Shown here: positions 1 through 64,000 of the stretch, piece by piece
Layout of the letters: each line of letters begins with the position of its first letter
Numbering within the stretch: the first letter of the stretch is position 1
Assembly: GCF_003315795.1 (NCBI RefSeq)
Contig: NZ_QMEY01000032.1
Span: 1 to 64,000 of the forward strand
Direction: 5' to 3'
DNA length: 64,000 bases
Origin: Spongiactinospora rosea
GTDB taxonomy: Bacteria > Actinomycetota > Actinomycetes > Streptosporangiales > Streptosporangiaceae
The notes under the pieces: model-generated
What the model was told of the DNA's origin: nothing
The model's database searches: none
The model's input: only the letters and a program-made list of their open reading frames with translations
Program-made: the position numbers and the translations under genes

Positions 1-408
1 CTTCACGGCGGCCTGCACAACGCGATCACGAACTGCGGGAATCGATAACGGGCGCAACTCCTCCCGCACCCCCGGCTTCGGGATCAGCACCCGCCGCGCG
101 GGCAGCGGACGATAGCGTCCCTCCCGTAGTTCGCAGGCCAACTGGCCGAGCAGCCGGTCCACGCCGTACTCCTCGGCCTTGGCCAGGGTGACCTGGTCGA
201 TACCCGGTGCGCCGTTGTTGCCACGCACCGTCAGCCACGCGCGCGCCAGAACGTCTCTGCGGTAGATCTTGTCCATCAGCGCGTGGAATCGACGCCCGGG
301 CTCGGCCTTGGCCGCCCGGTAGAGCGTGTGCTGCAAGGCTCGGACCGGATCTCGCGGAGAACGTCCACCAGATCCACCAGCGGCGGGGATAGCCGAAACG
401 GCACTCAC
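1..408 (-). CDS. ltrA: Group II intron reverse transcriptase/maturase, N-terminal part
   Basis: A minus-strand frame opens with GTG at 408 and stays open for 136 codons to the window edge, so the protein is incomplete here. It contains the N-terminal RT block with KIYRRDVL and VRGNNGAPGIDQVT (RT0/RT1 region of intron-encoded proteins), then ELREGRYRPLPARRV, LIPKPG and RPLSIPAVRDRVVQ (RT1-RT2). The family assists intron splicing and retrohoming by binding intron RNA and copying it into DNA at the target. The catalytic YADD box, the maturase X domain and any endonuclease domain would lie beyond the left edge. The GTG start is a best guess, because residues upstream of YRAAK are not conserved. 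Family assignment is firm. Confidence 0.85.
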   Translation of the reverse strand, partial: MSAVSAIPAAGGSGGRSPRDPVRALQHTLYRAAKAEPGRRFHALMDKIYRRDVLARAWLTVRGNNGAPGIDQVTLAKAEEYGVDRLLGQLACELREGRYRPLPARRVLIPKPGVREELRPLSIPAVRDRVVQAAVK

Positions 409-995
409 CGGGCCCCTCCTCAACATCGCACGCATCGACGAAGCAGTGGCCCTTCCCATCGCCGCCGGTTGTGTTGTCCGGTCGACTGGTAGCGGTACTA
501 CGGCCACCTCCGACGCCCACCCGGCCGACCATCCACTTCCCGAGGTCATCGGTTATAGGACGCCACGCTCCGGCGACTCTTTCCGCAGGTCACCGGGCCG
601 GGGAGGGCCTCCCCAGTTCCCGCCGTCACTATCGATGCGTTCCATGCCCCATACGCCGGGGAGTTCTTGACGGCTGCGCTTCCAGGCTCTTGGCCGCGTC
701 CGTGGCCTTCGCCCTGATCTCGAAAGGCTCGGCTCTCCCTTGTCCCGCCCCGCAGGACGGCTGAGTAACGACGCCGCAGGCTTCGCTTCATGCTACGGAC
801 CGCATCGTTGCTTCCCCTTGAAAGGGCCTTTGACGCTGGGCTTCGACCCCGCCCGTTTCCCGACGAAGCCGCCAGCCTGCTACCGGGCCTCCTGGCAGCT
901 ACCCGGACCGGACTTCCACCGGCAAGCGACGACGAGCTTACGAACACAAGATGAGCCGCTATGTCACGGCTTCACCTCCGTTCTGCTGGGCGCAC
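1..995 (-). mobile_element. Group II intron, 5' part (runs off the left edge)
   Basis: Read on the minus strand, the element begins at 995 with GTGCGCCCAGCAG, matching the GUGYG 5' consensus of bacterial group II introns. About 590 nt of GC-rich, structured-looking non-coding sequence follows (expected ribozyme domains I-III), including the phrase GGTGGAAGTCCGG that I associate with domain I of such introns. A reverse transcriptase reading frame then opens at 408, as expected for an ORF in domain IV. The 3' end lies outside the window. The exon side just upstream on the minus strand (1050 to 996) is a GC-rich hairpin followed by TTTTTC. That is the kind of site used by group IIC introns, but the class is inferred. 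Confidence 0.8.
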
Positions 996-1001
996 GAAAA
1001 A

Positions 1002-1050
1002 GGTTCACTGTCGCCGGGTTGATGCTCGGGAGCCGCATCCGACGGTGACA
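1002..1050 (-). terminator. Hairpin with T-run flanking the group II intron
   Basis: On the minus strand TGTCACCG (1050-1043) pairs with CGGCGACA (1016-1009), one mismatch, enclosing an inner GATGC/GCATC stem. A TTTTT run (1001-997) follows seven bases after the stem, and the intron begins directly after it. It looks like a decayed intrinsic terminator. No gene ending on this side was recognised upstream. Confidence 0.4.
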
Positions 1051-1218
1051 CAGCCCGCATCTGACATTCAGGTCAAGTTCCAGTGGCTGTGGGTTGACTT
1101 CGTCGAATTCCTGTAGCGCTGCGATCACCGTCCGATAATCGTGCGCGCGGGTGCTGTAGACCTGGACCCAGAAGTCATCGCCACCAGCGATCACGGGAGC
1201 GATGAGCGTCAAGGCTAA

Positions 1219-1234
1219 TGTGATCTGTATCACA
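1219..1234. promoter_or_regulatory. CRP/GlxR-like binding site 1
   Basis: The sequence TGTGATCTGTATCACA fits the TGTGA-N6-TCACA palindrome bound by Crp/GlxR-type cAMP-responsive regulators of actinobacteria with no mismatch in either half. It lies about 530 bp before the rhs start codon, far for direct control. A lone half-site GTGTGA follows shortly after. Binding is inferred from the motif only. Confidence 0.4.
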
Positions 1235-1603
1235 CTTGATCGCCGTGTGATGTCCAGTTATATTTCTCGGAGTTTGCCGAATTAGTCCAAGCCTCTCGAA
1301 CCACCGGGTTACTTCATCAGCAGTTGCAGGACTGCTCGATTGCGTTGCTTCGTGCTGCCGCCTGGTGCTTGTTCCCACGTTAGACACTTAGGCCAACACA
1401 GACATCGCTTCGTACGACAGCGCACGAACCAATGGGTCCGTCGCTTGCCAAGTGAGGCGGGCACGACTCCGCAATTCGCAGTTCCGCAGCCCCGTGCCGG
1501 CAGGCAGCGGGGCCAGCAGTCGTTTGCCCATTATATGGGGCACACGTATTTGACCACCCATTACCATAAGGCTGTCAGTAACCGAGCATGCTTATTCCCG
1601 TAG

Positions 1604-1619
1604 TGTGATCCAAGTCACT
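1604..1619. promoter_or_regulatory. CRP/GlxR-like binding site 2
   Basis: TGTGATCCAAGTCACT matches TGTGA-N6-TCACA in nine of ten conserved positions and sits about 150 bp upstream of the rhs start. This is a plausible position for a promoter-proximal operator. The presence of a second, perfect copy 385 bp further upstream makes it less likely to be chance. Confidence 0.4.
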
Positions 1620-1765
1620 CTTGCCGCACCCAAGTATGCGCGCTACATTCCTTTCGATTTGCCTAGTTTGCACCACCCCAATTAGACACTCTGATCCTAG
1701 GGCGATTGGGACACAGGCTTCAGTTTTCTGATTGCTCCAGGGACGAGCACGGAGGGCGATGACCC

Positions 1766-4700
1766 ATGCGTGGAATACGGTTGTGGATGCGTTCAATCAA
1801 CCGCCATGCTCTGTTAACACTGATCGTCACCGTGCTGGTCCTGCCTGGGCTGATATCCGTGCAAGCGATTCCCGCCTGGGCCGAACCGCAAGCCGAGACC
1901 GTGCTGCCGAACACGCCTGACCAGGCCATCGGCACGGCCGCCGGGGTACCGAGCCTGGTCGGCGCCGCTGCGACGCAGGCCAAGGCAGGGATCGGGCTCT
2001 CGTCCAGCGCAGTTAAAAGACCCAAGAACGCATTGCTGCTGGAAAGATCCAGGGGAAAGGCGTCCAAGCCCGACCCTCTGCGCGACTCGACTCTCCCACC
2101 AGGGGTTCGGCGAGCGAATCAAAAGGACGCCGCCACCGTGCTCGATCCGCTCTTCTGCCTCGGCTACTACGAGTGGGAGCGTACACGGTTCTACACGGTG
2201 GGATCTCGTGTCAGCCATAAGGAAAGGATTTACGAGCGGATAGGCTTTGCCGGTTCAGGAGACGAGCCGACTCCAGGATCCTCCACCTGGAAGCCGGTCG
2301 GCTGGTGTCCGCCCAGCGTCGATTCCATGACGCCGACGGGCGACCAATTGATGACCACGCTGACACCAAAGCTGACGGCGCTTGGTTCCACCCCCTCGGG
2401 CGCACCTCTCCGCTATCGCTTCGACCTGTGCCGGATCGAGGGCGACACTTCGCATGACTGCGTCTACTCGGACTTTCTCCCGATAGGAACGCGTGAATGG
2501 ACGCCGCCGGCCGGTTCCGTCCGATGGAGCGCGGAATACGAGTGGACCGTCATCGTATCCGACACCGAAACCCACCTCACCGCCGGCGCCAGCCGGACAT
2601 TCGTCACGGGTGTTCGACAGCCTCCGATCACCTCGCAACTGTCCGCTCGCGGTGGAAACGGCCAGGAGTTCCACGAGCTGGCAGGCAACTACACCACCAG
2701 CTTCACTGATGCGAACGTGACGGTGGCCGGTCCCCCGTTGTCGGTGGTGCGCTCCTACAACTCGATGGATCCCCGAAGGAGCGGCGCCTTCGGCGCGGGA
2801 TGGTCAACCCGATGGGATTCCAAGATCATCCGAAGTGACTTCGGTGGCATCGACACGCTGCTGGTCACCTACCCGGATGGCCATCAGGCGCGCTACGCCG
2901 CCAACGGCGACGGCACCTACCAGCCACCGCCTGGAGTGCATGCCACCCTTGCCGAAGTGAGCGGCGGATGGCGACTTATGGACAAGTCCTCGACCTCCTA
3001 TCTCTTCGACGCCCAAGGCCGCCTGACAAAGGTTACCGACGCCCGGGGACGCAGCCAGGAACTGATCTACGGTGCGGATGGCAAGCTCACCAAGGCCACG
3101 TCGGTCGGCGGGCGTTCTCTGTACTTCGCCTGGGCTGGTGAACATGTCAGCTCCGTGTCCACGGACTCGGTGGACGGTGCTCCGCTCGCATGGACATATG
3201 CGTACACCGGCGACCAGCTCTCCAAAGTATGCGCGCCAATGACAGCACCCAATTGCACAACCTTCTCGTATACCGATGGCTCGCTGTACCGCAGTGTGAT
3301 ACTCGACTCCGATCCCTACGGCTACTGGCGACTGGGTGAGGCATCCGGTTCTCAGGCCGTCGGCCAGGGATGGGGTGCGGGAAATGGCACATACGACAGC
3401 GTCACCTACGGGCAGCCCGGCGCACTCGGCGGTACTGGTGACACCAGTGTGAACTTCGGTAATAGCCATGAGGCGGGGATGTATCTGCCTCAGGACGCTC
3501 TGGCCAACTTGGGCACACAGACGTCGGTCGAGGCGTGGTTCAAGACCGCGGTGTCCGGAATCATCGCATCTGCGGGCACGTCCTCCGGGGGCGGCATGTC
3601 GGACCCACTGGTGTACGTCGGCACGGACGGCAAGTTGCGTGGTTCATTCCGTCGCACGCTGTCCCCGATCACCACGGCGAACGCGGTCAACGATAACCAA
3701 TGGCACCATGTCGTGCTGACCGTCTCCGGCCCCACACAGATCCTCTATCTAGATGGTCAGCAAGTGGGAACTCTGTCTGAGGTCATTCCGGACTACGATC
3801 TTCAACGCTCTCACGTCACCGTGGGTAACGGTTGGCCTTATCCACACCAGTCGCCTGGTGTACCCGGCCAACCGGGCACACAACAACCCTTCAGGTTTCA
3901 AGGCAGTATTGACGAATTTGCGCTATATGATAAGGCGCTTTCACCGGCGGAGATCCAGCGACACACCTCGGCTCGAGCCGGAGTGCCACACAGACTAACC
4001 AAAATCACCCTCCCGTCCGGTCGTATATGGGGCGAGAACGAGTACGACTCCAGCACCGACCGACTCAAGAAGCACACTGACCACCATGGCGGTACCTGGC
4101 AACTCGGAGCTCCCTCCTACGATGCCGGCACCGGACGTTCGACAGTCACGGTGACAGATCCCCACAACAAGCCACTGCAATACGTCTATGACGCATGGCG
4201 TAACTACCGTCTGATCAAGGAGATCGACCAAACACAGGCGACCACCGAGTACTACTACGACACGGGTGGATATCTGTCCGAGGTCATTGACCGGAACGGA
4301 CAGGCCAGCAAGCAGACCCACGACAAGCGCGGCAACATGCTCAGCCGCACGACCTGCCGTTCGGCCACCGTATGCAAGGCCGAGTACTACACCTACCACG
4401 TCAACGAGGCGGATCCGTTCGATCCCCGCAACGATCAGATGATCGCGTCCCGCGACGAGCGCTCGGCCTCCGCGACGGACGACACGTACGTCACCAAGTG
4501 GGAACTTGACGCGTTCGGCGAAGTCGTGAAGGAAACGACGCCCGGGACGCCGGACTTCCCTTCGGGCCGCTCAATGACTTACGCGTTCACCGACGGAAAC
4601 GAAGATGCGGTGGGCGGCGGGAAAGTGCCCGCCGGGTTGCTCAAGTCGGAGAAGGAGCCCGGTGGCGGTGAGACATCGTACGGCTACAACGCCGCCGGCG

Positions 4701-7700
4701 ACGTGGTAGAGGTGACCGATCCCGCCGAGCTTGTGCTCACGTTCGAGTACGACGTTCTGGGAAGAGAAAGGTCCCGCAAGGAGACCTCCTCCGCCAATCC
4801 GGACGGTGTCACCACCCGGCTCACCTACGACGGCGCGGGCAGGCTCAGCACGCATACCGGTGCGGCGGCCAAAAACGAGATCACGGGAGTGACGCACTCC
4901 CCCCAGACTCGCTACAGCTACACGGCTGACGGACTAACGGCAACACAGTCGGTAGTGGACCTAACGGGCGGCGACCCCGAGCGCAAAATCTCGTACACCT
5001 ATGACACCTACGGCCGGGTCGAATCCGTCACCGGTCCAGAAGGAGGGGTGGTCCGCTACACGTGGGACCACACGGGGGTTCGTACTTCGGTCACCGATGA
5101 GATGGGCAATGTCTCCCATTACACCTACACGGCCCGTGGCGAACTGGCGTCCCGCATCCTGAAGAGCTGGACCGGAAGTCCTGTCACTCCGCACGAGCCT
5201 CGCGACCTGATTCTGGAGTCCTATACCTACGACCCCGAAGGCCGGCTCGCCGCACGTGTCGATTCGATGGGCCGCAAACTCGCCTACAAGTACTACGGGG
5301 ATGGGTCACTCGCCACCGTCACCGCCGAAGCCGCGAAGCTCAACGGTTCCACCACGCCACGGAACGTGGTTCTCGAAAACAACACCTATGACGTGGCGGG
5401 GAATCTGATCGAGCAGGTGACCGGAGGCGGCAAAGAGAAGACGACCTATGTCTACGACGCCGCGAGCCGACTGACATCGAAGACCTTCGACCCCAGTGCA
5501 TTGGCCCGTAAGACGAGCTACGTCTACGACGCCGACGACAACGTGATCAAGGAGACCGAAACCGCGGCGGGCACCGACCGGGCCGAGGCCACCGAGTACG
5601 GCTACAACGCCGACGGTGCCCAGGTGCGTAGGGCCGTCGAGAACGGCGACACCGACCTGGTCACGACCTGGACCGTGGATGATCGCGGGCTGGTCACCGA
5701 GGTGGTGGATCCGCGGGGCAACCTGCCGGGCGCCGACCGTGCCGCGTACACGACCACGTATCGCTACGACGCCGCCGAGCATCTGGTCGAGGTGCGCGAG
5801 CCGAAGGTGAAGATCGAAAAGTCCGGGGTGCCGACGAACGAGGCGCACCCGACACAGATCTTCGGCTATGACAGTGCCGGGCGCCGGACACACAGCAAGG
5901 ACGCGGAGGGGCGTGTGTCCGCGGCGGCCTATGACCGGTTGGGCCGGATGACCGCGGTGAGCGAGCCGCCGTACACGCCGCCAGGTGGCACCTCCATCAC
6001 GCCGACCAGGCGCTTTGGCTACGACGCCGCGGGGCGAATGAACCGCTACGCCGACGAGCGCGGCTCTGTGTGGACGAGTGAGTACGACGCTCTGGGCAAT
6101 CGGGTGCGTGTGGTCGAGCCCGGTACCGGCGGCCAGCCCGGCGGGAGGCACGTCTACGAGTACGACACGGTCGGCGAGATGCTGGCCGGCGTCGATCCGA
6201 CCGGTGCTCGCACCGAGTGGACGTACGACGATCTGGGCCGTCAGATCACCGCCACGATCATCGAGCGCAAGCCGACCGCCAAGGCGATCGTGTCGCGGAT
6301 TGAGTACGACGACGCCGGACGAAAGATCAAGGAACTCTCCCCCGGCAATCGCACGATCACCTACACGGTGAACGCGGCAGGTGAGACCACCAGGGTGACG
6401 GATCCTCTCGGTGACACGACCGCCTACGCGTATGACCTCGACGGCCGTACTGTCAAGGTCACCGACCCGCTGGGCAACGCGCAGGCCACGGAGTACGACC
6501 GGGCCGGCCGGGAAGTGGCGACCAAAGATCTGAACAGTTCGGGCGTCGTGCAACGGACCGTCACGTCTGACTACGACGCGGCGGGCAACATGATCGCCGA
6601 GACGTCCGGTGAGGGCTCGACCGTCCGGTACAAGTACGACGCGTCGGACGCATTGGTTGAACTGGTCGAGCCCGTCGCCGATGGGCGGTCGATCACCACA
6701 ACGTACGGGTATGACGCCACCGGCGCGCTGACCCGGGCGACGGACGGTCGCGGCAACACCACCTGGACCACGTACAACAGCATGGGCCTGGTCGAGGACC
6801 AGATCGAACCGGCCACTCCCGCGCACCCACAGCCCGCCGACCGGACCTGGAGCAGCGTCTATGACGCTGGTGGCAATGTGACGTCCGCGATCCAGCCGGG
6901 CGGCGTGCGCGTCGATCGCCACTACGACGAACTCGGCCGGGTGATCAAGGAGACGGGCACGGGCGCGCAGGTGGCCACGCCCGAGCGGACGTACGGCTAC
7001 GACCTGGCCGGACGCGAGAGCAAGGTCGGCGACTACAGCCTTGAGTACAACGACCGGGGCCTGCTGACCAAGGTTTCCAAGGGCACCAGCCAGACGGCGG
7101 CCTTTGGCTACGACGACCTCGGCAACGTCACACAGCGCACCGACACCGCAGGGGCGGCGACGTTCGGCTGGGACATCGACGACCGCCTCCAGACGGCCTC
7201 CGACCCGGTGACCGGCCGTCAGCTCACCTATGGCTACGACAAGGCGGACCGGCTCACCTCGCTGGCCTCGACCAACCCGGCGACCACGCAGTCCTTCGGC
7301 TACGACGCGATGGACCGGATCACCAGCCACACGCTCAAGAACGGCTCGAACGCGGAACTGGCCAAGCTCACCTACGGGTGGGACAAGGACGACCAGCTCA
7401 TCTCGAAGGTCACGTCCGGTACGGCGGGCGGGGGGACCAACACCTACAGCTACGACGGGTCGGGGCGGCTCATTTCGTGGAAGGCCCCGAATGGCAATGT
7501 GACGTCGTACGAGTGGGACGCGTCGGGCAACCGGACCAAGGCCGGAAATGCGACGTTCACCTACGACGAGCGAAATCGGCTACTGAACGGGGACGGCACC
7601 GACTACACCTACACCCCGCGCGGCTCGCTGGCCAGCGAAGCCACGAATGGGGTCACCCGGAACCTGACGTTCGACGCTTTCGACCGGATGGTCTCGGACG

Positions 7701-9793
7701 GCGACGCCACCTATACCTACGACGCGATGGGGCGGCTTGAGTCCCGGTCGCAGAGTGGGAACACGGAACGCTTCCAGTATTCGGGCATCGACAACGACAT
7801 CGTGTCGGTCACGGACGGGGCGGGGGCCGTACAGGCCAAGTACGGCCGCGATCCCTCGGGCGCGTTGCTGAGCCTCCAAGAGGGCAACGGGCCTGCCGTC
7901 GGGGTCATGTCCGACCAGCACGACGACGTGGTGGCGACCTTCTCCGGCACGGCGCTGGTGGACTCGACGGCTTACGACCCGTTCGGTGAGGTCATCGCAC
8001 AGAACGGCGCGCGGCGCAGGCTCGGCTACCAGGGTGAGTACACCGACCCGGACACCGGCAAGGTGAACATGCTCGCTCGCTGGTACATCCCAGGCACCGG
8101 CGGTTTCACCTCCCGCGACGACGCGAATTTGAGCCCGTATCCGTCGGCGAACTTGAACCGGTACACGTACGCGATGGGCGACCCCCTGGCGTACACCGAC
8201 CCTTCGGGTAACTGCCCGATCTGCATCCCACTGCTGTTCGCCGCGGGGCGAGTCGGAGGCCAGCTCCTGCTCCGCCGCCTGGCCCAGCGAGGCGCCACCC
8301 AGGTGGGCAAGCGACTCGCCTCCCGGGCCGGGCAGGCGGCGAAACGCACGGGGACGCGCGCGATGACGAGGGCTCAGAAGAAGGTCGCGCAGCAAGCCAC
8401 AAAGACGGCTCAGAACGCCTTGAAGAAGGCGCTGCAGCAATCCGTCAAGAAGGCCGCAAAGAAGGCCACAAAGGCCATCGAGAAAAAGATCAAGAAGCAG
8501 ATCAAGCAGAAGCTGAGAGAACAGGCCAACAAGAAGATAAAGCAGAAGATCAAGGAGAAGGTCAAGCAGCATACCAAGAAGAAGACTCAGCAGAAGATCA
8601 GGGAAAAGGCCAAGAGCAAGGCGCAGGAGAAGGTAAAGAAGAAGAGCTCGAACCAGAAGACGAAGTCGAAGTCGTCGTCCAAGACCAAGACGAAGAGCAA
8701 GAGCAGGTCCAACTCGTCCACCAAGACCAAGAAGAAGAGCTCGTCGAACGACGACAAGATCGAGATGATCTCGGACGGCATCGACATGTTCGTCGGCGAG
8801 ATCAACGGCGGCCCGACGACGCTCGAACCCCTCGGCATCGACCTGGACCTCAACTGCGTCAGCCTGCGCGGCTGTGCCAAGGACCTGGTCGAGAATCTGG
8901 TGGACAACACCACCGACCAGGTGGTGGACGAGATCATCGACGAGGTCGCACCCGACCTGCCGCCCATCGACACTCCGGGCGACGGATCACAGGGCTGCCG
9001 CCTTCGCTCCAACAGCTTCGTTCCCGGCACACCGGTCCTCATGGCCGACGGCTCCACCAAGCCCATCGAGGACGTGAAGGTCGGTGACTACGTCCTCGCC
9101 ACCGATCCGGAAGCCGGCTACAGCACGTCTCGCCCGATCACCACAGTGATCACCGGCGACGGCGTCAAGAACCTCGTCGAGATCACAGTCGACATCGACG
9201 GACCCCGCGGCAACGCCACCGACGAGATCACCGCCACGGACGAACACCCCTTCTGGGTCCCGGCCCTGCATGAGTGGGTGGGCGCGGCCCGCCTCCAGCC
9301 GGGCATGTGGCTGCAAACCTCAGCTGGCACCTACGTCCAGATCACCGCCCTCGACCGCCACACCGCCACCCAACGCGTCCATAACCTGACTGTCGCCGAC
9401 GTCCACACTTACCACGTCCTGGCAGGCAGCCATGCTGCCCTGGTTCACAACGACAATCCGCTCAGCGACGACGAGTGCTTTGCAATAGCAGATGGTGCCC
9501 GCGACGAAGAGCGTGAACGCATGTCAAAGACGCAGCGCCAACTGCACGTTATGATCGTAGGCGTAGTGGACTGCACTACCGGACTGGTTGTAGTTGGAAA
9601 GAAGCGCTCAAGGGCAGGAGATTTCTGCGCCGAGGACGACGCAAGGAATAGGGCAATAGAGCAGGGCGCGGATCCAACTAACCTGCGATATGGACATCCC
9701 GTGTATCCAAACACCATGATGGACGCCGACTTCTGCGATAGATGCCGCACCCGAATAGACCCAAGCCAAGTGCCTCCAGACCGTCGATGGTGA
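1766..9793 (+). CDS. Secreted Rhs/YD-repeat polymorphic toxin with Hint domain and YwqJ-like deaminase tip
   Basis: This 2675-aa protein starts at an ATG preceded by GGAGGG nine bases upstream. Residues 1-40 form a signal peptide (basic start, long hydrophobic run, AWA before EPQ). Residues ~127-180 resemble a CBM5/12 chitin-binding module (aromatic-rich, ending WKPVGW). A DUF6531-like Rhs start follows at ~308, a LamG/concanavalin-like domain at ~510-738, then dozens of YD repeats. The Rhs core (YTDPDTGKVNMLARWY to YTDPSGN) spans ~2090-2150. A very Lys-rich linker covers ~2190-2330. A Hint/PT-Hint domain runs from ~2411 to VHN at 2560-2562. The last 113 residues carry FCAED (C2621, E2623) and FCDRC (C2657, C2660), the zinc and catalytic pattern of deaminase toxins, most like the YwqJ family. 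The likely role is contact-dependent or secreted competition: the Rhs shell encloses the toxin and Hint releases it. The substrate (nucleoside or nucleic acid) is unknown. Confidence 0.92.
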   Translation: MRGIRLWMRSINRHALLTLIVTVLVLPGLISVQAIPAWAEPQAETVLPNTPDQAIGTAAGVPSLVGAAATQAKAGIGLSSSAVKRPKNALLLERSRGKASKPDPLRDSTLPPGVRRANQKDAATVLDPLFCLGYYEWERTRFYTVGSRVSHKERIYERIGFAGSGDEPTPGSSTWKPVGWCPPSVDSMTPTGDQLMTTLTPKLTALGSTPSGAPLRYRFDLCRIEGDTSHDCVYSDFLPIGTREWTPPAGSVRWSAEYEWTVIVSDTETHLTAGASRTFVTGVRQPPITSQLSARGGNGQEFHELAGNYTTSFTDANVTVAGPPLSVVRSYNSMDPRRSGAFGAGWSTRWDSKIIRSDFGGIDTLLVTYPDGHQARYAANGDGTYQPPPGVHATLAEVSGGWRLMDKSSTSYLFDAQGRLTKVTDARGRSQELIYGADGKLTKATSVGGRSLYFAWAGEHVSSVSTDSVDGAPLAWTYAYTGDQLSKVCAPMTAPNCTTFSYTDGSLYRSVILDSDPYGYWRLGEASGSQAVGQGWGAGNGTYDSVTYGQPGALGGTGDTSVNFGNSHEAGMYLPQDALANLGTQTSVEAWFKTAVSGIIASAGTSSGGGMSDPLVYVGTDGKLRGSFRRTLSPITTANAVNDNQWHHVVLTVSGPTQILYLDGQQVGTLSEVIPDYDLQRSHVTVGNGWPYPHQSPGVPGQPGTQQPFRFQGSIDEFALYDKALSPAEIQRHTSARAGVPHRLTKITLPSGRIWGENEYDSSTDRLKKHTDHHGGTWQLGAPSYDAGTGRSTVTVTDPHNKPLQYVYDAWRNYRLIKEIDQTQATTEYYYDTGGYLSEVIDRNGQASKQTHDKRGNMLSRTTCRSATVCKAEYYTYHVNEADPFDPRNDQMIASRDERSASATDDTYVTKWELDAFGEVVKETTPGTPDFPSGRSMTYAFTDGNEDAVGGGKVPAGLLKSEKEPGGGETSYGYNAAGDVVEVTDPAELVLTFEYDVLGRERSRKETSSANPDGVTTRLTYDGAGRLSTHTGAAAKNEITGVTHSPQTRYSYTADGLTATQSVVDLTGGDPERKISYTYDTYGRVESVTGPEGGVVRYTWDHTGVRTSVTDEMGNVSHYTYTARGELASRILKSWTGSPVTPHEPRDLILESYTYDPEGRLAARVDSMGRKLAYKYYGDGSLATVTAEAAKLNGSTTPRNVVLENNTYDVAGNLIEQVTGGGKEKTTYVYDAASRLTSKTFDPSALARKTSYVYDADDNVIKETETAAGTDRAEATEYGYNADGAQVRRAVENGDTDLVTTWTVDDRGLVTEVVDPRGNLPGADRAAYTTTYRYDAAEHLVEVREPKVKIEKSGVPTNEAHPTQIFGYDSAGRRTHSKDAEGRVSAAAYDRLGRMTAVSEPPYTPPGGTSITPTRRFGYDAAGRMNRYADERGSVWTSEYDALGNRVRVVEPGTGGQPGGRHVYEYDTVGEMLAGVDPTGARTEWTYDDLGRQITATIIERKPTAKAIVSRIEYDDAGRKIKELSPGNRTITYTVNAAGETTRVTDPLGDTTAYAYDLDGRTVKVTDPLGNAQATEYDRAGREVATKDLNSSGVVQRTVTSDYDAAGNMIAETSGEGSTVRYKYDASDALVELVEPVADGRSITTTYGYDATGALTRATDGRGNTTWTTYNSMGLVEDQIEPATPAHPQPADRTWSSVYDAGGNVTSAIQPGGVRVDRHYDELGRVIKETGTGAQVATPERTYGYDLAGRESKVGDYSLEYNDRGLLTKVSKGTSQTAAFGYDDLGNVTQRTDTAGAATFGWDIDDRLQTASDPVTGRQLTYGYDKADRLTSLASTNPATTQSFGYDAMDRITSHTLKNGSNAELAKLTYGWDKDDQLISKVTSGTAGGGTNTYSYDGSGRLISWKAPNGNVTSYEWDASGNRTKAGNATFTYDERNRLLNGDGTDYTYTPRGSLASEATNGVTRNLTFDAFDRMVSDGDATYTYDAMGRLESRSQSGNTERFQYSGIDNDIVSVTDGAGAVQAKYGRDPSGALLSLQEGNGPAVGVMSDQHDDVVATFSGTALVDSTAYDPFGEVIAQNGARRRLGYQGEYTDPDTGKVNMLARWYIPGTGGFTSRDDANLSPYPSANLNRYTYAMGDPLAYTDPSGNCPICIPLLFAAGRVGGQLLLRRLAQRGATQVGKRLASRAGQAAKRTGTRAMTRAQKKVAQQATKTAQNALKKALQQSVKKAAKKATKAIEKKIKKQIKQKLREQANKKIKQKIKEKVKQHTKKKTQQKIREKAKSKAQEKVKKKSSNQKTKSKSSSKTKTKSKSRSNSSTKTKKKSSSNDDKIEMISDGIDMFVGEINGGPTTLEPLGIDLDLNCVSLRGCAKDLVENLVDNTTDQVVDEIIDEVAPDLPPIDTPGDGSQGCRLRSNSFVPGTPVLMADGSTKPIEDVKVGDYVLATDPEAGYSTSRPITTVITGDGVKNLVEITVDIDGPRGNATDEITATDEHPFWVPALHEWVGAARLQPGMWLQTSAGTYVQITALDRHTATQRVHNLTVADVHTYHVLAGSHAALVHNDNPLSDDECFAIADGARDEERERMSKTQRQLHVMIVGVVDCTTGLVVVGKKRSRAGDFCAEDDARNRAIEQGADPTNLRYGHPVYPNTMMDADFCDRCRTRIDPSQVPPDRRW

Positions 9794-9817
9794 TTCGAGA
9801 AGGGATACAAATACGGC

Positions 9818-10366
9818 ATGACGTGGATATGGAAGGAATTGAAGACACTGTCGGGCGACGCCGTCAGCATCCCGCCCTTGCTGGACGACCTACTGCATGG
9901 CACTTACGAAAAGAGGGCAAGGGCATTCCAGGCCTTGGAGGGAAAAGCTGTTAACCAAGGAGATCTCTTCTCTTCGGCCGCTGCCGTGACCGACATAATA
10001 ATCACAGAATTGGAAGAGGAAGGTGTTTTATCAGAGCATGCATGGCTCATGCTCCACGAGCTGTTCAGGGGAGCCTCCTACGGCCGCACCTTCAGGCTGG
10101 GTGCTGACGAGTACGACATCGAGGTTTATTGCCGAGATAGAGTTCTAAATAGCATGAACCTTATCGATCGCGCCGTCGTTGGACTATCAGGAGATGCATT
10201 CACCTATGCATCGTTTCTATTGAGTGGCATTGGTGAGTATTCTCGCGAGGTGATACCTATCCTCGAACGAGAGATTGCTAATTCCCAAGGCGCCCGGCTC
10301 GCCTCAGCTCGTGACGCACTCGAGGTAGCACTAGAGCTTTCAAATAAAAAACTCTCCGACTGTTGA
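9818..10366 (+). CDS. Candidate immunity protein for the Rhs deaminase toxin
   Basis: This 182-aa acidic protein starts 24 bp after the stop of the toxin gene, on the same strand, with a weak purine-rich RBS (GAGAAGGGA). It has no signal peptide or membrane segment and looks mostly helical, with HEAT-like amphipathic stretches (residues ~15-35, 75-95 and 125-180). No family was recognised. In polymorphic toxin loci the gene directly after the toxin normally encodes a cytosolic protein that blocks the toxin tip, so immunity is inferred from position alone. GC content is lower than in the Rhs shell, as is typical of swapped toxin-immunity cassettes. Confidence 0.6.
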   Translation: MTWIWKELKTLSGDAVSIPPLLDDLLHGTYEKRARAFQALEGKAVNQGDLFSSAAAVTDIIITELEEEGVLSEHAWLMLHELFRGASYGRTFRLGADEYDIEVYCRDRVLNSMNLIDRAVVGLSGDAFTYASFLLSGIGEYSREVIPILEREIANSQGARLASARDALEVALELSNKKLSDC

Positions 10367-10394
10367 CGAACCCCCGACACCACGCTGTTGCCAA

Positions 10395-11210
10395 CTACTG
10401 AGGTTAAATGTGTGGTGTCGCATAACCGAGCAGGGACGAGTCCGGTGCCGACAGGGCAACCATCCAGCACGTCGTGGCGGTATTGAAGCCGTCGTAAGCC
10501 CCGACGCACAGCGGCGATCACCTCCTGCGGGCCAGCGAAGTCGCGGCTGGCCAGGGTGGAACGCCACAGGATCGACCAGATCCCCTCGGCCGGGTTGAGG
10601 TCCGGGGCGTACGAAGGTAACCGGTAGACGGTAAGCCAGTCCCGCTCGGCGGTGTAGCAGCGCATCTCGGCGGCCAGATGAGTGTTCAGGTTGTCCCACA
10701 CCAGCGCGATCGGCCCGCCGAGCTGCCGATGGGCGGCGGCGATCAGGTCGCGGTAGTCGGTCCAGGCGAAGCTCTTGTGTTCGTCGCTGCGGGGATCGGC
10801 GCACGGCCGGTAGATCAACCGGGTCCGTTCCCCAGGCTTGTAACAGATCAGCGCCGCCACCGACAGGCGGCGGCGGGAACGGCCACGTACCCTTACGAGC
10901 GGCGTACGGCCCTTGCGGGCCCAGGTCCGGCAGATGGGCGGCGTCATCGCGAACCCCGCTTCGTCTTCGAAGACGAGCTAGGCCCCGAACGCCGCCGCGG
11001 TGTTTCCACCTGCGGCCAGGTCCCCTTCACCCAACCGGCCACCGCCGCCTCATCGCGTTCGGCCGTCGGCCGCGCTGGCACCCGGCACGACCAGCCATGC
11101 CGCTTGAGCAGCGCGGCCACTCCCTGGACGGTGTAGCTCTTGTGGAACCGGCGTCCGATCACCATCTTGATCCGTGCCAGTGTCCAGGTCTGGTCCGGCC
11201 ACCCGTGCGT
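10395..11210 (-). mobile_element. IS630-family insertion sequence remnant
   Basis: About 0.8 kb of an IS630-type element, minus strand. Its transposase is missing the N-terminal helix-turn-helix part at the right edge (11210), where the sequence changes abruptly into an integrase gene. The left end near 10395 is marked only by where transposase similarity fades; terminal inverted repeats and a TA duplication could not be seen on both sides. The element is therefore truncated and cannot move by itself. Confidence 0.7.
10396..11210 (-). pseudogene. IS630 transposase, 5'-truncated and frameshifted
   Basis: Two overlapping minus-strand frames make up one transposase. The first (down to ~10944) has PDQTWTLARIKMVIGRRFH and YTVQGVAALLKRHGW, the winged-helix part before the catalytic core. 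The second has LVFEDEAGFAMTPP (first Asp/Glu region), LVWDNLNTH (second Asp) and YAPDLNPAEGIW (third acidic residue) of the DDE domain. Many actinomycete IS630 elements use a frameshift at this junction. Here a TAG also stands where TGG is expected just before LVFEDE, and about 80 N-terminal residues are missing. The second frame has no stop of its own inside the element and runs on into the neighbouring gene's antisense. It is non-functional. Confidence 0.75.
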
Positions 11211-11807
11211 GAGGTCAACGAAACGGCCAAGACGATCGGGATCAACTGGCAGATCACCCAACTCGGCTGGCAACCCATCCAAGGCAAACCGAAAACCGAC
11301 GCCAGCGACCGCACCATCGCCGTGGACACCGAGACCATGGCCGCCCTCCGCCACCACCGCAAGCAGCAAGCCGAAGAACACCTCGCCGCAGGCCAGGACT
11401 GGGCAGACAGCGGGTTCGCCTTCACCGACGAACTCGGACGCCCGCTACACCCCCAGCACCTCACCGACCAGTTCCATTTGCTCGCCTACGAGGCGGGACT
11501 GCCACCAATCCGCCTCCACGATCTACGCCACGGAGCCGCCTCCATGATGCTCGCCGCCGGAGTCGAACTGAAAATCGTCCAAGAAACTTTCGGACACGTC
11601 TCCTCGACCTTCACCCGCGACACCTACACCAGCGTCTACCCCGAAGTCGCAGCCGCAGCCGCCGAACAGACCGCCGCCCTCATCACCACCCCAGCCCCGC
11701 CCATGCAACCGATCCCCGCCCGCGCAGGCCGGTCGGAATGGCAGGGCCGTACAGCGGGGCCACGGCGGCTGAAGGTCGCGTGGGACGACACCACCGCCCA
11801 CACCTGA
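11211..11807 (+). pseudogene. int: Tyrosine recombinase/integrase, C-terminal fragment
   Basis: About 198 codons of the catalytic domain of a phage-type integrase remain. They include KTDASDRTIAVD, HDLRHGAASMML (the H-x-x-R box), GHVSSTFT and the nucleophile region DTYTSVYPE. The N-terminal arm-binding and core-binding domains and the first catalytic Arg are gone, cut at 11210 by the IS630 remnant. It is clearly homologous to the intact integrase at 38036-39340 (shared SGLPPIRLHDLRHGAA-like block). It also ends about 200 bp before a tRNA-derived repeat, just as the intact gene ends 72 bp before one. It is probably the dead integrase of a second island lying to the left. Confidence 0.85.
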
Positions 11808-11920
11808 CCGGCTACCTGACCGAGCCGGGCCCGCTGCGGGCTGCGGCGGGCTCGGTACTCGGTCACCGCCGCCTCAGATACCGGTGCCTAAACGATCATT
11901 CATGTGCCCGGTCCGTGCCC

Positions 11921-11943
11921 GCGAGCGACCGGCGAGCGACCAC
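11921..11943 (+). repeat. Putative integrase arm-type site, left of the att core
   Basis: A 23-bp stretch with an internal near-duplication (GCGAGCGACC twice) matches 19 of 23 bases of the stretch at 12171-12193 on the other side of the att core, in the same orientation. Paired repeats flanking an att core are typical of arm-type integrase binding sites; the function is inferred. Confidence 0.35.
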
Positions 11944-12007
11944 ACGAGACGAACTGCTCGCCGCGGGTGCTCCTCTGGGGAGGGAGCGCTGGTCGGATGG
12001 GGTGGGG

Positions 12008-12053
12008 GTGGTGGGGCGCCAGGGGCTCGAACCCTGAACCTACAGATTAAAAG
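12008..12053. repeat. attL: Attachment site copy (tRNA-Lys 3' part), left end of the 27-kb island
   Basis: These 46 bp are identical, without a gap, to 39413-39458, which covers the 3' half of the intact tRNA-Lys gene (from the bases just beyond the discriminator to the anticodon). To the right the similarity stops abruptly where the anticodon loop should continue. Integrases of this kind insert in tRNA 3' ends and leave such direct repeats, so this marks the left boundary of the island 12054-39458. The same copy would also be the right boundary of an older island to its left. Confidence 0.9.
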
Positions 12054-12469
12054 CGCCCTTGATCACTGCCACACTCTGCCAGGACGTACCGCTTCGTGGC
12101 CTTCAGGACACGTCTGACTCCATAGAAGTGCCAGGCCGTGACTACAGCTGCCGTGCCGTATCGCATGCACGCGAGCAACCATCGAGCAACCACAAACCTA
12201 TGCCTGCCACGAACGCCTGTACTCCCGGAAACGGGCCTCGTCTTACCGGAAGCGCTGAGGTAGCCCACCCCTGTCACCTTCTCTCTCGGTCAGGTAGTCA
12301 ACGCAGACCTGCCGCGAACATGCACACCACCGGACTGATCAGGCGTCGAAGGGCCGATGAAACCTAGGCGATGTTGCACTGGCCGCTGCTAATTGTGGCC
12401 GTTCGGGACCTCGGGGACGCTGTTAGCCGAAAAGAGATGGAATACGGCAGCCCCACATAGCTGAAAACA
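12054..12469. other. Left end of the island, no gene seen
   Basis: Between the att repeat and the stop of jetD there are about 415 bp in which no frame shows a recognisable protein. It contains the repeat pair at 12171-12193 and probably other integrase-binding sequences. No clear terminator hairpin for the jet operon was identified. Confidence 0.5.
12171..12193 (+). repeat. Putative integrase arm-type site, inside the island
   Basis: Two tandem GAGCAACCA copies (GCGAGCAACCATCGAGCAAC and following bases) resemble the stretch at 11921-11943 on the outer side of the att core, 19 of 23 bases. The position 118 bp from the core suits an arm-type integrase site; this is inferred. Confidence 0.35.
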
Positions 12470-13546
12470 TTACAGATCGCTACGCCATGAACCATTGCGG
12501 CGTAACAGCACTGTTCCCGTGGCCTCCTGGGCGAGCCGATTCCCTGCGACGATGACGTTGGCCGCTTGGCCACGGATGGTTTCGGGAAGCCACGCAACGC
12601 GCCGCTCGGCGACGATCGGGTCGATCTTCTTCGGCGCCAATCCACGGACGTCCTGGCCGACAAGAAGGCGGTAAAGGCCCGCAGCAGGACGGACCGGTGG
12701 AAGTCCCAGCGCCGCGGCGGTCACGTTGGCTCGCTGCGGGATCGTGAGCCCGTCCTCGTCGAGGTCGCCGTAATAGGCGATGTCGGTCACGCCAGCCAGC
12801 CTGCTGATCCGCGCGACGGATGCCTCGAAGGCGTGCCCGCCGCCAAACGCCACGTATCCGACCTGCCCGCAGCGGTGCTCCAGCAGCGTGCTGAGGGTGG
12901 TGAAGGAGTCGCTGTTCTCGATCACCAGAACGATGCTGCCTGGGCCGACACGTTCGTACGCCAAGGGAGGAGGGATGCGCTCGGCGGCCAGGGTGGCCAG
13001 GGTGAGGCGGCCGGGTGCGAACAAGGTGGTGGCCGTGAGCGCGTCGAGGCGCTTCTCATCACCGAAGATCTCCAGGGAGCGCTCGCGCATCGGGACGACG
13101 GTCCGCCGTTCATCGTCCCCGTCGGTGTCGCGCAGCCACCGGTTGACCGTCTTGAGGACGTCGAGTTGCGCTGAGGACAGCGAGTCCGCGGCGGCCCAGG
13201 CGAGCTCACGGCGCCAGACGGCCATCGACGGTGCGCGGGGGTGCCGAGTGTCCTGCTTCGGCTGCGGCGGCAGGCGGAGCCAGCGTGGGAGTGGCGGGAG
13301 CGCGTCATCCCACCCATTGCGGCCTCGCGGCAGTTCTGCAAGGTGGTGGTCGGCGAGCTCATCTAGGAGTGCGGAAAGGACAAGGCGAGCCTGGGTGGTA
13401 CCCGCCGTTCCAGGGCAGGCGGCGACGAAAGCCGCGAGAATCCCGGCCTGCTCGACGCGGCGCTCTGCCATCGCGTTCAAGGTGGCCGAGAGGATAGCCG
13501 CCGATTGCGAGAGCGGTCGCTCATCAGCCTCCTCGCCGCCGCTCAC
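12470..13546 (-). CDS. jetD: Wadjet nuclease subunit JetD (Toprim domain)
   Basis: A 358-aa protein starting at GTG (13546), whose first bases overlap the stop of jetC as GTGA, so translation is coupled. The N-terminal half is the DUF3322-like helical/winged region. The C-terminal half is a topoisomerase-VI-like Toprim fold (DUF2220) with the conserved Glu in VIENSDSF (E210) and the metal-binding pair in YYGDLDEDG (D261, D263). In Wadjet, JetD is the endonuclease that cuts closed circular DNA once the JetABC SMC motor has extruded it. The usual motif reads near YWGDID; here the second half is DLDEDG, which still keeps the two Asp. It is the last gene of the operon sbcD-sbcC-jetABCD. The alternative name is MksG. 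Confidence 0.9.
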   Translation of the reverse strand: MSGGEEADERPLSQSAAILSATLNAMAERRVEQAGILAAFVAACPGTAGTTQARLVLSALLDELADHHLAELPRGRNGWDDALPPLPRWLRLPPQPKQDTRHPRAPSMAVWRRELAWAAADSLSSAQLDVLKTVNRWLRDTDGDDERRTVVPMRERSLEIFGDEKRLDALTATTLFAPGRLTLATLAAERIPPPLAYERVGPGSIVLVIENSDSFTTLSTLLEHRCGQVGYVAFGGGHAFEASVARISRLAGVTDIAYYGDLDEDGLTIPQRANVTAAALGLPPVRPAAGLYRLLVGQDVRGLAPKKIDPIVAERRVAWLPETIRGQAANVIVAGNRLAQEATGTVLLRRNGSWRSDL

Positions 13547-16500
13547 TGAGTGTCGCCTTCTTGCCGGGTCTCGTCGCCGGTTTCGTGCTCGCGTGGTTTC
13601 ACCAGCAGCCGCGCGGCGGAGATCCGGCCGGTGACATGGAGGTGCCCTATCCCCGTACGCTGGTCGGCGTCGTTTCGCAGCCGGATACACAGCGGGAAGG
13701 TAGCCAGTACTCGATCCTCCATGTTCCCTGTGGTGTAGATCAGCTGGACGCCCAGCGCCATGGCCATGTTCATCTGCAGGCTTAGCAGGTAGTCGGCGCT
13801 GGCCTTGCCGATCGGATTGTCCAGGATCAGCATCCCGCCCAACCCGCTGCCGGTGCGGGCTCCCGTCCGTGTGCTGCTGCGCAGGGCGGCCAGCGTGCAG
13901 TACAGCATGATCGCGCCGGTGAGCTCCTGCCCACCGGAGAAGATCTTGCCCATTTCGCTGATTGACGCGTACTCGGCACGGCCCGCGGCATCGGGCTTGA
14001 GAATCTCCACTTTGAAGTCACGTGGCACCGCGGCCCCGACGCAGCGCAGCACGAGGTCCCGGCCTGCCTGGCTCGGCTGAATGCGAGCGTTCTCGTCTAG
14101 GGCTTCGGCGATCCGCACGACCAGGGTCTGCGGTTCCGGCTTGGCGAAGCCGATCTTCAAGATCCGGCGACCGGCCCATACGCCGGCGCTCTCGGGCAGC
14201 CGCGATAGCCGCTCAGCCTTCTCCAGCAGAGCCAGCGCCTCGCTGGTGTGATGCTTCAGCTGGTCGATGAGTAGCTTCCGATGGCGGTCCGAGTCCTCGA
14301 GATCGGTGGTCAGGCTCGCCGCCCGCCCGGTGAGCTCGGCTGCCCATTCGCCGGCGCGTGCGGTCAGCGATGCCTTGTCGATTTCGGTGACCTGCTTGTA
14401 GATCGGCGCCTTGAGCTTGCCGAACCGGTTCTGGTTAGCGGTTTCACGGAAGTCCATGACGGCGTCGTCCACGGCTCGGTCCACATCCCGAAGGTGATCG
14501 GACGCTTTACTGTACGCCTCGGTCGCCTTGTCCGCGGCTTGCTGCGCCTCGTCGGCGGTTCCCGCGAACGGTCCTGAGACGGGCGGGAGGTCCAGCTTGC
14601 GGACGTCGGAGGCGAGGCTGCGTTGGACGACGGCCATCTCGCGTGCGGTGGCCTCGGCCTTGTGGAGCCGGCGCTCAGCAGCCAGTTTCAGCTCGAACGC
14701 CGTCTTGAGCAGTTCGTCGGCCTCGGCGAGTACGCCGATGGCTCGTTCAGTGAGCGCCGCGCCTTCGTCGGAGCTCGACGGTGCCCAGTCGTCGTCGAGG
14801 CTGGTCCACGGCGCTCCGTTACGCTGGCCTGCCGAGGATGTCTGCGCTTGCAGGTGAATGACCTGCTCGCTCAGCTTGCCGTACTCGCCTTCCAGAGTTG
14901 CCACCGTGCGCTTGAGTCTCCGCTTCGCGGCCTCGAGAGACGCGGAGCTTCCCGCGTCCGGGGATGCGGCCAGCGCTTCTGCACGAGCCCGGATGACAGC
15001 CGGTTCGTTGAGCAGCTCCGCCTCAAGAGAGGAGATCTCCCGCTGCGCGTCATTGACGCGCTGTCGCAGATCCTGGCCCACCTCTACAGCGAGGAAGGCG
15101 GATTCAGCCTGCTCGTAGGAGATCTCCAGCGCGGCGAGGTCGGCTTCGTCCGTGACCTGGCCGAACGGCTCGTTGCCGTGAACAACCTTCTTGATCCGGT
15201 CGGCGTACGCGGCGGCGTCGCGGCGGAACGACTCGGCTTGCACCGCGTATTCGGTGGCCCGGTCGCGGGATCGCTCGGCTTGCTCGCGGAACTCCTGGGC
15301 CGCGTCACGATATCCCACGGCCTCTGCTTCGAGCCTGGCGATCTCCAGACGATCCTTGTCGGCGGCGGCGGCGTCCGCTGTGAGCTGTTCGAAGGACTCG
15401 GCGGTGCGGACATCGTCAGCTGCGGTCTCTTCGGCCTCTATCACTACCTGGGCGTGCTGGTCGACAGCGTCAGCGGCTCGTGCGTACCTGTCGCGGGCCG
15501 TGTCCAGCAGGGACTTGGCCTCAGCCGCGGCGACCGACGCCGCTTGTGCCTCCGAGCGCAAGCGCTCCACATCGGCTGCCGGATGTTCGCGAAGCCACTC
15601 ACCAAGCCTGTGATTGAGCTCGAATGCGGCTTTCCGGAGCTCGGCCAGTTCGCGGAGAGCGGCGGCGCGGCCCTGGATGCGGGCGCGTGCCTGCTCCTGC
15701 AGCGCGGCGGCGGCCTCCAGGTCGTGCAAAGCGGGTGTCGGCTCCACGACGAACCCGTTCTCGGTCTCCTCTGCGCTCCCCTCGAACGACGCTGCGGTGG
15801 TGACGAGCACCGCTGCTGGTGGCAGCGGGCGTACCTCGGCGAGCACCGCCCGTGCCTTGTCCAGGGTCAGTTGGTCGGCCACGATGATGCCATCGACCAG
15901 GGCGGGGCGGGCTTGGATAATCTCGGTATGCAGGCGAGGATTCACCAGCTGCTCCAGCGCCCGCCAGCCCGCTGTCGCGGCGACCTTGTGGTCTGACAGC
16001 ACCCGTAGCAGGTCCTCGACCGCCGGGCGCGGCGGCATGAGCGCTTCGTCCTCGGCGATGAGCGCTTCGATCAGCCGCTGGTCTGCCTTGTTGTCCGCGG
16101 TCAACGCGTCCAGCCGGTCCTCGGCCGATCTCTGCGCAGCAGCGGCAAGGTTGCCGAGCGCAGAGGCGTTCGTCTCCAACCACAAGGCTGGATCGCGGCC
16201 GGGGACCTCCTCGTCGTCGCGGAGTTCGGCGAGTTCGCGCAACAACGTCTCTGCTGCGAGTGCCCGTGCCACGCCTTCCATGCTCTCAACCGCGCGGACC
16301 GCGATCTCGACTGCCTGGCGTGCCTCCATCTCAGGCTCGATCAGCTGGCGTGCGGCATCCTCGAGCTTGCGGAGCTCCAACTTGAGCTGGTTGTCGGCTT
16401 CACGATACCGCGCCGCCCTGGTCGTGCTCTCCTTGGCTTTGGAGCGTAGCCTGGCATCCGCTTCGCGGACACTCTCGCCTTCCTCCAGAATGCCCTGATC

Positions 16501-17967
16501 CCGCGCGGCCTCCACGCGGCGATCCACGTCCTTGACCTGCTTGGTCAGGAGCTCGGCGCGTACGGTGTTCGAGGTGGCCTGCCGCTCGTCCTCGCCCGCG
16601 CGGCGTTCGGCTGCTGCAGCGCCTGCCTTAGCCTTCGCGCTTTTGCCTGCCAGGTCGTTCGCCTGGGCGGTGCAGCGCTCCACGGCGCGGTGAAGGGCGC
16701 TTCCGAAGGTGGCTCCGGCTCGGTCACGGCGGAGCTGTGCGGCTCCTGCGGCCTGCTCGGCAGTATCCAGTAGTTCGCTGGCGACTTGGTACTTCTCGCG
16801 TGCGGCAGCGGTCTTCAACAGGTTGGGGACCAGCGTCCAGGCGGCTAGCTCCGTGCGGTCGCGAGCAAGCTGCCGCTCGACCTCCTGAGCCTTGGCACAC
16901 GCCTCGTCACGACGCAAGGCCAGGGTCCTTCGCCATACCTCTTTATGGACCAGGTCGGCCTGGTCGCGAGCCTGCTGCCGAACCTCGGCGTTCTGCCTCG
17001 CGGTCTTCACGTCTGCCTCATGGGCGGGCAGCGCGTCCTTGGCGCGCTGGACGGTCTCCCTGAGCTCAGCCGTGAGCTGTGCCAGGGCCGCCGCCGAAAT
17101 CTGAGCGTCCTTGGCCGCCGTCACCTGTTCGGCGCGCCGGGTGGCGAGGCGATGCGCGACTGCCGCGGTGGCGGTAGAGAAGTCGCGGTCCAGCAACAAC
17201 TGCTCGCGTCGCCCGATGTTGCCGGCGTATTTGGCAAAGGCCTTGCCCATTTCGATGTAGTTCTCCGCATCCAGCGCCTTGCTCAGCAGCCACTCGACGA
17301 ACTGGCGGCCCGTGGTGGTCTTGAACGCCTCGGCCGCGTCGCCTTCGTCGACGTTCATCGCCTGCTGCACCGCGAAGAGATCCGGCTCCAGACCGAGTCG
17401 GCGCAGATGGTTCTCCCATTCGCCCTGCCGCCTCTCGATCTCCACGTGCAGCGACTTATCCGCAGCGTCAAGGCGCTTGAGTGCGTCGTGGAAGGCGTTC
17501 ATCGGGAGCCGCCGCTGGCCTTCGGCGAATGGCAGGCTGGCCAGAGTAACGTCTTCTCCAGGGTTGAAGGAGTAGAACATCCGATCGGGCTTGCCGTCCG
17601 CGAGGGGGGACAGTACTTGGCCGGTCACCAGCGTCTCACCGGTCCGGACATTGACCCATTCCAGCGCCACGTGGGAGGGAGCTGCCGCGGACACCACATA
17701 GGCGCGCAACGCCTCACGGCCCTTACGGGACTGGCGTTCGGGAAGCACCGTGGACAGCAGCATCCGGATGAACACGGACTTGCCGCCGCCATTCTCCAGC
17801 ACCAGCAGGGTCGCCGGAGCCGGACGCCGGAACACCTGGCCGGGTGACGGGATCAGGGTACGGGCCGCGATCGGCGGACCGCCGTCGGACAGGTCCAGCA
17901 CAACATCGTCGTAGCGGGCGCTGCTCGGGCCGATATTGTAGAGGCGGACCCGGTTCAGCTCATACAT
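13543..17967 (-). CDS. jetC: Wadjet SMC-like ATPase JetC
   Basis: A 1474-aa SMC/MukB-type protein. ATG at 17967 follows AGGAGG by 11 bases, and the reading frame further upstream overlaps jetB and is not coding. Walker A is LENGGGKS (residues ~58-65). A central region of ~1200 residues is rich in Ala, Glu, Arg and Leu with heptad character, interpreted as two long coiled coils with a hinge between. The C-terminal head has the ABC signature FSGGQELTGA and the Walker B-like LILDNPIGKAS (~1380), with a final VQLIYTTGNMEDRV. In Wadjet the JetC dimer with JetA and JetB extrudes DNA loops and senses small circular plasmids. It sits 7 bp after jetB and overlaps jetD by 4 bases. The subtype was not assigned. 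Confidence 0.92.
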   Translation of the reverse strand: MYELNRVRLYNIGPSSARYDDVVLDLSDGGPPIAARTLIPSPGQVFRRPAPATLLVLENGGGKSVFIRMLLSTVLPERQSRKGREALRAYVVSAAAPSHVALEWVNVRTGETLVTGQVLSPLADGKPDRMFYSFNPGEDVTLASLPFAEGQRRLPMNAFHDALKRLDAADKSLHVEIERRQGEWENHLRRLGLEPDLFAVQQAMNVDEGDAAEAFKTTTGRQFVEWLLSKALDAENYIEMGKAFAKYAGNIGRREQLLLDRDFSTATAAVAHRLATRRAEQVTAAKDAQISAAALAQLTAELRETVQRAKDALPAHEADVKTARQNAEVRQQARDQADLVHKEVWRRTLALRRDEACAKAQEVERQLARDRTELAAWTLVPNLLKTAAAREKYQVASELLDTAEQAAGAAQLRRDRAGATFGSALHRAVERCTAQANDLAGKSAKAKAGAAAAERRAGEDERQATSNTVRAELLTKQVKDVDRRVEAARDQGILEEGESVREADARLRSKAKESTTRAARYREADNQLKLELRKLEDAARQLIEPEMEARQAVEIAVRAVESMEGVARALAAETLLRELAELRDDEEVPGRDPALWLETNASALGNLAAAAQRSAEDRLDALTADNKADQRLIEALIAEDEALMPPRPAVEDLLRVLSDHKVAATAGWRALEQLVNPRLHTEIIQARPALVDGIIVADQLTLDKARAVLAEVRPLPPAAVLVTTAASFEGSAEETENGFVVEPTPALHDLEAAAALQEQARARIQGRAAALRELAELRKAAFELNHRLGEWLREHPAADVERLRSEAQAASVAAAEAKSLLDTARDRYARAADAVDQHAQVVIEAEETAADDVRTAESFEQLTADAAAADKDRLEIARLEAEAVGYRDAAQEFREQAERSRDRATEYAVQAESFRRDAAAYADRIKKVVHGNEPFGQVTDEADLAALEISYEQAESAFLAVEVGQDLRQRVNDAQREISSLEAELLNEPAVIRARAEALAASPDAGSSASLEAAKRRLKRTVATLEGEYGKLSEQVIHLQAQTSSAGQRNGAPWTSLDDDWAPSSSDEGAALTERAIGVLAEADELLKTAFELKLAAERRLHKAEATAREMAVVQRSLASDVRKLDLPPVSGPFAGTADEAQQAADKATEAYSKASDHLRDVDRAVDDAVMDFRETANQNRFGKLKAPIYKQVTEIDKASLTARAGEWAAELTGRAASLTTDLEDSDRHRKLLIDQLKHHTSEALALLEKAERLSRLPESAGVWAGRRILKIGFAKPEPQTLVVRIAEALDENARIQPSQAGRDLVLRCVGAAVPRDFKVEILKPDAAGRAEYASISEMGKIFSGGQELTGAIMLYCTLAALRSSTRTGARTGSGLGGMLILDNPIGKASADYLLSLQMNMAMALGVQLIYTTGNMEDRVLATFPLCIRLRNDADQRTGIGHLHVTGRISAARLLVKPREHETGDETRQEGDTQ

Positions 17968-17974
17968 CGCTGGA

Positions 17975-18766
17975 TCAACCTCCTGACTCGGTCGAAGCGG
18001 GGGCCTCGCCGCCCGGGCTGTGGAACGTTGGCTTGCCGTCCAAGCCGACGGCGACCCCGAGCGCGGCCAATTCGCCGAGCATCTGCTGCCCGGCCAGTTC
18101 TCGTACCTGGATCTGGTATCGGGCCGTGGTGGTATAGGTGCCGCCGTTCTCGTTGCCTGCGCGCCGCAGCATACCGTTGTCGGCCAGGTACTCGGCGACG
18201 CGCTTGGTGATCGCATGTCTGCTCTTGGAATGGGCTCGCGCGTCTTCGGTGGGAGCCACCGGGTTGCGCCGCTGGTGGTAACGCCACAGCTGCACGAGAT
18301 CTGGCTGACCGGCCGGAACTCCGTCGTCCTCGCCGGTCTCGGCCGCACGATGTTCCAGTTCCTTGGCCGCCTGCTCCACCATCTCATCGACGTGACGGAT
18401 CGTGACCCGGCCGACATGGGCCTCATCGTCGAGGTCTTCTGGCCGGTAGTAAGCGAGCGCGGCTATGGCTAGGTGCGCCAGCGCGGCGATCGGGCGGTCG
18501 GCGACCTGTTTGATGTGGTCGATGACGCTAGCGGCGAACTGCGTCTCAGGCGTAGTCCCGAACACGAGCCCAGCCCGCGGGTCCACCGCGATGACGGTCA
18601 GGTCGAAGCCGCGCGCGGCAGCGTGCAGCAGCTGGGCGAACGCGGCATCGGCACGGTACCGACTCACCAGGGTGGCGTACTCGACGCTGCGCCGGGGCGT
18701 CAGCCCGGGCTGAAAGCCGAAGGAGACCAGCCTGCAGGCCGCAGCCAGGTCCTCGAAATTGCTCAT
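17975..18766 (-). CDS. jetB: Wadjet accessory subunit JetB (MukE-like)
   Basis: A 263-aa protein with tandem winged-helix character: an N-terminal alpha-helical part, then HSKSRHAITKRVAEYLADNGML and a beta-wing GGTYTTTARYQIQVREL near residues 175-220. These features, the length and the position between a kleisin-like gene and an SMC gene identify it as the DUF4194/MukE-like JetB, which binds the kleisin. It starts 2 bp after jetA ends and stops 7 bp before jetC. Sequence similarity within this family is low, so the assignment rests mainly on operon order. Confidence 0.82.
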   Translation of the reverse strand: MSNFEDLAAACRLVSFGFQPGLTPRRSVEYATLVSRYRADAAFAQLLHAAARGFDLTVIAVDPRAGLVFGTTPETQFAASVIDHIKQVADRPIAALAHLAIAALAYYRPEDLDDEAHVGRVTIRHVDEMVEQAAKELEHRAAETGEDDGVPAGQPDLVQLWRYHQRRNPVAPTEDARAHSKSRHAITKRVAEYLADNGMLRRAGNENGGTYTTTARYQIQVRELAGQQMLGELAALGVAVGLDGKPTFHSPGGEAPASTESGG

Positions 18767-18768
18767 GC

Positions 18769-20214
18769 TTATCTCTCCAGACTGTCCGCGATCAAGCCGC
18801 GTACCACCAGAAGGTCGTTTCCGGCGAAGACCTCGTCGTCCAGTTCCTCGTCGTCCGCCACCGCGGCCAGCGTCATACAGTGCTCGGCGTCGTAGCGTGG
18901 CGCCCCAAACAGAGCCAGCACCTGCAGAGCCAGCAGCCGGTCGGTTTTGCAGTGGGCGGCACGGCGTACCGCCTTCAGCAGCGCGGACAACCGGATGCCG
19001 TCGGCATGCGCCAGCAGCGATTCGACAGCCGCGTACTGCTCCTCGGAGAAGGCTGGGTCGTCGTCGGCTTCACCGAACTCCGGCTCGGTGATCAGGCCGT
19101 CTTCACTATCCCGTTCGTCAGGCAGCGTCATCAGGCCCGTGATCAAATCCGGAAGGTAGACGACGGCGGGCCGGCGCGGCGGTGTCGCCGCGCTGGCGAA
19201 CCCCTCCAGCAGCGGAAGTGCCTGTCTTACTGACAGCTCTAGCACCGGTTCAAGGAGCTGGCGGTCGAGATCGACGTAGGACCGGCTCGGCGGGGGTACG
19301 AAAATCTGCCGCTCCTGTTCCGCGCGAAACCTCTCACCCACCTCCTGGAGGTTCGCCTGCAGCATCGCGTGCCTGCGCAAGCATTCCTCGAGAATTGCGA
19401 TCAGCTCAGCAGCCTGAGCCGGGGTGGCCTCCTCCGTGCTGTTGTCCATCATCTGGATCAGGTTGTCCTTGATGACGCTCTCGGCGTTTATTCGGTCCTC
19501 AATGTGCTCCAGCGCCTCCGCCTGGGTCCGCCGCACGTCACGGACCCAGTCCACCGAGCGCACGTCCCTGCGCATCCCCTCCAGCCGAGTACGGATGTAC
19601 TCGGCGTACTGCACCGTGCGACGCAACGCCATCTCTGCCGCGCGGTGGGCGTCGGCCAGCCGTCCACGCCTCACGAGCGCCTCCAGCTTGGCGTCCGCTG
19701 CCACCTGCTCGGAAGCGATGTCGATGTCCACCGCGCCGACTAGCACCGCGATCGCCTCGTTGGAAGCGCGAAGTCGTGGTCGGCCATCGGGGCCGACGAC
19801 CTCTCGCAACAGCTTGAAGGAGAACTCGTGCGAGACGTAAGTGCCGTCCCATACGAGGCCGTACATGTGGCTGAAGTCGCGATCGACCGTCCCGACGTTC
19901 ACCAGGCTGTCCAGGATCCAGCGCGCCACATCGGTGTGTTGGTCGAGGCTGCGGGTGGGCATCTGGAGCTCTGCTACACGAATCACCGCTGCCACGACGT
20001 CCTCGTGACGGGCACCGTCCTCGAAGTCCATCTTCAGCGTGACGGTGTCGATGGCGGTGAGCGCGAGTTCCTCCATCTGGTAGCCGCCCCAGTCCCGTGA
20101 CGTGAGCAGTGACTTGCGGCGTTCCAGGTCGAGGACCGGATCGGCAACGGCCAGCGCCTTCACTCGCGTGGACAAGCCCAACGTATCCCGACCGGGCCTA
20201 TGCGCTTCCGACAT
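18769..20214 (-). CDS. jetA: Wadjet kleisin-like subunit JetA (MukF-like)
   Basis: A 481-aa protein. ATG at 20214 is preferred over an in-frame ATG at 20238 because GAGGAGGGGAGG lies just before it. The N-terminal ~100 residues look like a winged-helix dimerisation domain, the middle (~170-310) is helical coiled coil (EALEHIEDRINAESVIKDNL), and the acidic C-terminus (~390-480) again looks helix-rich and would contact the SMC head. This layout is that of the kleisin JetA/MukF. Gene order A-B-C-D is exactly that of Wadjet operons. It lies 28 bp after sbcC and 2 bp before jetB. Confidence 0.82.
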   Translation of the reverse strand: MSEAHRPGRDTLGLSTRVKALAVADPVLDLERRKSLLTSRDWGGYQMEELALTAIDTVTLKMDFEDGARHEDVVAAVIRVAELQMPTRSLDQHTDVARWILDSLVNVGTVDRDFSHMYGLVWDGTYVSHEFSFKLLREVVGPDGRPRLRASNEAIAVLVGAVDIDIASEQVAADAKLEALVRRGRLADAHRAAEMALRRTVQYAEYIRTRLEGMRRDVRSVDWVRDVRRTQAEALEHIEDRINAESVIKDNLIQMMDNSTEEATPAQAAELIAILEECLRRHAMLQANLQEVGERFRAEQERQIFVPPPSRSYVDLDRQLLEPVLELSVRQALPLLEGFASAATPPRRPAVVYLPDLITGLMTLPDERDSEDGLITEPEFGEADDDPAFSEEQYAAVESLLAHADGIRLSALLKAVRRAAHCKTDRLLALQVLALFGAPRYDAEHCMTLAAVADDEELDDEVFAGNDLLVVRGLIADSLER

Positions 20215-20242
20215 CTGGATTCCTCCCCTCCTCTTCAACTGG

Positions 20243-23200
20243 TTACGCCAGCGTCTGCAATCCGCTGGACAGATCTGCCTGTACCAGCTCGTCGCGTTCC
20301 GCCTGGGTCATCCATCGCGCTGTGGAACCAGCGGGCCCGTTCTCCACCCACAGGACGTCATCGACGCCTTCGGCGACGGCATGCAGGTGGCTGATCACCA
20401 TGACGAGCCGGTCACCCCCGACCTGGGAGCGCAGCACGTCCAGTGCCGATTCCAGCGCCGTGGTGTCGAGGGTCGCGAAGCCTTCGTCGAGGAAAAGCGA
20501 TCCCAGTCGCGGGCCGCTGCGTGAGTGCAGTTCGGCGAGTGCCAGCGCGAGAGCGAGCGAGGCCAGGAACTTCTCCCCGCCGGACAGCCGGTTAGGGTGA
20601 TGGACGACGCCGGAACCTCTACTGATGATTTCGAACCCGTCGGCGAAGCCGAACCGCTGGTCGGTCAGCTGTCCGAGAAGGTCGCTCGCCACGCCTAGCA
20701 GTGCCCGTGTGCGCAGCATGGTGAGGTGGCCGAGAAACTTGGCGTCGACGAGTTCTTTGCGCAGCAGTTCCAGCGCGCTGCAGCGGGCTTTCCCTGCAGC
20801 GATGGCAGCGTCCAGGTCGGCTGCGGGCTTGATCAGGCGTTCTGCCCTGTGTTGCTCTCTACGTTGACCTTCTGCCTCTGCGGCGGCTTTCGCCGCCGCA
20901 GCTACGAGGGGGTGCAGCAGATGGGGGACCGTCAGGTCGCTGGGCTGGAAGCCGTCTACGTCGGCGACCTCGGCGGCCTTCTCGCGCAGGTTGGACAACG
21001 CTGCGTCGGCCCGAGCTGTACCGATGGCGGACGCCTGGCCGAGTTCGCAGCCGAGCGTCTCAGCGATCTTCGACAGCTCGGTGGCGAACAAGCGGATTCC
21101 AGCGATCCCATAATCGGCAGGAGCCTGCGGCCTGCGGTGCCGTCTCCGTGTGCCAAGGTGATTGATCGCCTCCTCGACGGCCTGCGCCCAGTCGTTCAGG
21201 GCTGCGTGCAGCTTGTCGAGCGGCTGTTCCATAGTGGTGCGCGCCTCGTGGTCCAGTGCTCGCTGCTGGGTGAGGACCTCGGCCTTCTCCTCTCGTACGG
21301 TTTCAAGCTGTTCGACGAGGCGCTGGATCTCGGACAGGTGAGTGGCGACAGTGGTGGCCGCTGCTGCCGCGGCGTCGGCTCGGACCTCGATCGCTTCCTC
21401 GGGCAGCATCGCCTGGATGTGTACCGGCAGTGCCTGCAAGTCTGCGGCGAGACGGCCTACAGCGCCCGAGTGTCGGTCGGAGGCTGTGTTGGCGTCTTCG
21501 ATCGCCTGCTGGTGCCTGTCCTTTTGGTTTTCGAGCGCTTCTCGGGCGGCTTCGAGCCTTGCAGTATGTCTGAGGGCGTCGGTCTGCTTCCGGTCGGCGA
21601 CGGCGGTGGCCTCCAGTTCGCACACCGTGATCACCTCGGTGATCGTCGTGATGTGCTGTTGGTCGTCGGCGGTAGTGAGCCTCTCTGTCGCTGATTCGGC
21701 GTCGAAGTCTCCCTCGGCCTCCAGGACCAGAGCCGCGAAGTCCTTCAGGGCGGCCGCCGCCTTTATCTGAGCCTCCTGGACGTCCTGCAAGGCACGCTGG
21801 TGATCCCTTTCGCGGTCGAGCTTGGCCTGGTCGGCCGTGGTCAAGGCTGCGCGTGCTTGGACGAGCTGTCCGAAGATCTCGTCCTGCGCCACTGTGGCCT
21901 CGCGTAGCCGCTCTTTGGCGCTGTGCAGCTCCGCGGCGTAGCTCTCGGATGTGGGCGTGAAGTCGGCAGGGACGCTCTGTTTGCACACGGGACAGCCGTC
22001 GCCGGGGTGCAATCCGGCGGCGAGCCCGGCTGCCTGGTCACGAAGAAGGAGCGTGTCAAGCTGCCTCGCAGCGATTGCGGCGCGTTCCTTGATGGCGAGA
22101 GCGTTTCCTTCCAGGATTCCGATGTTGTGGCGGGCGGTCTCACAGGTGCCGACCGCGGTGGCGTACTTGAGCGCGGCACCGGCGACGGCGCGGGCCGCCG
22201 TGGCGGCGAGGGCCACTAGGGGCCGGGCGATGGCCGCGCTCGTCCGGACCCTCTTGCTCGTTTCCGCAGCATCCTCGGCGGCGTGTGCCAGGGGTTCAGC
22301 GTTGGCAGCTCGTGTGGCCAAATCCGATTCTGCTGCGGCGATGGCAGCGCCGTCCGTAGCAAGTCGCCTGTTCAACTTGGCGAGCCGGTCACGCTCGCCG
22401 CGATGCTCTTCGGCTCGCGCTGCGAGGTCTTCGAGAATCACGGCGGACCTGCGGAGCTCTTCATCGCCGGCGTCGGCGATCGCCTTGGTCAGCTGCTCCT
22501 CCGCCCGTACTGCATCGTGGCCGCGCCGATTCAGGAGGTCGCGACGTGCCGCGATATCGGCGGCGATGGGCTCGAGGCCGTGCAGTACGGCATCGGCGTT
22601 GGCCACCCCCCGTGCCGACAAATCCTCGGCTGCGGTGGCGGCCGTCTCCGCCATGCTGCGAGCCCGGACGGCTTCGGTCTGTAGAGCCGAGATGCGATCG
22701 ATGGCGGTGTTGAGAAACGCGGCACGAGCCTCGGCGGCGTCGGCGGCCGCACCCGCAGCCGTCGCGGCCTGCCGCGGGTCCAGTGGCATGGTGGTGCGTT
22801 TGCCTTCCGCAGCGCCTATCAGCGACTGGAGTGTGATGTACCGGCTACCGGCCAGTTTCTGGACGGATTCCAGGGACTCGATGCCGAACAGTTCCCGCAG
22901 CCGCCTACTCCGCTCGGTCTGGCCCGCGGTGAGGAGCTGGTCGAACCTACCCTGCGCGAGCAGGCCGACGCGCATGAAGGTCTTGTATCCCATCTGGAGG
23001 ATGGCTTTGATGCGCTCGTCGACCTTGACGGCGTTGTCGAGTTCCTCGCCGGTGTGGAGGTTCCTCAGGTGGTGCCGGGCCGCGTTCGGGTTGGTGACGT
23101 GTAGGGTGCGCTGCACGTGCCAGTGCTGGGCGCCCTGTATGAACGTGAGCTCCACGCTCATGGCCTGGGCACCGTCGGCGATGCGCTGCCGGGCTTCTCT

Positions 23201-23371
23201 GGTCTCCCAGGAAGTCGTGCGGAACAACGCGTAAGTGATGGCGTCGAGGAGGCTGGTCTTCCCTGCGCCGGTATCACCGAGCGCCGCGACCAGGCTCTTG
23301 CCGGTGAAGTCGATGGTGACAGGGGCGGGGTAACTGCGGAGCCCGGTCAGAGACAGTTGCAGCAGTCTCAT
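20243..23371 (-). CDS. sbcC: SbcC/Rad50-type exonuclease ATPase subunit
   Basis: A 1042-aa Rad50-like ABC ATPase. Walker A is LGDTGAGKTSL (~31-41), long Ala/Glu-rich coiled coils flank the zinc hook CPVC (C460, C463), and the C-terminal head has the signature RLSGGEKFLASLALALALAE and Walker B LFLDEGFATLD. The ATG at 23371 overlaps the sbcD stop as ATGA; a longer frame upstream is not coding. SbcCD cleaves hairpins and DNA ends and removes protein-blocked ends. It is a diverged paralogue carried on the island rather than the housekeeping copy. Its place directly in front of jetA suggests that it processes DNA cut by JetD or acts on the same invading DNA. Confidence 0.95.
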   Translation of the reverse strand: MRLLQLSLTGLRSYPAPVTIDFTGKSLVAALGDTGAGKTSLLDAITYALFRTTSWETREARQRIADGAQAMSVELTFIQGAQHWHVQRTLHVTNPNAARHHLRNLHTGEELDNAVKVDERIKAILQMGYKTFMRVGLLAQGRFDQLLTAGQTERSRRLRELFGIESLESVQKLAGSRYITLQSLIGAAEGKRTTMPLDPRQAATAAGAAADAAEARAAFLNTAIDRISALQTEAVRARSMAETAATAAEDLSARGVANADAVLHGLEPIAADIAARRDLLNRRGHDAVRAEEQLTKAIADAGDEELRRSAVILEDLAARAEEHRGERDRLAKLNRRLATDGAAIAAAESDLATRAANAEPLAHAAEDAAETSKRVRTSAAIARPLVALAATAARAVAGAALKYATAVGTCETARHNIGILEGNALAIKERAAIAARQLDTLLLRDQAAGLAAGLHPGDGCPVCKQSVPADFTPTSESYAAELHSAKERLREATVAQDEIFGQLVQARAALTTADQAKLDRERDHQRALQDVQEAQIKAAAALKDFAALVLEAEGDFDAESATERLTTADDQQHITTITEVITVCELEATAVADRKQTDALRHTARLEAAREALENQKDRHQQAIEDANTASDRHSGAVGRLAADLQALPVHIQAMLPEEAIEVRADAAAAAATTVATHLSEIQRLVEQLETVREEKAEVLTQQRALDHEARTTMEQPLDKLHAALNDWAQAVEEAINHLGTRRRHRRPQAPADYGIAGIRLFATELSKIAETLGCELGQASAIGTARADAALSNLREKAAEVADVDGFQPSDLTVPHLLHPLVAAAAKAAAEAEGQRREQHRAERLIKPAADLDAAIAAGKARCSALELLRKELVDAKFLGHLTMLRTRALLGVASDLLGQLTDQRFGFADGFEIISRGSGVVHHPNRLSGGEKFLASLALALALAELHSRSGPRLGSLFLDEGFATLDTTALESALDVLRSQVGGDRLVMVISHLHAVAEGVDDVLWVENGPAGSTARWMTQAERDELVQADLSSGLQTLA

Positions 23372-24633
23372 CGGCCAACCTCCTGCTCGCACGCGAGCGC
23401 GGCGGTCAGCAGCGTCTCCTCGCAGCACGGTGCGGGATCCTCAAGGTCCGATTCGGCCCGCAGCTGGACGAAGGTTTCCATGGCACAGTCCAGGGCCAGG
23501 CCGGTTATACCGCGGCTGGGCAGGTAGTCGCGAAGGAGGTCATCGACGCCAGGAAGTTCCTGGACGGTGACATCGCGATCCAGGAGGCGGCCCGCCGACT
23601 CGGGACGGCGTTCTTCGATGGCGACGACGGTCGCCGCCGGCAGCATCTTCGCGATGGTGTCCGCCAGGGACGAGGTTGAGGCGTCGACGTTCACTACCGC
23701 TTTCACCCAGGCGTCGCCGACACTGCCCGCACGGTGCGCGATCTCCTCGAGGGTGCCCTCTAGACGGATCAGGCGGCGGCCGGAGTCGAGCGGTACGAGT
23801 TCGATGCGCGGCGCGTGCCCCGGAGCGATCTCCGCCAGGACGACGCTCTTGATGTCACGGGTCTCGCCGAAGTCCAGTTGTAGCGGGCTGCCCGCGTAGT
23901 GGGCGGGGAATCCGGCGCGGGCGACGGGCTGCGGTTTGTGGATGTGGCCGAGGGCGCCGTAGTCGACCGCGGGAAGGTCGGCGGTGGCGATCGCGTAGTC
24001 GGCTTCGATGGAGAAGCGCCGCTCGGAGTAGGAGGGCATGGCGCCTTCGACGAACAGGTGGGCGGCGAAGACCAGGATGTCGCGTGCAGAACGCCCTACC
24101 GCCAGCCGGTGGTAGACATCGGCCTGGACGGCACGCATCCGCTGGGCGTACGCGGCTGTCACCATGGCGGGGTCGACGAAGTCGTAGGCGAACCTGTTGG
24201 GGTGCAAGTACGGAAGCGCGCCAACCCGCAGGGTCAGCTCACCCCCCGCGCCTGGGTACTCGGCCATCAGCAGTCCGCTGGGGCGAGCGTCGGTGGCGAA
24301 CCGCACCTGGACCTGGTCCTCCTCCCGGTTACCCATATCGCTAAGGACGAACTGCAGGAATGCCAGCACATGGGCGGTGTCGTGATTGCCTGCCACCACC
24401 ACTGTCGGCGCGATCGCCTCGAGGCGGCGCAGCGCTTGGGCGGCGCGGCGCATGTCGTCTAGGCCCGGGCGTGGGCCGTCGAACAGGTCGCCGCTATGCA
24501 CGATCACGTCGGGGGCGAAGTCGGTGGCGATCTCGATGATCTCGTCCAGGACGGCGTCGAACTCGTTGTCGCGCCGGTGACGGCCGAGCTGGCGGCCAAG
24601 ATGCCAGTCGGAGGTGTGGAACACACGTCCCAT
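23368..24633 (-). CDS. sbcD: SbcD/Mre11-type nuclease subunit
   Basis: A 421-aa calcineurin-like phosphoesterase. ATG at 24633 has GGAG eight bases upstream and begins with the conserved MGRVFHTSDWHLGR (motif I). Further metal-binding motifs are HSGDLFD, VVAGNHDT, FAAHLFV and ALGHIHKPQ. The C-terminal ~120 residues would hold the capping domain and the SbcC-binding helix. It is the first gene of the minus-strand operon and ends with an ATGA overlap on sbcC. The upstream region is shared with the divergent gene at 24773. Confidence 0.95.
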   Translation of the reverse strand: MGRVFHTSDWHLGRQLGRHRRDNEFDAVLDEIIEIATDFAPDVIVHSGDLFDGPRPGLDDMRRAAQALRRLEAIAPTVVVAGNHDTAHVLAFLQFVLSDMGNREEDQVQVRFATDARPSGLLMAEYPGAGGELTLRVGALPYLHPNRFAYDFVDPAMVTAAYAQRMRAVQADVYHRLAVGRSARDILVFAAHLFVEGAMPSYSERRFSIEADYAIATADLPAVDYGALGHIHKPQPVARAGFPAHYAGSPLQLDFGETRDIKSVVLAEIAPGHAPRIELVPLDSGRRLIRLEGTLEEIAHRAGSVGDAWVKAVVNVDASTSSLADTIAKMLPAATVVAIEERRPESAGRLLDRDVTVQELPGVDDLLRDYLPSRGITGLALDCAMETFVQLRAESDLEDPAPCCEETLLTAALACEQEVGR

Positions 24634-24772
24634 CACGGGAGTCTCCAGGGGGAAGAGCCCGCAGGACAGCACGAGTCGCGCAGCCACACGGGCGGAGGAG
24701 TAGATGTAGCCGACCGTACCTCAAACTCTGGAGAAAATCTGGAAGCTTCGGGAACCCTGGTACCGTTGAGCC
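24634..24772. promoter_or_regulatory. Divergent promoter region between the two defence operons
   Basis: These 139 bp separate sbcD (leftward) from the 278-aa gene (rightward), so both operons must start here or nearby. On the minus strand TTGAGG followed after 16 bases by TACTCC is a weak sigma-A-like candidate. It is AT-richer than its surroundings near 24720-24750. No operator palindrome was convincing. Shared control is likely but unproven. Confidence 0.4.
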
Positions 24773-25609
24773 ATGAGTGATCCGCTGGACGCACTGGAGA
24801 AGAGCATCAGCGTCCTGCGCCGCGCGATCCGCGACGCCTCCGCAGCCGGCGACATGGAGCGCGCCAGTGAGTTGCGCGCTCAGCTCCGCCGCGCCGAACG
24901 GGCATGGGACGCGCTCATCGACACTGACGTGCCCCCCACCCCACCGACGGTGGGCTCTGGCCCGGTGCCCGGCGGTGCGCAGGGCTCGATGTTGCCGGCA
25001 CGCGAGCACGTGCATCGTGCGCTGGTGCTGTTAGGAATCCCGGCAGCGCCGAAGCTGATCGTGAGCGTCCACGAGGCGTTCTTCCCTGGTGAACTGTCCG
25101 CTGCCAAGCTGTCCAGCCTGCGCCGCGACGAGGAGCGGTCCTACCGGTCGGCGCCCGGTGCCCGGCCGTACTATCTGTGCCCCGCGCTGACCCATGACCT
25201 GCTGACCCCGGCGCGGGCCCTGATCACGATCAGTACGTGGTCACTGGAACAGCGCGTCATCGGCCCGCTGTCCCCGCGTGTCGACTTCCTCACCGCCGCG
25301 ATGCGCATCGCCGAGACGATACACACCGTAGCCAGATCGTCGGAAACAGGGCCTAGCGCGGCAGCGCGGCGGCTACTCTGGCGATTCGCTGTGAATATAC
25401 CTGGGGCGACGCCTGTCGGACAGACCGTCCACGACGCCGTGCCCGACCCGCACCTGGTGATCGCCGCGGCTCGAGCTGAGCTGAACGTTCACAGCGACGC
25501 GGACCGTGCCACCCGGGCCGAGGCTGCGCGGCGGGCTCGCAAGCGTCTCGGTGAGGATTCGCAGCTGTTCGGCACGCCCCTGCGGAACGTCAAACGTCTG
25601 CAGGCTTAG
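24773..25609 (+). CDS. Unknown 278-aa protein heading the nuclease-helicase operon
   Basis: The ATG at 24773 begins a coiled-coil N-terminus (residues 1-45, MSDPLDALEKSISVLRRAIR and following), then a Pro/Gly-rich linker (~50-70). Next is a globular part starting REHVHRALVLLGIPAAPKLI, which resembles a winged-helix fold where AAKLSSLRRDEERS would be the recognition region. The C-terminal 60 residues are Arg/Ala-rich and basic. A DNA-binding or regulatory role is possible. No family was recognised. It is the first gene of the rightward operon, 50 bp before the Cas4-like nuclease gene, and conserved linkage with that operon could be tested. Confidence 0.6.
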   Translation: MSDPLDALEKSISVLRRAIRDASAAGDMERASELRAQLRRAERAWDALIDTDVPPTPPTVGSGPVPGGAQGSMLPAREHVHRALVLLGIPAAPKLIVSVHEAFFPGELSAAKLSSLRRDEERSYRSAPGARPYYLCPALTHDLLTPARALITISTWSLEQRVIGPLSPRVDFLTAAMRIAETIHTVARSSETGPSAAARRLLWRFAVNIPGATPVGQTVHDAVPDPHLVIAAARAELNVHSDADRATRAEAARRARKRLGEDSQLFGTPLRNVKRLQA

Positions 25610-25659
25610 ACCTGATTTTCTTCCACAAGATCCCGTCTTCTCATGAGGATCCCCACACC

Positions 25660-26805
25660 GTGAATGCAGCAGTCGACGCACGCTTGGACGTGCTGCGCGG
25701 CTCCGCGCCGCGCCTGACCTACAGCGCCAGGTCACTGGCCGCGCTGGAGAACAACCCGCGCTGCACCCTACGCGCTGTCCTGGACGCCTCCGGCTCCAAC
25801 AAGAACGACATCGCCAAGCACGCCGGCTACGAGCTGCCCTTCGGCCAGTCTCCCTTCGCAATCACTCGCGGCGACTCCTTCGAGGCGATGGTGAAGGCCA
25901 ACGGCTGCGCGGAGCTGCTGCGGGTTCTGCGCGAGATCCTGCAGTTGCCCCTGCCGGAGGTGGGCTACCAGGATCTGAACGACGTCGGCGGCGACGGCCG
26001 GCCAGAGATCCGCCACGCCCGCACCAAGCAGCTGCTTGTTCGGGCCGCTCAGGGGCTGGGCGACGGCACCCTGTACGACCACCCGATGCTGCTGCTCCGG
26101 GTCGGTGGGCACGCCGCGTTTCTGGAGCCGGACCTGGTGGCATTCCGTGTTGGAGACCGTTTTCACGTGGTGGAGATCAAGAGCTTTCCGATCATCGACA
26201 CGCGCGCCGACCCCGCGAAGGTGCGGGCAGCCACAACGCAGGCCTGCGCGTACATCATCGCGCTACGCGCGATGCTCGCCGAGGCTGGCATCGGCCCGGA
26301 GGCGGTTTCCGAGACGATCGTGCTGGTGGCGCCCAAAGACTTCACCAATCGCCCGACCGCGGCATTCGTCGACGCCCGCAAGCAAGTGTCCACCCTGACC
26401 AGGCAGCTAGCACGCATCGAGCGCATCGGCGACCTGCTCGCCGTGCTGCCTGACGACCTCACCTTCGACCTTGTCGGCGAGGCCGGGGCGCCGCGACCGG
26501 CCAGCGAGCTCGTCGAAGCCCTGGACCAAGTGCCGGCGGCTTACCGGCCGGACTGCCTGAACCACTGTGAGATGGCCTTCTACTGCCGGGCCCGAGCGCG
26601 CGACGGCGGGTCGCTGGACGTGCTCGGGCCAGTGGTGCGCGAGCAGCTCGGCGGCATCGACACCGTCACCATGGCCTTAGGCCTGGCACGCGGAGAGCTG
26701 CAGCCGAACGACGAGCAGGTCGAGATCGCCGCCTCCTTGCGGCACGCCGCCCGCTTACGTGCCGAGCTGCGTTCCACCCTCGGAACACCGGGAGCTACGA
26801 CGTGA
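25660..26805 (+). CDS. Cas4-like Fe-S PD-(D/E)XK nuclease
   Basis: A 381-aa protein starting at GTG with GAGGA upstream. The PD-(D/E)XK core is visible as FLEPDLVAF (D158), VVEIKSF (E172, K174) and QACAY (Q194, Y198), the order found in Cas4, AddB and Dna2 nuclease domains. One Cys near the N-terminus (C35) plus C299-x3-C303-x5-C309 at the C-terminus would bind a 4Fe-4S cluster as in those families. It is therefore probably an exonuclease acting on single-stranded or flapped DNA ends. The next gene starts inside its stop codon (GTGA overlap), and an SF1 helicase follows. Together they resemble the two halves of Dna2. No cas1 or CRISPR array is in the window, so a CRISPR role is unlikely. Confidence 0.8.
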   Translation: MNAAVDARLDVLRGSAPRLTYSARSLAALENNPRCTLRAVLDASGSNKNDIAKHAGYELPFGQSPFAITRGDSFEAMVKANGCAELLRVLREILQLPLPEVGYQDLNDVGGDGRPEIRHARTKQLLVRAAQGLGDGTLYDHPMLLLRVGGHAAFLEPDLVAFRVGDRFHVVEIKSFPIIDTRADPAKVRAATTQACAYIIALRAMLAEAGIGPEAVSETIVLVAPKDFTNRPTAAFVDARKQVSTLTRQLARIERIGDLLAVLPDDLTFDLVGEAGAPRPASELVEALDQVPAAYRPDCLNHCEMAFYCRARARDGGSLDVLGPVVREQLGGIDTVTMALGLARGELQPNDEQVEIAASLRHAARLRAELRSTLGTPGATT

Positions 26806-28304
26806 GCAGAGTGTCCGCGCTGGCACGTCTGGAGGCGATGGAGGCGATGGCCGCGGTACCACTGACCGAGTTCCGCCACCGGTTCCTGTCCGACCATCCC
26901 CTGGTGATCGTGCCGCTGGTCATGGCGGGAGAGGCAGGAGCGCCGCTCGCGGCGATGGTCGGCTCCGCCAAGAGGTCACCGAAGCTGCTGGTCGTCGCGC
27001 AGCCGCGCAGCCGGACCCAGCGCGTCGCCTTCGCCGCCGAGCTCGGCGGGATCGTGATGAGCTATATCGACCACTGCCGCCGCGAGCGCCGTACGAGCAC
27101 TTCTCGAGGTCAGGAGGTCGCCTCTTACTACACCGATGCCCCTCAGGTCCTGGTTCCCAATCCCGGCGGGGTCAAAGCTCTGGCAGACCTTGGCCGGGCA
27201 TGCCGGTTCCGCGCGACCACAGGCCCTTACCGCGTGGCGGACATCGTTCCGCGGCTCGGCATGTGGCTGACGTTCCTGGTGGAGTCGGCCGAGCAGGCAG
27301 GCACCTCGATGTTGCTGCCGGTCACCGGTATGCTCAGCGAGCATTGGGCCACCGGCCAGAGCGTGCTGGAAGACCAGAACCTTGCCTCGCTGATGGCATG
27401 GATCGCTCCACCCGACGGTCTGAGCGTGGCACAAGCCATGGCCGATGCGGAGAATCCTGACGTTTGCCCGCCTGCGGGTCCTGCCACGGCTCCGAGCTTC
27501 GACAGATACTATCTAGAACCGGCGATCAAGCGGTTCGACACGGCCGATCCACAAGCGAAGGCTGCAGCAGAGGACGAACTGCGGGAGCTGCTCGCCGATC
27601 AGCTCAAGCCCACGTGGCGATTGATGTGGCAGGCGATCTCCCTGCTGCGCGGCGTCCCCGAGGCGCCGCGGGCCGCGGCGCGTTTCGAACGCGACCGCGT
27701 GTCCTTTACTGCGTTCTCCGACTACCAGGACGCCAGCGGCTTGCCGCAACGCAAGCAGGACACCCCAATCGGCGCGGCCAGGCGCCTGAGCCGGCTGGAG
27801 CGGGCTTTGGCGGACTTTGAGGTGGACATGGCGTTCGACGACCCGTATGTGCTGGCTGACCGGCGCAGCGTCGGAGAGGCATTCGCCGGGACGGTGGTGG
27901 CGGGCGAGCCCGGCCGGTTTGTCACCACGGACAAGGGCAGGCGGGTGCCCAGGCCGCTGATCACCGTCCGTACCCAGGACCCTACGCGGCTGGCCCCCGG
28001 CACCAAGCTGATCAGCCCGTCCATGCCGGCGAGCCATCGGGCGCTCATCATCTCGACGGTCCCCGACGGGGACACGAGCCTGGTTACCGTCGAGGTCGTT
28101 AGCGGCATGGGCCGCGGCCTCGTTCCGAAGCCGGGAACCGTTCCCGCTGAGGGCCAGCAGCTCGCCTACCTTCCCGACCCCGGTTGGCGGCCCGCACCGG
28201 TGTTCCCAGACAACGACCGGGTTCCGTGGACGCACGCCGCCGCGACCGATGACTCTGACGAATTGCAGGAAGCCGCCACAGAGGAATGGGGCGATGATGA
28301 CTGA
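26802..28304 (+). CDS. Unknown 500-aa protein between nuclease and helicase
   Basis: It starts at GTG overlapping the previous stop by four bases, and its last codons overlap the helicase start, so it is translated as part of a coupled trio. The protein is soluble and mixed alpha/beta, with an acidic tail (DDSDELQEAATEEWGDDD). No Walker, nuclease or zinc motif was found. The C-terminal ~130 residues (PRPLITVRTQDPTRLAPGTK onward) look beta-rich, perhaps an OB- or SH3-like fold. The tight coupling suggests it is an obligate partner linking the nuclease to the helicase, by analogy with multi-subunit resection complexes. That is inference. Confidence 0.65.
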   Translation: MSRVSALARLEAMEAMAAVPLTEFRHRFLSDHPLVIVPLVMAGEAGAPLAAMVGSAKRSPKLLVVAQPRSRTQRVAFAAELGGIVMSYIDHCRRERRTSTSRGQEVASYYTDAPQVLVPNPGGVKALADLGRACRFRATTGPYRVADIVPRLGMWLTFLVESAEQAGTSMLLPVTGMLSEHWATGQSVLEDQNLASLMAWIAPPDGLSVAQAMADAENPDVCPPAGPATAPSFDRYYLEPAIKRFDTADPQAKAAAEDELRELLADQLKPTWRLMWQAISLLRGVPEAPRAAARFERDRVSFTAFSDYQDASGLPQRKQDTPIGAARRLSRLERALADFEVDMAFDDPYVLADRRSVGEAFAGTVVAGEPGRFVTTDKGRRVPRPLITVRTQDPTRLAPGTKLISPSMPASHRALIISTVPDGDTSLVTVEVVSGMGRGLVPKPGTVPAEGQQLAYLPDPGWRPAPVFPDNDRVPWTHAAATDDSDELQEAATEEWGDDD

Positions 28305-29628
28305 GACCGATGCGGCTGCCAGGGCCGACGCGGCCATCACGGAGATCTTGGCCGACCTGTCCGACAGTAGGCACAAGGCGGTGGTCGTCGACTCCCCGCC
28401 GGGGGCAGGCAAGAGCACCCTCGTGGTCCGCGCCGCCGGAGATCTGGTCGGCGGCGGCGAACGCCCGATCGTCGTCGCCCAGACCAACAACCAGATCGAC
28501 GACCTTGTCGTGCGGCTAGCCGCCGCACACCCAAGCCTATCCATCGGACGACTCAGCAAAAGCGGGTACACTCCCCTGCCAGAGGTGAGCGAACCAGCGA
28601 ACACGTTCGTCGGTGCCACCTTGTCCGACTTGAAGGGCTGCGAGATCATCGTCGGTACGTCGGCCAAGTGGGCCACCGTCCGCGAAGGAACGTTCGACTG
28701 GGCGATCCTCGACGAGTCCTACCAGATGCGCTCCGACACTCTGCTGCAGATCGTCGAGCGTTTCGAGCGCGGCTTGTTCGTCGGCGATCCCGGACAGTTG
28801 GACCCGTTCACGATGGTCGGCACGGAGCGGTGGATCGGCCTGCCGCACGACCCGACACTCAACGGCGTCTCAGTGATGCTGGCCCACAATCGGGGCATCC
28901 CTGAGCATCGGCTGCCACTGTCATGGCGCCTGCCATCCACCGCCGCACCCACTATCTCAGAGGCGTTCTACCCGTTCACGGGCTTCACTGCGGGCACCAG
29001 CCCTGGAACGCGCATCCTGGAGTTCCATACAGCCGCCTTCGGCAACACCGATCTGGATGAGACCCTGGCAATGGCGTTTACCACCGGGTGGGCGCTACAC
29101 GAGTTGCCGCGCCGCCATGTCCCACGCACTGACGCCGAGACCCTTCTGGCGGCCACACGACTAGCCACCCGAATACTGGAGCGCGGAACCCTCGCCACCT
29201 GCGAGCGGTATCCCGGTGGCCGGTTCCTGGACGCCACCGACATCGCCATCGGCGTCGCCCACCGCGACCAAGCCGACCTGGTCCGGACCACACTCGCCAG
29301 GACCGGCAACCCAGCTCTGTCACGGGTGGCCGTCGACACGGCCAACCGGCTGCAGGGCCGGGAATACGAGGTCGTCATCGTCGTGCACCCGCTGTCCGGC
29401 CGCCGGGACGCAACCTCATTTCACCTGGAAGCCGGACGGCTGTGCGTGCTCACGTCCCGGCACCGACAAGCATGTATCGTCGTCGCACGCGAAGGCATCG
29501 TCGACCTCCTGGACAGCCATCCTTCGACCGACCCCGTGCACCTGTCAGTGCCGGCGAAGTTCCCCGACGGCTGGGAGGCCAACCAGGTCGTGATGAGCAA
29601 GCTCGCGCAGCACCGCATCGCGGCGTAG
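28294..29628 (+). CDS. Superfamily 1 DNA/RNA helicase (UPF1/Dna2-like)
   Basis: A 444-aa protein with SF1 motifs in order: Walker A SPPGAGKSTLV (~33-43), motif II WAILDESYQ (~136-144), motif III FVGDPGQLDPF (~162), motif V VDTANRLQGREYEVVIV (~346), motif VI LTSRHRQACIVV (~385). The short length without large 1B/2B insertions and the DPGQL box fit the UPF1-like SF1B group that includes the helicase part of Dna2. Two adjacent ATGs (28294, 28297) lie within the end of the previous gene. A 5'-3' unwinding activity feeding the Cas4-like nuclease is the likely role, inferred from family and coupling. Confidence 0.85.
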   Translation: MMTETDAAARADAAITEILADLSDSRHKAVVVDSPPGAGKSTLVVRAAGDLVGGGERPIVVAQTNNQIDDLVVRLAAAHPSLSIGRLSKSGYTPLPEVSEPANTFVGATLSDLKGCEIIVGTSAKWATVREGTFDWAILDESYQMRSDTLLQIVERFERGLFVGDPGQLDPFTMVGTERWIGLPHDPTLNGVSVMLAHNRGIPEHRLPLSWRLPSTAAPTISEAFYPFTGFTAGTSPGTRILEFHTAAFGNTDLDETLAMAFTTGWALHELPRRHVPRTDAETLLAATRLATRILERGTLATCERYPGGRFLDATDIAIGVAHRDQADLVRTTLARTGNPALSRVAVDTANRLQGREYEVVIVVHPLSGRRDATSFHLEAGRLCVLTSRHRQACIVVAREGIVDLLDSHPSTDPVHLSVPAKFPDGWEANQVVMSKLAQHRIAA

Positions 29629-29681
29629 CGGCTGATGCTTTCCGCACGCGCGATATCTCGTAGTGTGGTGGACTACTGTCC

Positions 29682-30458
29682 GTGGCCGCATCAGAGCTGA
29701 CCGATCGCCAGGTCAAGGTCTTGCGCTGGATCGCGGACGGCTGCCCCGAGCGCTCGTGGCCGGATGAATCGCACAAGCACACCGCTCGGGCACTGCAGAG
29801 CCGCGGTCTTGCCAACGTCAGCCGCAAACGCAAGATCTGGACAGCAACCATCACCGAAGCCGGCCGGTACTACCTTGAGCACGGTACGTACCGGCCAGAC
29901 CCTGCATGCGAGACCAGACGGCCCCGTAGACAGACGACGCGCGCGCAGGCCACTCCTGACGGCCCTCCGTCAAACGCCACCGCACGCGCCATGAGCCGGG
30001 TTGCCAACCGCCCCAAACTCACCGAGGTCAAGCAGACGAAGCGCGAGATCAAGGAGACGTACATGCGCTACAAGGTCGTGGTCACACGGGTCCAGGTAGC
30101 CGAACGTTTTGTCCGTTCCACTAGCGAGGAGGAAGCCGCAGCCAAGGTCCAGGCAGAGTTCGATCGCCCCTATGGCTACTTCGGCTCATGGAAGACGACC
30201 ACGTCGGAGATCGATGTGATCGAGGCCGAGCAGACCACGGTGATCGGACCGACTCACCTATCGAACGAGGGGCCCCTGCTCCTCAGCATCAAAGACGCTG
30301 GCAAAGCACTGGGGATCAGCTACTCCACTCTGTACCAGATGATGAATCAGGGTGACATTGAGTGGGTCGCTATCGGCTCGCGTAAGTACATCTCCCGCGA
30401 ACACCTAATGGAGTTCATCAAGGCCAACACACATAAGGGTTACTACGTCGCACAGTGA
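29682..30458 (+). CDS. Two-domain HTH DNA-binding protein, possible excisionase/regulator
   Basis: A 258-aa protein starting at GTG. Residues ~1-65 (LTDRQVKVLRWIADGCP to AGRYYLEHG) look like a winged helix. A basic linker follows, then a ~60-residue segment (YMRYKVVVTRVQVAERFV onward). The C-terminus (~205-255) is an excisionase-type HTH_17 domain: LLSIKDAGKALGISYSTLYQ, then a wing IGSRKYISREHLMEFI. Such MerR-like domains act as recombination directionality factors or repressors on integrative elements. It is 53 bp after the helicase gene and could belong to that operon or control island excision. Confidence 0.7.
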   Translation: MAASELTDRQVKVLRWIADGCPERSWPDESHKHTARALQSRGLANVSRKRKIWTATITEAGRYYLEHGTYRPDPACETRRPRRQTTRAQATPDGPPSNATARAMSRVANRPKLTEVKQTKREIKETYMRYKVVVTRVQVAERFVRSTSEEEAAAKVQAEFDRPYGYFGSWKTTTSEIDVIEAEQTTVIGPTHLSNEGPLLLSIKDAGKALGISYSTLYQMMNQGDIEWVAIGSRKYISREHLMEFIKANTHKGYYVAQ

Positions 30459-30539
30459 TGCATTGACCTCTAGGCATGCGTGTCCGGCCCCAGGCCACCG
30501 CGTATAGCAGGCGACTCGCAGGGGACATTACACAGGATG

Positions 30540-30869
30540 GATGTCATGTTGCCGCAGCAAAGGATAAAAGGTATCGATCCACGCGGCAGGACGCAGCTCA
30601 GCGAAGCCTCAGCCGCAGTCAGCGAGAAGCGAGGCTGTTATCCCTGGTGCCGTCACCATCACCCCCAACGGCACCTGCGACAGCGGCACGCTCAATGGGC
30701 CTGGACCTACGATTCCGATGACGGTGCCCTCATCTGGTGCAACGGCTTCGGCATGGACGAATACGCTGTAGCAGAAACCAAAAGCTGGCCATCGCCATCC
30801 TCCGGCTCGCGTTCTGGCGCGCCGCAGCCAGGCAACCGGATGAAGGAGGGGACACAATGCCTGAGCTGA
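30540..30869 (+). CDS. Small doubtful ORF, 109 aa
   Basis: An open frame from ATG 30540 with a poor RBS. It contains YPWCRHHH and a segment AWTYDSDDGALIWCNGFGMDEYAV that looks more protein-like than its ends. Its 3' end overlaps the well-supported start at 30857. It may be a decayed gene or a chance frame; no family was recognised. Confidence 0.25.
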   Translation, partial: DVMLPQQRIKGIDPRGRTQLSEASAAVSEKRGCYPWCRHHHPQRHLRQRHAQWAWTYDSDDGALIWCNGFGMDEYAVAETKSWPSPSSGSRSGAPQPGNRMKEGTQCLS

Positions 30870-31903
30870 TCATCACTGCCCCCAACGGCGTCGTATGGAA
30901 ACGCCTTCCTGGCGGCACCACGTCGGGGACCGATTTCTTGGCGGCACTGGAGATGCTCGTGAGCCTCTCTGATGTCAGCCGGCAGTGGAATTGGTGGCAG
31001 GAAGGACGAGAAAGACGGGAACGCGAGCGGCTCCATCGTATACTCGAGCAGTGGGACCATGCCGCGCCTCCGCCTGGCGGATACCTGTCGAAGGAAGAGT
31101 TGGACGCAGAGTTCGCCGCCAAGCGGGCTCAACGCGAAGAGGAACGACAGCGTCGCGCCGCGTCCTACGATGAAGAGCGGGCAATGATCCGGCTTTCTCT
31201 ACTCAGGGCGGAAGCCACCGCAGGTTTCATGTGCAACGCGCTTGCGATACCCGGCAGCCGCGCATGGCAACCCAAGGCGGAAGAATTACGACGCGCAAGC
31301 GAGCGAGAAGCCGCTGCGTTGAAAGAAAAACTCGGCGACCCGAACGCGGTCGTCGACCAAGCTGGCGACCTTCCGCAGACACGCCGAGAACGGCACCTAT
31401 ACGAGCACATGGCATTCTTTCGTCACCCCTTGCTCCAAGAGTGGTCTTCCAGCCAGCGGAAGCGATTCCATAAGCTGCTCGCCATGCCGCCACCGCGACC
31501 ATCTGACATGTGCGCCGAATGCCAGGCACCCGCAGACTGGCACACCTACGGATTCTCGCTGAGCCTATGGCAAGGAAAGCCCGCATCGGGCTCCACCGCA
31601 GAGGTGCTGGGAAGACTCATGCCTGGGTGGTGGGAAAGATGCCTGGCCTGTACTCCGTATCAGCTTCATCACCAGTGGGGCCATAACGCTCTGCCTGACT
31701 TCGGATACGAGCAATGGCACGCGATGCTGCCGCCCCTGCTGCGCGCTATCTTCGCTCCGGGCACACCAGCGCCACGGAAGCCAGTTGATCCCCGTGCAGC
31801 GCTTGAGAAACGCCTCCGTGCCACCGAAGCCAAAGCTGAACAATTGCGGCGTCAACTTGCTGAGATCGAACTCGCCGACCGAGGCGATCAAGCCGATCCA
31901 TGA
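30857..31903 (+). CDS. Unknown 348-aa coiled-coil protein
   Basis: The ATG at 30857 has GGAGGGG six bases upstream, which decides the start over a longer frame from 30737. The protein has long charged helices (residues ~45-125 and ~305-345, the latter ALEKRLRATEAKAEQLRRQL). A central part has Trp/Cys-rich patches (MCAECQAPADWH, WWERCLACTPYQLHHQWGH), which could bind zinc through C-x2-C pairs and His. It carries no signal peptide. Function unknown. A 44-codon ORF overlaps its stop as ATGA. Confidence 0.65.
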   Translation: MPELIITAPNGVVWKRLPGGTTSGTDFLAALEMLVSLSDVSRQWNWWQEGRERRERERLHRILEQWDHAAPPPGGYLSKEELDAEFAAKRAQREEERQRRAASYDEERAMIRLSLLRAEATAGFMCNALAIPGSRAWQPKAEELRRASEREAAALKEKLGDPNAVVDQAGDLPQTRRERHLYEHMAFFRHPLLQEWSSSQRKRFHKLLAMPPPRPSDMCAECQAPADWHTYGFSLSLWQGKPASGSTAEVLGRLMPGWWERCLACTPYQLHHQWGHNALPDFGYEQWHAMLPPLLRAIFAPGTPAPRKPVDPRAALEKRLRATEAKAEQLRRQLAEIELADRGDQADP

Positions 31904-32034
31904 CCTGTTCCGTCGGAATCCTAGAGATCTCGCCAGTAACCGGGGAGCTGACGGCAACGCAGCTACGTCCGCTCGTAGAGGCGGGCGAAGCGCCGGATGC
32001 GCGGGAACCTGGTGTCGGTGACGTTCATGCCTAG
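31900..32034 (+). CDS. Very small ORF, 44 aa, coupled to the preceding gene
   Basis: ATG at 31900 overlaps the stop of the 348-aa gene as ATGA, which suggests translational coupling. The peptide (MTCSVGILEISPVTGELTAT and on) is acidic and has no recognised family. Support is positional only. Confidence 0.35.
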   Translation: MTCSVGILEISPVTGELTATQLRPLVEAGEAPDAREPGVGDVHA

Positions 32035-32172
32035 ATCATGTCATGCAGGCCCGCAGTTGTGCCGCAAACCGCAGCGCCGCCACGTGCCCTGCATCCGCCT
32101 CTGGATCATATGGGCGGACGTGCCTGCTGAAGACTCTAGATCATCCAACCTAGCCGAGCATTAACAACGTCG

Positions 32173-32376
32173 CGCTCACGGGCATGGCCCCTCAAAGGAC
32201 CATCTGAGGCAGTGGAGCAATGCAACGCCGAAACGTCATTGCGTGAACTTCAAGCAGTGCGGATGCATCGATCAAGCCATCGATAGGCAGCTTGGCAGGC
32301 GGTGTGACCGCCTGGCCGACCATGAGCACAGCAGATGGTACCTGGCCGTCCAAGTCGATGGGCTCAGTGGCCACCG
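32173..32376 (+). pseudogene. Integrase 5'-end remnant (second copy)
   Basis: This stretch resembles 37986-38190, the upstream region and first ~45 codons of the intact integrase: shared CACGGG.ATGGCCCCT, GTGCGGATGCATCGAT, GGTGTGACCGCCTGGCCGAC and GTCGATGGGCTCAGTGG. An early TGA after MQRRNVIA and frame changes make it dead, and similarity ends near 32376. It is a leftover of an earlier integrase gene or a partial duplication. Confidence 0.75.
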
Positions 32377-32440
32377 TCCCCGCAGCCTGACGTCCGTCCG
32401 CGCCCCGCCGTACGGTACGGCGAGGCGCCCAACCCGCCTA

Positions 32441-33404
32441 GGCCGTGTTTCAAAAGATCATCGTGAGCTGGGCGTGTCGGTGATCGTGAATAGAGGAGGT
32501 CTCCGGTAGTTGGTTCAACGACCAAGAAGAACAAAACACCGGAGACCTCGTGGCCGGCATAGCGGTGACGAGGCGGCACGACCTCACCGACGCGCAGTGG
32601 GCGGTCCTGGAGCCGCATCTGCCTGCCGCATCGGGCAAGGGACGTCCGCCGAAGCGGAGCAGGCGGCAGTTGATCGACGGGATCCGGCGGCGGACGTGTA
32701 CGGCCTGTTCCGCCGCCGGCAGCGGAACGGGATCTGGGCACGGATCCTGGCAGGGTTGCAGGCCTGTGCGGACGCCGCGGGGAAGATCGGCTGGACGAGA
32801 GCGTGGACTCCAGCATCGTGCGGGCTCACCAGCACGCGGCGGGCGCGCGCCGGGACGGTCATCTGCAGAAGGAGCCGCCCGGCGGGGGACACCAGGAACC
32901 GGCCGACCACGCGCTGGGACGCTCGCGCGGCGGCTGACCACCAAGACCCATCTGGCGTGTGAGCAGGGCCGCAAGCTGTTGGCCGCGGTGGTGACCGCCG
33001 GGCAGCGGGGCGACAGCCCGCAGTTCATTGCGGTGCTGGGCAGGATCCGGGTGGCCCGCACCGGCGGTGGTCGTCCCCGGACCCGCCCGGACCGTGTCGT
33101 GGCCGACAAGGCCTACACCAGCCGGGCCAACCGGGCTCATCTGCGCCGGCGGGGGATCAAGACGTGTATTCCGAGCAAGGCCGACCAGGACGCTCACCGC
33201 AAGGCCCGGGGATCGAAGGGAGGCCGCCCGCCTGCCTTCGATCCTGTGATCTACCGCCTGCGGCACGCTGTGGAGTGCGGTATCAACCTGCTCAAACGTC
33301 ATCGTGGCATGACCACCCGTTACGACAAGCTCGCCGTTCGTTACGAAGCCATCCTCACCATCGCCGCGATCAACAAGTGGCTGAACGTCTTATGAAACAC
33401 GGCC
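32441..33404 (+). mobile_element. IS5-family insertion sequence (degenerate)
   Basis: The ends are inverted repeats: GGCCGTGTTTCA at 32441 on, and TGAAACACGGCC ending at 33404, with weaker pairing beyond. The outside bases read CTA on the left and TAG on the right, consistent with a short TA-type duplication. The transposase inside is broken, so it can move only in trans. Confidence 0.8.
32550..33395 (+). pseudogene. IS5-family transposase, internally deleted and frameshifted
   Basis: The start is good ([20 protein letters not shown], the DUF4096 N-terminus) and so is the end ([20 protein letters not shown], then [20 protein letters not shown], the DDE domain). Near 32690 the frame jumps: [12 protein letters not shown] continues in another frame after loss of roughly 20 codons, and [15 protein letters not shown] is in a third. 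The nominal frame stays open only by chance because of high GC. It is inactive. Confidence 0.8.
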
Positions 33405-33407
33405 TAG

Positions 33408-35108
33408 GAGTGTCCTGAAGATCTTGCTGGTCTGGCCAGACGGAGGTTTGGGGTTCAGACTCGGGTCGTGATGGGCCATCAGAGGGCTCCGGCCGGGCCC
33501 CCGGTGTGGGTCGTGTGCCGGGAGATGATCCCGGCCGGGAGCGTGTTCGCGTTCCTGGCCGAACACCGGCGGGTGTTGTTCCCGCCGGAGGCGTTCGCGG
33601 ACATGTACGCCCCGGTCAACGGGCGCCCCTCAGTGCCGCCGGACCTGCTGGCCACGGTCGTGGTGCTGCAGGCGTTGCATGGGTTGTCGGATGAGGAGGC
33701 GGCCGGAGCGCTGCGGTTCGATCTGCGGTGGAAGGCCGCTTGCGGGCTGGGTCTGTATGATCGGGGGTTCGATCCGTCGCTGCTGACCTATTTCCGGCGT
33801 CGGCTGGCTCACTCATCAGACCCGGACCGGATCTTCGGCATCGTCCGCACGGTAGTGAAGCAGACCGGGGTACTGACGGGCCGGACGCGGCGGGCGCTGG
33901 ACTCGGCGGTGCTGCTGGATGCGGTAGCCACCCAGGACACCATTACCCAGCTGATCGCCGCCATCCGGCGGGTGGCCTGCCAGGTCCCCGGCGCGAGCGC
34001 GCTGGTCGCGGCCCACTGCCACGCGCATGACTATGCCGAACCGGGCAAGCCGAAGATCGCCTGGGACGATGAGGAGGCCAAGAATGCCCTGGTCAGCGGG
34101 CTGGTCACCGACGCGCTCACCTTGCTGGACCGGCTGAGCGGCCAGGACCTGGACGAGCACGCCGAGTACGCGGTCGGCCTGCTGGCGTTGATCGCCGGCC
34201 AGGACGTCGAGCCCGCAGACACCTCGGACGGCTCCGATGGCCGATGGCGGATCGCCCGCCGCACCGCACCGGATCGGATCATCTCCACCGTCGACCCCGA
34301 GGCCCGCCACATCCACAAAAGCGGACAGCAACGCGAGGACGGCTACAAGGCCCACCTGGCCGTCGAGCCGGAGACCGGCCTGTTCACCGCCGTCGCCCTG
34401 CGGATCGGCGCCGGAGCCGCCAACCACGAGGCCACGGTCGCTCCCGCCCTGCTCGCCCACGAGCAGGGCGGGGCGTTGCAGATCCTGGCCGATGCCGCCT
34501 ACGCCGCCTCCGGCCTGCGCGCCGCCCTCACCACCGCGGGGCACCGGCTGCTGATCAAACCGCCCGCGCTCAAGCCCGCCGTCCCGGGCGGGTTCACCCT
34601 GGACGACTTCATCATCGACACGAGCATCGGCACGGTGACCTGCCCGGCCGGGCACACCGCCCCCCTCGCGGCACAAGGTGGCCGCTACCGGCAACGCCGC
34701 GCCACCTTCACCGGCTTATGCGCCGCCTGTCCACTGCGTGATCGCTGCACCACCACCGCCGCCACCGGCCGCGTGGTGACCATCCGCCCGCACCACGATC
34801 TGCAGGCCGCCGCCCGCCATCAGGCCGCCACCGACCCCGCCTGGCAGGACGACTACCGCCGCTGGCGACCCATGGTGGAACGGGCCGTGGCCTGGCTGGT
34901 CGCCCGCGGCAATCGCCGCCTGCGCTACCGCGGCACTCATGCCAACGACCGCTGGCTTCACCACCGCGCCGCCGCTCTCAACCTCCGCCGCCTGATCAAC
35001 CTCGGACTCACCCACATCAACGGCATCTGGGCTCTCGTCCCGATCACTGCATAGCAATAGGGTGGGCCAGCTCATGCCGACCCACCCAGCAAGATCTTCA
35101 GGGCATTC
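33408..35108 (+). mobile_element. IS1182-family insertion sequence, complete
   Basis: Imperfect terminal inverted repeats, GAGTGTCCTGAAGATCTTGC at the left end and the complement of GCAAGATCTTCAGGGCATTC at the right, differ at only two positions. Both ends are flanked by CTAG (33404-33407 and 35109-35112), the 4-bp palindromic duplication typical of this family. It inserted directly against the right end of the IS5 element, in whose flank the CTAG lay. Confidence 0.88.
33468..35054 (+). CDS. IS1182-family transposase
   Basis: A 528-aa full-length transposase: a DUF772 N-terminal domain (FPPEAFADMYAPVNGRPSVP to FDPSLLTYFRRRL), then the DDE catalytic core with DSAVLLDAVATQD (first Asp), ILADAAYAAS (second Asp) and ERAVAWLVARGNRRLRYRG (Glu region). 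A Cys cluster CAACPLRDRC lies near the C-terminus, characteristic of IS1182/IS1380-type proteins. The GTG at 33468 is followed directly by ATG; either could start. The frame is intact and the element may be active. Confidence 0.92.
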   Translation: MMGHQRAPAGPPVWVVCREMIPAGSVFAFLAEHRRVLFPPEAFADMYAPVNGRPSVPPDLLATVVVLQALHGLSDEEAAGALRFDLRWKAACGLGLYDRGFDPSLLTYFRRRLAHSSDPDRIFGIVRTVVKQTGVLTGRTRRALDSAVLLDAVATQDTITQLIAAIRRVACQVPGASALVAAHCHAHDYAEPGKPKIAWDDEEAKNALVSGLVTDALTLLDRLSGQDLDEHAEYAVGLLALIAGQDVEPADTSDGSDGRWRIARRTAPDRIISTVDPEARHIHKSGQQREDGYKAHLAVEPETGLFTAVALRIGAGAANHEATVAPALLAHEQGGALQILADAAYAASGLRAALTTAGHRLLIKPPALKPAVPGGFTLDDFIIDTSIGTVTCPAGHTAPLAAQGGRYRQRRATFTGLCAACPLRDRCTTTAATGRVVTIRPHHDLQAAARHQAATDPAWQDDYRRWRPMVERAVAWLVARGNRRLRYRGTHANDRWLHHRAAALNLRRLINLGLTHINGIWALVPITA

Positions 35109-35112
35109 CTAG

Positions 35113-35265
35113 GCGAAGGCAAGCCTGAAGAAGGACTGGATCCCTCGGGAGACGGTCCGTGCCAGGCTTCGTGCAAGCATCAAGCGCCTGCTCGCACGCT
35201 TCAACTACCCCGCCGCACTACGAAGCAACGGTGAGAACACGACATCCGTTCCCGAAGCTTGGTAG
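35113..35265 (+). pseudogene. Type I restriction HsdR, C-terminal fragment
   Basis: Fifty codons ending in TAG read LKKDWIPRETVRARLRASIK, then RLLARFNYP, matching the conserved tail of type I restriction subunit HsdR (DUF3387, RxxVKRLLRKYGYP). The fragment begins right after the IS1182 target duplication, so the rest of the gene was lost before or through the IS insertions. It shows that the island once held a type I RM system. Confidence 0.7.
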
Positions 35266-35322
35266 CTTGGTAGGTGAGGGTTGGGGGCCCACTTATGACG
35301 ACGTGAAACATCTTGGGATCTC

Positions 35323-36516
35323 ATGGTTCAAGACACCCGTCGGGTCCAGACGGCAGTACTCGGACGACCCGATTCCGATCACCCCATTTCCCTCCCAACG
35401 GATCGCCGGAAGGCTGTGTTCTACCTTTCGCGTTATCGAGGCAAGCGCTTCTTCTGCGGGATACACCTTGGCGGGTGCGGCTGGGAGCTCATGCACAAGC
35501 TCTATGGTGACCGTGTCTGCCATTTCGCACATCACCCCGATACCAAAGGGATAGCTCCGAGGTGTGAGCGCCGCCACGTCGGCACCGACAGCGCCGACCA
35601 TCTCTACATTCACCGTGGATTGACTCATCAACTGGGAAAATCCGCAAGCCCGCAACGATTTCAAGGCACCATGGTGAACGGCCAATGTACTGACCTGCTG
35701 GTCAACGCAAGCCAAGGCCGTGCTGCGATCAAAGTCCAGTTCATGCACCTGTCGCGCGACGCCTGGACGAAAAAAGATGAAGAACTTCGCTCCCGTCTTG
35801 GCCAAGTCGACTGGGTCATCGGCCCTTATGCAGCAGAGACCACGGAGTATCTACTCGATCGCAACGGGTATGCGCTGCGTGTTCGATGTGAACATGAAGG
35901 TAGTACCCGTGTCGTCAGGGTTGGCACAGAAACACGTGAAGGTGACCTTGAGTGGTCTCGCCTGGATGAGTGTGAGATCAATGAGCAGGGGATCGTCACA
36001 CCACCCCTCCGCAAGATACGTCGGATCGCAGAGCGGAAGGTACCTGAAGTTATGCAATATCCAGGCCTACCGCTGACGGTCAAGAAAATAGTGATCTACC
36101 CTAGTGAGCACAGCACTCGACCGGCAGAAGGTGCCGATGGATTTCATGCCACCGCCGCCACCGTCCGTGTCGCCGAAAGCGAACCTATGCATGCGTGGAT
36201 CATGCTGCCAACGCCTGCCAAGCTCGTGGTGGGCGAGCCGTACTCCCTTCGAGAGCCAGCCTCTGTAGATGTTACGAGAAACCCTGGCCATTCTCCACGC
36301 ATCTGGACGATTTTCAGTCCAGGATTGCTTCCTATCCGGCCAGCCGAACAGACAAGCGTATCTCCGTCGAGACTGCGCCAGCCGGGCACTACACCTCCAC
36401 TCATTCGAAACAAGCTGAGCTCGCTCATTCAAGATATGCGCAGAGCAAGGAAGGCCGGAGATTACGAACACATCATCCAAACATTGACAGATAATGCAGA
36501 TCTTCTCAACATTTAA
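35323..36516 (+). CDS. CoiA-like nuclease-family protein, N-terminal part of a frameshifted gene
   Basis: A 397-aa frame. Residues ~42-100 form a zinc-ribbon-like CoiA start (FFCGIHLGGCGWELMHKLYG, then CHFAHHPD). Residues ~118-170 fit the PD-(D/E)XK core of CoiA-like proteins (TDLLVN, then AAIKVQF, then LGQVDWVIGPYA). Residues ~365-397 start a helical repeat (LIQDMRRARKAGDYEHIIQ). CoiA relatives act on DNA in competence and in unknown actinobacterial contexts. It ends at TAA (36514), yet the next frame continues the same type of helical repeat with no start codon for 100 codons, so the original gene probably spanned 35323-37430. GC is clearly lower than in the neighbours. Confidence 0.65.
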   Translation: MVQDTRRVQTAVLGRPDSDHPISLPTDRRKAVFYLSRYRGKRFFCGIHLGGCGWELMHKLYGDRVCHFAHHPDTKGIAPRCERRHVGTDSADHLYIHRGLTHQLGKSASPQRFQGTMVNGQCTDLLVNASQGRAAIKVQFMHLSRDAWTKKDEELRSRLGQVDWVIGPYAAETTEYLLDRNGYALRVRCEHEGSTRVVRVGTETREGDLEWSRLDECEINEQGIVTPPLRKIRRIAERKVPEVMQYPGLPLTVKKIVIYPSEHSTRPAEGADGFHATAATVRVAESEPMHAWIMLPTPAKLVVGEPYSLREPASVDVTRNPGHSPRIWTIFSPGLLPIRPAEQTSVSPSRLRQPGTTPPLIRNKLSSLIQDMRRARKAGDYEHIIQTLTDNADLLNI

Positions 36517-37430
36517 CCCATCGCGATTTCAAAAAGGAACAGGACGCGATCGGAGAACTTCGCCGCTGGGCGGCTGCAAAGGATGAGGCGCGAGCAAGGA
36601 TAGAGCAGGAGGTCCACGAGGAATGCGCCCTACTCATTAACCAAGTTGCTGGGGCCAGGGCGGAGGGGGATCTACCAGAAGTACAGCGCGCGATCTCGTC
36701 ACTCCGCAAGACTTTAGTACGCGTCTCAGCGAGCAACCCAAGATTCACCGTAGAGACCGCGAATTTATATGGACACGAGTCCTGGCTTGAGCGAACACAA
36801 AATCAAATGCGATCGAAACAGCATTACCGACTCTACGCCATAATAGACCGCCTCAGGAAGGCAGAGGTAGCAGGGCAAGTAGATGAGGTGCGCACACTAT
36901 ACAATGAGTGCCAGTTCCTACTCAAGGAGCTGGGCTCTCATGCGTCTTCTTATGAGAAGAGACAAATCGGCCTGACCTCCCGGTGGCTCACAGCCGTCCC
37001 GGCTGGCGACAGTCTTGCTATCTCACCGCCGACCGCCCCATCAGGGAGGCTCAAGGCTGCCGCACACGGGCTGAGCGATTACCTGAGCGCTATCTTGACG
37101 AAAACCGCCCGCTCCCAGACGACCATCAGCCTGAAGGACTTGGCGGAACAGGCTGGGGCGACCGAACGGTTATGCACGGGTGCGCTGATAATGATTGATA
37201 AGGAATCAGGCGCGAACGGGCCGATGTTGTCTGCTCTCGTCGCTTCGCCACACGGCGATGCAAGACCGGATTTTCGCCAGGTCCTCGCCGAACTCAACTA
37301 CGAGGTCCCGCAGACTGACATAGCTCTAAATTATGTCTGGCGGCGCGAACTGGAGCGGGCATACGCCTTCCACGCGGAGCCGCCACGGGAAATGCCAGCG
37401 AGACTGGTTCCGCGCAAGAAAACGCCATAA
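36500..37430 (+). pseudogene. Helical-repeat C-terminal part of the CoiA-like gene
   Basis: After the TAA at 36514-36516, coding continues in another frame, opening at ~36500 and running to a stop at 37430. There is no ATG, GTG or TTG in this frame until 36807, yet the residues before it are clearly protein-like (HRDFKKEQDAIGELRRWAAA; VQRAISSLRKTLVRVSASNP). Two repeats of about 60 residues are visible (ALLINQVAGARAEGDLPEVQ and LYAIIDRLRKAEVAGQVDEV), each resembling the end of the upstream frame (LIQDMRRARKAGDYEHI). A single-base indel near 36500-36516 would join the two into ~700 aa. A 207-aa protein could still be made from ATG 36807. Confidence 0.6.
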
Positions 37431-38035
37431 ATGGTGAACTTGTGACTACTATACTCCCGCCGAAGGTCGGCGCAAGGTCGGCTGCGGCCTAGTGCGCTTC
37501 CCGTCCCGTACTCTTGCGCGCTTCCTCGGGAGAACGTCACATCCTGATCCTGATCCTGATCCTGATCCTGATCCTGATCCTGATCCTGATCCTGATCCTG
37601 ATCCTGATCCTGATCAGTTGAGTGTGACGCTTGGGGAAGACTCGGCCGACCGCTGGAGCAGGTACGACAGCGCCGATCGGCCATAGAGAGGAATCAGAGC
37701 CGGATGATGGCACCAATCGCGATCCCAGGCCCCTCACCACCTCGGCGGCGAGCTGGCGGTCGAGGTGTGTCGGCGACATGTGAAAAAATTGAGCGCCGTT
37801 GACAGAGATCCCCGGCTAAGGCCCGGCAAAGGCAACACCCCACGGCTACCAACGACACGCATCCTGGCTCTGACACTTTACTTGCGATCTTCTCTTCACA
37901 ATCTTTCTGTGAGTGGTAGCGGCCGCCTGAGGACCATGTCGGAGCGAGGGCCTCCGCCTCGCTTAGTCACCAAAAAGTAATGCCATCGTGCTCACGGGTA
38001 TGGCCCCTGGAAGAACCGTATAAGGGGGCGAAGCA
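37431..38035. other. Intergenic stretch with tandem repeat, upstream of the integrase
   Basis: About 600 bp between the CoiA-like gene and the integrase. It holds the hexanucleotide array (37541-37615) and, near its end, sequence shared with the integrase remnant at 32173. No convincing gene is seen; a short frame across the array would encode a (DP)n peptide but lacks other support. Confidence 0.5.
37541..37615. repeat. Hexanucleotide tandem repeat, ATCCTG x 12.5
   Basis: Twelve and a half perfect copies of ATCCTG occupy 75 bp. In forward frames it would read DP, SS-like or IL dipeptides, and on the other strand QD or RI. Perfect identity between copies implies recent slippage expansion. 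No flanking gene clearly uses it. Confidence 0.95.
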
Positions 38036-39340
38036 ATGCGACTTCGAAATGATCACTGCGTGGTCTACAAGCGGTGCGGATGCATCGATGAAGCCACCGG
38101 CAGGCAGCTCGGCCGGCGGTGTGACCGCCTGGCCGACCAGGAGCACGGCAGCTGGTACTTCGCCGCCCAAGTCGATGGGCTCAGTGGGCGGCGCGAACGT
38201 ATCCGGCGTGGCGGCTACGCCACTGCGAACGAGGCTCGGCAAGCGTGGCGGGATATGATCCCGATCAGCGCCGAGCAGGCGGCCGGAAACGGCTATACCG
38301 TCGCGCGATGGCTGAACCACTGGCTGGAAACGCACCAAGGGCTGCGCCCCAACACCCGCAAGTGCTACGCCGACCACGTACGACTGCATCTCATCCCGCA
38401 CCTCGGCCGCATCGACCTGGGCAAGCTCACCAGCCGGGACGTGGCACGGATGTTCAGCGCGCTCGCGCAACGCCGTACCCGTTACGGGGTACCGATCGCC
38501 GCCTCTACCCTGCACCGCATCCGGGCGACTCTACGAGCCGCGCTGAACACCGCCATCCGCGAAGGCCTCCTCCAGGCCAATCCGGCCCGGCTCGTCCGGC
38601 TGCCCTCACCGCGGCGCCCCTACCCGGTGGTATGGACCGACCGCAGGATCGCAGCCTGGCAATGCAGTGGAGAGCGCCCCGCCGTAGCCGTATGGACCAC
38701 CCAGCACTTGGCCGAGTTCCTGGACTTCGTACGCTCAGACCGGCTCTATCCGATGTGGTGGCTGATCGCCCTACGCGGACTGCGCCGTGGCGAAGCCGCG
38801 GCTCTGCGCTGGGTAGACCTCGACCTGGACCGGCACGAACTCACCGTGACCCAGCAACTGATGCACACCGGCCAGAGCCTCATCACCTGCCCACCCAAGA
38901 GCGATGCCAGCCACCGGACCATCGCCCTGGATACCGAGACCAGCCGCTTGCTGCGCCGCCACGAGCGCAAGGAACGTCAACGGCTGGGCAGCCGCTGGAG
39001 TGAGACAAGTCCCGTGTTCGCCGCTCCCGATGGGAACTGGCTCCGCCCCGACCACCTCACAACCCGCTTCCATGCCCTCGTGAGGGCCAGCGGACTGCCG
39101 CCGATCCGGCTGCACGATCTCCGCCACGGCGCGGCCACCCTTGCTCTGGCCGCCGGTACGAATCTGAAGGTGGTCCAACACACTCTCGGCCACTCAAGCA
39201 TCGTGGTGACCGCCGACACCTACACTTCGGTCCTGCCCGAAACCTACCACCACGCCGCGACAGCGACCGCGCAACTGGTGATCGCCCAAGCACGCAGAAC
39301 CGCACGAAAGGCCCGCACACCAGCCGCCTGCTCATCGTGA
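38036..39340 (+). CDS. int: Tyrosine recombinase/integrase of the tRNA-Lys island
   Basis: A 434-aa integrase. Residues 1-75 form a Cys-containing N-terminal arm domain (YKRCGCIDEATGRQLGRRCD). Residues ~85-185 are the core-binding SAM-like domain (GNGYTVARWLNHWLETHQG). Residues ~220-420 are the catalytic domain, with Arg in ALRGLRRGEAAAL, Lys in PPKSDASHRTI, HDLRHGAATLAL, GHSSIVVTADT and the nucleophilic Tyr in DTYTSVLPE. It lies 72 bp from the att core in tRNA-Lys, the standard place for an integrase. It is homologous to the fragment at 11211-11807 and to the remnant at 32173. Confidence 0.95.
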   Translation: MRLRNDHCVVYKRCGCIDEATGRQLGRRCDRLADQEHGSWYFAAQVDGLSGRRERIRRGGYATANEARQAWRDMIPISAEQAAGNGYTVARWLNHWLETHQGLRPNTRKCYADHVRLHLIPHLGRIDLGKLTSRDVARMFSALAQRRTRYGVPIAASTLHRIRATLRAALNTAIREGLLQANPARLVRLPSPRRPYPVVWTDRRIAAWQCSGERPAVAVWTTQHLAEFLDFVRSDRLYPMWWLIALRGLRRGEAAALRWVDLDLDRHELTVTQQLMHTGQSLITCPPKSDASHRTIALDTETSRLLRRHERKERQRLGSRWSETSPVFAAPDGNWLRPDHLTTRFHALVRASGLPPIRLHDLRHGAATLALAAGTNLKVVQHTLGHSSIVVTADTYTSVLPETYHHAATATAQLVIAQARRTARKARTPAACSS

Positions 39341-39412
39341 CCCACGTATGACTCACACGTGACCCACTATCAGCAACAAACCTGCCCGTATGCGGCAAAG
39401 CCGCAGGTCGGA

Positions 39413-39458
39413 GTGGTGGGGCGCCAGGGGCTCGAACCCTGAACCTACAGATTAAAAG
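39413..39458. repeat. attR: Attachment site copy within the tRNA-Lys gene, right end of the island
   Basis: The 46 bp are identical to 12008-12053. They cover the tRNA 3' end, T arm, variable loop and the 3' side of the anticodon arm, so integration keeps the tRNA gene whole here and leaves a partial copy at the far end. Confidence 0.9.
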
Positions 39459-39488
39459 TCTGCAGCTCTACCATTGAGCTAACGCCCC
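39417..39488 (-). tRNA. tRNA-Lys (anticodon TTT)
   Basis: On the minus strand the 72-nt gene starts GGGGCGTTAGCTC. It has a D arm with TAGCTCAATGGTAGAGCT, an anticodon arm GCAGA-CTTTTAA-TCTGT giving anticodon TTT, a T arm with GGTTCGAGCCCCTG, and an acceptor GGGGCGT/GCGCCCC closing with discriminator A. The CCA is not encoded. It is the integration target of the island on its left. Confidence 0.93.
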
Positions 39489-39619
39489 CTGTGAAGACTA
39501 CAGAGAGGAACCGTCGGCGGCGACAGGGTTCCTCCGTGAGGATAACTTACCGCACCACCGGCCATAGATCGGGACAGTGGACGGGTTGGGGGGGTTTGGG
39601 CTCGCAGGGGGCGGGTGGG

Positions 39620-40816
39620 CTACAGGGTGTAGGGCTTGAGGGAGATGGATTCGGCGGTTTTGCGGGCGCCCTTGGCCATGAGGGACTTGCCAGGGAGGTA
39701 GGGCATGAGCTTGTAGTTCTGGCGGAGGAACCAGGCCATGGCGCGGCTTTGGGGGACCATGAACTTGCTGACGCCCTCGCCCATCTTCATGCACTTTTGG
39801 GCGTAGCCGCGCATCTGCTGTTCGTAGGCGGGGAAGGCGGTGCGGTGGTCGCCGTGGGTGGTGGCGAGTTCGCCGGCGAGGATGTAGGCGCCTACGAGGG
39901 CGAGGCCGCTGCCCATGCCGGACAGGGGGGATGGGGAGTAGGCGGCGTCGCCGAGGAGGGCGGTGCGGCCGGTGGTCCAGGTGTCCATGTGGACCTGGCC
40001 GATGGCGTCGAAGTAGAAGTCCGGGGAGTCCCACATGGCGACGAGGAGGGGGTCGCTCTCCCAGCCGTTGCCGCGGAAGGTGTCGGCGAGGATCTCCTTC
40101 TGGCGGGCGATGTCGTGGCGGTGGTAGTCGGTGGATGGGGAGGCGAACCAGAGGACGGCCTTGGCCTCGGTGTTGTGGCGGGCGCTGTAGATGGAGACGA
40201 GTTTGCCCGGGGTGCTGTAGGCGAGGGCGGTGTACTGGAGTCCCAGGTGGTTGGGCGTGGTGAAGATGGCGCAGTGCAGGCCCAGGTGCTTGAAGTAGCG
40301 GGACTCGGGGCCGAAGGCCAGGGAGCGGACCTTGGAGTGGATGCCGTCCGCGCCGATGACCAGGTCGAAGCGGCGGGGTGGGGCGTGTTCGAAGGTGACG
40401 TGGACGCCGTCGCCGTCTTCGCGCATGGCGGTGATGGAGTCGCCGAAGATGTACTCGGTGTGCTGGGCGGTCGCGTCGTAGAGGATTCGGGCGAGGTCGC
40501 CGCGCAGGATCTCGACGTCGCCGGCGAACAGGTCGGCGGGCATGCCGGCGAGGCGTTTGCCCGCGCTGTTGACGTACCAGGTCGCGCCCATGCGGGTGCG
40601 TGCGGCCTCGACGGCGTCGAGGATGCCCATGCGGCGCAGGACGGTGAGGTGGGCCTCGCCGCGGAAGTCCACGGCGTGGCCGCCGTCGCGCAGGGCGGGG
40701 GCGCGTTCGACGATGGTGGGGGTGAAGCCGTACCGGTGCAGCCAGTACGCGAGGGCGGGGCCGGCCACTGAGGCGCCGGAGATGAGGATGTTCCGGTTGG
40801 TGGGTGAGGTCGTCAT
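39620..40816 (-). CDS. FAD-dependent monooxygenase
   Basis: A 398-aa PHBH/TetX-type flavoprotein: an N-terminal Rossmann motif ILISGASVAGPALAYWL (GxGxxG variant), a middle VIGADGIHSKVR (the DG motif), and LLGDAAYSPSPLSGMGSGLAL (the GD motif binding the FAD ribityl chain). It would hydroxylate or epoxidise an unknown aromatic or polyketide substrate using NAD(P)H. It follows the SARP-type regulator gene by 78 bp on the same strand and may be its target. Length and motifs are complete. Confidence 0.9.
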   Translation of the reverse strand: MTTSPTNRNILISGASVAGPALAYWLHRYGFTPTIVERAPALRDGGHAVDFRGEAHLTVLRRMGILDAVEAARTRMGATWYVNSAGKRLAGMPADLFAGDVEILRGDLARILYDATAQHTEYIFGDSITAMREDGDGVHVTFEHAPPRRFDLVIGADGIHSKVRSLAFGPESRYFKHLGLHCAIFTTPNHLGLQYTALAYSTPGKLVSIYSARHNTEAKAVLWFASPSTDYHRHDIARQKEILADTFRGNGWESDPLLVAMWDSPDFYFDAIGQVHMDTWTTGRTALLGDAAYSPSPLSGMGSGLALVGAYILAGELATTHGDHRTAFPAYEQQMRGYAQKCMKMGEGVSKFMVPQSRAMAWFLRQNYKLMPYLPGKSLMAKGARKTAESISLKPYTL

Positions 40817-40894
40817 GTGGATGAGGATGCGCCGGCGCGCTCACCGGCCGCTCTCCGGCCGCTCACCGCGTGCCCACCGGCCGCCGGCCAAAGC

Positions 40895-43800
40895 TCACGG
40901 TGACCCGTCGAAGAGGGTGTGGAGCGGCGAGGCCGCGATGACCTGCTCGGATACGCCCGCTTGGCGGAGTGCCCGGGCGCGGGTCATGGTCAGGCCGCGG
41001 GTGAACGCGTGCTCGAACGGAAGGTCGCCCAGGGCCTGCCGTACGTCTTCGGTGAGGGCGGACGGTTCGGTGGGTACGCCGCGCAGGGTGACGGCGGCGC
41101 CGAGCAGTACGGCGGCGGCGGTCGCGTCGCCCTCGGCGTACGCGACCTCGGCGAGGGCTTCGAGGGGGCGGGACGTCTCCGGGAACGCGCCCATGCTCAC
41201 CGCCGTCTCGGCGGCCCGCCGATGGAACTCGCGGGCGGCGGGCAGGTCGCCGCGCAGGTGGGCGATCCGGCCGAGGCCCATGAGGGTACGCGCGCGGTTG
41301 CCGATGCCGCGCATGGCGTGCGGGTCGAAGCGGGCGAGGGCGTCGGTGTAGTGGCGTTCGGCCTCGTCGAGGTGGCCTTCCAGAAGGGCGATGTCACCGA
41401 GGCCGCGCAGGGCGGCGGCCAGGTAGGTGGCGCTGCCGGATTGGCGGGCGAGGGCGGCGGCCTGTTCGTAGTCGGCGCGGGCCACGGCGATCCCCTCCTC
41501 GGCACGTTCGGCCATGGTGTGGTCGGCTCGGTTGCAGAGGAGGTCGGCGGTGTCCTCGGTGGCGGCCAGGGCGTGGGTGAGGGCGAGGGCCTGGTCGGTG
41601 AGGTCGAGGGCGCGGGAGGGGTGGCCGAGGTTGGCGAAGAGGCCGGCGAGGGCGTCCAGGGCGAGGGCGGTGCCCCATCTGTCGCCCACCGCGCGGAAGG
41701 CGGTGACGGCGGAGGTGAGCAGGCGTTCGGCGGTCTCGTACCGGCCGCTGCCGTACTCGGAGTAGCCCCAGATCAGTTCGCCGCCCGCGCGTTCCCAGGG
41801 GTCGGGGCTGCGGCGGATGGCGTCGATGAGGGCGAGGGCGGGGCCGGGCTTCATGTCGGCGGCGTGGGTGAGCAGCCACAGGAACGGCGCGGCCGGGTGC
41901 GAGGGGCCCTCGGCGTTGACGAGGACGCGTTCGGCGGTCGCGCGGTGCTCTTCGGCGCGGGGCCCGGCGATCAGGACGCAGAGGGCGTACGGGCGGCCCA
42001 GCTCGGACGCGGCGGCGGGCGGGGTACGGTCGAGGAGGGCGGTGGCTTCGGGGAGTACCGACGAACGTAGGCCGCGTATCAACAAATACGTGGACATGGC
42101 GGCGAGCAGCCCGAAACCCATGTCCGCTGAGACGTCCCCGCTGACGGCCCAGCGGAGGGCCGTGCGCAGGTTCTCGTGCTCGGCGGCGAGCGTACGCAGC
42201 CAGTCGAGCTGTTCGGTCCGCCGGGTCATCGGGTCGGCGGCGCGGGCCAGGTCCAGCATGTGGGCGGCGTGCGCCCGTCGTACCGCCTCGCCCTCCCCCG
42301 CGGCCTCCAGTTGTTCGGCGGCGTACGCCCGGATCGTCTCCAGCATCCGGTATCGGCCGCCCGAGACCTCCAAAAGGGATTTGTCCGCCAGCGACTCCAG
42401 GATGGCCTCGGTTTCGGCAAGCGCCCCCGAGCCCGCCACCCGGTGGACGGAATCGGCGGTCGCGCCCCCGGCGAACACCGTGAACCGTCTGGCGATCTCC
42501 TGCTCCCGCCCCGGCAGCAGGTCCCAGCTCCACGCCACCACCGCGCGCAGCGTCTGGTGCCGGGCCTCCGCCGTACGGCTGGCCCACGGCGGCAGCGGGG
42601 AGGGCGCGGTCAGGCGGGCGGCGAGCGCGGCGAGGTCGTGGGTGCGCATCCGGGCGGCCGCGAGCTCGATCGCCAGGGGCAGGCCGTCCAGGGCGGCGCA
42701 GATCCGGCGTACGCCGGGCTCGCCCGCGGCGTCGAGCGCGAAGCCCCGGCGTACGGCGGCGGCCCGGTCGGCGAAAAGCCGGGCGGCGGCGGTGCCGGCG
42801 AGGGGACGCACCTGCCACAGGTGCTCCCCCGGAATGCCGAGAGGTTCCCGGCTGGTCGCGATGATCCGCAGCCGGGGGCAGGCGGACAGCAGGTACTCCG
42901 CCAGCGCGGCGGCGGCCTCGATGACGTGCTCGCAGTTGTCGAGCACCAGCAGCGTGGCACGATCGGCCAGCGCGGCGACGAGCCGGGCCGCCCCCACCGG
43001 CGGGGACCCTGGCGAGAAGAGGGGGGATTCGCGCAGGCCGTAGGCGGCGGTGATGGCCTGGACGACTTCGGTGGCGTCGCGGACCGGGGTGAGGCGGACG
43101 AAGCACACCTCCTCCGGCAGCGAAGCGGCCAGTTCGGCGGACAGCCGGGTCTTGCCGACGCCGCCCGGCCCGTGCAGCGTGATCAGCCGGGCCGTGCCCG
43201 CCAGGGCGCGCAACTCGGCGAGGTCGTCGTCCCTGCCGACGAAGCTGGTCAGCGGTGCCGGTGGGCGGGCAACGGCCGGGGAATGGCCGTGCAGCAGCCG
43301 CTGGTGGAGGGCGGCGAGGTCCGGGGAGGGGTCGGTGCCGAGTTCGTCGGCGAGGACGCGCCGGGCGCGTTCGTACGCGGTCAGCGCCTCGGCCGGTCGC
43401 CCGTCGGCTTCGAGGGCGCGCATGAGCAGGCCGTGCAGGCGTTCCCGCAGGGGGTGGCGGTCGGTCAGCTCGCGCAGCTCGGCGGTCACCTCGCGGGCGG
43501 CGCCGAGCAGCAGGTCGGCCTCGGCGCGGTCTTCGAGGGCGGCCAGCCGGTGCTCCTCCAGGCGTTCGGCCACGGCGGGTTCGGCGTCGGCGGCGTCGGC
43601 CAGGGCGGGGCCGCGCCACAGCTCCAGGGCGGCGCGGAGCAGGGACGCGGCGTGCCCGGGGTCGCCGTCCAGCAGCGCCCGGCGGCCCTCGGCGGCCAGC
43701 CGCAGGAAACGGCCCGCGTCCACGTCGTCGGGGTCGGCGGCGAGGCGGTAGCCGGTGGGGGTCCGCTCGATGGACGCGCCGGGGCCGAGGATCCGGCGCA

Positions 43801-44014
43801 GCCGGGAGACCTGGGACTGCAACGCGTGCGCCGGACCGGCGGCCCCGGGGGCGTACAGGGCGTCGAGCAGGCGGTCCACGGTGACGGTCTCGCCGGGCGC
43901 GGCCAGGAGCAGGGCCAGCAGAGTACGCCGGGCGGGGCCGCCCAGCGGCACCTCGCCGCCACCGTTCCGCCAGACCCGCGTCGTCCCCAGGATGCCGAAC
44001 CGCACGCCCGCCAT
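40895..44014 (-). CDS. SARP/AfsR-type transcriptional regulator with NB-ARC ATPase and TPR domains
   Basis: A 1039-aa regulator. ATG at 44014 begins MAGVRFGILGTTRVW, the usual start of SARP proteins; the longer upstream frame is antisense to the sigma gene. Domains: OmpR-type winged helix (~5-90), BTAD (~95-240), an NTPase with Walker A LHGPGGVGKTRLS (~277) and LLVLDNCEHV (Walker B), a winged-helix ATPase tail (~480-560), and a TPR-like array (~650-1000). These proteins activate secondary-metabolism or physiological genes in response to signals. It probably controls the monooxygenase gene downstream. It is divergent from the sigma factor gene, with 36 bp between starts. Confidence 0.92.
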   Translation of the reverse strand: MAGVRFGILGTTRVWRNGGGEVPLGGPARRTLLALLLAAPGETVTVDRLLDALYAPGAAGPAHALQSQVSRLRRILGPGASIERTPTGYRLAADPDDVDAGRFLRLAAEGRRALLDGDPGHAASLLRAALELWRGPALADAADAEPAVAERLEEHRLAALEDRAEADLLLGAAREVTAELRELTDRHPLRERLHGLLMRALEADGRPAEALTAYERARRVLADELGTDPSPDLAALHQRLLHGHSPAVARPPAPLTSFVGRDDDLAELRALAGTARLITLHGPGGVGKTRLSAELAASLPEEVCFVRLTPVRDATEVVQAITAAYGLRESPLFSPGSPPVGAARLVAALADRATLLVLDNCEHVIEAAAALAEYLLSACPRLRIIATSREPLGIPGEHLWQVRPLAGTAAARLFADRAAAVRRGFALDAAGEPGVRRICAALDGLPLAIELAAARMRTHDLAALAARLTAPSPLPPWASRTAEARHQTLRAVVAWSWDLLPGREQEIARRFTVFAGGATADSVHRVAGSGALAETEAILESLADKSLLEVSGGRYRMLETIRAYAAEQLEAAGEGEAVRRAHAAHMLDLARAADPMTRRTEQLDWLRTLAAEHENLRTALRWAVSGDVSADMGFGLLAAMSTYLLIRGLRSSVLPEATALLDRTPPAAASELGRPYALCVLIAGPRAEEHRATAERVLVNAEGPSHPAAPFLWLLTHAADMKPGPALALIDAIRRSPDPWERAGGELIWGYSEYGSGRYETAERLLTSAVTAFRAVGDRWGTALALDALAGLFANLGHPSRALDLTDQALALTHALAATEDTADLLCNRADHTMAERAEEGIAVARADYEQAAALARQSGSATYLAAALRGLGDIALLEGHLDEAERHYTDALARFDPHAMRGIGNRARTLMGLGRIAHLRGDLPAAREFHRRAAETAVSMGAFPETSRPLEALAEVAYAEGDATAAAVLLGAAVTLRGVPTEPSALTEDVRQALGDLPFEHAFTRGLTMTRARALRQAGVSEQVIAASPLHTLFDGSP

Positions 44015-44050
44015 TCTCCCCTGCCGCGCCGCGGCGGGTAGCGTGTGCCC

Positions 44051-45298
44051 ATGTCCGTGGACGTGGGCTTCGAGGACCTGCTGCGCGAGCTGGCGCCGCA
44101 GGTGCTCGGCACGCTCATCCGCCGCCACGGCGCCTTCGACGCCTGCGAGGACGCCGTCCAGGAGGCCCTGCTGGCGGCCAGCCTCCAGTGGCCGCAGGAG
44201 GGCGTACCGGACAACGCGCGCGGCTGGCTGATCACCGTCGCGTCGCGGCGGCTCACCGACCAGATCCGCAGCGAGACCGCGCGCAGGCGGCGGGAGGTCA
44301 CCGCGGCGACGCAGGTGCCCGCCGACGAGCTGATCGCCCGGCCGCCCGGCGAGGACGACGCGGCGGCCGGCCGGGACGACACCCTGACGCTGCTGTTCAT
44401 GTGCTGCCATCCTGCGCTGTCCGCGCCGTCGCAGGTTGCGCTGACCCTGCGGGCCGTGGGCGGGCTCACCACCGCGCAGATCGCCCGCGCCTTCATGGTG
44501 CCCGAGGCGACCATGGCGCAGCGGATCAGCCGGGCCAAGCAGCGGGTCAAGAGCGCGGGCGTGCCGTTCGGCATGCCGCCCGCGGGCGAGCTGGACGACC
44601 GGCTGCGCGTGGTGCTGCACGTCCTGTACCTGATCTTCAACGAGGGGTACACCGCCTCCTCCGGCCCGGAGTTGCACCGGGCGGAGCTGACCGGGGAGGC
44701 GATCCGGCTCACCCGCGCGGTGCGCGGGCTGCTGCCCGGGGCGGGCGAGGTGGCCGGGCTGCTCGCGTTGATGCTGCTCACCGAGGCCCGGCGGCCCGCG
44801 CGTACGCTGCCGGACGGGTCACTGGTCCCGCTGGCCGAGCAGGACCGGCGGCTGTGGGACACCGCCCTGATCAAGGAGGGCGTGGCGCTGATCACCGGCA
44901 CGCTGTCCTGGGCGCCGATCGGGACCTACCAGATCCAGGCGGCCATCGCCGCCGTCCACGACGAGGCGCCGCGCGCCGAGGACACCGACTGGGAGCAGAT
45001 CCTGGCGCTCTACCAGTTGCTGGAGCGCGTTTCCCCCAATCCGATGGTCACCCTCAACCACGCGGTGACGCTGGCCATGGTCCGCGGCCCCGAGGCGGGG
45101 CTCGGCATGCTGGCGGGGCTCGACGCGGACGAACGGCTGGCGGGGCACCACCGGCTGGCCGCGGTACGCGCGCACCTGCTGGAGATGGCGGGCGACGTGG
45201 CGGGGGCGCTGGCGGAGTATCAGGAGGCGGCCCGGCGTACGACGAGCCTGCCCGAACGGCGCTACCTGGAGGGCCGCGCGGCCAGGCTGAAGCCGTGA
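44051..45298 (+). CDS. ECF42-like RNA polymerase sigma factor
   Basis: A 415-aa protein. The sigma-2 region (FEDLLRELAPQVLGTLIRRH, then CEDAVQEALLAA) and sigma-4 region (LTTAQIARAFMVPEATMAQR) occupy the first ~170 residues. The remaining ~240 residues are a DUF6596/TPR-like extension (LYLIFNEGYTASSG, LYQLLERVSPNPMVTLNHAV), which marks the ECF42 type. ECF42 genes usually sit beside a DGPF/YCII gene, but none is adjacent here. An in-frame GTG six bases upstream (44045) is an alternative start. Confidence 0.9.
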   Translation: MSVDVGFEDLLRELAPQVLGTLIRRHGAFDACEDAVQEALLAASLQWPQEGVPDNARGWLITVASRRLTDQIRSETARRRREVTAATQVPADELIARPPGEDDAAAGRDDTLTLLFMCCHPALSAPSQVALTLRAVGGLTTAQIARAFMVPEATMAQRISRAKQRVKSAGVPFGMPPAGELDDRLRVVLHVLYLIFNEGYTASSGPELHRAELTGEAIRLTRAVRGLLPGAGEVAGLLALMLLTEARRPARTLPDGSLVPLAEQDRRLWDTALIKEGVALITGTLSWAPIGTYQIQAAIAAVHDEAPRAEDTDWEQILALYQLLERVSPNPMVTLNHAVTLAMVRGPEAGLGMLAGLDADERLAGHHRLAAVRAHLLEMAGDVAGALAEYQEAARRTTSLPERRYLEGRAARLKP

Positions 45299-45302
45299 CC
45301 GG

Positions 45303-46205
45303 CTAGAGGTTGTGGCGGGGGTTGACCGGCGGGCGCCAGCCCAGGATGGCCTCGGTCATCCGCACCGCCGCGACCGCCTGGGGCACGTCGTGCACCCGCA
45401 GGACGCGCGCGCCCTGCAGGACGCAGACCACGTTGGCCGCGATCGTGCCCTCCACCCGCCCGTCCTGGGGGGCGTCCAGGGTCTCGCCGATGAAGTCCTT
45501 GTTGGAGACGGCGGCCAGGGTCGGGTAGCCGATCGCGGCGATCTCGCTCAGCCGGCGGGTCAGCTCCAGCGAGTGGTAGGTGTTCTTGTTGAGGTCGTGG
45601 CCCGGGTCGATGATGATCCGGTCGGGGGCGATCCCGGCGTCGAGCGCGTGCCGTACGCGCTCGCGCAGGAAGTGGGCCACCTCGTCCACCACGTCGGTGT
45701 ACGTCGGGCGGCTGACCACCGTGCGCGGGCCGCCGATGCTGTGCGTGACCACCACGGACGCGCCCGCCTCCGCCACCGCCTTGGCCATGGCCGCGTCGCG
45801 GATGCCGTTGGTGTCGTTGACGACGTCGGCCCCGGCGGCCAGCGCCGCGCGGGCCACCTCGGCGCGGTGGGTGTCCACCGAGATCACGACGTCGGAGGCG
45901 GCGCGCACGGCCTCGATGACCGGCGCGACCCGGTCGATCTCGGCGGACACGGTCAGGTCGTCCTGGTCGGCGCGGAAGGCCAGGCCGCCGATGTCGACCC
46001 AGTCCGCGCCGTCGGCGACGGCGCGGCGGGCGGCCTGGACCGCGTGGTCCAGCTCGTATGTACGCCCGCGGTCGTGCATCGAGTTGGGGGTACGGTTGAT
46101 GATCGCCATGACGGCGACCTGGCGGGAGAAGTCGAACTCCCGGTTTCCGATCCTCCGCACCGGAGCGATGATCTCCGGCTGGAAGACGCTGGTCCCCCCT
46201 GCCAC
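45303..46205 (-). CDS. folP2: Dihydropteroate synthase homologue, FolP2-like
   Basis: A 300-aa TIM-barrel protein with the pterin-binding enzyme pattern: VMAIINRTPNSMHDRG, ADWVDIGG, ISVDTHRAEVARAAL, DVVNDTNGI and IIIDPGHDLNKN. The classical enzyme has VTPDSFSDGG and GGESTRPG; here the first is NRTPNS and the second IGGLAFRA, which is the FolP2 pattern of actinobacteria. Mycobacterial FolP2 lacks detectable dihydropteroate synthase activity, so the catalytic role is doubtful. It starts at GTG 46205 and is convergent with the sigma gene, 4 bp apart. Confidence 0.85.
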   Translation of the reverse strand: MAGGTSVFQPEIIAPVRRIGNREFDFSRQVAVMAIINRTPNSMHDRGRTYELDHAVQAARRAVADGADWVDIGGLAFRADQDDLTVSAEIDRVAPVIEAVRAASDVVISVDTHRAEVARAALAAGADVVNDTNGIRDAAMAKAVAEAGASVVVTHSIGGPRTVVSRPTYTDVVDEVAHFLRERVRHALDAGIAPDRIIIDPGHDLNKNTYHSLELTRRLSEIAAIGYPTLAAVSNKDFIGETLDAPQDGRVEGTIAANVVCVLQGARVLRVHDVPQAVAAVRMTEAILGWRPPVNPRHNL

Positions 46206-46328
46206 GGCGCTCGCTTCCCTGGTCTCCTGGCTGACGGTGCTATGGACCGGCAGTGCTGCCGAGGTCGAGCCTAGCGCGCGTGGACGACCACGCCGCCCCT
46301 GATCGGACGCGTCCGTGATCGGACACGG

Positions 46329-46493
46329 TCAGCGGGCGGCCGCGTCGTTCTCCTGGGTCGCCTCGTCGTCGCGCTCATCCTCTTCGGCGCCCGACAGCTC
46401 CGCGCGCAGGCGGTCGATGTCCATGCTGTGCGTGCGGTACTTGAGCTGCCGTGCGACCTTCTTCTGCTTTGCCTTGGCTCGGCCTCGTCCCAT
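46329..46493 (-). CDS. DUF3073 family protein
   Basis: A 54-aa basic-then-acidic protein starting MGRGRAKAKQKKVARQLKYR, the hallmark of DUF3073, which is conserved across actinobacteria and has no known function. The start at 46493 is chosen because the family always begins MGRGR. A longer frame upstream has no similarity. Confidence 0.9.
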   Translation of the reverse strand: MGRGRAKAKQKKVARQLKYRTHSMDIDRLRAELSGAEEDERDDEATQENDAAAR

Positions 46494-46766
46494 GGGGCTC
46501 CACTCCCTCGCCCTGTCCCGGCATCTCCCTATCAACCTTACTATTTGCGCAAGCAGGAAAGTCACGAGTTAAACAGTGTGACCGAACACTCACCAAGGAC
46601 GGGTAGCACCAGGTCAAACGTACCGGAGCGGCCCGGCGCCCTCACAACGCCGAGGTCGGACGGCCTCCGGCCTGCGGTTCGGCGGGTTGGGAGCCGCGCG
46701 CGGCGCGGGGTCCACGCGCGGAGCGCGGGGGCGGGAGCGGCCGGTTTGCGGGAATATGCAGGTGCC

Positions 46767-47222
46767 GTGACGTACGGCGGGCCGAGGTCAAGCGCAGGGG
46801 ACGTACCGCCGGAGGGAACGCAAAAGTACCCCCGCCGGTCTCATGACGCGGAACGGCCGCGGTGCGTACCATCGGGCCCAGGTGATGATCCGCTGGACAA
46901 GATCGTGGTTCCCGATTTCCGCGGCATGCAGGCGCTGAACGCCTGGCTCGCCGGGCACGACGCGGGCGTACTGCTCCAGGGCATCGAGCCCGACGGCCCG
47001 GCCCCGCTCACCGACGGTGTGGTGGTCGCGCAGCGGCCCGCCCCGGGGAGCGTGGTGCACCGCTGGGACGTGATCACGGTGTGGCTGCGCGGCGAACCCG
47101 GCGATGGGGCGGGCGACCGCGAGCCGCGCGAGCCGTCCCCGCCGGTCGGAGCGCTCAGCCGGGAGCTTCCCGGAGAGATCCCCGATCGACCCGGCTACCC
47201 TCCCACTCGGCCGCCCTCCTGA
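46767..47222 (+). CDS. PASTA-domain protein
   Basis: About 151 aa from a GTG at 46767 (start uncertain). The core IVVPDFRGMQALNAWLAG to DGVVVAQRPAPGSVVHRWDV, then ITVWL, is a single PASTA domain (residues ~50-110), here without a kinase or membrane segment. The tail is Pro/Arg-rich. Its role is unknown; it might bind peptidoglycan fragments or proteins. Its 3' end overlaps the convergent winged-helix gene by 28 bp. Confidence 0.7.
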   Translation: MTYGGPRSSAGDVPPEGTQKYPRRSHDAERPRCVPSGPGDDPLDKIVVPDFRGMQALNAWLAGHDAGVLLQGIEPDGPAPLTDGVVVAQRPAPGSVVHRWDVITVWLRGEPGDGAGDREPREPSPPVGALSRELPGEIPDRPGYPPTRPPS

Positions 47223-47635
47223 TCGGGCTGATCGGATCGATCGGGCGCGGGCCCGAGGTCGGTCGTGAGGGTCGGGACGGCGGGCGTGGCGGGCACGTCG
47301 GTGACCGTCTCGGCGTCGGTGGTCGGGTGGGGTTGGTTGCGGTTGGTGAACAGGGCGAGGAACTCGTCGAGGTTGAGATCGGCCTCCGCCGGATGGCGGA
47401 AGCCCCGGTCTTCGTTGATGGTGTAACGGTTGCGGCGGCCGACCCGGGTGCGTGTGAGGTAGCCCGCGGTCACCAGGTCGGAGACGATGGCCTGAGCGGC
47501 GCGCTCGGTGATCCCGGCGGTGGCGGCGACGTCGCGCAGCCGTACCTCGGGGTCGCGGGCGATCTCCAGGAGTACGCGGGCATGGTTGGTCAGGAACGTC
47601 CAGCGGCCGGCCTTCGCACCGTCGTCGGGACCCAT
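47195..47635 (-). CDS. Winged-helix transcriptional regulator
   Basis: A 146-aa protein starting MGPDDGAKAGRWTFLTNHAR. The HTH is EVRLRDVAATAGITERAAQA (residues ~30-50), followed by a wing VGRRNRYTINEDRGFRHP. This is the ArsR/MarR-like family common in actinomycetes, with a disordered Pro/Thr-rich tail. An ATG six bases upstream (47641) is an alternative. No ligand-binding domain is seen. Confidence 0.8.
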   Translation of the reverse strand: MGPDDGAKAGRWTFLTNHARVLLEIARDPEVRLRDVAATAGITERAAQAIVSDLVTAGYLTRTRVGRRNRYTINEDRGFRHPAEADLNLDEFLALFTNRNQPHPTTDAETVTDVPATPAVPTLTTDLGPAPDRSDQPDQEGGRVGG

Positions 47636-47894
47636 GACCATCTCCGCATCATACGGTCGTGAAGGGAGGGTCAAGAGACCCCTCATCCATGGGCGAAACT
47701 TTTTTCGTGCATCAGTTGACAGGTGTTCGAGCCGCAGAGCACGCTGAGGGTCTTACCAGACACAGACGATTTGTCCGGCCCGACTGCTGCGAAGGATCGG
47801 TGGAATCATGACCAATACCCTGGTCTCGCAGCCACATCCGTCTGGGTGACCCACCGTGCCCGCGCGAGAGGGACCGCCCCTGGGGGGCGGCCCG

Positions 47895-48245
47895 GTGAGT
47901 GCCCGGCGCGTGCTCTTCAACGACGGACGGCTCCGCGTCGTGGCACTCGCCTCAATGGACGATTCGGCGACACTGTTGATCAGCGGTGAGATCGATCGGA
48001 GCAACAGCGATCGGCTCGGCGCGATCCTGGCCGAGGTCCAGGTGACCACCCGGCCGGCCGGCGACGCCATGGTCGTCGATCTGGCCGAGGTGTCGTTCGT
48101 GGACCTGTCGGGGCTGCGCGTACTGGCGCTGATCCCTGGCGTCCCGCGGGAGCAGGCGCCGCGGGTGCTGAACATGCCGCCCTTCGTCCAGCGGCTGCTC
48201 GGGCTGCTCGGGCCCGATGGCGATGAGGGCGGCCGTACCGGGTAA
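47895..48245 (+). CDS. STAS-domain anti-sigma factor antagonist
   Basis: A 116-aa STAS protein: LLISGEIDRSNSDRLGAIL and MVVDLAEVSFVDLSGLRVL, where the Ser of VDLSGL is the usual phosphorylation site. Such proteins bind anti-sigma kinases in partner-switching circuits. The GTG at 47895 has a G-rich RBS; a GTG at 47856 is in frame but lacks one. No anti-sigma kinase gene is adjacent. Confidence 0.85.
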   Translation: MSARRVLFNDGRLRVVALASMDDSATLLISGEIDRSNSDRLGAILAEVQVTTRPAGDAMVVDLAEVSFVDLSGLRVLALIPGVPREQAPRVLNMPPFVQRLLGLLGPDGDEGGRTG

Positions 48246-48391
48246 GTCCATCGTCACCGGGACTATCGGGGGTCGGCCGCGCACATCCCGAGTTCTTCGA
48301 CAGTATTGGTACCGGCGCGTCCATAGCGACCCCCGTGCCATGCCCGAAACATGGTGATATCCCCGACCGACAATAAGGAACGCGACACAAA

Positions 48392-49564
48392 ATGTCCGAG
48401 AACGACTTTCCCCTCGTGCAGTTCATGCGCGAGGGCCTGGACCCGGTCGCCGAGCTCGCGCGCATCCGCGCCGAGCAGCCGGTCTTCCCGCTCAAGATGC
48501 CGGACGGGCAGACCGTCTGGCTGGTGACCCGGTACGAGGACGTCCGGTCCGTGCTCGGTGACGCGGGCCGGTTCAGCAACGACTTCGCCAACGTGTCGGG
48601 GGCGGTTCAGCAGGAGGACCCGGGCGGCCTGGGCTTTCGCGACCCGCCCGAGCACACCCGACTGCGCAGGCTGCTCACGCCCGAGTTCACCGTGCGGCGG
48701 CTGCGACGGCTGGAGCCGCGCATCGAGGCGATCGTGGCCGAGCACCTGGACGAGATGGAGCGGGCGGGGGGTCCGGTCGACTTCGTGCAGAAGTTCGCGC
48801 TGCCGATCCCGTCGCTGGTGGTCGGCGAGCTGCTCGGCGTACCGAAGGCGGACCAGGCCGGTTTCGTGAAGCTGGGCGCCGACCGCTTCGACTTCTCCGC
48901 CGGGCCCGAGGCGTCGCTGAAGGCGGTCAACGACGCGATGACGTACCTGACCGACCTGGTCGCCAGGGAGCGTGCGAACCCGGGTGACGGGCTGCTCGGC
49001 ATGCTGCTCCGCGAGCACGGCGACGAGCTGGGCGACCGGGAGCTGGCCAGCCTCGCCGACGGGATGCTCACCGGCGGGCACGACACCAGCACCAGCATGT
49101 TCGCCCTCGGCACGCTGTGGCTGCTCGGGCACCCGGAGGAGGCCGCCAGGGTGCGCGAGGAGGAGGGCTACATCGTGCAGGTGGTGGAGGAGCTGCTGCG
49201 TTACCTCACCGTCGTGCAGGTCGCCTTCCCGAGGTTCGCCAAGGAGGACCTGGTCGTCGGCGGGCAGCCGATCGCCAAGGGCGAGATGGTGCTGTGCTCG
49301 CTGGTGGCGGCCAACCGCGATCCGGCGCTGGGCGAGGACATGGACACGGCACGCCCGGGCCGCGAGGTCGCCTCGCACATGGCGTTCGGGCACGGCCTGC
49401 ACCACTGCATCGGGGCGCCGCTCGCCCGGATGGAGATGAAGATCGCCTACCCGGCGCTGCTGCGCCGCTTCCCGGGGCTGCGGCTGGCCGTTCCCGAGTC
49501 GGAGATCCCCTACCGCGGGATCTCCATCGTGTACGGCGTGGACGCCCTGCCCGTTGCCTGGTGA
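48392..49564 (+). CDS. Cytochrome P450
   Basis: A 390-aa class I bacterial P450. I-helix oxygen-binding motif GGHDTSTS (~231), ExxR in EELLRY (~272), heme loop FGHGLHHCIGAPLAR with C339 as the axial ligand. It resembles the CYP105/CYP107-type soluble enzymes and would need a ferredoxin and reductase from elsewhere, as none is next to it. Substrate unknown. It stands alone between a STAS gene and a small methyltransferase-like gene. Confidence 0.95.
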   Translation: MSENDFPLVQFMREGLDPVAELARIRAEQPVFPLKMPDGQTVWLVTRYEDVRSVLGDAGRFSNDFANVSGAVQQEDPGGLGFRDPPEHTRLRRLLTPEFTVRRLRRLEPRIEAIVAEHLDEMERAGGPVDFVQKFALPIPSLVVGELLGVPKADQAGFVKLGADRFDFSAGPEASLKAVNDAMTYLTDLVARERANPGDGLLGMLLREHGDELGDRELASLADGMLTGGHDTSTSMFALGTLWLLGHPEEAARVREEEGYIVQVVEELLRYLTVVQVAFPRFAKEDLVVGGQPIAKGEMVLCSLVAANRDPALGEDMDTARPGREVASHMAFGHGLHHCIGAPLARMEMKIAYPALLRRFPGLRLAVPESEIPYRGISIVYGVDALPVAW

Positions 49565-49635
49565 CGATCGTCGAGCCTAAACTCATCAGAGGAGGAATTA
49601 CCTCGCTCGATTAGGCCCGGGTAGGAGAGTGCGCC

Positions 49636-50136
49636 ATGCGCCGGACTCCAGCGGCGATCGTGACTTCCATCTTCTTCGGAGTCGGTCCGGGTACGGTCGC
49701 CGTGCTGGTGCCGTGGGTCATCACGCGCTGGGAGTTCGCCGATCCGCTTTCTGCTGGGTTGATGCCGCCGCTCCGCGCCGCCGGTGTGCTGTTGATCGCC
49801 GGCGGCGGGGCGGTGCTGGTCCACGCGTTCACCCGGTTCGTCCGGGAGGGGCTGGGCACGCCCGTCCCGGTCGCCCCGCCGGAGCGGCTGGTGATCGGCG
49901 GCCTGTACCGGTACGTCCGCAACCCGATGTACGTCGCGCTCTTCGCGGTGGTGGCCGGGCAGGCGCTGCTGTTCGGCCAGGTGTCGCTGCTGCTGTACCT
50001 CGCGCTGGTGGCCGGGCCGGTGGTCGCGTTCGTCAAACTGCGCGAGGAACCCCTGCTGACCCGCAGGTTCGGCGCGGACTACCGGCGCTACCGCGAGGAG
50101 GTACCTGGCTGGTGGCCGCGCGTCCCGAGGCGGTGA
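49636..50136 (+). CDS. Isoprenylcysteine methyltransferase-like membrane protein
   Basis: A 166-aa protein with about four membrane segments and the ICMT/PEMT signature GLYRYVRNPMYVALF, EEPLLTRRFGADYRRYREEV and PGWWP near the C-terminus. The family methylates lipids or prenylated groups with S-adenosylmethionine; bacterial members mostly have unknown substrates. The RBS GGAG precedes the ATG. Proximity to the isoprenoid operon on the other side may be coincidental. Confidence 0.85.
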   Translation: MRRTPAAIVTSIFFGVGPGTVAVLVPWVITRWEFADPLSAGLMPPLRAAGVLLIAGGGAVLVHAFTRFVREGLGTPVPVAPPERLVIGGLYRYVRNPMYVALFAVVAGQALLFGQVSLLLYLALVAGPVVAFVKLREEPLLTRRFGADYRRYREEVPGWWPRVPRR

Positions 50137-50247
50137 CGAAGAGCGTCCGCGACGCTCCCTAGAGTCACTCTTTGCCGGAGCCACCGTCTGCCGCTCCGAG
50201 ACAGCGGGGAGAAGACCACTATCTCTTCCATCTGTCTGGAGGGCCCA

Positions 50248-51297
50248 ATGAGGGGCTACGGGGTTTGCCGGACAGGGGCCGTGGCGCTCAGCCTGCTGGC
50301 CCTCGCCGGGTGCATGTCGGACGCGGACGACGCGGTCAAGGTGGCCGCCGCCAAGAAGGCGGCGAAGGCCGTGTCGCCGCAGGAGGTGCGCAAGGCCCGG
50401 CTCGCCGTGGCGGCCAAGGCCAAGGCCAACGAGCTGGGCCAGGTCCCGGTGCTGATGTACCACCGGGTGGTGGCCAAACCGGACATCGCCGACGACCGCA
50501 CCCCCGCGCAGTTCCGCGCCGAGCTGGAGCGGCTGGCCCAGGAGGGGTACGTCCCGATCACCGCCGCCGAGTACGCCACCGGCAAGATCGGCATCCCGGC
50601 GGGCAAGCACCCCGTGGTGCTCACCTTCGACGACTCCTCGCCCTCGCAGGTCACCCTGGACGGCATGGGCGAGCCCGCGCCGGACAGCGCGGTGGGCATC
50701 CTGCTCGACGTGGGACGCAGGCATCCCGGCTTCCGGCCGGTCGCCACCTTCTACGTGACCCGTGACATGTTCGGCAAGGCCCGGCCGGAGGAGCAGACGC
50801 AGATCCTCACCTGGCTGCACGAGCGCGGCTTCGACCTCGGCAACCACACCCGCGACCACCTCAACCTGCGCGGCAAGGCCAAGAAGCAGGTCGAGAAGGA
50901 GGTCGCCGCCGGGCACCAGGTGATCAGGGGGCGCATCCCGTTCGACCCGGTGACGCTGGCGCTGCCGTACGGGAACCAGCCGAACACCAAGGAGTGGGCG
51001 CTGCGCGGCTCGGCCTCGGGCACCCGGTACGACTACGGTGGGGTGTTCCTGGCCGGTTACACGCCCGCGGCCTCCCCCTTCTCCAAGGACTTCGACCCGC
51101 TGGGCATCCCGCGCATCAAGTCGCAGGACAAGAAGGGCGAGTGCCTGCGGTTCTGCTCGACGGCGTGGCTGGACTGGCTCAAGGAGCACCCGGAGGAGCG
51201 GTACACCTCGGACGGCGACATCAGGACCGTCGCCTATCCGAAGTTCAAGGCCGCGTTCGGCGCCAAGAAGTACGCCGCCTACGCGCTGCCCTACTGA
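50248..51297 (+). CDS. Polysaccharide deacetylase family lipoprotein
   Basis: A 349-aa protein with a lipoprotein signal (LLALAGC, lipidated C22) and a Lys/Ala-rich helical stalk (~30-65). The NodB homology domain has [15 protein letters not shown] (catalytic Asp pair, ~125), [14 protein letters not shown] (metal His pair) and LALPYG. It would deacetylate cell-wall or capsular N-acetylated sugars at the outer face of the membrane. It is convergent with ispH, the 3' ends overlapping by 7 bp. Confidence 0.92.
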
Positions 51298-52538
51298 CCC
51301 TTGCCGCGAAGGGCCGCGGGCAGGGTGAACCGGATCGTCTCGTGGGTGACCTCGCGTTCTTCCACCGTGACGCCGCCGAGGCCATCGAGCGCCGCGACCA
51401 CCGCGTCCACCAGGTACGGGGGTGCGGACGCCCCGGCGCTCAGCCCCACCACCCCGGCCCTGGCCAGCCACTCCGGGCGGATGTCGGACGCGTCGTCGAT
51501 CAGGTGACTCGACGTGCCGTGCCTGCGGGCCAGCTCGACCATCCGCATCGAGTTGGAGGAGTTGGCCGAGCCGACCACCAGCACCACGTCGGACTCCCGC
51601 GCGATGGCCGCCACCGCCTGCTGGCGGTTGGTGGTGGCGTAGCAGATGTCGTCGGTGCCCGGCCCGCGCAGCGCGGGGAACCGGCCGCGAAGGACGTCCA
51701 CGACCTCCTGGGCCTCGTCCACGGCCAGCGTGGTCTGGGTGAGGTAGGAGACCCGGGAGGGGTCGGGGACCGACACCAGGGCGGCCTCGGCGGCGTCGGC
51801 GACCACGATGGTCTCGCGCGGGGCCTCGCCGTAGGTGCCCTCGACCTCCTCGTGCCCCTCGTGCCCGATCAGCAGCACGGTGTCGCCGCGCCCGGCGAAC
51901 CTGCGGGCCTCCGCGTGGACCTTGGTGACCAGCGGGCAGGTCGCGTCGATCACGTCCAGGCCGCGCCGCGCGGCGTCCTCGCGTACGGCGGGCGACACCC
52001 CGTGCGCGGAGAACACCACCGTCGCCCCGTCGGGGACCTCGGCCAGCTCCTCCACGAACACCGCGCCCCGCCCGGCCAGGTCGGCCACGACGTGCGCGTT
52101 GTGGACGATCTGCTTGCGTACGTAGATCGGGCCGCCCCGGCGGCGCAGCACCTCCGCGACGATCTCGATGGCCCGCTCGACGCCCGCGCAGAACGAGCGC
52201 GGCGCGGCCAGCAGCACGAGCCGGGGCCGGGCCACCGCCAGGCACGCGCCGAGCGCGGCGCGGGCGGCGGGCCAGGCGGTGATGTCGTCGCGGACGGTGG
52301 CCACGCCGAGCCCGGCCGGGCCGTTCGCGCCGGACACCGTGACCGTGAGCGAGTCGAGGCCGGGGTCGCCCTGGTGACCGAGCGGGCCGCGGACGACGAG
52401 CACGCCGCGGCGGCGCAGGTCGCCCTCGACCAGGCCGGCCGCCGGGCAGCGGACCGGGGGGCCGCCGGGAACGATCAGCTCATCGGCGACGAGCACGGCG
52501 CCTGGCTGTGGGATGGGGGCCGTGCGATCCTCCGGCAT
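51291..52538 (-). CDS. ispH: 4-hydroxy-3-methylbut-2-enyl diphosphate reductase with N-terminal extension
   Basis: A 415-aa IspH. The three iron-sulfur Cys are C117 ([15 protein letters not shown]), C201 (DATCPLV) and C299 (CYATTNRQ). HNAHVV and [11 protein letters not shown] supply substrate-binding His and Thr/Glu. It makes IPP and DMAPP, the last step of the MEP pathway. The first ~105 residues are an extra domain not present in E. coli IspH (316 aa); it looks like a diverged alpha/beta fold. It is the last gene of the operon shell-shell-prenyl synthase-ispH, 21 bp after the synthase, so it supplies precursor next to the synthase. Confidence 0.95.
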
Positions 52539-52559
52539 GGAACCTCCTGGTGCAGTCGG

Positions 52560-53618
52560 TCAGTGATCTCGTCGGGTGACCAGGCGGGCCAGGCTCTGAA
52601 GTTCGGCCGCGGCGCGGGCGGACGCGCCGGTCTGCGCCCAGTCCAGCTCCCGCGTGGCGGTGGCCAGCAGGCCGTCGGCCTCCGCCTGGCTCCACGCCCT
52701 GCCGCCGGCCTCCTCCACCAGCCGGGCGGCGCGGGCCAGCTCGGGGTCGGTCAGCGGGTGCGCGGATCGGTACAGGGCGGCCAGCTCCCGGCCCGCGGGG
52801 GTGTCGGAGGTCAGGGCGGCCACCACCGGCAGCGACTTCTTGCGGTTGCGCAGGTCGGAGTACACCGGTTTGCCGGTGACGCCGGGATCGCCCCAGATGC
52901 CGAGCAGGTCGTCGACGTGCTGGAAGGCGAGGCCGAGGTGCCTGCCGAACGCGCCCAGGTGCTCGACCCGCTCGTCGGGGGCGCCGCCGTACAGTGCGCC
53001 GAGCGCGCACGCGCCGCCGAGCAGCGCCCCGGTCTTGGCCGTGGCCATGGCCTGGCACTCGGCCAGCGCGACGTCGTCGCGCCGCTCGAAGGACACGTCG
53101 GAGTACTGGCCGTCGATCAGCTCCAGGACGGCGGCGCCGAGGGCCCTGGCCGCCCGGCGCGCGGCCGGGCGGCCCGCCGCGGCCAGGACGTCGAAGGCCA
53201 GGGTCATCAGCGCGTCGCCGGCCAGGATCGCCGGGCCGCGGCCGAAGATCGTCCAGGCGGTGGCGCGATGGCGGCGGCTGGTGTCGCCGTCCATCACGTC
53301 GTCGTGCAGCAGCGAGAAGTTGTGGGTCAGCTCGACCGCGACCGCCGCGGGCACGGCGTCGGCCGCCTCCCCGCCGACCACCTCGGCGGACAGCAGGACC
53401 AGCGCGGGCCGGATCGCCTTGCCGCCCCCGGCTTCGTCGGCCTCGCCCGCCGGACGGCCCTGCTCGTCGGACCAGCCGAAGTGGTAGCCCACGATGCGCC
53501 GGACCGCCTCCGGCAGCGACTCGACGGCCTCGCGCAGGGCGGGGCCGATCAGGGCCCTCCCCCAGGCGAGCACGTCGGCGGCGGGCCGCGGGTGGATCTT
53601 CTCCTCGACTGCGGACAT
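52560..53618 (-). CDS. Polyprenyl (geranylgeranyl-type) diphosphate synthase, candidate encapsulin cargo
   Basis: A 352-aa all-helical trans-prenyltransferase. First Asp-rich motif LLHDDVMDGDTSRR (~104), second QHVDDLLGIWGD (~236), and KAIRPAL near residue 68. Length and motifs fit actinobacterial GGPP synthases. It lies between two encapsulin shell genes and ispH on the same strand (28 bp after the shell gene). Family 2B encapsulins are known to be found with prenyl transferases and terpene cyclases as cargo. A Gly/Glu-rich loop (EQGRPAGEADEAGGG, ~52-66) is unusual and could be the shell-docking segment; that is a guess. Confidence 0.92.
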   Translation of the reverse strand: MSAVEEKIHPRPAADVLAWGRALIGPALREAVESLPEAVRRIVGYHFGWSDEQGRPAGEADEAGGGKAIRPALVLLSAEVVGGEAADAVPAAVAVELTHNFSLLHDDVMDGDTSRRHRATAWTIFGRGPAILAGDALMTLAFDVLAAAGRPAARRAARALGAAVLELIDGQYSDVSFERRDDVALAECQAMATAKTGALLGGACALGALYGGAPDERVEHLGAFGRHLGLAFQHVDDLLGIWGDPGVTGKPVYSDLRNRKKSLPVVAALTSDTPAGRELAALYRSAHPLTDPELARAARLVEEAGGRAWSQAEADGLLATATRELDWAQTGASARAAAELQSLARLVTRRDH

Positions 53619-53646
53619 CTCTCGCCTTTCGGTCCTCGCCCGCGGA

Positions 53647-55035
53647 TCAGCGCGCGATCTCTACGTTCTCCAGTACGCCGAGCGCGTCGGGGACCAGCAC
53701 CGCCGCCGAGTAGTAGGCGCTCACCAGGTAGGAGGCCACCGCCTGCTCGGTGATCCCCATGAACCGGACGGTGAGCCCCGGCTCGCGCTCGTCGGGCAGC
53801 CCCGTCTCGCGCAGGCCGACGACGCCCTCGTCCTTCTCCCCGGTGCGCATGACCAGGATGGACGTGGTGCCCTCGCGGCTGATCGGGATCTTGTCGGAGG
53901 GCAGCACCGGGACGCCGCGCCAGGTGGTGACCCGGGTGCCCTCGAAGTCGATCGACTCGGGGTAGACCCCGGCCCTGGTGCACTCGCGGCGGAACGCCGC
54001 GATGGCCCGCGGGTGGGCCAGGAAGAACCGGGACTTCCTGCGCCGGGCGAGCACCGCGTCCATGTCGGCGGGCGTGGGCGGGCCGGTACGGGTGTGCACC
54101 CGCTGCTTGAGGTCGGCGTTGTGCAGCAGCCCGAACTCCGGGTTGTTGAGCATCTCGTGCTCCTGCCGCTCACGCAGCGCCTCGACGGTCAGCCGGAGCT
54201 GCTGCTCCAGTTGGTCCATCGGGTCGTTGAACAGGTCGATCACCCGGGTGTGCGCCCGCAGCAGCGTCTGGGCCACGCTGAGCTGGTACTCGCGGGGGGC
54301 CAGCTCGTAGTCCACGAACGTGCCGGGCAGCGCCGCCTCGCCGCTGTGCCCCGCCGACAGCGCGATGGCCGCCTCGCCGTGCTTGTCGGTCGCCCGGCCG
54401 GGCGCGGCCAGGTGGCGGGCCACGTGGTCGCGCAGCGACTCCGAACGCTCCTGCTCCGCCGCGAAGGCGGCGCGCGGCAGCACCAGCAGGATGACGCCGG
54501 TGACGGCCACGACGCCCTCGTCCCAGGTGGCGTCGGGGCTGGTCAGCGCGGCGTCGCCGAAGTGGTCGCCGTCGGCCAGGTGGCCGGTCTCGGCGGGCTC
54601 GCCGTACGGCCCGGCCACCGTGCGGCGCAACTTGCCGTGCGCGACCAGGTACAGGCCCTCGGCGGGATCGCCGGGCGCGGCGATCTCCGTGCCCGCCGCG
54701 TATTCGCGCTGCTCGAACCGGCCGGCCAGCGCGACGAGCGCGTCGTCGTCGGCCAGCCCGCGCAGCAGCGGCAGCTCGCGCAGCTCGGGCGCGACCACCT
54801 GGACGCGCCCCGCGGCCGAGATGAAACTGACCCGGCCGTCGCCGACCGTGTAGGTCAGCCGCCGGTTGACCCGGTAGGCGCCGCCCCTGGCCTCGACCCA
54901 GGGCAGCATCCGCAACAGCCAGCGCGGGGTGATGCTCTGGGACTGCGGCTCGGTCTTGGTGGTGGTGGCCAGGTTGCGCGCGGCGGCCGTGCCCAGGCTG
55001 AGCCGCGCGTCTTCCGGTCGTGCCTCGCGGACCAT
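53647..55035 (-). CDS. Family 2B encapsulin shell protein (second of two)
   Basis: A 462-aa HK97-fold shell subunit with an inserted cyclic-nucleotide-binding-like domain (~90-220, [17 protein letters not shown] to GDHFGDAAL). The family start [16 protein letters not shown] and the shell segments [20 protein letters not shown] and [20 protein letters not shown] are present. The ATG overlaps the stop of the first shell gene (TGATG), so the two are made together. It is more diverged in the insert than its partner. Shells of this type enclose isoprenoid enzymes; cNMP binding is not certain. Confidence 0.92.
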
Positions 55036-56450
55036 CAGTGGCCGATCTCGGCGTTGTCCAGGACACCGAGCGCGTCGGGCACCAGGACGGCGGCCGAGTA
55101 GTAAGCGCTGACCAGATAGGACATGACGGCCTGCTCGTTGATGCCCATGAACCGCACGGACAGGCTCGGCTGGTACTCGTCGGGGATGCCGGTCTGGTGC
55201 AGGCCGACGACGCCCTGGTTGTTCTCGCCGGTGCGCATCAGCAGGACGGACGTGGTGCGGGCCTTGCTGATCGGCAGCTTGTCACAGGGCAGCACCGGCA
55301 CGCCGCGCCAGGCGGGGACCTTGTGCCCGGCGATGTCGACGCTGTCGGGGTAGACCCCGCGCTTGCTGCACTCGCGGCCGAACGCGGCGATGGCCTGCGG
55401 GTGGGCCAGGAAGACCGAGGGCTCCTTCCACACCAGCGCCAGCAGCTCGTCGAAGTCGTCCGGAGTGGGCGGGCCGGTGCGGGTGTGCACCCGCTGCTTG
55501 AGGTCGGCGTTGTGCAGCAGGCCGAAGTCGCGGTTGTTGATCATCTCGTGCTCCTGGCGCTCGCGCAGGGCCTCGATGGTCAGCCGGAGCTGCTGCTCGA
55601 CCTGGTTCATCGGCTGGTTGAACAGATCGGCCACCCGGGTGTGCACCCGCAGCACGGTCTGCGCCACGCTGAGCTGGTACTCGCGCGGCTCAAGCTCGTA
55701 GTCCACGAACGTGCCGGGCAGGACCGGCTCGCCGTCGTGGCCGGACGACAGCTCGATGGCGGACTCGCCGTAGGCGTCCTGGGCCTTGGTGGGGGCGGCC
55801 AGGTAGCGCGCGACGTGCTCGCGCAGCCCGTCGGAGGAGTCGATCAGCTCCTGCAGCGCCGCGCGCGGCAGCACGAGGACCGTTCCACCGGTGATCGCCT
55901 TGATCGAGTAGTCCCAGTCGCCTTCGGGCTCCACGATCTCGTGGTCGCCGAAGTAGTCGCCGTCGGCGAGCACGGCCAGCACGTTGTCCTCGCCGTACTG
56001 GCCTTCGCCGATCTTGTTGACCTTGCCGTGCGCGATGATGAACAGCTCCTGGGCCGGGGAGCCGCTGGTCACCAGGGTGTCGCCGACCTCGAAGGGCCGC
56101 TGCTCGAACCGGCCGGCGAGCGCGGTGAGCAACTCGGCGTCGTCGAACCCGCGCAACAGGCCCAGCTCGGTCAGCTCGGCCGGGATGACGCGGATGTCGG
56201 CGCCCGTGGAGGTGAAGCTGACCCGGCCGTCGCCGACCGCGTAGCTGAGGCGCCGGTTGACGCGGTATGTTCCACCGGACACCTGGACCCAGGGAAGCAC
56301 GCGCAGGAGCCACCGTGAGGTGATGCCCTGCATCTGCGGTACGGTCTTGGTCGTGGTCGCCAGATTACGTGCGGCGGCCGTACTCAGGCTCAGCTGCGAC
56401 GACTCTTCGACGCCTGCGCCGTTCTCCACCGTCTCGGTCACGATGCGCAC
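55035..56450 (-). CDS. Family 2B encapsulin shell protein (first of two)
   Basis: About 471 aa. GTG at 56450 is preferred because GGAG lies seven bases upstream, but TTG 56456 and GTG 56453 are possible. Same layout as the next gene: [16 protein letters not shown] start, cNMP-binding-like insert (~90-220, with [20 protein letters not shown]), then the E-loop and P-domain segments ([40 protein letters not shown]). It closely resembles its neighbour outside the insert, so the pair arose by duplication. It heads the operon; its promoter would lie in the 500-bp gap upstream. Confidence 0.92.
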
Positions 56451-56456
56451 CACCAA

Positions 56457-56952
56457 TCTCCATCGGGGGGATGGACATAACGGAATTGGTCAGACAGGTT
56501 GACCGGACGGATCACTGCAAATAGGGCATATGAGTGCGGCGTCTGCCGCCCGGCCTGTCTGATGTGGGGAAACTCAGGACCACCGGACTACGCGCGCACA
56601 CGCGCACGGCCCATGGCGAATCTATCGAGCTTTACCCTACCGAGGGTGTACAGGGCGAATCCTTTGCGGATTCGGCCGGGTTTTCGTGGACGCCCACCAG
56701 TATGCTTGTGCGCCATTCTGAAGTCAATGAGTCACTAACCGCAACGGGAATTACCACTTTTCCCGCTTAATTCCGGCTTCACCCGGAGTTGCCGTGTGGT
56801 CAATATTTTCCGACCTAGGGGATCAATCGGTCGTTAGTGGTATATAGTGACTTTTGTCGCATTCGCCCATTTTGTCGGCGTTACCGGGTGATCCTTCGCG
56901 ATCGGATGAAGTGGGCGTTCAGCCGGACAGACGGGCACTACCCTGGCCCGCT
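56457..56952. other. Non-coding gap between encapsulin operon and membrane-protein gene
   Basis: A divergent intergenic region of ~500 bp. It is AT-richer than the surroundings around 56740-56870 (GTCAATATTTTCCG, GTGGTATATAGTGAC), where promoters for both directions may lie. No small ORF with an RBS and sensible composition was found. Confidence 0.5.
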
Positions 56953-57624
56953 ATGACGTACGGCGCGCCTCATCACCGACCCCCTCAGCAGAACGCTCCA
57001 CACCCCCACCACCAGCGGTGGCGTCCGCCCATGGGCCACCCGCCGGTCGTGATCGACGTGGCCGCGGGGGCGAGGCGCAAGGCCGTGATCGGTGGGTCGG
57101 TCTCCGGCGTCGTCGGGCTCATCGCCATCGTGTCGGTGTTCACCGGCCAGGTGCTCGGCGGGCAGGCGACCTACGTCACGGGGTTCATCATCGGCCTGGT
57201 GTTCCTGCTGATCGGGCTACTGCCAGTGATCGCCTGGCGGAAGCTCACCCGGCCGCGCAAGCTCGTCTTCGACATGGGCGGCGTGCGCTGGGACGACCCG
57301 CAGGGCAAGCCCTGGGCCGTCCCGTGGCACGATCTGTCCGCCGTCGTCATCTCACGGTCCAAGCAGCCAAGGGTCCAGCCCAGCGACTACGTCCTGCGCA
57401 AGATCATGGTCCGCCTGGACCTCCATCCCGCCGACCCCGCGTTCCGGGGCCGGCATCCGGAGATGGAGCATCTGTGGGAGTTCCACAGGGTCAAGAACGG
57501 CTACCGGCTGCCGCTCGGGTCCTCTCCCGCCTACATCCCGATCATCGAGGGCGCCATGCGGGCCTTCGCCCCCGGGCTCTACCAGGGGATTCGCGACGAG
57601 GGGTTCGTCGGCGGGCTCGTGTAG
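56953..57624 (+). CDS. Membrane protein with PH-like cytosolic domain
   Basis: A 223-aa protein starting at ATG 56953. A Pro/His-rich N-terminus (~1-35) precedes two membrane helices (VIGGSVSGVVGLIAIVSVF; TGFIIGLVFLLIGLLPVIAW). A soluble domain follows (~100-223; KLVFDMGGVRWDDPQG, then VPWHDLSAVVIS) that resembles the PH-like domain common in actinobacterial membrane proteins. Function unknown. Confidence 0.75.
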   Translation: MTYGAPHHRPPQQNAPHPHHQRWRPPMGHPPVVIDVAAGARRKAVIGGSVSGVVGLIAIVSVFTGQVLGGQATYVTGFIIGLVFLLIGLLPVIAWRKLTRPRKLVFDMGGVRWDDPQGKPWAVPWHDLSAVVISRSKQPRVQPSDYVLRKIMVRLDLHPADPAFRGRHPEMEHLWEFHRVKNGYRLPLGSSPAYIPIIEGAMRAFAPGLYQGIRDEGFVGGLV

Positions 57625-57638
57625 GGGTCAGTGGGGGC

Positions 57639-57788
57639 TCACCTGCCGCGGCGGCGCCAGCGGTCCAGCAGGCCGCGGGCCTTCTGCCGATTGCGCGGGT
57701 CGTTGGCCATCCGCTTGGCCTTCTCCACGGCCTGCCGGCCCTGCGGGCTGCTGAGGTAGCGGCGGACCTTGTCTACCAGTGATGCCAT
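57639..57788 (-). CDS. Small basic protein, 49 aa
   Basis: ATG at 57788 has AGGAGG seven bases upstream (minus strand). The peptide (MASLVDKVRRYLSSPQGRQA, VEKAKRMANDPRNRQKARGL, then LDRWRRRGR) is amphipathic and strongly basic, with a good start signal and actinomycete codon use. Similar 50-60 residue proteins, unnamed, are common in Streptosporangiales and Streptomyces. It may bind nucleic acid or membrane. Confidence 0.75.
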   Translation of the reverse strand: MASLVDKVRRYLSSPQGRQAVEKAKRMANDPRNRQKARGLLDRWRRRGR

Positions 57789-57938
57789 GTTCGCCTCCTT
57801 GCGTTGTCCTCCCACTACCCTGCGTTCCGCCTTCGATGCGCCCCGGATGATCTGGCCCAGCTATAGGCCGCGGGTTTGCCCTCTCGTGAGGTGAAATCGC
57901 CTATACATGAGCAAATAGCCGGATGTCAGGTTTCGGGG

Positions 57939-59012
57939 ATGAGTGCGGAGAACATGGCTGCCAACGCGCCGCACGGCGAGCGATCCGTGCGCACGCGGAT
58001 CATGGGGACGGTGCTGCCCCGACTCGGGTTGTTCCTGGTCGTGGCGCTGCCCGCCACCTACCTCGCGGTACGCGCGGCCCCCTCGCCGGGTGTGGCGCTG
58101 GCGACCGGGCTCGCGGTGCTGGGGGTCACGGTGCTGGTCGTGGCGGGGCTGGTCGTGCGGCGCGCGGCCGGGCGTACGGCCCGGCGGGTGGAACGGATGG
58201 GTACGGCGCTGCGCGAGGCCACCGCCGCCGACCTCGGCCGCAGGATGCCCGTGCCGCCCCGGCCCCGCGACGGCGACGAGGTGGACCGGCTGGCCGCGGC
58301 GGTGAACCGGACCCTGGACCGGCTGGAACGCGCTGTGGAGTACGAGCGGCGGTTCGCCTCGGACGCGTCGCACGAGCTGCGCACACCGCTGACCGGGCTG
58401 CGCACGCGCATCGAGTTCGCGCTGGCCGACCGTGAAGAGACCGACCCCTGGCAGACGCTCAAGGACGTACTGAAGGACGCCGACCGCATCCAGGCCATCG
58501 TGGAGGACCTGCACACCCTGTCCCTCCTGGACGCCGGGCACCGTCCCCGCAGGGAGCCCGTGGACCTGTCCGCGCTGACCAGGGCGGTGCTGTCCGCCTC
58601 CCCCACGCGGGTGCCGGTGTCCACCGACATCGCGCTCGGCGTGGCCGTGCCGGGCGACCCGTTCCAGCTCAGGGCCCTGGTGACGAACCTGCTGACCAAC
58701 GCCGAGCGGCACGCGAACAGCGCGGTGTCGATCACGGTGTCCGCCGGTGAGGGCACGGCCGTGCTGGTGGTGACCGACGACGGCGGCGGCATCGCCCCGG
58801 CGGACCGCGAGCGGGTCTTCAAGCGGTTCAGCCGCCTGGACACCGCCCGCAGCCGGGATCGGGGCGGCACCGGGCTGGGCCTGTCCATCGCCAGGGACAT
58901 CGCCGCGGCCCACGACGGCCAGCTCCGCGTCGAGGACCCGGTGAACGGCCAGGGCGCGCGGCTGGTGCTGCGGCTGCCGCTGACGGCCGAGCGCGCATCC
59001 ATCACTTCATGA
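57939..59012 (+). CDS. Orphan sensor histidine kinase
   Basis: A 357-aa protein with two membrane helices (~20-70), a HAMP linker (~72-125), a HisKA domain with ASDASHELRTPLTGLRTRIE (phospho-His near 144), and a HATPase_c domain with NLLTNAERHAN (N box), VTDDGGGIAP (G1), FKRFSRLDTA (F) and GGTGLGLSIARDI (G2). The start ATG 57939 is chosen over a longer in-frame start at 57876 on composition. The periplasmic loop is very short, so it probably senses within the membrane. No response regulator gene is adjacent. Confidence 0.9.
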   Translation: MSAENMAANAPHGERSVRTRIMGTVLPRLGLFLVVALPATYLAVRAAPSPGVALATGLAVLGVTVLVVAGLVVRRAAGRTARRVERMGTALREATAADLGRRMPVPPRPRDGDEVDRLAAAVNRTLDRLERAVEYERRFASDASHELRTPLTGLRTRIEFALADREETDPWQTLKDVLKDADRIQAIVEDLHTLSLLDAGHRPRREPVDLSALTRAVLSASPTRVPVSTDIALGVAVPGDPFQLRALVTNLLTNAERHANSAVSITVSAGEGTAVLVVTDDGGGIAPADRERVFKRFSRLDTARSRDRGGTGLGLSIARDIAAAHDGQLRVEDPVNGQGARLVLRLPLTAERASITS

Positions 59013-59071
59013 ACACATTAAGCGCAAATACGCTCCTTTATCACCCTCAACAGCGGTAACATGATCACGCT

Positions 59072-60742
59072 ATGTCATCGGGAGACCAGCACGACGCGCT
59101 CGGCAGCGGCTACCAACTGCTCGACAAGATCGGCGAAGGGGCCATGGGCGCGGTCTGGCGTGCCGTGGACCGGCGTACCGGTGAGCACGTCGCCGCCAAG
59201 CTGCTGCACGGCCGCCTCCTCGACGATCCGGACATCGTCGGGCGTTTCGTACAAGAGCGCAGCGTCCTGCTCCGGCTGCGCCACCATGGCATCGTCGCCA
59301 TCCGCGACTTCGTGATCGAGGGGTCGCGCGTCGCGATCGTGATGGACCTCGTCGAGGGCGCCGACCTCGGCCGCTATCTGCGCGAGCGCGGCACGCTGCC
59401 GCCCGCCGAGGCCGTCGGGATCGTCATCGAGCTGGCCGGGGCGCTGGCCGCCGCGCACGCGGCCGGGGTGGTCCACCGCGACGTCAAACCGGCGAACGTC
59501 CTGCTCGGCCGTTCCGTGATGCTGACCGACTTCGGCGTCGCGCGCATCCTCCAGGGCCCCGCGGCGGCGGCGACCGCCGTGGTGGGCACGCCGATCTACA
59601 TGGCCCCCGAGGCGATCGAGGGGGCCAGCGCCGCCCCGGCCGCCGACGTGTACGCGCTCGGCATGGTCCTCTACGAGCTGCTGGCCGGGCGGGCGCCGTT
59701 CGCGGGCGGCAACCACCTGAGCGCGCTGCACAGCGCGTTCAACATGACCCCCAGGCGGCTGCCGGGGATGGGCGACGAGATCTGGTCGATCATCCAGGAC
59801 GCCACGGCCAAGGACCCCGCCCGGCGGCCCACGGTCCCGGTGCTGGCGGAGCGGCTGCGCGCGGTGCTGCCCGCCGTACAGGGGACGGGGGCGCTGCCCC
59901 GGGTGCATCGGGACGCGCCGCTCGCGCTCACGACCGTGCCGGTCGAGCGGGCCGCGCAGGCCGCGCCCACGCGGCGGCGACGCAAGCGCGTGATCGCCGC
60001 GGTCAGCAGCGTCGTGGCGGCCGGGGCGCTGACCCTGGTCGCGGTCCAGTTCGCGAACGCCGGGAGCGGCCCGGCCGATCCGCACCCCACGCCCGTGGCG
60101 GCCGGTCGTACGGTCGCGCCCACGCCGGAGGTCTCCCTGGCGCCTCCGCAGGTGGTGGAACTCAGCCCCACCGCCACGCCGGAGAAGACCGATAAGTCCG
60201 GCAAATCAGACAAGAAGCAGGACCCCTCCTCCGCCCGCCGCCCCGCCACCTCCGACTCCCACGTCACCGCCCCGCCCACCAAGCGCGCCGACAAGCCCTC
60301 CAAGGGCGAGACCTCCCCCAAGCCGACGAAAACGGCAAGCCCGTCTCCCGCGAAGCCATCCTTCATCCAGGAGGGCCCCGTGCGCCGCGACGAGATGCGC
60401 TGCCGCGAGCCCTGGCTGGTGGTGGCCAAGGCCGGGATCGCGATGCGCCCGTGCATCCGGGTCAAGGACGGCATCATGGCCGTCATGGGTCAGGTACGCG
60501 GCTCCAAGGGCGTCACCGCCGACGCCCACGTCGAGCTGTGGCGGCCGGGCGTCGGCACGATGCTCGGGCCCTACATCTGCAACGGTATGCGCTTCACCTA
60601 CGACGGCCAGATCAAGACCTGCGGCTGGTTCAAGGTGGACCCGCCGGACGGCGCGACCTACCAGGCCAGGCAGCGGTGGCGGCTGTCCGGCAAGGGCGGC
60701 GACTTCAACGGCGGCGCGCAGTCGGCCGGGCTGGAGTGGTAG
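59072..60742 (+). CDS. Membrane Ser/Thr protein kinase with extracellular domain
   Basis: A 556-aa PknB-type kinase: glycine loop KIGEGAMGAVWRAVD (~19), VHRDVKPANVLL (~134), DFGVAR (~153) and APE in YMAPEAIEG. One membrane helix (VIAAVSSVVAAGALTLVAVQ, ~307-327) follows. A Pro/Ser/Thr/Lys-rich stalk (~340-435) leads to an extracellular domain (~440-556) with four Cys (MRCREPW, MRPCIRV, YICNGMR, KTCGWF) that should form two disulfides. This end domain is not PASTA and was not recognised. Confidence 0.92.
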   Translation: MSSGDQHDALGSGYQLLDKIGEGAMGAVWRAVDRRTGEHVAAKLLHGRLLDDPDIVGRFVQERSVLLRLRHHGIVAIRDFVIEGSRVAIVMDLVEGADLGRYLRERGTLPPAEAVGIVIELAGALAAAHAAGVVHRDVKPANVLLGRSVMLTDFGVARILQGPAAAATAVVGTPIYMAPEAIEGASAAPAADVYALGMVLYELLAGRAPFAGGNHLSALHSAFNMTPRRLPGMGDEIWSIIQDATAKDPARRPTVPVLAERLRAVLPAVQGTGALPRVHRDAPLALTTVPVERAAQAAPTRRRRKRVIAAVSSVVAAGALTLVAVQFANAGSGPADPHPTPVAAGRTVAPTPEVSLAPPQVVELSPTATPEKTDKSGKSDKKQDPSSARRPATSDSHVTAPPTKRADKPSKGETSPKPTKTASPSPAKPSFIQEGPVRRDEMRCREPWLVVAKAGIAMRPCIRVKDGIMAVMGQVRGSKGVTADAHVELWRPGVGTMLGPYICNGMRFTYDGQIKTCGWFKVDPPDGATYQARQRWRLSGKGGDFNGGAQSAGLEW

Positions 60743-60746
60743 TCGT

Positions 60747-61952
60747 TCAGGTGACCGCGAGGCGGCGGGTGTAGCGCTCGTCGTGCCACGGTTCGGCCGC
60801 GAAGACCTCGGTCAGCGCGGTCGCGGCGTCGTAGACGTCCACGTACCGCAGGTACAGCGGCGCGAACCCGAACCGCAGGATGTCCGGGGCGCGGAAGTCG
60901 CCCTGCACGCCGCGTTCGGCCAGCGCGCGGACGACCGGGTAGCCGTGCGGATGGCGGAAGGACACCTGGCTGCCGCGCCGCGCGGGCTCGCGCGGGGTGG
61001 CCAGCCGTAGGTCCGGGTGAGCGGATTCGGCCAGCTCGATGAACAGCGACGTCAGCGCGAGGCTCTTGGCGCGGACCGCGGCGAGGTCGGCCCGCTCGAA
61101 GATCTCCAGCGCGGCGTCCAGCGCGGCGAACGACAGTACGTGCGGGGTGCTCACCGCGAATCCGCGGACGCCCTCGGCCGGGCGGAAGGACGGCTCGAAG
61201 GCGAACGGCTCGGCGTGGGCGTACCAGCCGGTGAGCGCGTTGCGCGCGGTGCCGTGGTGGCGCGGGTTGACGTACAGGAAGGCCGGGGACCCCGGACCGC
61301 CGTTGAGGTACTTGTACGTGCATCCGACCGCGAAGTCCGCGGCCGAGACGTCCACCGGAAACGCGCCGACGCTGTGGCACACGTCCCACACCATCAGCGC
61401 GCCCGCCGCCTGGACCCGCGCGGTCACCTCGGCGACGTCGCGGCGCTCGCCGGTGCTGTAGACCACCTCCGACAGCAGCACCACGGCCACGTCGTCGCCG
61501 ACGTGGGGCCAGTCGCGCACCTCGTAGCCGTCCAGCAGGGCGGCCAGGCCCTCGGCGATGTACCGGTCGGTGGGGAACTCCCCGAGGTCGGCGACGATCA
61601 CCCTGCGGTCCGGGCGCAGCTTGAGCGCGGCGGCCAGCGCCTGGAAGACCGCGATGGAGGTGGTGTTGCCGGCCACCACCTGGCCCGGCCCCGCGCCGAT
61701 CAGCGGCGCGATCCGGTCGCCCATGGCCAGCGGCTGGGCAAACCAGCCGGCGGTGTTCCAGCCGCCGACCAGCTCACCGCCCCACTCCCGCTCCACCGCC
61801 CGGGCGACCCGGGCCGCGGCGCTCTTGGGCGGCGCGCCGAGCGAGTTGCCCGCCAGGTAGATCCGGTCGTCGGGCAGGGTGAACTCGGCGCGGAAACCGG
61901 CGAGCGGGTCTGTGGCGTCCAGGGCCTGGCATTCGTCGCGGGACAGGGTCAT
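60747..61952 (-). CDS. kynU: Kynureninase
   Basis: A 401-aa PLP enzyme of the aminotransferase-V fold: IYLAGNSLGAPPKSA, NTTSIAVFQALAA (phosphate binding), VWDVCHSVGAFPVD (PLP-pyridine Asp), TYKYLNGGPGSPAFLYV (Schiff-base Lys), and a C-terminal FRAPDILRFGFAPLYLRYVD. It cleaves kynurenine or 3-hydroxykynurenine to anthranilate or 3-hydroxyanthranilate plus alanine. Third gene of the operon with the dioxygenase and ALDH; it starts 29 bp after the dioxygenase stop. Confidence 0.95.
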   Translation of the reverse strand: MTLSRDECQALDATDPLAGFRAEFTLPDDRIYLAGNSLGAPPKSAAARVARAVEREWGGELVGGWNTAGWFAQPLAMGDRIAPLIGAGPGQVVAGNTTSIAVFQALAAALKLRPDRRVIVADLGEFPTDRYIAEGLAALLDGYEVRDWPHVGDDVAVVLLSEVVYSTGERRDVAEVTARVQAAGALMVWDVCHSVGAFPVDVSAADFAVGCTYKYLNGGPGSPAFLYVNPRHHGTARNALTGWYAHAEPFAFEPSFRPAEGVRGFAVSTPHVLSFAALDAALEIFERADLAAVRAKSLALTSLFIELAESAHPDLRLATPREPARRGSQVSFRHPHGYPVVRALAERGVQGDFRAPDILRFGFAPLYLRYVDVYDAATALTEVFAAEPWHDERYTRRLAVT

Positions 61953-61981
61953 GCGTGTTCCTCCGGTGCGTGGGTCACCCG

Positions 61982-62497
61982 TCAGCCCTTGCCGGGGTGG
62001 TGGGCCCCGCAGGCGTCGCAGGTGCGGGCCTTCTCGTCGGCGTAGAACGCCTCGAAGACCGGCGGCAGGTCGACCACGATGTCGCGTACCTGCAGCTCCA
62101 CCTCGTGGACCAGGTTGCCGCACTCCTGGCAGTACCACTGGAAGCGCTCCAGCGTGCCCTCCGGCCGGACCTTCTCCACCAGGAAGCCGATCGAACCGGG
62201 CTCGGGGCGCTGCGGCGAGTGCGGCAGGTTGCGCGGCAGCAGCCACATCTGGCCTTCGCGGATGTGGACGGTGTCGGGGCCCTCCGGCGTGATGACGTTG
62301 ACGTGCATGTTGCCGCGGACCTGGTAGAACAGCTCCTCGTACGGGTCCACGTGGTAGTCGGTGCGGGCGTTGGGGCCGCCGACGACCATGACCACCAGGT
62401 CGTCCGCGCCCTCGAAGATCACCTTGTTGCCGACCGGCGGTTTGAGCAGGTGGGCGTGCTCGTCGATCCACTTCGTGAAGTCGATGGGTGGGATCAT
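61982..62497 (-). CDS. nbaC: 3-hydroxyanthranilate 3,4-dioxygenase
   Basis: A 171-aa cupin enzyme starting MIPPIDFTKWIDEH with GGAGGA just upstream. The Fe ligands lie in TDYHVDPYEELFYQVRG (His, Glu) and LLPRNLPHSPQRPEPGSI (His). The C-terminal rubredoxin-like iron site is ...WYCQECGNLVH... and ...RTCDACGAHHPGKG, the form found in bacteria. It opens the ring of 3-hydroxyanthranilate to 2-amino-3-carboxymuconate semialdehyde. It lies between kynU and the ALDH gene. Confidence 0.95.
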   Translation of the reverse strand: MIPPIDFTKWIDEHAHLLKPPVGNKVIFEGADDLVVMVVGGPNARTDYHVDPYEELFYQVRGNMHVNVITPEGPDTVHIREGQMWLLPRNLPHSPQRPEPGSIGFLVEKVRPEGTLERFQWYCQECGNLVHEVELQVRDIVVDLPPVFEAFYADEKARTCDACGAHHPGKG

Positions 62498-62566
62498 GGG
62501 CGTCCTCCGCTGCAGACGTGCGGTAAGTCTCGTTTTATCCGGCAAAGCCGGACATATCAACCAGGT

Positions 62567-63988
62567 TCAGGCGTCCTCCAGCTTGATCGTCACCGTGGAG
62601 GGCTCGGAGTAGAAGTCCAGCGAGTGGACGCCGCCCTCGCGGCCGATCCCGGACAGCCGCAGCCCGCCGAACGGCGTGCGCAGGTCGCGCAGGAACCAGG
62701 TGTTGACCCACACCAGCCCGGCCTGGACGGCGGCGGCCACCCGATGCGCCCGGGACAGGTCGCGCGTCCACACCGTGGCCGCCAGGCCGTACCGGCTGTC
62801 GTTGGCCAGCGCGACCGCCTCGGCCTCGGTGTCGAACGGCGCGATGTGGCACACGGGCCCGAAGATCTCCTCCTGGTTCACCCGCGAACCCTGCGGCAGG
62901 CCGGTGAGAACGGTCGGCTCGACGTGGTAGCCGCTCTCCGCCCAGGGCGGGACGCCGCCCCCGGCCAATACCTCCGCGCCCTCGGACGCCGCCAGCCGGT
63001 AGTACGAGAGCACCTTCTCGCGGTGACCGGCCGAGATCATCGGCATCGGCTCGCGCTCGCGGGACAGCTCCTCGGCGCGTTTGGCCAGCCGCCTGGCGAA
63101 CTCCTCGTAGATCGGCCGCTCGACGTACAGCCGTTCGGTGCACAGGCAGACCTGGCCGCCGTTGGTGAACACCGAGCGCACCGAGCCCTCCACGGCCGCG
63201 TCCAGGCGGGCATCCGCGAAGATCAGCCCGGCGTTCTTGCCGCCCAGCTCGAACGAGATCGGCTTGACGCCGTCGGCGACGGTCCGCATGATCGCCGACC
63301 CGGTACGGCTCTCGCCGGTGAACGTCACGCCGTCCACCCCCGGGTGCCCGGCCAGGAACTCCCCCGCCGACCCCGCGCCCGGCCCGTTGACCACGTTGAG
63401 CACGCCGGCGGGCAGCCCCACCTGGGCCGCGATGTCCGCCAGCACGGCGGCCGACCCCGGCGTCAGCTCGGACGGCTTGATCACGATCGTGTTGCCCGCC
63501 ACCAGCGCCGCCCCGGCCTTCCAGGTGGTCAGCAGGAACGGCAGGTTCCACGGGACGATCACCGCCACCACTCCGAGCGGACGGCGGATGGTGTAGCTCA
63601 GCGTACCGGGCAGGTGGTACGCGTTGTCCGGACGCTGGGCGGCTATGTCGGCGAACACCCTGAAGTTGGCGGCTCCGCGTGGGATGTCCAGCGTGCGGGC
63701 CTGCACGGCGTCCTTACCGGTGTCGGCGACCTCGGCGGCCACCAGGTCGTCGAACCGCGCCTCCATGCCGTCCGCGAGCCGCCGCAGCCACGCCGCGCGC
63801 TCGGCCACCGGCAGCGCGGCCCAGCCCGGCTGCGCGCGCCTGGCGGCCGTCACGGCCCGGTCCACGGTCTCGCGTCCGGCCTCGTGGATCCGGCCGATCT
63901 CGGCCCCGGTCACCGGGTCGTGGTTGGCGAAGGTGGCGCCCTCCGCGATCCACTCACCGCCGATGAAATGACCGTTCTGGTATGACAT
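62567..63988 (-). CDS. Aldehyde dehydrogenase, probably 2-aminomuconate semialdehyde dehydrogenase
   Basis: A 473-aa ALDH starting at ATG 63988 after GAGGAGG. Catalytic features: VPWNLPFLLTTWKAGAALVA (Asn), KPSELTP, FELGGKNAGLIF (general-base Glu), and GGQVCLCTERLYV (catalytic Cys). EEIFGPVCHIAPF is also typical. The neighbours (3-hydroxyanthranilate dioxygenase and kynureninase) and its resemblance to hydroxymuconate-type ALDHs point to oxidation of 2-aminomuconate semialdehyde. An ACMSD decarboxylase gene would be expected upstream, beyond the window edge. Confidence 0.88.
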   Translation of the reverse strand: MSYQNGHFIGGEWIAEGATFANHDPVTGAEIGRIHEAGRETVDRAVTAARRAQPGWAALPVAERAAWLRRLADGMEARFDDLVAAEVADTGKDAVQARTLDIPRGAANFRVFADIAAQRPDNAYHLPGTLSYTIRRPLGVVAVIVPWNLPFLLTTWKAGAALVAGNTIVIKPSELTPGSAAVLADIAAQVGLPAGVLNVVNGPGAGSAGEFLAGHPGVDGVTFTGESRTGSAIMRTVADGVKPISFELGGKNAGLIFADARLDAAVEGSVRSVFTNGGQVCLCTERLYVERPIYEEFARRLAKRAEELSREREPMPMISAGHREKVLSYYRLAASEGAEVLAGGGVPPWAESGYHVEPTVLTGLPQGSRVNQEEIFGPVCHIAPFDTEAEAVALANDSRYGLAATVWTRDLSRAHRVAAAVQAGLVWVNTWFLRDLRTPFGGLRLSGIGREGGVHSLDFYSEPSTVTIKLEDA

Positions 63989-64000
63989 CACCGCCTCCTC

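Follow-up and report, generated by a model that had tools for sequence, protein, structure and literature searches.

The locus considered here raises the question of why a Wadjet anti-plasmid system should share an operon with an Mre11-Rad50-type nuclease and lie back to back with a second operon encoding a nuclease and a helicase, and whether the products of all these genes work together. It is found in the window, by which we mean the entire 64,000-nucleotide stretch of Spongiactinospora rosea DNA that was analysed.

Ten genes on an integrative element

All ten genes were present in the open reading frames and their translations as first described (Table 1). The earlier note had described a tightly packed minus-strand series sbcD-sbcC-jetA-jetB-jetC-jetD with the rightward genes back to back with sbcD, and had placed the set at one end of a mobile island. 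The packing was confirmed, with successive spacings of -4, 28, 2, 7 and -4 bp, and sbcD-sbcC and jetA-D form one tight operon. The companion operon g7-cas4L-unk500-helicase begins 139 bp from the start of sbcD, and neither a sigma-70 nor a terminator consensus was found between the divergent operons. The six non-jet genes make up a discrete cassette of approximately 9.6 kb, sbcC-sbcD // g7-cas4L-unk500-helicase, at the two ends of which no obvious common terminal sequence was seen.

The terminal position also held. The 46-bp tRNA-Lys repeats and the integrase adjacent to one of them delimit an integrative element of 27.4 kb, the left 17 kb of which is occupied by the Wadjet and the cassette. 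The rest of the element comprises an HTH gene, transposase genes, genes of unknown function and the integrase; two of the transposase genes lie at 32979-35054, between the cassette and the integrase. Just to the left of the left attachment repeat there is a second, truncated tyrosine integrase (200 aa; 11205-11807), suggesting that another element inserted at this tRNA has left a remnant. Further out, and outside the element, are a gene for an RHS-repeat protein of 2668 aa with a PT-HINT pretoxin domain (1787-9793) and, following it, a small gene (9818-10366) where an immunity gene would usually be expected.

Table 1. Features of the element in window coordinates; the starts of sbcD, sbcC, jetA, jetC, jetD and helicase are refined ones, that of jetD being placed by the GTGA overlap with the jetC stop.
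Feature	Position	Strand	Basis
Left attachment repeat	12008..12053		46 bp, identical to 39413-39458 and to the tRNA-Lys 3' end
jetD, nuclease subunit of type III Wadjet	12470..~13546	-	PADLOC JetD3 1e-112; Pfam JetD_C above cut-off
jetC, SMC/MukB-like ATPase, 1474 aa	13543..17967	-	PADLOC JetC3 PDLC00589, E=0, 1614 bits
jetB, 263 aa	17975..18766	-	place between jetA and jetC; homology to same-place gene in other type III loci
jetA, kleisin-position subunit	18769..20214	-	PADLOC JetA3 4e-174
sbcC, Rad50-like ATPase, zinc hook CPVC, 1042 aa	20243..23371	-	TIGR00618 8e-47; SbcC_Walker_B
sbcD, Mre11-like nuclease	23368..24633	-	TIGR00619 2e-35, above cut-off
g7, 278 aa, all-helical, cassette marker gene	24773..25609	+	conserved family; AF2 pLDDT 74
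cas4L, PD-(D/E)XK nuclease, four Fe-S-type cysteines	25660..26805	+	motifs in 44-45/45 cassette homologues
unk500	26802..28304	+	PolB-exonuclease-like domain (27-294) and SF1B barrel/stalk (316-472) by predicted fold; AF2 pLDDT 88.9
helicase, SF1B core (RecA1/RecA2), Dna2/SMUBP2 group	28294..29628	+	Pfam AAA_11/AAA_12
Tyrosine integrase of the element	38060..39340	+	Pfam Phage_integrase 9e-18; beside tRNA-Lys
Right attachment repeat	39413..39458		inside tRNA-Lys 39414-39488 (-)

The Wadjet itself can be assigned to type III from its matches to the JetA3, JetC3 and JetD3 models of PADLOC, which are full-length, and its gene order jetA-B-C-D is that of the type. JetB matched no PADLOC model, JetB3 included, and is 28-47% identical to the gene in the same place in more distant type III loci. 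The motifs VLVIENSD and YYGDLDEDG of JetD are TOPRIM-like. Closed circular DNA is what Wadjet cuts (PMC10586767), and by analogy the Wadjet of the window is predicted to restrict small circular plasmids through cleavage by JetD. Where a canonical Wadjet consists of four genes only, this one has sbcD-sbcC in the same operon and the companion operon beside it.

Wadjet partners of the cassette

A search with JetA in two genome sets, one a sample of the phylum and the other of the family, gave matches in 32 other genomes, among which the whole ten-gene set was found in the same order and at approximately 80% identity in a single one, Actinomadura sp. DC4 (L020). The cassette adjoined the jet genes in none of the 16 other type III genomes of the phylum sample and in one of 16 in the family sample; type III Wadjet therefore usually occurs without it. 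The same six genes were nevertheless seen beside a type I Wadjet on two Streptomyces plasmids. When 84,980 species genomes were scanned with the g7 family, 80 loci were obtained among the matches listed, out of 337 g7 relatives, and the Wadjets in their neighbourhoods were typed by gene calls and clustering, PADLOC scans and tblastn. A Wadjet lay within 10 kb of 40 of the 45 divergent six-gene loci with usable flanks, mostly only 11-480 bp away, as against 2 of the 31 four-gene loci that lack sbcCD (Fisher p 1e-13, a value that overstates independence because the loci are phylogenetically related). A separate SbcD search of 395 genomes yielded two further loci, G976 (type I) and G941 (type II), both linked to Wadjet, and with these and the window the count becomes 43 of 48.

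The partner may be a Wadjet of any of the three types. Type I is found, for example, at L053, L054, L066-L069, L071, L079, L082, L085 and L092, and another type I lineage at L070, L078, L086, L089, L093 and L096. Type II is the partner at L059, L060, L064, L073, L074, L076, L077, L083, L087, L091, L094 and L135, and type III in the window and at L056-L058, L061, L062, L075, L080, L081, L101 and L105. Five loci (L063, L072, L088, L090 and L113) lack a Wadjet within reach. The genomes of four of these carry Wadjet genes elsewhere, that of L090 gave weak type II-like matches only, and at L072 the cassette itself is broken. At L084 the cassette stands beside a decayed Wadjet.

The partner has been exchanged repeatedly. 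On a tree of the cassette (SbcD, cas4L, unk500 and helicase; 50 rows; a quick IQ-TREE run with most inner branches starred) the 40 typed loci require the Wadjet type to have switched 14 times or more. Pairwise DNA comparison makes the exchange visible in four pairs of loci, outside the cassette block of which no similarity was found at the threshold used. The stretch common to L077 (type II) and L092 (type I) is 9.64 kb long and 95.3% identical, beginning near the sbcC stop and ending a little beyond that of the helicase; the cassette blocks are 95.7% identical between L074 (type II) and L079 (type I), 88.4% between L083 (type II) and L086 (type I) and 86.1% between L075 (type III, on the left) and L078 (type I, on the right). 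The position of the partner varies too. It may follow the 3' end of sbcC in the same direction, as type III does in the window and L056, type I in L089 and L093 and type II in L087 and G941; it may follow the 3' end of the helicase gene in the same direction (types I and II); or it may be convergent with the cassette (type II in L064 and L074, type III in L058 and in L101 and L105). Independent re-pairing in so many arrangements argues both against a fixed ten-gene block kept by shared ancestry and against random islands.

The earlier note had regarded the ten genes as a single unit and had asked whether they stay together across different islands or are linked in this genome only. For the six non-jet genes the outcome is strongly positive, in company with types I, II and III, and the linkage to Wadjet is clearly not private to the window genome. 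The type III jet genes, on the other hand, are one of several interchangeable partners, and most Wadjets have no cassette. Genomic evidence thus gives good support for a coupling of cassette and Wadjet, and since a set of genes that travels as one block in many actinomycetes has come to lie repeatedly beside all three Wadjet types, the two probably work together.

Two observations on individual loci may be added. An intact cassette with no Wadjet beside it (L063, 1-15563) lies at the very end of the chromosome record of Streptomyces sp. WAC 01529. In Streptomyces turgidiscabies Car8 a near-identical cassette with a type I Wadjet is present on different contigs (L068, L069 and L071), which could reflect true copies or an error of assembly.

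The enzymes of the cassette

SbcC and SbcD resemble the bacterial SbcCD nuclease in their metallophosphoesterase motifs, Walker motifs, signature and zinc hook, and differ from it in being carried, as a second and dedicated copy, by mobile DNA; the genome's other SbcC-like gene lies elsewhere and is distant, with 33% identity over part of its length. The Walker A, signature and Walker B motifs of SbcC were kept in 38 of 38 homologues and the phosphoesterase motifs of SbcD in 44 of 44. Lamassu and MADS, defence systems with Rad50/SMC-like subunits, were considered on account of weak PADLOC matches of SbcC to LmuB and mad3; the remaining subunits of both systems are absent here and the real match is to SbcC.

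In the companion operon, g7 matched nothing in PADLOC, Pfam or NCBIfam, and a PDB profile search returned nothing meaningful; weak, helical Foldseek matches to 14-3-3 proteins were distrusted at the confidence of the model. The PDB profile searches with cas4L and unk500 were equally uninformative, and neither protein has a match in PADLOC, Pfam or NCBIfam, the curated Cas4 and PD-(D/E)XK models included in the case of cas4L. Near-invariant residues of cas4L are D158, E172 and K174 and the cysteines C35, C299, C303 and C309, in a 1 + 3 arrangement. The helicase is more readily placed, with PDB profile matches to SMUBP-2 (9e-13) and DNA2 (4e-9) and motifs that are nearly invariant across cassettes. 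Given the near-invariance of their catalytic motifs, SbcD, SbcC, cas4L and the helicase of the cassette are probably active enzymes. A second cas4L-unk500-helicase copy is present in the same genome (L037, C19:3500-23400, at positions 8479-12289 of that locus), and there the PD-(D/E)XK motif reads AIKA in place of the expected EIKS.

The fold of unk500 is predicted with high confidence. Foldseek alone gave no significant match, and the domain assignments come from VIA-align, with Z of 9.6 to Pol II, 9.4 to Ighmbp2 and 8.5 to Dna2, values of 8-10 being only moderately above background. In the predicted structure the exonuclease domain of family B polymerases is matched by residues 27-294, and the barrel of Dna2 and the N-terminal stalk/barrel of Ighmbp2 by residues 316-472. 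The DxE of Exo I is not conserved at the expected position, and the exonuclease-like fold may therefore be inactive or structural.

Taken in gene order the three proteins would supply an Fe-S nuclease, an exonuclease-like fold with an SF1B barrel/stalk, and a RecA core. This is reminiscent of the single chain of the TM0106 family (TIGR03491), in which a nuclease is followed by a PolB-exo-like RNase_H_2 domain and an SF1B helicase, the middle domain being the one that unk500 resembles by predicted fold. A combination of Fe-S nuclease and SF1B helicase is likewise found in Bad, a bacterial DNA2-like enzyme whose biochemistry has been studied and whose central domain has no known function (PMC7430649). 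On the helicase profiles, the fold of unk500, the domain order of TM0106 and the precedent of Bad, cas4L-unk500-helicase therefore look like a helicase-nuclease of Dna2/TM0106 type split into three genes. Bad and TM0106 are each one polypeptide, whereas the members of the cassette are separate genes in the relatives examined, with the exception of a truncated cas4L-unk500 fusion in L072. The case is made from fold, motifs and gene order because sequence profiles link neither unk500 nor, convincingly, cas4L to TM0106, and support is uneven between the parts: strong for the helicase (hhalign 99.2% to the TM0106 helicase domain), motif-based for cas4L (a weak hhalign profile match to the TM0106 nuclease) and structural for unk500. 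The 500-aa unknown of the earlier note would on this reading be no chance addition; the fold predicted for it suits the middle part that such an enzyme would otherwise lack.

Function and history

We lean towards the view that the cassette is a portable resection module, Mre11-Rad50 plus a Dna2-like enzyme, which serves Wadjet by destroying the DNA that Wadjet has linearised. Wadjet, here of type III, would recognise small circular DNA and extrude it and JetD would cut, as established for the family. The dedicated Mre11-Rad50 would then bind and open the resulting ends, including protein-blocked ones, an activity established for SbcCD, and the three-gene helicase-nuclease might unwind and degrade the linear product, so that the invader would be destroyed rather than merely linearised. 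Both the order of action and the substrate of the cassette enzymes are inferred. Such a scheme bears on the fate of plasmid DNA after the Wadjet cut, and full destruction would matter where linear DNA is tolerated or re-ligated.

On the main rival reading there is a division of labour. Wadjet would restrict circular plasmids, and the cassette, acting on its own, would defend against linear DNA that Wadjet is unable to cut, such as phage genomes and linear plasmids, whose ends are capped or free; the two would be kept together to deal with both topologies. Linear plasmids are common in the hosts of the cassette. According to three sources, ends that are free, protein-blocked or closed as hairpins are recognised by Rad50-Mre11, and linear invaders are expected among its targets (PMC10586767; PMC6265447; PMC12624138). 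Both readings predict co-inheritance and they differ over the action of the cassette without Wadjet; a few cassettes do stand without one, which this reading can claim for itself. An independent defence, however, should often lack Wadjet or join other systems, and the proportion that adjoins Wadjet is as high as given above. Moreover, a general attack on linear DNA would endanger cassettes such as that of L053, carried by a linear plasmid, and that of L063, close to a chromosome end, and we consider this explanation unlikely.

Improbable to a greater degree is the suggestion that the cassette protects the host, repairing or resecting chromosomal breaks left by stray Wadjet cutting so that the cell survives. 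Mre11-Rad50 with a Dna2-like enzyme is machinery of the sort with which break repair begins, and a conserved chromosomal operon of the four-gene half does exist, but the hosts already possess repair systems of their own and most Wadjets manage without such a partner. That cassette and Wadjet merely happen to share defence islands on mobile elements, with no functional coupling, is very improbable. The ten genes do lie on an integrative element, and a few cassettes (L088 and L090) have type I restriction genes at their flanks, but the neighbour is almost always a Wadjet, in most cases directly next to the cassette or in one operon with it, and its category has stayed constant while its type has switched many times.

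Returning to the resection module, the pairing of a sharply bounded block with all three types, over and over again, amounts to a natural experiment, and it implies that something common to all Wadjets, be it the detection of circles or the cut DNA, makes the enzyme set useful. A bolder and tentative proposal, to which we would not quite commit ourselves, is that the cassette could be an effector add-on of universal use in SMC-based immunity: a single mobile machine of Mre11-Rad50 and split Dna2, assembled in bacteria and with the same composition as eukaryotic MRN-DNA2, which would plug into any Wadjet type and turn linearisation into complete destruction. Each pairs an Mre11-Rad50 nuclease with an SF1B helicase and an Fe-S nuclease of Dna2 type; the likeness is one of composition only, and the set described here belongs to bacteria, is mobile and goes with an anti-plasmid system. 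It offers a bacterial and genetically tractable counterpart of MRN-DNA2 resection. No description of Wadjet with this enzyme set was found in the literature searched, the scope of which excluded preprints and most subscription papers, and a survey of actinobacterial defence that reports Wadjet in 42% of Actinobacteria mentions neither SbcC nor Cas4 (PMC10482375). What would be new is the repeatedly evolved partnership, the enzymes and Wadjet themselves being already known.

Other arrangements of the same genes suggest how the cassette may have arisen. The four-gene half stands alone with conserved neighbours in Actinomadura and Nocardia, and in Streptomyces cas4L-unk500-helicase is accompanied by a gene of approximately 325 aa in the place of g7. 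This chromosomal operon with stable neighbours (L039, L041-L050, L052 and L108-L134 across the three genera) is probably an unstudied Dna2-like repair enzyme, a role that the reading of the cassette proteins suggests for it. Relatives from Amycolatopsis, Kibdelosporangium, Crossiella and Actinoplanes have a co-directional operon g7-cas4L-unk500-helicase-sbcD-sbcC with no Wadjet nearby (L097, L099, L103, L110 and L123), which is a second, independent joining of the four genes to sbcCD. A plausible history is thus a chromosomal end-processing operon which was joined by sbcCD and subsequently recruited to Wadjet on mobile elements. The four genes are also found, at positions 2038-13601 of L040, beside large genes which, to the eye, resemble a DUF1156-type methylase system; the corresponding motif of cas4L reads LIRS there, and to judge from this the nuclease of that locus is probably inactive.
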